30,413 nt of DNA from Kiritimatiellales bacterium (GTDB lineage: Bacteria > Verrucomicrobiota > Kiritimatiellia > Kiritimatiellales > Pontiellaceae). The stretch is from positions 1-30,413 of the forward strand of contig WFRA01000098.1 of assembly GCA_015486775.1 (NCBI GenBank), written 5' to 3'. The notes beneath the pieces were generated by a model that was not told where the DNA came from, did not search any database, and saw only the letters and a program-made list of their open reading frames with translations. This document shows positions 1 through 30,413 of this stretch, piece by piece. Within the stretch, counting starts at the first letter, position 1. The number at the start of each line of letters is the position of its first letter. Made by a program: the position numbers and the translations under genes.

Positions 1-330
1 AAGCGACGCATAATTTCCGAAGGAAATAGTGCTGAAAGCACGGTTCATCGCACTAATCTATAAAAACTTACTTTCCAACTCTCTTCCCCATTCGCGCGAT
101 TAGCGATCCAGAACTCTTCCATCTGTGTTCGGAAATGCTGTGTAAACGTGATCGAATTTGGTAAGCAAGGCACCAATCTTGTGCTTCCTGCACCTCTTTG
201 TGGCTAAACCATTTTGGGGAGGGTTTCGCTGTCCGCCAGATCTACGCCATCGAATGGCTAAGTTCCGGCGGTACTTTGGCGCAAAATCCAGCTTCGTATG
301 GTTCGCGGTTCAAAAAATCGGAATTTCCTG

Positions 331-361
331 CCATCCAACCATCCACTATTCCATGCTCAAT
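331..361 (+). repeat. 31-bp direct repeat, copy 1
   Basis: This sequence recurs at 1059-1089 in the same orientation with 30 of 31 bases identical. It begins CCATCCAACCAT and ends CCATGCTCAAT. Read on the minus strand both copies would encode the same short peptide IEHGIVDGWM, but neither lies in a credible gene. Confidence 0.8.
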
Positions 362-562
362 CGTCGAAGGGGTTCGATATTTTAATATTCTGCTCATCAC
401 TTCCCCGCTTTGATAGCTGGTTTTGTTGCAGTAGGTAAGGTCGATCCGATCGCTATCACAAAAAATCAAAAAGGGATCAGGAGGGGATATCGGTTCGTTG
501 TCTTGTTTTTTCTGTGCGGGGGGCGTTCCTGTGGAATGGATCGAGCATTTCACGAATGAAAG

Positions 563-635
563 TCGTAGAAGCGACGCCCTCGTCGCTTTCTTTTGCTGGG
601 AAAGGAGATAAGCGACGGGGGCGTCACTGCTACGA
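563..635. repeat. Imperfect inverted repeat, possible MITE-like hairpin
   Basis: Arms at 563-588 and 610-635 are reverse complements at 23 of 26 positions and enclose a 21-base loop. Each arm itself contains a partial inverted repeat around AGCGACGCC. It has no coding capacity. It could be a miniature mobile element or a transcribed hairpin; no flanking target-site duplication is obvious. Confidence 0.6.
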
Positions 636-660
636 AAAACGCATCTGCAGGATACAACAT

Positions 661-675
661 TTCCAACCATTGGAT
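661..675. repeat. TTCCA-N5-TGGAA palindrome (one mismatch)
   Basis: TTCCA-ACCAT-TGGAT, one base short of the exact motif. It is an intergenic member of the dispersed palindrome family described in the findings. Confidence 0.5.
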
Positions 676-1058
676 TTTTTGTGCACCTTGTGCCTTTTCG
701 CGGCCACATTCCCGTTGGCCAGGCGTTCCCGGGCGGGCTTCGCAGGAAGGTAGGGCAATCCGTCCCGGTTGCCCAAGCAGGCGAGCGGCGGTGTGCCGAG
801 CCGGGGCTCGCGTTCCCGTTCCTGTGGGTAGACATTGCCATTTCCGATCAGGGCATTGTTGTCGCAAGCTCCAGCCTCGGTGAACCATTTTCGCTTCACT
901 CTATTAAACCGTTCATTTCATTCACTATTTCACTGCGTGAAATTATCTACGCTGTGCTTCGGCCTGCGGAAATTATCAATCGCGTTGCTTTTGGCGCGTG
1001 TAGTATTTTCCAGTGACTGAAAGTTCCAACCATGCAGAAAGGCAGCGAATCCGCACAG

Positions 1059-1089
1059 CCATCCAACCATCTACTATTCCATGCTCAAT
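1059..1089 (+). repeat. 31-bp direct repeat, copy 2
   Basis: Second copy of the repeat at 331-361, with one mismatch. The two copies bracket about 700 bp that contain no recognisable gene. Confidence 0.8.
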
Positions 1090-1115
1090 TGGTAGGATTG
1101 CGGATCACAACCGTA

Positions 1116-1170
1116 GCCTTGCGGATCGGATCATTGGATAAAAAGAGGAATGGATTTTTGGAGGAAAACC
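1116..1170 (+). repeat. GCCTTGC element, copy A
   Basis: About 55 bp beginning GCCTTGC, with a core GGATCATTGGATAAAA and the 3' block TTTTTGGAGGAAAA. It aligns over its whole length with 12206-12261, and its first two blocks align with the inverted copy at 1629-1678. It overlaps the 3' end of the antitoxin gene on the opposite strand, so it encodes that protein's last residues and stop codon. Confidence 0.75.
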
Positions 1171-1367
1171 TCGTCGGCTGGGGATGCCTTGATTTTCCCT
1201 GCGTCGAAGGCATCGATGCGGGATTCGATCTCGGTCGCCCACGCTTCGTCTGTTTTTGAATTCGGCGAGGGGTCGAAGCTGACAAAGAGACGTTCGATCA
1301 GTTCCGCGCGGTCAACCGGCGGCAATTCCAGTGCGGTTTCCATGATTTTTTCTGCCACAGCGGTCAT
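1131..1367 (-). CDS. Orphan addiction-module antitoxin (TIGR02574-like)
   Basis: A 78-residue protein starting at the ATG at 1367, chosen because AAGGAG lies seven bases upstream. The body resembles the small 'putative addiction module component' antitoxins. It has a helical N-terminal half with a PPVDRAELIERLF stretch, a tryptophan in the DEAWATEIESR segment, and the family-like ending KASPADEVF. Such proteins normally pair with a RelE/ParE-type toxin gene directly downstream. Here no toxin-sized frame follows on this strand. The final residues after EVF, and the TGA stop, are encoded within repeat element A, so the natural C-terminus and any toxin may have been lost when the repeat arrived. 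The alternative is a solitary functional regulator. Family assignment is fairly secure; activity is unknown. Confidence 0.7.
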   Translation of the reverse strand: MTAVAEKIMETALELPPVDRAELIERLFVSFDPSPNSKTDEAWATEIESRIDAFDAGKIKASPADEVFLQKSIPLFIQ

Positions 1368-1478
1368 TGTGTTTCTCCTTGGAGTTCGGGTGGAAGGTAG
1401 CACAGGGCAGGGGGAGGGGAAACCGAAAAGAAAAACCACAAGGCCGGATCCGCAATACCGATTGCGCTTGGATGGACA

Positions 1479-1511
1479 GCAGGCGTATGCGTAGGTTGAC
1501 GCGAACGAGCC
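1479..1511 (+). repeat. 33-bp repeat shared with window right end
   Basis: It contains GTATGCGTAGGTTGACGCGA exactly as found at 30358-30391, and the similarity continues a few bases on each side (GCAGG before, CGAGCC after). It is same-orientation, intergenic and of unknown function. Confidence 0.75.
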
Positions 1512-1628
1512 GACAGGCAACCTCTGCGTCGACTCTCCTGTGCGGCTCAAGACGAGGCGGAGCCTCATCCTACGACCGATTGCACTTGCGTGCGAAGCAG
1601 GGAAGGTTCGTCTGGAGGGTGATCTTTC

Positions 1629-1678
1629 TCCATTACTCCTTTTATCCAATGATCCAACCAACAGGGGAGCCGCAAGGC
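1629..1678 (-). repeat. GCCTTGC element, copy B
   Basis: Read on the minus strand it begins GCCTTGCGG eleven bases past the stop codon of the yggT-like gene. It then carries GGATCATTGGATAAAA and GGAGTAATGGA, matching copy A at about 24 of 27 positions in that core. It lacks the TTTTTGGAGGAAAA block of copies A and C. Confidence 0.7.
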
Positions 1679-1689
1679 TTGATTTCCCG

Positions 1690-1950
1690 CTACCGGAGAA
1701 TGGCGACGACGAGCCAGCGCACCGCCCCCACGGCGAAGTAGAGGAAGAGCGGGCTGAGATCGATGAGGGTTCCGCCGATGCGCGGGGCGACCAGCCAGCG
1801 GCGAATGGGCACCAGTGCGGGTTCGTAGAGCGCGGCGAGCCGGAGGCGGAGCGCATGGGCGGCCGGGTGCGCAATCCATGCGCAGAGGACATAGGCCAGC
1901 AGCCCCAGCTCGTAGAGGTTGAGCACCAGATTCACCAAACCCAAAAGCAT
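1690..1950 (-). CDS. YggT-family membrane protein
   Basis: An 86-residue hydrophobic protein of the YggT family. Two membrane segments are visible, at about residues 3-25 (LLGLVNLVLNLYELGLLAYV) and 66-85 (LSPLFLYFAVGAVRWLVVAI). Between them lies a polar stretch containing the family-typical proline/arginine segment around VPIRRWLV. The start at 1950 is supported by GAGG eight bases upstream. It lies 15 bases after the cbpA-like stop and is probably the last gene of the heat-shock operon. The molecular role of YggT proteins is not well established; links to osmotic stress and cell-division or envelope functions have been proposed. The pairing with chaperones suggests an envelope stress role, which is inference. 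Confidence 0.8.
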   Translation of the reverse strand: MLLGLVNLVLNLYELGLLAYVLCAWIAHPAAHALRLRLAALYEPALVPIRRWLVAPRIGGTLIDLSPLFLYFAVGAVRWLVVAILR

Positions 1951-1965
1951 TGTCCAACCTCTCTA

Positions 1966-2892
1966 TTATGCCTTTTTCCTGGCCAGCCCTTTCAGCTGCT
2001 CGTAGAGCCGCTTCTCCTCGGGCGAAAGGGTTTTCGGCACGGCGATTCGGACAACGGCATAGAGGTCGCCCCGCCCGCCGCCGGGCTTTTTCAGCCCCTT
2101 GCCGCGTAGCCGGAATTTCCTGCCCGAGGGCGTGCCGGGCGGGATCCGTAGCGAGGCTCTTCCGTCGATGAGCCGCAACCGGGCCGTCGTGCCCAGCACG
2201 GCCTCGGGCGGAGAGACGGGTACCTCCATTTCGAGGTCGGAACCGAGCACCTTGAACCGGGGGTGTGGCGCAATGTGGATGTGGATGAGCAGGTCGCCGT
2301 TGCGGCCCTGGTTGCGCAGGCGGAGTTTCGCGCCGTCGCGGGTGCCGGGCGGAATGTTCAGGTCGATGGTCTTCGAGGTTCCGTCTGCCGACTGGAGTTT
2401 GATGCGCTTTTTCCCGCCGAGGAACGCATCCTCCAGCGAGATGGTCAGGCTGGTTTCGTCGTGGGTCTTCCGCTGCGGGCGGGCACCGAAACCTTCCATG
2501 GATTGGAAGCCGCCGCCCCCGCCCATCGAGGTGCCGAAGATCGACTCGAAAAAGTCGCTGAAGCCCCCGCCTCCGGAAAAGCCGAAGCCCTGGCCTGCGC
2601 CGCCGTTCCCGCCAAATTCGAAATGGACGTTTTCCCAGCCGGGCGGCGGCGTGAAATCCTGACCCTGCTTCCAGTTGGCGCCGAGCTGGTCGTAGCGCTT
2701 GCGCTTTTCGGGGTCGCCGAGCACCTCGTAGGCCTCGGAGATTTCCTGGAAGCGCTCCTGCGCGGCCGGTGCCTTGTTCACGTCGGGGTGGTATTCCCGG
2801 GCGAGCTTGCGGTAGGCCTTTTTCACGGCCGCATCGTTGGCATCGCGGGCGACGCCGAGCACCTCGTAGTAGTCTTTGTATTGAACACTCAC
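1966..2892 (-). CDS. cbpA: CbpA/DnaJ-like J-domain co-chaperone
   Basis: A 308-residue J-domain protein that should stimulate DnaK ATPase activity and bind unfolded clients. The J domain spans residues 5-70 with the HPD tripeptide at 35-37. A Gly/Phe-rich linker follows (about 95-145), then two DnaJ C-terminal beta domains. There is no CxxCxGxG zinc-finger cluster, which separates it from the true DnaJ at 26073-27239 and makes it CbpA-type. I chose the GTG at 2892, giving [13 protein letters not shown], because AGGTGG lies just upstream and residues further upstream have no family counterpart; the spacing of about three bases is short. It sits between the small heat-shock genes and the YggT gene on the same strand. 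A TTCCA-N5-TGGAA palindrome lies inside its linker-coding region (2494-2508). Confidence 0.9.
2494..2508. repeat. TTCCA-N5-TGGAA palindrome in cbpA
   Basis: TTCCA-TGGAT-TGGAA, exact arms, with a flanking C-G pair extending the symmetry to 2493-2509. It lies within the Gly/Phe linker-coding part of the cbpA-like gene. Confidence 0.7.
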
Positions 2893-2917
2893 ATTCCACC
2901 TGCCCAGCCATGGGGGG

Positions 2918-2946
2918 CTCCGGCTTCCAACGATTGGAAGCCGGAG
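2918..2946. repeat. Extended palindrome between hsp20 and cbpA
   Basis: Perfect 13-bp arms CTCCGGCTTCCAA and TTGGAAGCCGGAG around a three-base centre. It contains the exact motif TTCCA-ACGAT-TGGAA at 2925-2939. It lies between the stop of the third hsp20 gene and the cbpA-like start, so in mRNA it would form a strong hairpin. There is no U-run after it, so it is not a typical terminator; it could protect a 3' end or tune expression of the downstream gene. Confidence 0.75.
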
Positions 2947-2955
2947 TTTCCGCAC

Positions 2956-3420
2956 CTAGTCCACACTCACCGGAATCCGTTTCCGATCCGCCTTGGCCCG
3001 CTCCGTCTTGGGGAGGGTCAGCGTCAGCACGCCCCGCTTGAACCGAGCCTCGACCTTTTCCTTGTCAACCTCCGCGGGGAGCGGAATCGTCCGGCCATAG
3101 CTGCCGTAGCTCATCTCGGAAACATGGTAGTTGCGTTTCCGGGTCTCCTTCTCCCGCTTCCGCTCGCCCCGGATGGTCAGCATGCCGTCTTCGAGCGCCA
3201 CCTCGATATCCTTCTCGTCCATGCCGGGCAGCTCGGCCCGCACGCGGATCTCGTCGTCGGTCTCGGAAACCTCGAACCCGCCGTCCCGATCCGGCCGCCG
3301 GCCGGGGCGGCCAAACCCGAGATAGGTGTCGAAAAGCTCATCGACCTCCCGGCGGAGTAGGCCGAAGGGGTTTTCGTCCTTCTCCGCCCGCCTTTTCCAA
3401 GGCATCCATTTTTCTTTCAT
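2956..3420 (-). CDS. Small heat-shock protein (Hsp20/IbpA family), third in tandem
   Basis: A 154-residue alpha-crystallin-type chaperone that should hold unfolding proteins in the cytoplasm until the DnaK system refolds them. The alpha-crystallin domain spans about residues 45-140. It has the family motif of a short helix followed by GVLTLTLPK, and a C-terminal I-P-V tail of the I-x-I/V type that links oligomers. The ATG at 3420 is preceded by AGGAGGT at a spacing of seven bases; a GTG nine bases earlier overlaps that site and is unlikely. The N-terminus is unusually basic and charged (KEKWMPWKRRAEKDE) compared with its two paralogues. It lies 26 bases after the stop of the second hsp20 gene. 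Confidence 0.9.
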   Translation of the reverse strand: MKEKWMPWKRRAEKDENPFGLLRREVDELFDTYLGFGRPGRRPDRDGGFEVSETDDEIRVRAELPGMDEKDIEVALEDGMLTIRGERKREKETRKRNYHVSEMSYGSYGRTIPLPAEVDKEKVEARFKRGVLTLTLPKTERAKADRKRIPVSVD

Positions 3421-3446
3421 GAAAATCACCTCCTTTCTCCGCTATG

Positions 3447-3848
3447 CTAGCCTCCGGTTGTGATTTCGATCTTGCGCGGCTTGGCCTGCTCGGCCTTCGG
3501 GAGTTCGATGTCCAGCACACCGTTGTGCAGCCGGGCGCGGATTTTTTCGCGGTCGACCTGCTGGGGGATGCTGAACCTCCGGCGGAAGACGCCGGTTTCG
3601 TATTCGCCCATCAGCAGATCCACCCCTTCCGGGCTTGCAGCGGCCTGCGTCCCGCTGATTTCGAGCTCCGCGTTGTCCAGCCGGATGTCGATCCGATCCT
3701 GCGCCACGCCGGGCATGTCGCAACGGACCAGGATGGCATCGTCCTTCTCGTAGATGTCGGTCGCCGGCACGAACACCTTCGCATCGCGCGTGGGTTCGGC
3801 TTTGTCCGATCCGGCTTTTTCCAGATTCTTTTCCTTGTTTTCCTTCAT
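3447..3848 (-). CDS. Small heat-shock protein (Hsp20/IbpA family), second in tandem
   Basis: A 133-residue Hsp20 protein. A charged, lysine-rich N-terminal leader of about 25 residues precedes the alpha-crystallin domain (about 28-120). The domain includes the conserved DMPGV segment and the GVLDIELPK motif, and an I-E-I tail follows. The ATG at 3848 lies seven bases after AGGAGGT; in-frame GTG codons immediately upstream fall inside or next to that site. The gene is 13 bases after the stop of the first hsp20 gene, so the two are almost certainly co-transcribed. It is the shortest of the three paralogues. Confidence 0.9.
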   Translation of the reverse strand: MKENKEKNLEKAGSDKAEPTRDAKVFVPATDIYEKDDAILVRCDMPGVAQDRIDIRLDNAELEISGTQAAASPEGVDLLMGEYETGVFRRRFSIPQQVDREKIRARLHNGVLDIELPKAEQAKPRKIEITTGG

Positions 3849-3861
3849 CTCCACCACCTCC

Positions 3862-4296
3862 TTATGACGCTTTGATTTCGATCCGCTTGGGTTTGGTCGC
3901 TTCCTGACGCGGCAGGACGATGCTCAGCACGCCGTCCTCGTATTTGGCGGAAACCTTGTCGTTCTCCACCGCAAAAGGCAGGCGCACCGTGCGCACAAAC
4001 GATCCAACCCCGCGCTCGTTGCGATGGCAAACCGCATCTTCCGCCGGCTTGTCGCTCTTGCGCTCGCCCTTGATGGTGAGCTGATTGTTCACCACGTTGA
4101 GGTCGATATCCTCGATCTGGAGACCCGGCAGCTCGGCATTGACCACCACCTGGTCGGAATTGCCCCACACGTTGAGGGCGGGGAAGCGGGAGATCGAAGT
4201 CCCGCCATCGTATCCGTCGAACAGACGGTTCATCTCCCTTTGCAGCGAACGGAGTTCGCCGAAGGGGCTCCATGTTCCTGTATCTGTCCAATACAT
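3862..4296 (-). CDS. Small heat-shock protein (Hsp20/IbpA family), first in tandem
   Basis: A 144-residue Hsp20 protein and the promoter-proximal member of the operon. The N-terminal segment MYWTDTGTWSPFGELRSLQ with following REMNRLFDGY is typical of bacterial class A small heat-shock proteins. The alpha-crystallin domain spans about residues 38-132 with an AELPGL segment and the GVLSIVLPR motif. The C-terminal I-E-I supplies the oligomer-linking tail. The start at 4296 is supported by AAGGAG nine bases upstream. Three diverged paralogues in a row suggest distinct oligomer types or hetero-oligomers, which is inference. Confidence 0.92.
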   Translation of the reverse strand: MYWTDTGTWSPFGELRSLQREMNRLFDGYDGGTSISRFPALNVWGNSDQVVVNAELPGLQIEDIDLNVVNNQLTIKGERKSDKPAEDAVCHRNERGVGSFVRTVRLPFAVENDKVSAKYEDGVLSIVLPRQEATKPKRIEIKAS

Positions 4297-4320
4297 GGTA
4301 TGTACTCCTTGTTGCTTCCG

Positions 4321-4339
4321 CCCTGCGCCCATCGCAGGG
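4321..4339 (-). promoter_or_regulatory. Leader hairpin upstream of hsp20
   Basis: Perfect 7-bp stem CCCTGCG/CGCAGGG with a five-base loop, 24 bases upstream of the hsp20 start codon. It would lie in the 5' leader of the mRNA. Small heat-shock genes in other bacteria often carry RNA thermometers in this position, but this hairpin does not visibly include the AAGGAG site, so a thermometer role is only a possibility. Confidence 0.35.
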
Positions 4340-4440
4340 AGGTGCCTTACGGCTTCGGTTGCCCTTAATCAAAAAGTATGCCATCTCGGTAAATCCCCAT
4401 TTCCCCTTTGTTTGCAGCTTTTTGTGAATATTGACGAGAA

Positions 4441-4495
4441 GCCTGTGCGGGAAAATATTTCACAGCATCTTGCGCCTGTGCGACATTTTTTCACA
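4441..4495. promoter_or_regulatory. Paired direct repeats, possible operator
   Basis: Two copies of GCCTGTGCG followed by an A/T-rich spacer and TTTCACA lie at 4441-4464 and 4474-4495, offset by 33 bp or about three helix turns. They sit about 145-200 bases above the first hsp20 start. The phasing suggests two sites for one DNA-binding protein; the protein is unknown. Confidence 0.45.
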
Positions 4496-4607
4496 CCCGT
4501 GGATGGAGAGGCAGAGGGCGCTTCGCTCCGAAACCAATAAAGCACTCGGGGAATCCGCGTGCATCGGGAGCGACAGAGCCGCAGGCGGGGCGGGGAAGCC
4601 GCCTCGG

Positions 4608-5993
4608 TCAGCTCCGGTTTTGCAGCGGATATTTGACGCCGAGGAGTTTCGAGACGGCCTTGTTGAACGTCTTGCGCTCTTCGCGGATAACCTGCCGCAC
4701 GGCCTGAGTGCGGAACTTGAAATAGTCCCAGTCGAGCCCCATCGGCGCGCCGAGGTGGGTCTTGAGCCGGATGGCTTCGGCGGGGTCGATGCTTTCCATC
4801 TCCTGGAGGTTTTCCTTCACGTGGTGATAGGCGTCGCGGAAGGGCATCCCTTCGCCCACAAGCTCCAGGGCGCGGTCGGTGGCGAAGACATCGGGCGAGA
4901 AGCCGTCGATTAGTTTTTGGCGGTTGACCTGGGTGGCCTTGACCATTGGCGCAAGGATGCGCAGGCAGGCGCGGGTGGTGGCAATCCCTTCCATGAAGAG
5001 CTCCTTGGCCTCCTGGAGGTCGCGGTTGTATCCGGTCGGCGAGCCCTTGACTAGGTCGTAGATGCCGAGCTCGGCGGCCTTGACGCGCGAGGCTTTGGCG
5101 CGGACGAGTTCGCAGACGTCCGGGTTCTGCTTCTGCGGCATGATGGAGCTGCCGGTGCAGAACTCGGCGGGGAGCTGGAAATAGTCGAACTCCGGCATGG
5201 TGAAGAGCATGAAGTCCTGCGCGAGGCGCGAGAGGGTCAGCATCGCCTGCGCCATGGCGCCGAGGACGATCGATTCCATTTTGCCGCGCCCGTTGTTGGC
5301 GTAGAGTACGTTGTGGGTGGGATAGGCAAAGCCGAGCAGATCGGAGACAAGCTGGCGGTCGATCGGTAGTGGCACGCCGTAGGAGGCGGCGGAGCCGAGC
5401 GGGCACTGGTCGTTCATTTCGTAGGCGTTGAGCAGACCGACGCAATCGTCGAGCAGGCTTTCCGCGTGGGCGGTTGCCCAGAGGCCGACGGATGATGGCA
5501 TCCCCGGCTGCATGTGCGTGCGTCCAACCATTGGAACCTTCTCGTGCTTCTTCCCGAAGGCCGCCAGCGCCGCCGCCAGCTCGGCGGCCTCTTCCAAGGT
5601 GTGGAGAATCTGCTCCTTGGCGTAGAGGCGCAGGTCGACGGCCACCTGGTCGTTGCGGCTACGGCAGGTATGGATTTTTTTGCCAAGGTCGCCCAGCTTT
5701 TTGGTGAGCGCGCGCTCGACGGCCAGGTGTACATCTTGGTCGGCCAGCTTGATGTTGAATTTGCCCTGCCGGGCAAGGTTGATGATTTCGACGAGCCCTT
5801 CGACCACCTGCTGCCGCTCGGTGGCGGTGATGAGCGCGGGCTTCACCGGCATTTTCGAGAGCATCGCGACGTGCGCGGCGGTGCCGATGCAGTCGACCTC
5901 GACGAGCGCCTGGTCGAGCTCCACATCGCGCCCGGCGGTGAAGGCGAGTGTTTCGGTGTTGATGGTTCCCACGGTGGTTTTTTTCTTTGCCAT
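4608..5993 (-). CDS. argH: Argininosuccinate lyase
   Basis: A 461-residue member of the fumarase/aspartase superfamily. It splits argininosuccinate into arginine and fumarate, the last step of arginine synthesis. The superfamily signature GSSIMPQKQNPD lies near residue 280 and holds the catalytic serine loop. The conserved T-H of the GRTHMQPG segment near residue 158 matches the general acid/base region, and CRSRNDQVAVDLRLY near residue 110 is the usual substrate-binding segment. Length matches the family (about 460). I chose the ATG at 5993 (MAKKKTTVG) because GAGGCAGG lies just upstream; the upstream in-frame extension looks non-coding. No other arginine genes are visible nearby. A near-exact TTCCA-N5-TGGAA palindrome lies inside the gene at 5523-5537. 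Confidence 0.95.
   Translation of the reverse strand: MAKKKTTVGTINTETLAFTAGRDVELDQALVEVDCIGTAAHVAMLSKMPVKPALITATERQQVVEGLVEIINLARQGKFNIKLADQDVHLAVERALTKKLGDLGKKIHTCRSRNDQVAVDLRLYAKEQILHTLEEAAELAAALAAFGKKHEKVPMVGRTHMQPGMPSSVGLWATAHAESLLDDCVGLLNAYEMNDQCPLGSAASYGVPLPIDRQLVSDLLGFAYPTHNVLYANNGRGKMESIVLGAMAQAMLTLSRLAQDFMLFTMPEFDYFQLPAEFCTGSSIMPQKQNPDVCELVRAKASRVKAAELGIYDLVKGSPTGYNRDLQEAKELFMEGIATTRACLRILAPMVKATQVNRQKLIDGFSPDVFATDRALELVGEGMPFRDAYHHVKENLQEMESIDPAEAIRLKTHLGAPMGLDWDYFKFRTQAVRQVIREERKTFNKAVSKLLGVKYPLQNRS
5523..5537. repeat. TTCCA-N5-TGGAA palindrome (one mismatch) in argH
   Basis: TCCA-ACCAT-TGGA symmetry within argH, extended as GTCCA-ACCAT-TGGAAC with one mismatch to the exact motif. 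It encodes part of the VPMVG residues just before the catalytic GRTHMQ segment. Confidence 0.5.
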
Positions 5994-6265
5994 GTTCCTG
6001 CCTCGGTAGATTGATCGTTGGTTCATACCTTCATTTGTCCCTCCGTTCCAGAGTTAATCCGAAAAATGGAGCCGGGGAAGCGGCCGGGTGCGAAGGTGTC
6101 CTGATGAAATGTGGGACTTCCCTTGCTCATGTTGTCCCCCTCCCTTCAACAGCTCTGGGTAGGCAATTTGAGTTGAAAGGTTCAAACTATTATGTTTTTT
6201 TGATATCCATCAGTGCATCGATGCCTCCGGTAGTGGCGGGCGATATAACAACAAGGGATTTGAAG

Positions 6266-9200
6266 ATGAAGAAAACAAGGGTTGTAAAATGGATTTTGGT
6301 TTTGGCTTTGGGCGGAGCGGCGCAGGCGAGGTCCATTTATGTGGATAAGGGGTCGATGAATCCAACGTCACCCTACACCAATGGAACGACAGCGGCGCAT
6401 ACGATCCAGGTGGCACTGGATGTTGCGGAGGATGGAGACGAGGTGCGGCTGAAAGCCGACACCTACACGCCCTCCGCCGAGCTGGTGATTACCAACGCCA
6501 TTTATCTGCGAGGTCCACTACTTGATCTGGAGCATGCGAAATATACCGTGATCAGTGGCGAAGGAAACCACCGCGTCTTGAACTTAGGCACCAATGCCTG
6601 CCAAGTGGTGGGTTTAACGATCAAAAATGGAAACGGTAGCGATGGCGGCGGAATCTACTGTGCAAATAACACCCCCCTCGTTTGGAATTGTGTGATCGAT
6701 CAAAACTCCGGGGGATCGGGCGGCGGAATGTATCGCGGAACAGCCAACGGCTGTATTTTCACCAACAACTCCGGTTATTACGGCGGGGCCACTCGCGATA
6801 CGGTTTTGGAATATTCTACGGTGGTCGACAACAAGGCCAATAATTGCGGAGGCGTCTACGGGGGCGCGGCATATAAGTGCAAGATTTTAAACAACCACGG
6901 CACCTATGCTGCGGGTGGCGTTTATAATAGTTCCATTACCAACTGCACGGTAATTGGAAATGTCTCCCCCTCGACCGGCGGCGGAATGTCTGGTGGCTCG
7001 GCGATTGGATCGGTCATTGCAGGAAACCACGCGGGAACCGAGGGGGGCGGAAGTTATAACTCCACGCTAATCCACTGCACGGTCACGGGAAACTCGGCGT
7101 TTACAAAGGGCGGCGGGGTGAATCGGGGAACCGTAAAAAATTCCATTGTCTGGAACAATACGGCCAGCGAAGGGAATAATATTCTCTATTCACAAGTTTA
7201 TGCCTCTTGCTCACCTGACCTTACAGCAGGGGAGAACGGCAACATTACTGACGACCCCCAACTGGTTTCCATCTCGCATCTTGGAACGGGCTCGCCTTGC
7301 ATGAATGCGGGCGATGCCGCCTATTCGGTGGGCTGGGACATCGATGGGCAGAGTTGGGACACCCCGCCATCGATGGGATGCGATGAGCGGTACGCAACTG
7401 TCACTGGAGACATGACTCCCTTCAACAATCTGCCCGAGCGTATTGTTACGGGGCAGGAAATTCATTTCCAGGCCTGGGTTGACGGAGCAACCACCATGAC
7501 GACGCTCGATTTTGGTGACGGAACCACCCTGACCAACTTTACAGAAACCACGCTCACGCACACTTGGACGAACGGAAACTACAATGTCATCCTAACCGGT
7601 TTTAATAGTGAAGCTCCGTATCGAACCTCCATCACCAATGTGGTCTACGCACGCACCGACGGCATAACCACGATCTATGTTTCCGACGCAACTGGAAACG
7701 ACAGCAACGACGGACAGAGCTGGGCGACTGCCAAGAAAACCATTCAGGCCGGTGCGAATGTGCAGGATTTTGTCGGCGGGCTGGTGCTGGTTTCCAACGG
7801 AACCTATTCCATCACCGCCGAACTATTTGTAGACAAACCGATCCGTATCCAAGGATTGGATGGCGCGGGAAACAGCATCGTGAAAGGCAACAACAATCAA
7901 CGCTGCTTCAACCTGCAAAACAGTTTCTGCATCCTGAAAGATTTAACGATCCGCGACGGCGGTGGATATGCCCAAGGCACCTCGGGTGGCGGCGCCATCT
8001 ACTGCAGCGGCCCCAACCCATTGGTAGACGGCTGCATCATCACCCAAAACAATACGTCCAACGGAGGCGGCGCGATGTGGCGCGGAACGGCCACCAACAG
8101 CACCTTTATTGCAAATACCGGCGGCAACGGTCCGGCGGGCATGCAGGCGGGCATCGCGATCGACTGTCTCTTTGAACATAATGTGAGTGGCAATGGTGCC
8201 GGGGGAATCCAGGAAAGCATCGCCACTCGTTGCATATTCAAAGAAAATGAGGGAACCGTCGGTGGTGGCGCACGGGACAGTCAGCTATCTGATTGCCAGC
8301 TTCTCTTCAATACATCCGACAACAATGGTGGAGGAATGTATGGTGGCACGGCGGGAAACTGTGTTTTCCGTGGCAACAAGTCACCTCAAAGCGGGGGAGG
8401 AACCTACAGCACCATCGCAACCCACTGCACCTATACCGCCAACACCGCAGCTCAGGCCGGTGGAGGAAGCTCCGGCGGAACGCTCGACCACTGCATTCTC
8501 TGGTACAACAGCACCATGAATGGAGCCGAAAATGTTTCCGGCGGAAGCGTGAGCTATTCCTGCGCGCCGGAGCTGGAGCATGGATCGGACGGCAACATCA
8601 CCAACAACCCGCAACTGGTTTCCGCCTCTCACATTTCACCGGACTCCCCCTGTGCAGGCTCCGGAACAATCCCGCGCGACACCTTCGACATCGATGGCGA
8701 AAATTGGCGCTCTGCTCCGGCGATGGGTTGTGATGAGCCGCGAATCCCCTATTCCACCGCCAATGTTTCTATCACCATTGACGGCCCCACCGACATTCCG
8801 GCTGGATACAAGGCCTTCTTCAGCGTCGATATCCAAGGCGCGTTCCACCACGACTACGTTGAGTTTGGCGATGGGCAGACTGCTATCAACACCGCGATTG
8901 TCCCTATTTATCACACGTGGATCACGCCCGGAACCTATGACATGGTGATTTCAACCTACGACCAAAACAACCAGCTTTTGGTTGCTGTCACCAACACCAT
9001 CACGGTTCGCGCATCCGACTTCAATGCAATCTATGTAGCCACCAACGGCAACGATTCCGCCGACGGGCGGAGCTGGGCGAACGCTAAACAGACCATTCAG
9101 GCCGGCATTGATGCGCAGGAATTCCCGGGTGGGCAGGTTGTGGTTTCCAATGGAGTTTATACGCTCACAGAAACCGTAAAAATCGATAAAGGCATTCAAC

Positions 9201-12199
9201 TCATTGGCCTTAATGGCGCAACCAACACCATCATTGATGCAGTCAACTTATACGGATTGAACTACCAGCACTCGCGCGGCATGGAGATCGGCGATGTCCA
9301 TTGCACGGTGGATGGCTTTACCCTTCAAAATGCCAACTTTTCCTGGACGGGAGGTGGCATCTTCTGCGACTACACCACCGCCCCCATCATTTCCAACTGT
9401 TGGATCATTGACAACAAATCCGGCACTGCGGGCGGTGCCTATGGTGGCACCTTTATTGACTGCACCTTCTCCAACAACACCGCCTCGGCCGGTGCTGCCG
9501 GAGGACTCCACTCCGGCAAGGCCATCCGTTGCTCCTTTACCGGAAATTATTCCCGCGACGGGGGCGGCGGCATGTATGCCGGAATCGCGACCGATTGCAC
9601 CTTCTCCAAAAATGAATCCAATGGTTCGGGTGCGGGCATGTATAAAGGCGAGGCCAACGACTGCATCTTCATTGAAAACGAATCCTATTATGGGGGTGGG
9701 GGCATGGCCGATGGCATCGCCAACGATTGCACCTTTATTAAAAACCAGACCGAATTTTCCGGTGGTGGCATGAGTGGTGGGACGGCGAATCGTTGTGCCT
9801 TCATCCAAAACCGATCCATCAATTACACAGGCGGCGGAATGAATAGCGGAACGGCCAACAGTTGCTACTTTACAGGGAACCGCGCCAATACTGACGGCGG
9901 TGCCACGAGCTACACCACCCTGAACAACTGCACCGTCACCGGAAATTCGGCCGGCACAAAAGCGGGCGGGTGCTATTCCGGATATGCAAACAATTCCATT
10001 GTCTGGAACAACACCGCCGAAGAGAGCGATAACGATCTCTTTTCCGCCAATCCAAAATTCACCTGCTCGCCCGATGCGCCGCACGGCACCGACGGCTGCA
10101 TCACCAACAATCCCCAGCTGGTTTCAGCTTCGCATATTGCCTCCACCTCCCCCTGCATCGGCGTGGGAAGAGCCGAGTATGCCACCGAAACGGACATCGA
10201 CGGCGAAGCATGGAACAACCCGCCCGCTATGGGATGCGACGAAATCGGCGCGACCCTCTCCGGCCCCATCGAAATGGCCTTTTATGGCCCGTCCCCCATT
10301 CGTAGCTCCACGGCAGGCGACTACATCGCGATCTTCGACGGGCAGCTCTCGAAAACCATTGTCGACTTTGGCCACGGCACGCCGCTCACCAACGCCATCG
10401 GCACCCTGAACCATCGATGGCCGGGTCCTGCCGCGCAAAACTACGATGTGGTTCTCACCGCCTTCAACGACGACTATCCGCTCGGAACCTCCTTCACCCA
10501 GACGGTGGAAGTGGTGGATAGCACCGCCGACCTCCACGTCCGCTACGATGGTTATGACGGCAACGACGGACTTAGCTGGACCAATGCCAAGCAGACGATT
10601 CAGGCGGCGATCGACGCGCAAAACACCTATAACGGGAAAATCTTGGTTGATGGATCGCTCTATCTCATTGGAAAAACAATTACGGTGGACAAGCCCATCC
10701 AGCTGATCGGCACCGATTCCGGCGATACGTATGGAGGCGGAAACATTGCCATTGTCGATGCCGGAAGTAGCAACCGCTGTTTTGACATCACCAGCAGTGA
10801 GGTAACCATTGAAAACTTTACCATCCAAAATGGGATGATGGGGCTTCAGAGCAATAACGATAACGCGGGTGCCGGCATTCGGTGCAAAACCACTGATCCT
10901 CGTATCTACAACTGCACCCTCAAAAACTGTACCGCCTATTACGGTGGAGCCATTCAAAAAGGTTCCCTTGTTTATTGCTCCCTCTCCAACAATGTTGCGA
11001 TCCAAGGTGGTGCGGTCTATCAAAGCAAGCTGGACGATTGCACCGTCTCCAGCAATTCGGCCACCTCTGGCGGGGCACTCTATAAGAGTTCGTTCGCAAC
11101 GGGATGCACCCTTTCGAACAACTATGCCTCCTCCCTGGGTGGCGGTGCCTACAACTCCACTCTGACCAATTGTACGCTAGCGGCCAACCAAGCCGACTCT
11201 CAAGGAGGCGGAGCGTATAACTGCACACTAGATTTCTGCACGATCACCAGCAATGCCGCCCCGTCTGCCGGGGGGGCTTTTGGAGGAACGGCCGACCGCT
11301 GCCGTTTCACCACGAACAACGCATCGGTCACCGATGGCGGCGGCATGTATTCAGGCTCCGCCCACAACTGCACCTTCCACTTCAACCGGGCCGAAGAAAA
11401 AGGCGGAGCAACCTATAGTACTACCCTACGCAATTGCACCGTGGTTGAAAACGGGGCATTTGATACGGGCGGCGCGTACGGCGGCTATATCTACAACTCC
11501 ATTATCTGGGACAACTTTGCATGGAGCAACGCCTTGAATGTGGCCGGAACCACTCCCCTGTATTCCTGCTATCCCGAAGCCGATCCCTCGGACAGCTATC
11601 ACCACAATATTACCAACAACCCATTGTTTGTCGCCTATGCCCCCGGAATGTTCTTCCGTGGTAGCGACTATTATCTTAGTTCGCTCTCCCCCTGCCTCAA
11701 TGTCGGCAACAACAGCTATGTTGAAACCGACCGTGACTTTAACGGCTGGGATCGGATCCTTTATGGCACCGTCGACATGGGTGCCAACGAAATGTATTTC
11801 TTTGCTTCCGACACCGACGGCGATGGAATGCCCGACGGATGGGAGCTCGAAAACTTTGGTGGAAGCACCAACGCCGTGGCCAGCGAAGATGCCGACTCCG
11901 ACACCTTCGACAACCTTTCCGAATATGTTGCCGGAACCCTTCCGCACGACGACACCTCCTACCTGCACATTGTCCAAAGCAGTTTTATGCCGGATGAAAA
12001 TGACCCTTCCATCACCAGCATCCATCTGGAATGGAGCCCCTCCGTCGAAGGCCGTATCTACGGGATCAGCTGGAGTACCAATCTCGTGGATGGTTTTCAG
12101 GATCGGGGCGATAGCTTCCCCTATCCCGCCGACAACATCACCATCGGAAACGACCTTCCCAACGCTTTTTATAAAATCAATGTTCGGCTGGATAACTAA
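6266..12199 (+). CDS. Giant secreted beta-helix/PKD modular protein
   Basis: I predict a 1977-residue exported protein. I chose the ATG at 6266 because it opens a signal peptide (MKKTRVVKWILVLALGGAAQA) and has AGGGA seven bases upstream; the longer open frame back to 5987 overlaps argH and looks non-coding. Four modules begin at about residues 24, 470, 922 and 1422. Each opens with an IYV…GNDSxDGxSWxxAKxTIQA-like segment (weaker in module 1) and continues as right-handed parallel beta-helix rungs rich in GGGM and N/D-C-x-F/V repeats. Modules 1-3 end in xNPQLVS…GCDE, resembling choice-of-anchor Q domains. PKD-like domains with (D/E)FGDG or DFGHG motifs separate the modules (from about 390, 832 and 1335). 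The C-terminus has a calcium-binding-type DTDGDGMPD segment (1849) and a terminal beta domain. A cell-surface, polysaccharide-binding or adhesive role is likely, but no catalytic site is recognisable. Confidence 0.9.
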   Translation: MKKTRVVKWILVLALGGAAQARSIYVDKGSMNPTSPYTNGTTAAHTIQVALDVAEDGDEVRLKADTYTPSAELVITNAIYLRGPLLDLEHAKYTVISGEGNHRVLNLGTNACQVVGLTIKNGNGSDGGGIYCANNTPLVWNCVIDQNSGGSGGGMYRGTANGCIFTNNSGYYGGATRDTVLEYSTVVDNKANNCGGVYGGAAYKCKILNNHGTYAAGGVYNSSITNCTVIGNVSPSTGGGMSGGSAIGSVIAGNHAGTEGGGSYNSTLIHCTVTGNSAFTKGGGVNRGTVKNSIVWNNTASEGNNILYSQVYASCSPDLTAGENGNITDDPQLVSISHLGTGSPCMNAGDAAYSVGWDIDGQSWDTPPSMGCDERYATVTGDMTPFNNLPERIVTGQEIHFQAWVDGATTMTTLDFGDGTTLTNFTETTLTHTWTNGNYNVILTGFNSEAPYRTSITNVVYARTDGITTIYVSDATGNDSNDGQSWATAKKTIQAGANVQDFVGGLVLVSNGTYSITAELFVDKPIRIQGLDGAGNSIVKGNNNQRCFNLQNSFCILKDLTIRDGGGYAQGTSGGGAIYCSGPNPLVDGCIITQNNTSNGGGAMWRGTATNSTFIANTGGNGPAGMQAGIAIDCLFEHNVSGNGAGGIQESIATRCIFKENEGTVGGGARDSQLSDCQLLFNTSDNNGGGMYGGTAGNCVFRGNKSPQSGGGTYSTIATHCTYTANTAAQAGGGSSGGTLDHCILWYNSTMNGAENVSGGSVSYSCAPELEHGSDGNITNNPQLVSASHISPDSPCAGSGTIPRDTFDIDGENWRSAPAMGCDEPRIPYSTANVSITIDGPTDIPAGYKAFFSVDIQGAFHHDYVEFGDGQTAINTAIVPIYHTWITPGTYDMVISTYDQNNQLLVAVTNTITVRASDFNAIYVATNGNDSADGRSWANAKQTIQAGIDAQEFPGGQVVVSNGVYTLTETVKIDKGIQLIGLNGATNTIIDAVNLYGLNYQHSRGMEIGDVHCTVDGFTLQNANFSWTGGGIFCDYTTAPIISNCWIIDNKSGTAGGAYGGTFIDCTFSNNTASAGAAGGLHSGKAIRCSFTGNYSRDGGGGMYAGIATDCTFSKNESNGSGAGMYKGEANDCIFIENESYYGGGGMADGIANDCTFIKNQTEFSGGGMSGGTANRCAFIQNRSINYTGGGMNSGTANSCYFTGNRANTDGGATSYTTLNNCTVTGNSAGTKAGGCYSGYANNSIVWNNTAEESDNDLFSANPKFTCSPDAPHGTDGCITNNPQLVSASHIASTSPCIGVGRAEYATETDIDGEAWNNPPAMGCDEIGATLSGPIEMAFYGPSPIRSSTAGDYIAIFDGQLSKTIVDFGHGTPLTNAIGTLNHRWPGPAAQNYDVVLTAFNDDYPLGTSFTQTVEVVDSTADLHVRYDGYDGNDGLSWTNAKQTIQAAIDAQNTYNGKILVDGSLYLIGKTITVDKPIQLIGTDSGDTYGGGNIAIVDAGSSNRCFDITSSEVTIENFTIQNGMMGLQSNNDNAGAGIRCKTTDPRIYNCTLKNCTAYYGGAIQKGSLVYCSLSNNVAIQGGAVYQSKLDDCTVSSNSATSGGALYKSSFATGCTLSNNYASSLGGGAYNSTLTNCTLAANQADSQGGGAYNCTLDFCTITSNAAPSAGGAFGGTADRCRFTTNNASVTDGGGMYSGSAHNCTFHFNRAEEKGGATYSTTLRNCTVVENGAFDTGGAYGGYIYNSIIWDNFAWSNALNVAGTTPLYSCYPEADPSDSYHHNITNNPLFVAYAPGMFFRGSDYYLSSLSPCLNVGNNSYVETDRDFNGWDRILYGTVDMGANEMYFFASDTDGDGMPDGWELENFGGSTNAVASEDADSDTFDNLSEYVAGTLPHDDTSYLHIVQSSFMPDENDPSITSIHLEWSPSVEGRIYGISWSTNLVDGFQDRGDSFPYPADNITIGNDLPNAFYKINVRLDN

Positions 12200-12205
12200 T
12201 CCAGA

Positions 12206-12261
12206 GCCTTGCAGGTTGGATGATTGGACAAAAGGGTGGATGGGTTTTTGGAGGAAAAACC
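12206..12261 (+). repeat. GCCTTGC element, copy C
   Basis: It starts six bases after the stop of the beta-helix gene with GCCTTGC. It then carries GGATGATTGGACAAAA and ends in a perfect hairpin GGTTTTT-GGAGG-AAAAACC (12243-12261). It matches copy A over its full length. Its position just past a stop codon is shared with copy B. Confidence 0.8.
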
Positions 12262-12361
12262 GGATTGGTCGGAATATTGTGTCGCCGAGCGGGTGACGCG
12301 GATCGAATTTTCTGTTTATGCAGCAGTTTTTTCCGGGGGTGCACTTCTTTTGTTCCGGATG

Positions 12362-12386
12362 CGGGGTTCCAGTGCCTGGAACCCCG
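12362..12386. repeat. Extended TTCCA-N5-TGGAA palindrome
   Basis: Perfect 11-bp arms CGGGGTTCCAG and CTGGAACCCCG around TGC. The core motif is TTCCA-GTGCC-TGGAA. Its outer arm bases differ entirely from those of the palindrome at 2918-2946 yet remain complementary. Confidence 0.75.
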
Positions 12387-12389
12387 TGG

Positions 12390-12404
12390 TTCCAACGGCT
12401 GGAA
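12390..12404. repeat. TTCCA-N5-TGGAA palindrome
   Basis: TTCCA-ACGGC-TGGAA, exact arms, only eight bases after the preceding palindrome's core. The outer bases GG and ACC pair if one A is bulged. Confidence 0.7.
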
Positions 12405-12491
12405 ACCGCAATGAAAACGGCTTTTTCAGGCAGTTCCGGAAGGGAGTGGGGCAGGGGAGCGGAATGAATTGTTTTTTTTTGCATATCGGGG

Positions 12492-12519
12492 TTGACTCCC
12501 ATGCGCTTTTCTATAAAGT
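12492..12519 (+). promoter_or_regulatory. Sigma-70 promoter for tRNA-Thr/tuf operon
   Basis: TTGACT, a 16-base spacer, then TAAAGT, followed by a GC-rich discriminator GCGCCC. This pattern resembles stringently controlled tRNA and ribosomal promoters. Transcription would begin near 12526, about 130 bases before the tRNA. It is the best promoter match I see in the window. Confidence 0.6.
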
Positions 12520-12575
12520 GCGCCCTCTTATGTGCCAAATAGGTTTTGGCCGATCGATGGAAAAACATGGAAGGG

Positions 12576-12625
12576 AAGGAACATCGCGAGCACATTTTCG
12601 TTACCGGTGTGCAGGGGTGTTCCTT
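12576..12625 (+). promoter_or_regulatory. Nested leader hairpin before tRNA-Thr
   Basis: The outer stem AAGGAACA/TGTTCCTT encloses an internal loop and an inner stem GCACA/TGTGC. It lies in the predicted transcript between the promoter and tRNA-Thr. It may be a processing or antitermination structure; this is inferred from base pairing only. Confidence 0.4.
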
Positions 12626-12653
12626 TGTCTGTGTTGGTTTGTGGATGGGATGT

Positions 12654-12729
<76 letters not shown>

Positions 12730-12787
12730 TTGGTTTTGGTTTGAAATAGGTAAGAGTTAACTGACGAAGATTCAGGAGGTAAGCAAA

Positions 12788-13990
12788 ATGGCTAAAGATA
12801 AGTTCGAACGGACAAAACCCCACGTGAACGTGGGTACGATTGGTCACGTTGACCACGGTAAAACCACTGTAACGGCAGCGATCACCTGCGTGCAGGCCAC
12901 CAAGGGTCTCGCGGAGTACATTGCATACGATTCGGTCGCGAAAGCCTCCGAGTCCCAAGGACGTCGCGACGCATCCAAGATCATGACGATCGCGACTTCG
13001 CACGTCGAGTACGAGTCGGACAAGCGCCACTATGCGCACGTCGACTGCCCTGGCCACGCGGACTACGTAAAGAACATGATCACCGGCGCGGCTCAGATGG
13101 ACGGTGCGATTCTCGTGGTCGAGGCACCCTCCGGCCCGATGCCCCAGACCCGCGAGCACATCCTGCTCGCCCGCCAGGTGGGTGTTCCGAAAATCGTTGT
13201 GTTCCTGAACAAGTGCGATCTCGTCGACGACGAAGAGCTGATCGAGCTCGTCGAGATGGAGATTCAGGAGCTGCTCGCCAAATATGAATTCGAAGAGGAC
13301 AGCCCGATCATCCGCGGTTCCGCCCTCAAGGCGATCAACGACCCGACCGGCCCCGATGCCCAGTGCATCCAGGAGCTGATGGAGGCTCTCGATAGCTGGA
13401 TTCCGGAGCCCGAGCGCGTAACCGACCTTCCCTTCCTGCTACCGATCGAGGACGTGTTCTCCATCGAAGGCCGCGGAACGGTGGTAACCGGTCGTGTCGA
13501 GCGCGGTGTCATCCACACCGGCGACGAAGTCGAGATCGTCGGCATCAAGGATACCACGAAGACCACCTGCACGGGTGTTGAAATGTTCCGCAAGATCCTC
13601 GATGAGGGGCAGGCGGGCGACAACGTGGGCGTTCTGTTGCGCGGCACCAAGAAAGACGAAGTTCAGCGCGGTCAGGTCTTGGCTAAGCCGGGTTCGATCA
13701 AGCCGCATACCAAGTTTATCGGCGAGGTCTATGTCCTCTCCAAGGACGAGGGTGGACGCCACACGCCGTTCTTCAAGGGCTACCGTCCGCAGTTCTACTT
13801 CCGCACGACCGACGTGACGGGCGACATCCAACTGCCGGAAGGTGTGGAGATGGTTATGCCTGGTGACAATGTGACGATGAATGTCGAGCTGATCACCCCG
13901 ATCGCAATGGAGCAGCACATGCGCTTCGCGATCCGCGAAGGTGGACGTACCGTTGGCGCAGGCCGCGTGACCGATATCGTCGCCGACTAG
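12788..13990 (+). CDS. tuf: Elongation factor Tu with variant switch I
   Basis: A 400-residue GTPase that delivers aminoacyl-tRNA to the ribosome. GTP-binding motifs are present: GHVDHGKT (19-26), DCPGH (86-90, with the catalytic His at 90) and NKCD (141-144). Domains 2 and 3 are well conserved, including GRGTVVTGR and the [12 protein letters not shown] ending. AGGAGG lies upstream of the ATG. The odd feature is switch I. The usual PEEKARGITI segment is replaced by a stretch five residues longer ending in KIMTI (64-68), so the magnesium-contacting Thr (67) is kept but the Arg-Gly before it is lost. The segment after DGAILVV reads EAPSG instead of the usual S/A-A-x-DG. From memory, planctomycete EF-Tu proteins show a similar switch I; I could not check. 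The gene heads the operon that includes rpmG, secE and nusG. Confidence 0.96.
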
Positions 13991-14015
13991 GCTGGTGGAA
14001 TCATTGACGGGTGAC

Positions 14016-14060
14016 GGGCAGGAAAACCTCCTGCCCTGAACCTGTTTCATTCAAAACAGG
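14016..14060 (+). promoter_or_regulatory. Two hairpins between tuf and rpmG
   Basis: GGGCAGGA-AAACC-TCCTGCCC (14016-14036) is followed by CCTGTTT-CATTCA-AAACAGG (14041-14060). The second stem contains the AGG of the likely rpmG ribosome binding site (AGGATA), so folding could limit rpmG translation. The first is not followed by a T-run, so read-through is expected. Confidence 0.5.
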
Positions 14061-14068
14061 ATAAGACC

Positions 14069-14221
14069 ATGCCAAGGGATATTATTACTCTGGCCTGTAC
14101 CGAGTGCAAAGAGCGCAACTATACGGGTACGAGGAACAAGAAGCTTGAAACCGGGCGTCGCGAGATCAAGAAATACTGCCCCCGCGACAAACGGCACACG
14201 CTCCATCGCGAGACAAAGTAG
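14069..14221 (+). CDS. rpmG: Ribosomal protein L33
   Basis: A 50-residue large-subunit protein, [20 protein letters not shown] onward, ending HRETK. The size and position before tRNA-Trp and secE are classical. It has the zinc-ribbon pair CTEC (10-13), but the second pair reads CPRD (37-40) instead of CxxC, so one of the four zinc ligands is missing or replaced by Asp. AGGA lies about nine bases before the ATG, at the edge of a hairpin. It is too short to be found by simple long-frame searches. Confidence 0.93.
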
Positions 14222-14245
14222 TCGGAAATCGGTTTTTTACCAGAC

Positions 14246-14321
14246 AGGTCGGTAGTTCAATTGGTAGAGCACCGGTTTCCAAAACCGGCTGTTAGGGGTT
14301 CGAGTCCCTTCCGACCTGCCA
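14246..14321 (+). tRNA. tRNA-Trp (anticodon CCA)
   Basis: Acceptor AGGTCGG pairs with CCGACCT, discriminator G, CCA encoded. The anticodon stem CCGGT/ACCGG holds loop TTCCAAA, giving anticodon CCA. The T arm is AGGGG-TTCGAGT-CCCTT. Its position between rpmG and secE matches the arrangement in many bacteria. Confidence 0.96.
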
Positions 14322-14345
14322 CCTATTTGAGAACTGGAAGGCACA

Positions 14346-14549
14346 ATGAAGAAACTAGTGGAAAGCATCGGGAATTTGAAAACCTTCTTCCGGGAGGTCA
14401 AGGTCGAGCTGCTGAAGTGCTCGTGGCCCACCCGCAAGGAGCTCTTCGGATCTTCGGTGGTCGTGATTGTTTCCGTGCTCATCCTCGGCGCTTTCGTGGG
14501 TGCGTGCGATTTGGTGAACATGGCGCTGCTCAAGTTTATCATCCGTTAG
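14346..14549 (+). CDS. secE: Preprotein translocase subunit SecE
   Basis: A 67-residue membrane protein of the SecYEG channel. The amphipathic N-terminal segment has the family-typical FFREVKVELLKCSWPTRKEL, followed by one membrane segment (about 36-60, VVVIVSVLILGAFVG onward). This is the short single-span type. The ribosome site is weak (GGAAGG, four bases before ATG). It is followed directly by nusG, as usual. Confidence 0.95.
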   Translation: MKKLVESIGNLKTFFREVKVELLKCSWPTRKELFGSSVVVIVSVLILGAFVGACDLVNMALLKFIIR

Positions 14550-14574
14550 TCCGTTCATTGGGGATACGTTAATC

Positions 14575-15129
14575 ATGGCAAAACAATGGTTCATCCTACA
14601 TGCGCTTTCCGGCCACGAACAGAAGGTTCAGCGGAACATTGCTAGTCGTGTCCAGCAAGAGGAGATGGAGGATATTATCGGCGAGGTGATCATCCCCACC
14701 GAGAAGGTCTCCGAAGTGAAGCAAGGGAAGAAGACCACAGTCAACCGCAAGTTTTTCCCCGGTTATGTGCTGATCAACATCTGCCTGTACGACGACGATG
14801 GCGCCTTCAACGAGCGGGCCTGGTATTTTATCCAGAACACGCCGAGCGTGATCGGTTTCCTGGGCGGCGACCGCCCGGTGGCCCTGAGCGAAGACGAGGT
14901 GAACAGCATTGTCCACCAGATCGAGGAAAAGAAGGAGACCGTCGCCCCGAAGGTGATGTTCGAGCCCGGCGAAACGGTGAAGATCACCGATGGCCCGTTC
15001 CTGAACTTCAGCGGGGCGATCGAGGAGGTCGATCCCGAGCGCGGAAAGCTGAAGATCTCGGTTTCGATCTTCGGGCGTTCGGCGCCGGTGGAACTGGAGT
15101 ATTGGCAGGTAGAGCGCGTCACCGAGTAA
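14575..15129 (+). CDS. nusG: Transcription termination/antitermination factor NusG
   Basis: A 184-residue factor that binds RNA polymerase and couples it to Rho or the ribosome. The N-terminal NGN domain begins KQWFILHALSGHEQKVQRNI and includes FFPGYVLINI. The C-terminal KOW domain starts near residue 129 (FEPGETVKITDGPFLNFSG). Length matches the family. The ribosome site is weak (GGGGA about eleven bases upstream). It lies between secE and rplK in the standard order. Confidence 0.97.
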   Translation: MAKQWFILHALSGHEQKVQRNIASRVQQEEMEDIIGEVIIPTEKVSEVKQGKKTTVNRKFFPGYVLINICLYDDDGAFNERAWYFIQNTPSVIGFLGGDRPVALSEDEVNSIVHQIEEKKETVAPKVMFEPGETVKITDGPFLNFSGAIEEVDPERGKLKISVSIFGRSAPVELEYWQVERVTE

Positions 15130-15148
15130 AATTTGACAGAGGAAGGTT

Positions 15149-15571
15149 ATGGCTAAGGAAGTAACAGGTTATATCAAGTTGCAGATCCCTGCGGGACAGG
15201 CGAACCCTGCGCCGCCGGTGGGTCCCGCGCTGGGACAGCACGGCGTAAACATCATGGAGTTCTGCAAGGCATACAACGCCGCCACGCAGAGTCAAGCCGG
15301 GTTGGTTATTCCGGTGGTGATCACGGTCTATTCTGACCGTAGCTTTTCGTTCGTGACCAAGAGCCCCCCCGCGGCGGTGCTACTGAAAAAAGCGGCCGCG
15401 ATCGCAAAGGGTTCTGGCGTACCCAACCGCGACAAGGTCGGCACGGTGACCCGCGCCCAGCTCGAGGAGATCGTGGAAACGAAAAAGGAAGACCTTAACG
15501 CAAACGACATGGACGCTGCGGTGCGCATTATCGAGGGCACCGCGCGCAGCATGGGAATCGAGGTGGAATAA
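15149..15571 (+). CDS. rplK: Ribosomal protein L11
   Basis: A 140-residue protein of the GTPase-associated centre. It has the N-terminal proline-rich segment [20 protein letters not shown] that contacts factors and thiostrepton-type drugs. The C-terminal RNA-binding domain ends with the conserved [13 protein letters not shown]. Length is normal. GAGGAAGG precedes the ATG. Confidence 0.97.
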
Positions 15572-15576
15572 TAATT

Positions 15577-16272
15577 ATGGCTATGCACGGGAAAAAATAT
15601 AGGAGTGTAGCGGAAAAGGTAAAGCACGACGCCGACTATAGCGTTGCCGATGCAATTTCTTTCTTGCAGGAAAATCCTACCGCAAATTTTGACGAAACAT
15701 TCGAGATGGCCTTCCGGATGGGGGTCGATCCCTCCAAGTCCGACCAGGCCATCCGCTCCACTGTGGCGCTGCCGCATGGAACCGGAAAGGATGTCCGCGT
15801 GATCGTCTTCGCCACCGGCGATGCGGCAAGCGCGGCCCGCGATGCGGGAGCGGCCGAGGTGGGCTTCGAGGACCTGATCGCCAAGATCCAGGGGGGCTGG
15901 ATGGATTTCGACGCGGCCGTGGCCACGCCGGAAGCCATGAAGGAAGTCCGCAAGGTGGCGCGCGTCCTCGGGCCGCGCGGCCTGATGCCGAATCCGAAAA
16001 CCGGAACCGTGACCGACGACACCGCCGCGGCGGTAAACCAGCTCAAGGCGGGTCGGGTCGAGTTCCGGATGGACCGCAACGGAAACATCATGGTGCCTTT
16101 TGGCAAGCGTTCTTTCGCGGGGGAAGCCCTCGCCGAGAACGCCAAGGCACTCGTGGATGCCATTCACGGGGCGCGTCCGGCAAGTGCCAAGGGCACCTAC
16201 ATCAAGCGCGCCACCATTTCATCGACCATGGGTCCCGGATTGCGGGTTTCCCTCAAGGAAATCTCTGAATAG
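15577..16272 (+). CDS. rplA: Ribosomal protein L1
   Basis: A 231-residue protein forming the L1 stalk, which helps release deacylated tRNA. The conserved GPRGLMPNPKTGTVT segment lies near residues 130-145, and the C-terminal TISSTMGPGLRV is typical. It starts five bases after the rplK stop, and its ribosome site GAGGTGG lies inside the end of rplK, suggesting translational coupling. A second ATG six bases in is possible. Confidence 0.96.
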   Translation: MAMHGKKYRSVAEKVKHDADYSVADAISFLQENPTANFDETFEMAFRMGVDPSKSDQAIRSTVALPHGTGKDVRVIVFATGDAASAARDAGAAEVGFEDLIAKIQGGWMDFDAAVATPEAMKEVRKVARVLGPRGLMPNPKTGTVTDDTAAAVNQLKAGRVEFRMDRNGNIMVPFGKRSFAGEALAENAKALVDAIHGARPASAKGTYIKRATISSTMGPGLRVSLKEISE

Positions 16273-16290
16273 GAAGGGTTGGACAATACA

Positions 16291-16818
16291 ATGAAACCTG
16301 AAAACAAAGATATTAGACCGGAAAAAAAATCGATCGCCGCGGAGCTTGACGAGCGGGTATCGGGCGCGCTCTACATGATCCTCGCGGATTATACCGGCAT
16401 GGACATGCCGCAGACCACCGAGCTGAAGAAGAGCCTGCGTGCTAGCGACGCCTCCTTCAATGTCGTCAACAACCGCTTGCTCAACCGCGCGCTCAACGGT
16501 GAGGTGGCCGACCTGCTCAAGGGGCAGACTGCCATGATCTACGGTAGCGGGGATGTGGTCGAGGTCGCCAAGATCATCAAGAAGTTTTCCGCACAGAACA
16601 AAACCGCAACCGTGAAGGGCGGCTATCTCGAAGGCAAGGTAATTACGGGCGATCAAGTGATCGAGCTCGCGAAGCTGCCCTCGAAGGATGTGCTGCGCGC
16701 CATGTTGCTGGGCACCTTGCAGGCTCCTTGCAGCCAGCTGGTGGGTGTGCTGGATCAGAAGGTGGCATCGCTGGTGTACGTACTGGATGCGGCGAGGGCA
16801 AAAAAAGAAGAAGCGTAG
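16291..16818 (+). CDS. rplJ: Ribosomal protein L10
   Basis: A 175-residue protein that anchors L7/L12 dimers on the ribosome. The body contains the family's YTGMDMPQTTELKKSLR segment and a C-terminal helix ending in KKEEA that binds L12. I chose the ATG at 16291 over an upstream TTG because AGGAAGGG then has a usable, if long, spacing. The gap after rplA is only 18 bases, so no classical L10 leader fits there. Confidence 0.95.
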   Translation: MKPENKDIRPEKKSIAAELDERVSGALYMILADYTGMDMPQTTELKKSLRASDASFNVVNNRLLNRALNGEVADLLKGQTAMIYGSGDVVEVAKIIKKFSAQNKTATVKGGYLEGKVITGDQVIELAKLPSKDVLRAMLLGTLQAPCSQLVGVLDQKVASLVYVLDAARAKKEEA

Positions 16819-16854
16819 CAGTTTTATTAAATTGGAAGTCTAAGGAGAAATACA

Positions 16855-17277
<423 letters not shown>

Positions 17278-17306
17278 CCCTCTGTCTGCTTGAATTCCAA
17301 TTAAGC

Positions 17307-17368
17307 GCCATCCCGCAAGGGGTGGCATGTAGAGATTGTTCCCCTTTGAGTTTTTCAGAGGGGAACAA
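17307..17368 (+). promoter_or_regulatory. Paired hairpins between rplL and rpoB
   Basis: A short hairpin GCCATCCC-GCAA-GGGGTGGC (17307-17326, one G-T wobble) is followed by a perfect 10-bp stem TTGTTCCCCT/AGGGGAACAA with a 13-base loop (17336-17368). There is no T-run downstream. In many bacteria this gap holds an attenuator or RNase III site that lowers rpoBC relative to ribosomal genes; the same role is inferred here. Confidence 0.65.
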
Positions 17369-17400
17369 GCGTGTTTCCAATATAAACCTGAAGGTGCTGG

Positions 17401-21162
<3,762 letters not shown>

Positions 21163-21209
21163 TCCCCGCTTGTTCGGCAAACCATATTTAGATTGCAGGA
21201 GGAACTTCG

Positions 21210-25391
<4,182 letters not shown>

Positions 25392-25471
25392 TCCGCCTTT
25401 GCGCAGAGCGCTTTTCCCCTTTCGCCTCGCACCGCGTCCATCGGCAGGGCGTGGCGCGGTGCGGCGTATTT

Positions 25472-25488
25472 TTTCCAAGCTCTGGAAA
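25472..25488. repeat. TTCCA-N5-TGGAA palindrome before grpE
   Basis: TTTCCA-AGCTC-TGGAAA, exact arms plus a flanking T-A pair. It lies in the 114-base gap between rpoC and grpE, 18 bases before the grpE start, and would be in the grpE leader if the two are co-transcribed. Confidence 0.7.
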
Positions 25489-25505
25489 CAACGAGGATTC
25501 TGGCT

Positions 25506-26069
25506 ATGGCAAAGAAAGACAAGACCCCGGAGGAAGAGATCGGCGAAGAGGTTGCCGAGGAGGCTCTTCCCGACACCGAAACCATCGAAGAGGAGATGGT
25601 CGAACCGGCCGAAGAGGAGGACGAGTCGCTGCGCGACCAGTTTGTCCGCCTTCAGGCCGACTTCGCCAACTTCCGCAACCGCACCCAGCGCGAGCGGCTG
25701 GAGCTCTACCAGCGCGCCAACGAGGATCTCCTGCTCGAAATCCTCCCCGTGCTCGACCACTACGAACTCGGCTTGCAGACCGCCGAACAGCAGGAGACCG
25801 ATCCCGCGGTGCTCGACGGCTTCAAACTGGTCTACGACCAGTTCCAGAACGTGCTCGACAAGTTCAACCTCAAGCCGATCGATGCCGTGGGCGAGCAGTT
25901 CGACCCCCACCGGCACGAGGCGCTCACCCACATGCCGTCGGACGAATACCCCGCCGAGGTTTGCTCGAACCAGATCCGCCGGGGCTACCTCTTCGGCGAC
26001 AAGCTCCTGCGTCCCGCCCAGGTCGTCGTCTCCTCCGGCCCGCCCGAAGCCGCAGGGAACGGGGAATAG
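25506..26069 (+). CDS. grpE: Nucleotide exchange factor GrpE
   Basis: A 187-residue protein that releases ADP from DnaK. An acidic, disordered N-terminus (to about residue 40) is followed by the long dimer helix (RLQADFANFRNRTQRERLEL onward). The beta domain then carries FDPHRHEALTHM and the family ending RGYLFGDKLLRPAQVVVS. GAGG lies nine bases before the ATG. dnaJ begins three bases after its stop. Confidence 0.96.
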   Translation: MAKKDKTPEEEIGEEVAEEALPDTETIEEEMVEPAEEEDESLRDQFVRLQADFANFRNRTQRERLELYQRANEDLLLEILPVLDHYELGLQTAEQQETDPAVLDGFKLVYDQFQNVLDKFNLKPIDAVGEQFDPHRHEALTHMPSDEYPAEVCSNQIRRGYLFGDKLLRPAQVVVSSGPPEAAGNGE

Positions 26070-26072
26070 GTT

Positions 26073-27239
26073 ATGGCCGAAAAGCGCGACTACTACGAAA
26101 TTCTCGGGGTTTCAAAAACGGCCTCGGCGGACGAGATCAAAAAGGCCTACCGCAAGGTGGCCATGAAGTTCCACCCCGACCGCAACCCCGGCGATGCCGC
26201 CGCCGAGGAGAGCTTCAAGGAGGCCTCCGAGGCCTACGAGGTTTTGAGCGATGCCGACAAAAAGGCGCGCTACGACCAGTTCGGCCACCAGGCCTTTGCG
26301 CCGGGTGGCGGATTCGGTGGCGGATTCGGTGGTGGGTTCCACGATGCCTCTGATATTTTCGAGCAGGTCTTCGGCGGCGGATTCAACATCAACGATCTCT
26401 TTGGTGGGGGCGGCGGGCGCCGCCGCCGCAACGGCCCGGCGCGCGGTTCCGACCTGCGCTACGACCTGGATGTGGATTTCGAGGAAGCCGCGCTCGGCTC
26501 GCACCGCACCATTACCCTGCCCGTCAGCGAACCGTGCGACCACTGCAAGGGCAGCGGCGCGCAGCCGGGTACCTCCAAGCAAACCTGCCCAACTTGCCGT
26601 GGTCAGGGTCAGGTGCAGGCTGGCGGCGGATTCATCCAGTTTTCCCAGACCTGCCCCACCTGCGGCGGCGCGGGCGAAACCATCTCCACCCCCTGCGGTG
26701 CCTGCAACGGCGCGGGTAGCATCAAGCGGCGCCAAAAGCTCAAGCTGCGGATTCCGGCGGGGGTTGAATCCGGCTCGCGCCAGCGGCTCCCCGGCAAGGG
26801 CGAGGCCGGCATGCGCGGCGGACCGCCCGGCGACCTCTTCATTGTCTTCCACGTGCGCGACCACGACTTCTTCAAGCGCAGCGACCTCGATATCTACTGC
26901 GAAGTCCCCGTGCCCTTCCACATCGCCATGCTCGGCGGCGAGATCGAGGTGCCCACCATCCACGGCGGCGCCAAGCTCAAGATTCCATCGGGAACCCAGA
27001 GTGGCAAGATATACCGCCTGCGTGGGCAGGGCATAGCCGACGCCGCCCACGGCGGCGGCAAGGGCGACCAGAACGTCATGGTCGAGATCGAAGTGCCTTC
27101 CCGCCTCTCCGGCAAGGAGAAAAAGGCGATGAAGGAGCTGTGCGACCAGCTCCACGACAACCACTTCGAGCTTTCCGCCAAAATGAAGAAGACCGCCCAG
27201 AAATTCTACGAGCGCAAGCGCAAGCTCGAAGCGGAGTAG
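26073..27239 (+). CDS. dnaJ: Chaperone DnaJ
   Basis: A 388-residue type I J-protein that delivers substrates to DnaK and stimulates its ATPase. The J domain is residues 1-70 with HPD at 34-36. A Gly/Phe region (about 75-120) with GGGFGGGFG repeats follows. The zinc domain with four CxxCxGxG-type motifs runs from about 155 to 217, and C-terminal substrate-binding domains follow. It is three bases downstream of grpE, so the two are co-transcribed; dnaK is not in the window. It is distinct from the zinc-less CbpA-type protein at 1966-2892. Confidence 0.97.
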   Translation: MAEKRDYYEILGVSKTASADEIKKAYRKVAMKFHPDRNPGDAAAEESFKEASEAYEVLSDADKKARYDQFGHQAFAPGGGFGGGFGGGFHDASDIFEQVFGGGFNINDLFGGGGGRRRRNGPARGSDLRYDLDVDFEEAALGSHRTITLPVSEPCDHCKGSGAQPGTSKQTCPTCRGQGQVQAGGGFIQFSQTCPTCGGAGETISTPCGACNGAGSIKRRQKLKLRIPAGVESGSRQRLPGKGEAGMRGGPPGDLFIVFHVRDHDFFKRSDLDIYCEVPVPFHIAMLGGEIEVPTIHGGAKLKIPSGTQSGKIYRLRGQGIADAAHGGGKGDQNVMVEIEVPSRLSGKEKKAMKELCDQLHDNHFELSAKMKKTAQKFYERKRKLEAE

Positions 27240-27348
27240 GGACGGGACTGGATCGGTGGATTGCTGGATGAAGGGATTAGGGGCAAGGAGTTACTCGTCT
27301 TTCCCTCCCAATAATCCAACAATCCCTCTATCCAATAATCCATTTAGT
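27240..27348. repeat. GGATnnTTGGA-type repeat cluster after dnaJ
   Basis: Beginning right after the dnaJ stop, this spacer contains GGATCGGTGGATTGCTGGAT on the plus strand. Toward rsmE, the minus strand reads GGATTATTGGATAGAGGG and then TTGTTGGATTATTGGG. The units resemble the core of the GCCTTGC elements and form an imperfect inverted arrangement. No terminator is evident. Confidence 0.5.
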
Positions 27349-27350
27349 TC

Positions 27351-28064
27351 ATGAGAATCAATTCGCTAGTCGAAGCCGGTGGGCTGGAGAAGGAACTGGT
27401 GGTTCTTCCTCCGGAGGAGTCGCACCATCTCGCGCGGGTGCTGCGCGTCCAGCCCGGCCAGGAAATAACCCTCTTCGACGGACTCGGCGGCGTGGCCGAA
27501 GCAACCGTCGAAACCGTCTCCAAGACCGCCGTCGCAGCGCGGGTTTCCAAGCGCTGGAAAGTCCCAAGGCCCAGAATCGAAATCGACCTGATCCAAGCCG
27601 TCCCCAAGCCCGACCGCTGGGAGCTCGTGCTTCAAAAAGCCGTCGAGCTCGGTGCAACCACCATCCGGCCAATCCTCACCCGACACACCGAATCCAGACC
27701 CAACCCCAAAAAGCAGGCACGCTGGAAAAAGATCGTCCTCAACGCCGCGCAGCAGTGCGAAGTCCGCTGGCTGCCCGACCTCCAACCTTTGGAAAAATTC
27801 GATGCCGTTCTTCCAACCCTTGGAAGCTACGACCTCGTATTGATCGGCTCGCTCTACGACGGGGCAAAGCCCTTCCGCGAGGTTCCGATGGCTGGAAAAA
27901 AGCGCGTGGCGCTCCTGATCGGCCCCGAAGGCGACTTTTCCCAAGAGGAAGTGGATGCCGCCGTTCAGGCCGGCGCCGTCCCCGTCAGCTTCGGCGACCG
28001 CATCCTCCGGACGGAAACCGCCGCCATCTTCGGCCTCGCCGTCCTCGCTTACGAGTTACTGTAG
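27351..28064 (+). CDS. rsmE: 16S rRNA m3U1498 methyltransferase RsmE
   Basis: A 237-residue SPOUT-class methyltransferase acting on U1498 of 16S rRNA with S-adenosylmethionine. The N-terminal PUA-like domain contains SHHLARVLRVQPGQEITLFDG. The knotted catalytic domain contains QKAVELGAT, IGPEGDFS (about 189-196) and the trefoil-knot segment GDRILRTETAA (about 216-226). Length is typical. No strong ribosome site precedes the ATG. Four TTCCA-N5-TGGAA palindromes lie inside the gene in all three phases, apparently in variable surface positions rather than motifs. Confidence 0.93.
   Translation: MRINSLVEAGGLEKELVVLPPEESHHLARVLRVQPGQEITLFDGLGGVAEATVETVSKTAVAARVSKRWKVPRPRIEIDLIQAVPKPDRWELVLQKAVELGATTIRPILTRHTESRPNPKKQARWKKIVLNAAQQCEVRWLPDLQPLEKFDAVLPTLGSYDLVLIGSLYDGAKPFREVPMAGKKRVALLIGPEGDFSQEEVDAAVQAGAVPVSFGDRILRTETAAIFGLAVLAYELL
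27544..27560. repeat. TTCCA-N5-TGGAA palindrome in rsmE (1)
   Basis: TTTCCA-AGCGC-TGGAAA, exact arms plus an outer T-A pair. The codons read V-S-K-R-W-K. Confidence 0.7.
27780..27794. repeat. TTCCA-N5-TGGAA palindrome in rsmE (2, one mismatch)
   Basis: CTCCA-ACCTT-TGGAA, encoding L-Q-P-L-E, in a different phase from copy 1. Confidence 0.5.
27810..27826. repeat. TTCCA-N5-TGGAA palindrome in rsmE (3)
   Basis: CTTCCA-ACCCT-TGGAAG, exact arms plus an outer C-G pair, encoding L-P-T-L-G-S in the third phase. It is only 15 bases from the end of copy 2. Confidence 0.7.
27884..27898. repeat. TTCCA-N5-TGGAA palindrome in rsmE (4, one mismatch)
   Basis: TTCCG-ATGGC-TGGAA, encoding V-P-M-A-G-K in the same phase as copy 1. 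Confidence 0.45.
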
Positions 28065-28161
28065 GCACCAAGCCAAAAGTAGAAGCCGAGCGCGGATTCC
28101 GGCGAATCAACCACTGGAGAGACATGGGGAAGCTCGCCAAAACTTAAAAAGTATTTCTCTC

Positions 28162-28180
28162 CCTCCTCCGAAGGAGGGGG
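28162..28180. other. Hairpin between rsmE and lipoprotein gene
   Basis: CCTCCTCC-GAA-GGAGGGGG forms an 8-bp stem with one G-T wobble, about 100 bases past the rsmE stop. No T-run follows, so it is at best a weak terminator. The rest of the 204-base gap shows nothing clear. Confidence 0.35.
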
Positions 28181-28268
28181 AGGAGACTTTGCCTTCCGCC
28201 CTTGACCAGAAACTTGCAATCGAGTACAAACCCCCAACCAACCGGAGACTGCGTCCCCAGTTTTAACA

Positions 28269-28991
28269 ATGGGAAAAACATCCACCAGACCCGGATTTTC
28301 CAACTGGCTAACGGCGGTCAGCCTGCTACTGCTGGTCGCTGGTTGTTCCTCTTTGGAAAGGAACGGGCAAGTCCTGTTTGCAACAGACTTTTCCGGTACG
28401 GATGATCTCGCCTCCACATGGCATTGGGAGGGTCGCGGGCGAATTGGGCTCGACCACGGACGGCTGGCCTTACAGGAGGAGAATGGCGACGGGCTTGTTT
28501 TGTGGCTCCGGCAGGATGTTCCGGCGGACATGCGGCTGCAATTCGATCTCTCGTTTAGCAACAACCGGGGCATCGGGGTTTTCTTTGTCGCGGCCAAGGG
28601 AACGAACGGCGAAGACATTCTGACGGGTGGGCGGGACGGAAAATACAACCTGTACACCAAGGGGAGGATCAACTGCTACGGAATCTCGCTCCACCGCTAT
28701 TTTCCCGACGGGCGGCACAACCCGGGTTCCAATATCCGGAAAAACAGCGGTTTCCATCGGGGTAGCCATGCCGAGCCCGACCCGGTGCCGGAGGCAAACC
28801 GAACGTATCGCATCAAGATGGAAAAGCGGGGGAACCGCCTCCGCCTGTGGGTGGACGGAAACCTCGTCCACGACTGGATCGACGACGGCACGCACGGCAA
28901 GCCATTGGCGGACGGGAAGATTGGTTTCCGAATACGCGGGGATCGGTCGTGCATCATGTATCTCGACAACATAGTCGTTTCTTCCCTCTAG
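28269..28991 (+). CDS. DUF1961-family lipoprotein
   Basis: A 240-residue predicted lipoprotein. The signal peptide ends in the lipobox VAGC with Cys26, so it is probably membrane-anchored. The mature part resembles DUF1961 (YesU-like) proteins, which have a concanavalin-like beta-sandwich fold and occur in pectin/rhamnogalacturonan-use loci. Supporting segments are the CYGISLHRYFPDG stretch, the NIRKNSGFH motif (about 157-165), the adjacent DPVPE, and the C-terminal IGFRIRGDRSCIMYLDNIVV. The ribosome site is weak. It converges with the AraC-type gene 53 bases away. Substrate binding is inferred from the fold and no catalytic residues can be named. Confidence 0.8.
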   Translation: MGKTSTRPGFSNWLTAVSLLLLVAGCSSLERNGQVLFATDFSGTDDLASTWHWEGRGRIGLDHGRLALQEENGDGLVLWLRQDVPADMRLQFDLSFSNNRGIGVFFVAAKGTNGEDILTGGRDGKYNLYTKGRINCYGISLHRYFPDGRHNPGSNIRKNSGFHRGSHAEPDPVPEANRTYRIKMEKRGNRLRLWVDGNLVHDWIDDGTHGKPLADGKIGFRIRGDRSCIMYLDNIVVSSL

Positions 28992-29044
28992 TTGTCCCGG
29001 GCGATCAGCGCCGAGTTTGCGGAGGGGTAGCGCGGCGCGCCTGC

Positions 29045-29983
29045 CTATGCTCCCCCGGATTTTTTCCAATGGTTGCGGCGGTACAGGGTTGGCGACACGC
29101 CAAAGGTTTTCCTGAAGACGCTGGAAAAGTAGTGCTGGTTGTTGAAGTGCAGGCTGAAGCTGATCTGCTTGATGGTGAAGTCGGTGTTGATAAGCAGCCA
29201 TGCCGCCCTTTTCATCTTGCGTTCGGCGATGTAGGCCATGGGGGTGGTGCCGGCGTGCTCTTTAAACAACCGGTGCAGGTAGCTTTTGCCGATGGCGCAT
29301 GATTCCGCGATCTGTCCGATGTCGACGATGCTCTCGAAGTTTTTTTCGATATGGTTTTTGCAGCGAAGAAACGTGGCCTGGGACGGGGAGACATGGACAT
29401 GTCTCTCGTTTTCGCTTGCGAGTTTGAGCAGCAGGATCTTGAGGTAGGCATCGCAGATCGTCTGGTAGTGGTCGCCCCGCTCGATGCATTCGTCGGCAAT
29501 GTTTTCGAACAGCACCTGTATCTGCGAGGGATGGGCGGTGTGTATCACGCTTGTCCCCCTGAAAATCCTTTTGTGGATTTCACCCGCCTCCCTGCCGGTA
29601 TAGTGTATGTAGAGGTTGCTCCACGGCGTTTCGGATGAGCATTTGATTTCGCTCAGCTTCTTGGGTGCCAGCCCGTAGATGGATCCGGCGGTGCTTGTGC
29701 GCATGCCGCCGGAGCTTTCTATGGTTGCGGAACCGCTCACGGTGTACACCAGCCGGTAAAAGGGGTAGTGCTTGAAGCGGTAGCTGAACCCCTTGGTGTT
29801 GGTTGTTCGCCCGGCGTAGATTATGGCAAACTCGCAATCCAGGCTCCTTCCGTCGAAGCATGATCCGCCTTCCGCAGAAATAACGTAGGTTTCCGCCAGT
29901 TGCTTTTCCTCCTCCGTCATGCAGGTGTCGGCGAGATGCCGGAGGTCGTCGAGCCGGGGGGGATTGTTTTGTTTTGCTTTCAT
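29045..29983 (-). CDS. AraC-family transcriptional regulator
   Basis: A 312-residue regulator. The N-terminal part (about 50-150) looks like an AraC-type sugar-sensing cupin (RFKHYPFYRLVYTVSGSATI). The C-terminal DNA-binding domain (about 210-303) has two helix-turn-helix units: DIGQIAESCAIGKSYLHRLF and TIKQISFSLHFNNQHYFSSV, followed by FRKTFGVSPTLYRR. I chose the ATG at 29983; the in-frame extension back to 30151 looks non-coding and spans palindromes that could be operators. Together with the neighbouring DUF1961 lipoprotein it suggests control of a carbohydrate-use locus, which is inference. Confidence 0.9.
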   Translation of the reverse strand: MKAKQNNPPRLDDLRHLADTCMTEEEKQLAETYVISAEGGSCFDGRSLDCEFAIIYAGRTTNTKGFSYRFKHYPFYRLVYTVSGSATIESSGGMRTSTAGSIYGLAPKKLSEIKCSSETPWSNLYIHYTGREAGEIHKRIFRGTSVIHTAHPSQIQVLFENIADECIERGDHYQTICDAYLKILLLKLASENERHVHVSPSQATFLRCKNHIEKNFESIVDIGQIAESCAIGKSYLHRLFKEHAGTTPMAYIAERKMKRAAWLLINTDFTIKQISFSLHFNNQHYFSSVFRKTFGVSPTLYRRNHWKKSGGA

Positions 29984-29992
29984 GTTGTATTT

Positions 29993-30039
29993 TCCATCGA
30001 TGGATGGAATCCAGACGATATGTGCATCATAGTGTACAC
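29993..30039. promoter_or_regulatory. Palindromes upstream of AraC-type gene
   Basis: TCCATCGATGGA (29993-30004) is a perfect 12-bp palindrome nine bases before the ATG. GTGTACAC (30032-30039) is a second. They could be autoregulatory operators, or the first could affect ribosome access. AraC proteins usually bind direct repeats, so another regulator is possible. Confidence 0.35.
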
Positions 30040-30357
30040 AGTGCCGCCAGGGGTGCAAGCGGTCTTTGCCTTGGAAAGGTCGGTTGAACAGGTAGTTTCC
30101 CCCTTGTTCTAGGTTGCCGACTCTTGGCGGGGAGGGCAGGATGTTGTACATATTTGAAAGGATAGTGACAAAGTTTCCCTGTCGGGTTTCCGGTCTGGAA
30201 TGGTAGACTGGGTGTTCGGTTTAGATTCTCCGAAAAGAGGATGATGGGTGTCCAAGGATAGGAAAAGTCGGAAGGCTTGAACTGTGAATGGAACTGGCGC
30301 GGCAAAAATTTAATGGCATAGGAATTGTATTGTTTGGGAAGCAAGGGATGGATAGGC

Positions 30358-30391
30358 GCAGGTGTATGCGTAGGTTGACGCGAAGCGAGCC
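30358..30391 (+). repeat. 33-bp repeat shared with window left end
   Basis: It contains GTATGCGTAGGTTGACGCGA as at 1479-1511, then AGCGAGCC with one extra base. The same orientation and flanking GGATGGA indicate a dispersed intergenic repeat. Confidence 0.75.
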
Positions 30392-30413
30392 CTCTGGGGC
30401 TTCCGTGCAGCAT

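Follow-up and report, generated by a model that had tools for sequence, protein, structure and literature searches.

The window, i.e. the whole stretch of 30,413 nt that was analysed, contains a DnaJ/CbpA-like gene, an hsp20 gene, a Lyase_1 (argH-like) gene, a 2070-aa PKD ORF, tRNA-Thr and tuf, rpoB, rpoC, grpE, the RNA methyltransferase gene rsmE and a DUF1961 gene. Scattered over these genes and the intervals between them are nine exact copies of the palindrome TTCCA-N5-TGGAA and 12 sites that deviate from it by one mismatch (Table 1), whereas about one site with at most one mismatch would be expected overall. In 100 dinucleotide shuffles the number of such matches was 1.07 on average and 3 at most, compared with the 21 found in the window. 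An earlier note on this DNA had listed seven exact copies; every one of them is present, but two further ones, at 7141 and 9994, had been overlooked. Both lie in the PKD ORF, which had been described as a beta-helix gene free of sites. The one-mismatch positions 661 and 27780 given in that note were correct, whereas 5523 and 27884 were off by one (true positions 5522 and 27883). The statement that there are no sites from tuf to rpoC holds for exact copies and has to be limited to these, because three one-mismatch sites (19410, 21813 and 24921) are located in rpoB and rpoC.

Table 1. Exact and one-mismatch copies of TTCCA-N5-TGGAA in the window
Site	Coordinates	Strand	Context
One mismatch	661..675	.	
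One mismatch	1008..1022	.	
Exact	2494..2508	.	within DnaJ/CbpA-like gene
Exact; arms happen to reach 13 bp	2925..2939	.	5' end of DnaJ-like ORF, or shortly before the point where this ORF truly starts; adjoins hsp20 gene
One mismatch	4794..4808	.	Lyase_1 (argH-like) gene
One mismatch	5522..5536	.	Lyase_1 (argH-like) gene
One mismatch	5592..5606	.	Lyase_1 (argH-like) gene
Exact	7141..7155	.	within 2070-aa PKD ORF
One mismatch	9391..9405	.	PKD ORF
Exact	9994..10008	.	within 2070-aa PKD ORF
Exact	12367..12381	.	intergenic, upstream of tRNA-Thr and tuf; next site 23 bp away
Exact	12390..12404	.	intergenic
One mismatch	19410..19424	.	rpoB
One mismatch	21813..21827	.	rpoC
One mismatch	24921..24935	.	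rpoC
Exact	25473..25487	.	rpoC-grpE interval
Exact	27545..27559	.	rsmE; same homologous position in G159 and G227
One mismatch	27780..27794	.	31 bp (three turns) from 27811
Exact	27811..27825	.	rsmE; common to G159 and G227; site there also in G081 (other family, f2)
One mismatch	27883..27897	.	rsmE; exact here in G227, G247 and G292
One mismatch	28727..28741	.	DUF1961 gene

The over-representation is real and larger than first reported. The draft genome to which the window belongs, that of a Pontiella-like member of the Kiritimatiellales, has 676 copies as opposed to 2 of the reversed pattern, and a 137 kb part of it has 50, compared with 0.55 expected from k-mer counts. The 28 genomes of the genus contain between 5 and 2297 copies each (reversed control 0-9), with 829 in the cultured relative Pontiella sulfatireligans F21 (G303). 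By simple arithmetic the richest genomes have a site about every 2.4-4 kb, and surveys of the class and of the genus showed that copy number is patchy between close relatives. The word was not reported in the literature searched (open-licence PMC papers), and in the main text of the Pontiella species papers PMC7356697 and PMC10880615 the terms 'palindrom' and 'motif' were both counted 0 times.

Alignment of the sites yielded the consensus T-TTCCA-R-N-S-N-Y-TGGAA-A. The gap is strict: when gaps of 0 to 11 were allowed, N5 accounted for 50 of 54 matches in G000, 93 of 106 in G035 and 77 of 89 in G081, which we take to be Tichowtungia. The central base is G or C in 174 of 186 Pontiella sites and in 76 of 77 G081 sites. 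Beyond the core only one to three flanking bases are conserved in Pontiella and G081, and the N5 itself is varied. That the arms of some copies extend outward had been read earlier as covariation selected for hairpin or inverted symmetry; such a hairpin, in RNA or DNA, would be a terminator, a REP-like element or a mobile palindrome. The perfect arms of 11 bp at 12367 and 13 bp at 2925 exist as described, and pairing of the next outward bases is true for six of the seven copies then listed, or six of nine if all exact copies in the window are counted. This pairing does not generalize. In five motif-rich Pontiella genomes, which contributed the 186 sites, the bases of the first outward pair were complementary at 69 sites compared with 63.9 in shuffles; of the 12 outward positions examined, not one reached p 0.05. 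The inner bases of the same sites did not covary either, with the R/Y pair at expectation (85 vs 84.4) and the +6/+8 pair below it (33 vs 45.6). Slight over-pairing was seen in the 77 sites of G081, where two of the 12 outward positions (-2 and -3; 33 vs 26.2 and 28 vs 20.2) reached uncorrected p values of 0.03-0.05. A lack of excess outward pairs, as seen in the Pontiella sites, is what the earlier note had named as refuting its reading. The covariation in the window is therefore most likely chance, and in Pontiella the hairpin reading fails: the word is a site in double-stranded DNA and has the symmetry of a dimer. An Rfam scan of the window, which detected two tRNAs and nothing else, likewise speaks against a hairpin in RNA or DNA, and we regard this explanation as scarcely credible.

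The history of individual sites can be followed in rsmE, where they arise by point substitution at homologous codons with no insertion. This mode of origin, together with the varied N5 and the short conserved flanks in Pontiella and G081, disposes of the earlier suggestion of a mobile palindrome. Sites are best retained among motif-rich relatives. Counting site-pairs in both directions, so that they are not independent, exact retention was 40 of 87 among motif-rich Pontiella genomes, 5 of 19 against G303, which is intermediate, and 30 of 207 against other relatives, a group made up of poor as well as intermediate genomes. At the fixed positions, identity was 0.877, 0.811 and 0.698, respectively, whereas the flanks of the same groups had 0.73-0.75, 0.72-0.73 and 0.68-0.69. 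Because the fixed positions exceed the inner ones even in comparison with the other relatives (0.698 vs 0.51-0.66), the contrast is only one of degree.

Several candidate relatives or vehicles of the motif were discarded. Viral spread was one of these: in the whole viral collection 116 stretches hold TTTTCCARNSNYTGGAAAA, and 79 of the 80 listed have a single copy, the remaining one a pair spaced by 31 bp. A small-sample unbiased screen brought up TCAGA-N5-TCTGA in G121 (5 vs 0.03), with 184 copies in that whole genome and no more than 14 in any of the other 287 genomes. It was rejected as a dialect of the motif, for it occurs in few fixed versions, mostly paired about 1.4-1.5 kb apart, i.e. 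as insertion sequence ends; AAGGT-N5-ACCTT, which stood out in G061 among the control counts (55 copies), was rejected because both copies read were the same 17-mer, a repeat. The genuine mobile palindrome of G121 looks quite unlike TTCCA-N5-TGGAA.

Neighbouring sites in G081 share one face of the helix, at multiples of 10.5 bp: 45 site pairs were found at distances of 15-70 bp, compared with 6.3 for a Poisson distribution, with R=0.90 at 10.5 bp and a best period of 10.4. By eye, the DNA between these paired sites appears unrelated. In families other than that of Pontiella the sites form arrays with 31/32-bp spacing, which was found in 49 of the 50 pairs listed for G065 (out of 290) and in all 25 listed for G012 (out of 749). 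Arrays of G090 follow the pattern 22-31-(31)n-30-22 in five of five loci read, the first step being 21 in one of them, and those of G148 have steps of 31-32 in four of four. Phasing is weak in the Pontiella stretch samples (120 pairs, R=0.15, p 0.06 at 10.5 bp, the Rayleigh p-values treating pairs as independent), and in the samples from G227 and G035 the distance distribution was flat, with no phase seen. A 31/32-bp peak, 24 of 75 as opposed to 4.8 for an even spread, was found among the exact Pontiella pairs listed, which comprise all 40 from G035, all 24 from G000 and 11 of 132 from G227, and none from G159, G247 or G303. The array genomes have A/T-rich turns 8-10 bp and about 20-24 bp away from the site centre, as would suit bent DNA; the outer rise is not counted as a sign of bending because most of it comes from the T flank of the neighbouring site.

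Genes for the analysis of genomic context were called by a simple hexamer ORF script. When G081, G227, G035 and G000 were pooled, 343 of 485 exact sites fell within predicted coding DNA, and intergenic density was higher between convergent (1.18/kb) than between divergent genes (0.73/kb); most clusters of at least three sites are also inside predicted coding DNA. No general promoter preference was seen in Pontiella and G081. These figures argue against an ordinary global transcription regulator that would run a large regulon from promoter arrays, with the scattered single sites of Pontiella as by-products, and so does the size of the set, 2297 sites exceeding known regulons by far. The genes beside site clusters (10 proteins scanned in search of an autoregulated binder) were unrelated. 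On the other side stands G012, where density for the 19 sites in 60 kb was 4.6/kb between divergent and 3.1/kb between tandem genes, 0.65/kb between convergent genes and 0.09/kb in coding DNA. Of the eight clusters read in G012 and G162, four stop some 13-27 bases short of a predicted start codon, one G090 array is followed, by eye, by a promoter-like TTGACA...TAGGGT, and in G227 taken by itself density is higher in divergent than in convergent DNA (1.50 vs 0.95/kb). On balance we consider such a regulator unlikely, but deserving of serious attention.

Scatter over coding and intergenic DNA, patchiness between close relatives, and gain and retention in place would also be compatible with a DNA-uptake or transfer signal that piles up by biased recombination, as DUS/USS do. 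DUS and USS, however, are short asymmetric words, whereas the present one is a palindrome with dimer symmetry, and uptake does not predict helical phasing or arrays. ComEC was found in 78 of the 80 class genomes tested (out of 97, the other 17 all having at most 18 copies) regardless of copy number, and one of the two genomes lacking it, G118, is motif-rich (418 copies). So nearly universal a gene says little about competence; the uptake signal suggested earlier has no support, and we consider it improbable. A slightly poorer candidate still, in line with the methylation signal also suggested earlier, is a word recognized by a DNA methyltransferase, whose high copy number would be maintained for epigenetic marking. 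The inner CCANNNNNTGG equals the PflMI site. A precedent is HIP1, for which this role has been proposed, PMC4390886 linking iterated palindromes to orphan methyltransferases; neither the phased arrays and clusters nor the R-N-S-N-Y preference, however, follow from methylation.

Of the earlier suggestions, that of a putative site bound by a dimeric nucleoid protein still stands up best. We favour, with a probability of roughly 0.6, the reading that the 15-bp word is the operator of a homodimeric sequence-specific protein whose dimers bind cooperatively from one side of the helix, with probable looping or wrapping of the DNA and a role in nucleoid architecture. Such a protein would occupy hundreds to thousands of chromosomal positions, each dimer reading TTCCAR on both sides of the G/C centre, with the half-sites one helical turn apart. 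Neighbouring dimers would cooperate at distances of two, three, four or more turns, three being preferred. We infer that the oligomers may bend or wrap the DNA, the likely outcome being local loops that amount to a sequence-encoded nucleoid architecture, and arrays beside genes might regulate those nearby genes. More tentatively, and with doubt prevailing, some Kiritimatiellia might possess a sequence-encoded chromatin in which up to about 2300 near-identical, partly phased dimer sites steer octamer wrapping and looping within and between genes. If true, bacteria would here have an equivalent of positioned nucleosomes that is encoded in the genome and has been both acquired and lost inside a single genus: a bacterial lineage would set the positions of an architectural protein by a word that spread, and also disappeared, between closely related genomes. 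How a nucleoid code evolves could then be tested directly on sister species that are rich and poor in the motif.

For the mode of operation, an octamer of the Lrp/AsnC type is the best working model. The resident Lrp/AsnC gene was tried as the binder and found no support. In the 80 class genomes it is present in 38 of 38 with at least 20 copies, but 35 of the 42 motif-poor ones have it as well (Fisher p 0.012, with no correction for kinship). Within the genus it was found in 23 of 28 genomes and in 14 of 14 of good quality at any copy number; three of the five drafts lacking it (59-89% complete) hold 168-241 copies. Thirty lrp loci were taken, of which one had no ORF and two gave a neighbouring gene; among the 27 lrp ORFs read, only one (G095) had an exact copy, as a possible autoregulatory site, within 200 bp upstream. 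The gene therefore does not track the motif.

Among known systems, matS/MatP, SlmA and ParB-type sites are likewise short palindromes of dimeric chromosome proteins, and the centre of matS is R-N-Y. They number in the tens and lie in defined chromosome regions, whereas TTCCA-N5-TGGAA reaches 2297 copies and is phased. DUS/USS share high copy number and dispersal, and differ by the symmetry, the phased arrays and the lack of a link to ComEC noted above. HIP1 of cyanobacteria is similar in being a palindrome of very high copy number, in coding and non-coding DNA alike, patchy among relatives and of unsettled function; it is, however, an ungapped 8-mer tied to methyltransferases, whereas the present word is a dimer site of the gapped form 5-5-5 whose arrays are in phase with the helix. 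REP elements and the 18-nt palindrome of Caldithrix abyssi (38 exact copies with strand preference, intergenic, between convergent genes, according to PMC5317091) are comparable in being dispersed and in favouring intergenic DNA and convergent gaps. Stem covariation and insertion at empty sites, which characterize REP and mobile palindromes, were not found here, the former in Pontiella and the latter in rsmE, and the samples from Pontiella have most of their sites in coding DNA. The operators of Lrp/AsnC proteins (BarR, FL11, AsnC, Ss-LrpB and E. coli Lrp) are also short palindromic dimer sites; in this family they cluster along a single face of the helix at distances of two or three turns (PMC2995911), and such clustering was found here too, weakly in Pontiella. 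BarR, whose gene adjoins an aminotransferase gene, has sites of 15 bp, as here, with spacers of 15-17 and 27-29 bp, and its octamer wraps DNA (PMC10201364). By arithmetic, spacers of 15-17 bp correspond to 30-32 bp centre to centre, although that paper speaks of two turns. The AT-rich centre of Lrp sites (PMC2995911) is replaced here by G/C, and where Lrp/AsnC operators are few and degenerate, the present sites are near-exact and occur in hundreds to thousands.

In some Kiritimatiellia, TTCCA-N5-TGGAA recurs at very high copy number as a dimer site, and several of these genomes show it in helical phase. When one mismatch was allowed, 21 matches were found in the window (1.07 in dinucleotide shuffles). 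Nine were exact (five clearly coding, three intergenic), including all seven listed in the earlier note. The over-representation claimed there was borne out genome-wide: the draft genome to which the window belongs (2.5 Mb, 72% complete) contains 676 copies, whereas the reversed pattern occurs twice. Across the genus Pontiella (28 genomes) the number of copies ranged from 5 to 2297, and that of the reversed control from 0 to 9. Among 288 genomes of the phylum, at least 20 copies were counted in 38 of the 97 belonging to the class, and none of the 191 outside it had above 30. Copy number was patchy even inside genera (163 vs 27, 179 vs 18, 271 vs 29). No description of the word was found in the literature searched.

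Exact sites and neighbouring features in the window
Position	Feature	Remark
1966-4384	DnaJ-like gene and three Hsp20 genes	consecutive
2494	exact site	coding
2925	exact site	very start of DnaJ-like ORF, or just ahead of its true start
5987-12199	2070-aa ORF	PKD domain
7141	exact site	coding, PKD-domain ORF; beyond the first seven
9994	exact site	coding, PKD-domain ORF; beyond the first seven
12367	exact site	intergenic
12390	exact site	intergenic
25473	exact site	intergenic
27545	exact site	coding, rsmE; alignment row 194
27811	exact site	coding, rsmE; alignment row 460

The surroundings of the identical sites in the PKD-domain ORF are partly alike, which suggests an internal repeat. A grpE-dnaJ pair lies downstream of rpoC and makes, with the DnaJ/Hsp20 row, two chaperone clusters near tuf-rpoBC. 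Elsewhere, in genome G121 (loci L398-L427), TCAGA-N5-TCTGA lies within both ends of an insertion sequence of ~1.5 kb, whose 184 end matches correspond to up to about 90 copies in 3.1 Mb. In G061 an identical 17-mer around AAGGT-N5-ACCTT (55 matches genome-wide, two read: L397 and L430) seems to belong to a longer repeat. In 23 of 80 class genomes the ComEC/Competence family is also matched by a second ORF, which is mostly longer (about 730-1370 aa).

In a codon alignment of 20 rsmE orthologues both sites arise via single-base changes in ordinary codons, with no insertion at either; G003 has a three-codon gap at the second. Both are common to the window's genome, G159 and G227, and the second is also present in G081, a genome of another family. 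Between motif-rich Pontiella genomes, 40 of the 87 site pairs at orthologous positions remain exact, with an identity of 0.877 at fixed positions vs 0.73-0.75 in the flanks. Against P. sulfatireligans F21, which has an intermediate copy number, the values were 5 of 19 and 0.811 vs 0.72-0.73, and against other relatives 30 of 207 and 0.698 vs 0.68-0.69, the inner positions (0.51-0.66) lying below the fixed ones there too. Sites are thus best preserved in genomes that have many of them.

When G081, G227, G035 and the window's genome were taken together, the density of exact sites was 0.22/kb in coding DNA (343 of 485 sites), and 0.64, 0.73 and 1.18/kb in tandem, divergent and convergent intergenic regions, respectively; G227 alone had 1.50 divergent vs 0.95 convergent sites/kb. 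These four genomes show no general promoter preference; one is present in G012 (small sample).

Base counts gave the consensus T-TTCCA-R-N-S-N-Y-TGGAA-A, inner base 1 being mostly A or G and the centre G/C in 174 of the 186 Pontiella and 76 of the 77 G081 sites; a gap of 5 prevails, lengths of 0-4 and 6-11 being rare. The earlier note had favoured selection for a hairpin or inverted symmetry. A hairpin would be expected to leave covariation both in the inner R/Y pair and in the flanks. In the 186 Pontiella sites R/Y pairing was at expectation (85 vs 84.4 in shuffles), positions +6/+8 paired in 33 (vs 45.6), outward pair 1 in 69 (vs 63.9), and none of the 11 outward positions 2-12 reached p 0.05. 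In G081 the R/Y pair was likewise at expectation (48 vs 50.3, 77 sites), but pairing at two of 12 outward positions was nominally in excess (uncorrected p, 0.03 and 0.05). With this covariation absent in Pontiella, the hairpin was rejected. On balance, the symmetry is that of a double-stranded site for a putative homodimer, one helical turn separating the half-sites.

In 800 kb of G081, sites with at most one mismatch were spaced by 22, 31-32, 42, 52-53, 63, 83... bp. The 61 pairs at 15-130 bp gave R=0.83 at 10.5 bp. At 15-70 bp there were 45 pairs, with 6.3 predicted by Poisson, and 10.4 was the best-fitting period. By eye, the DNA separating paired sites seems unrelated. A pattern of two exact sites 17-47 bp apart was counted in 18 genomes, with zero control matches in every one: G012 749, G090 338, G065 290, G148 248, G095 135, G032 122, G162 114, G151 99, G047 91, G118 78, six Pontiella genomes 24-149 each, and few in G003 (6) and G029 (2). 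Among the matches listed, the spacing was 31 or 32 bp in 49 of 50 in G065, 25 of 25 in G012 and 24 of 75 in Pontiella (4.8 for an even spread). In Pontiella stretch samples the sites were clustered and the phase was not clear, which counts against a uniform mechanism. Nine array loci were picked from the listed pairs: all five read in G090 follow one plan, 22-31-(31)n-30-22 bp, with 5-7 sites each and, in one array, a first step of 21; all four in G148 have 4-6 sites 31-32 bp apart. In the five G090 arrays (L432-L436) TTCCAACCATTGGAA is the first site and the last but one, the spacers have A/T-rich stretches in common, and the composite element may be directional.

The word most likely serves a predicted chromosome-wide binding protein. 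A dimer favouring neighbours two, three or four turns off would make contact through an oligomer, and the DNA would bend, loop or wrap. Lrp/AsnC proteins act in this way: they have same-face site clusters two or three turns apart (PMC2995911), and BarR has 15-bp sites with 15-17-bp spacers around an octamer (PMC10201364). Kiritimatiellia usually have one Lrp/AsnC gene per genome; that of the window's genome encodes a protein related to solved Lrp structures, and an aminotransferase gene adjoins the Lrp/AsnC gene in G093, the one genome checked by Pfam. Three points limit the comparison to likeness: the gene does not track the word, motif-poor genomes having it almost as often (35 of 42); an exact site lies just upstream of lrp in only one of 27 cases read; and the family's sites are described as AT-rich at the centre (PMC2995911), whereas that of the Kiritimatiellia word is G/C. 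We do not claim that the word is an Lrp array, only that it would work like one.
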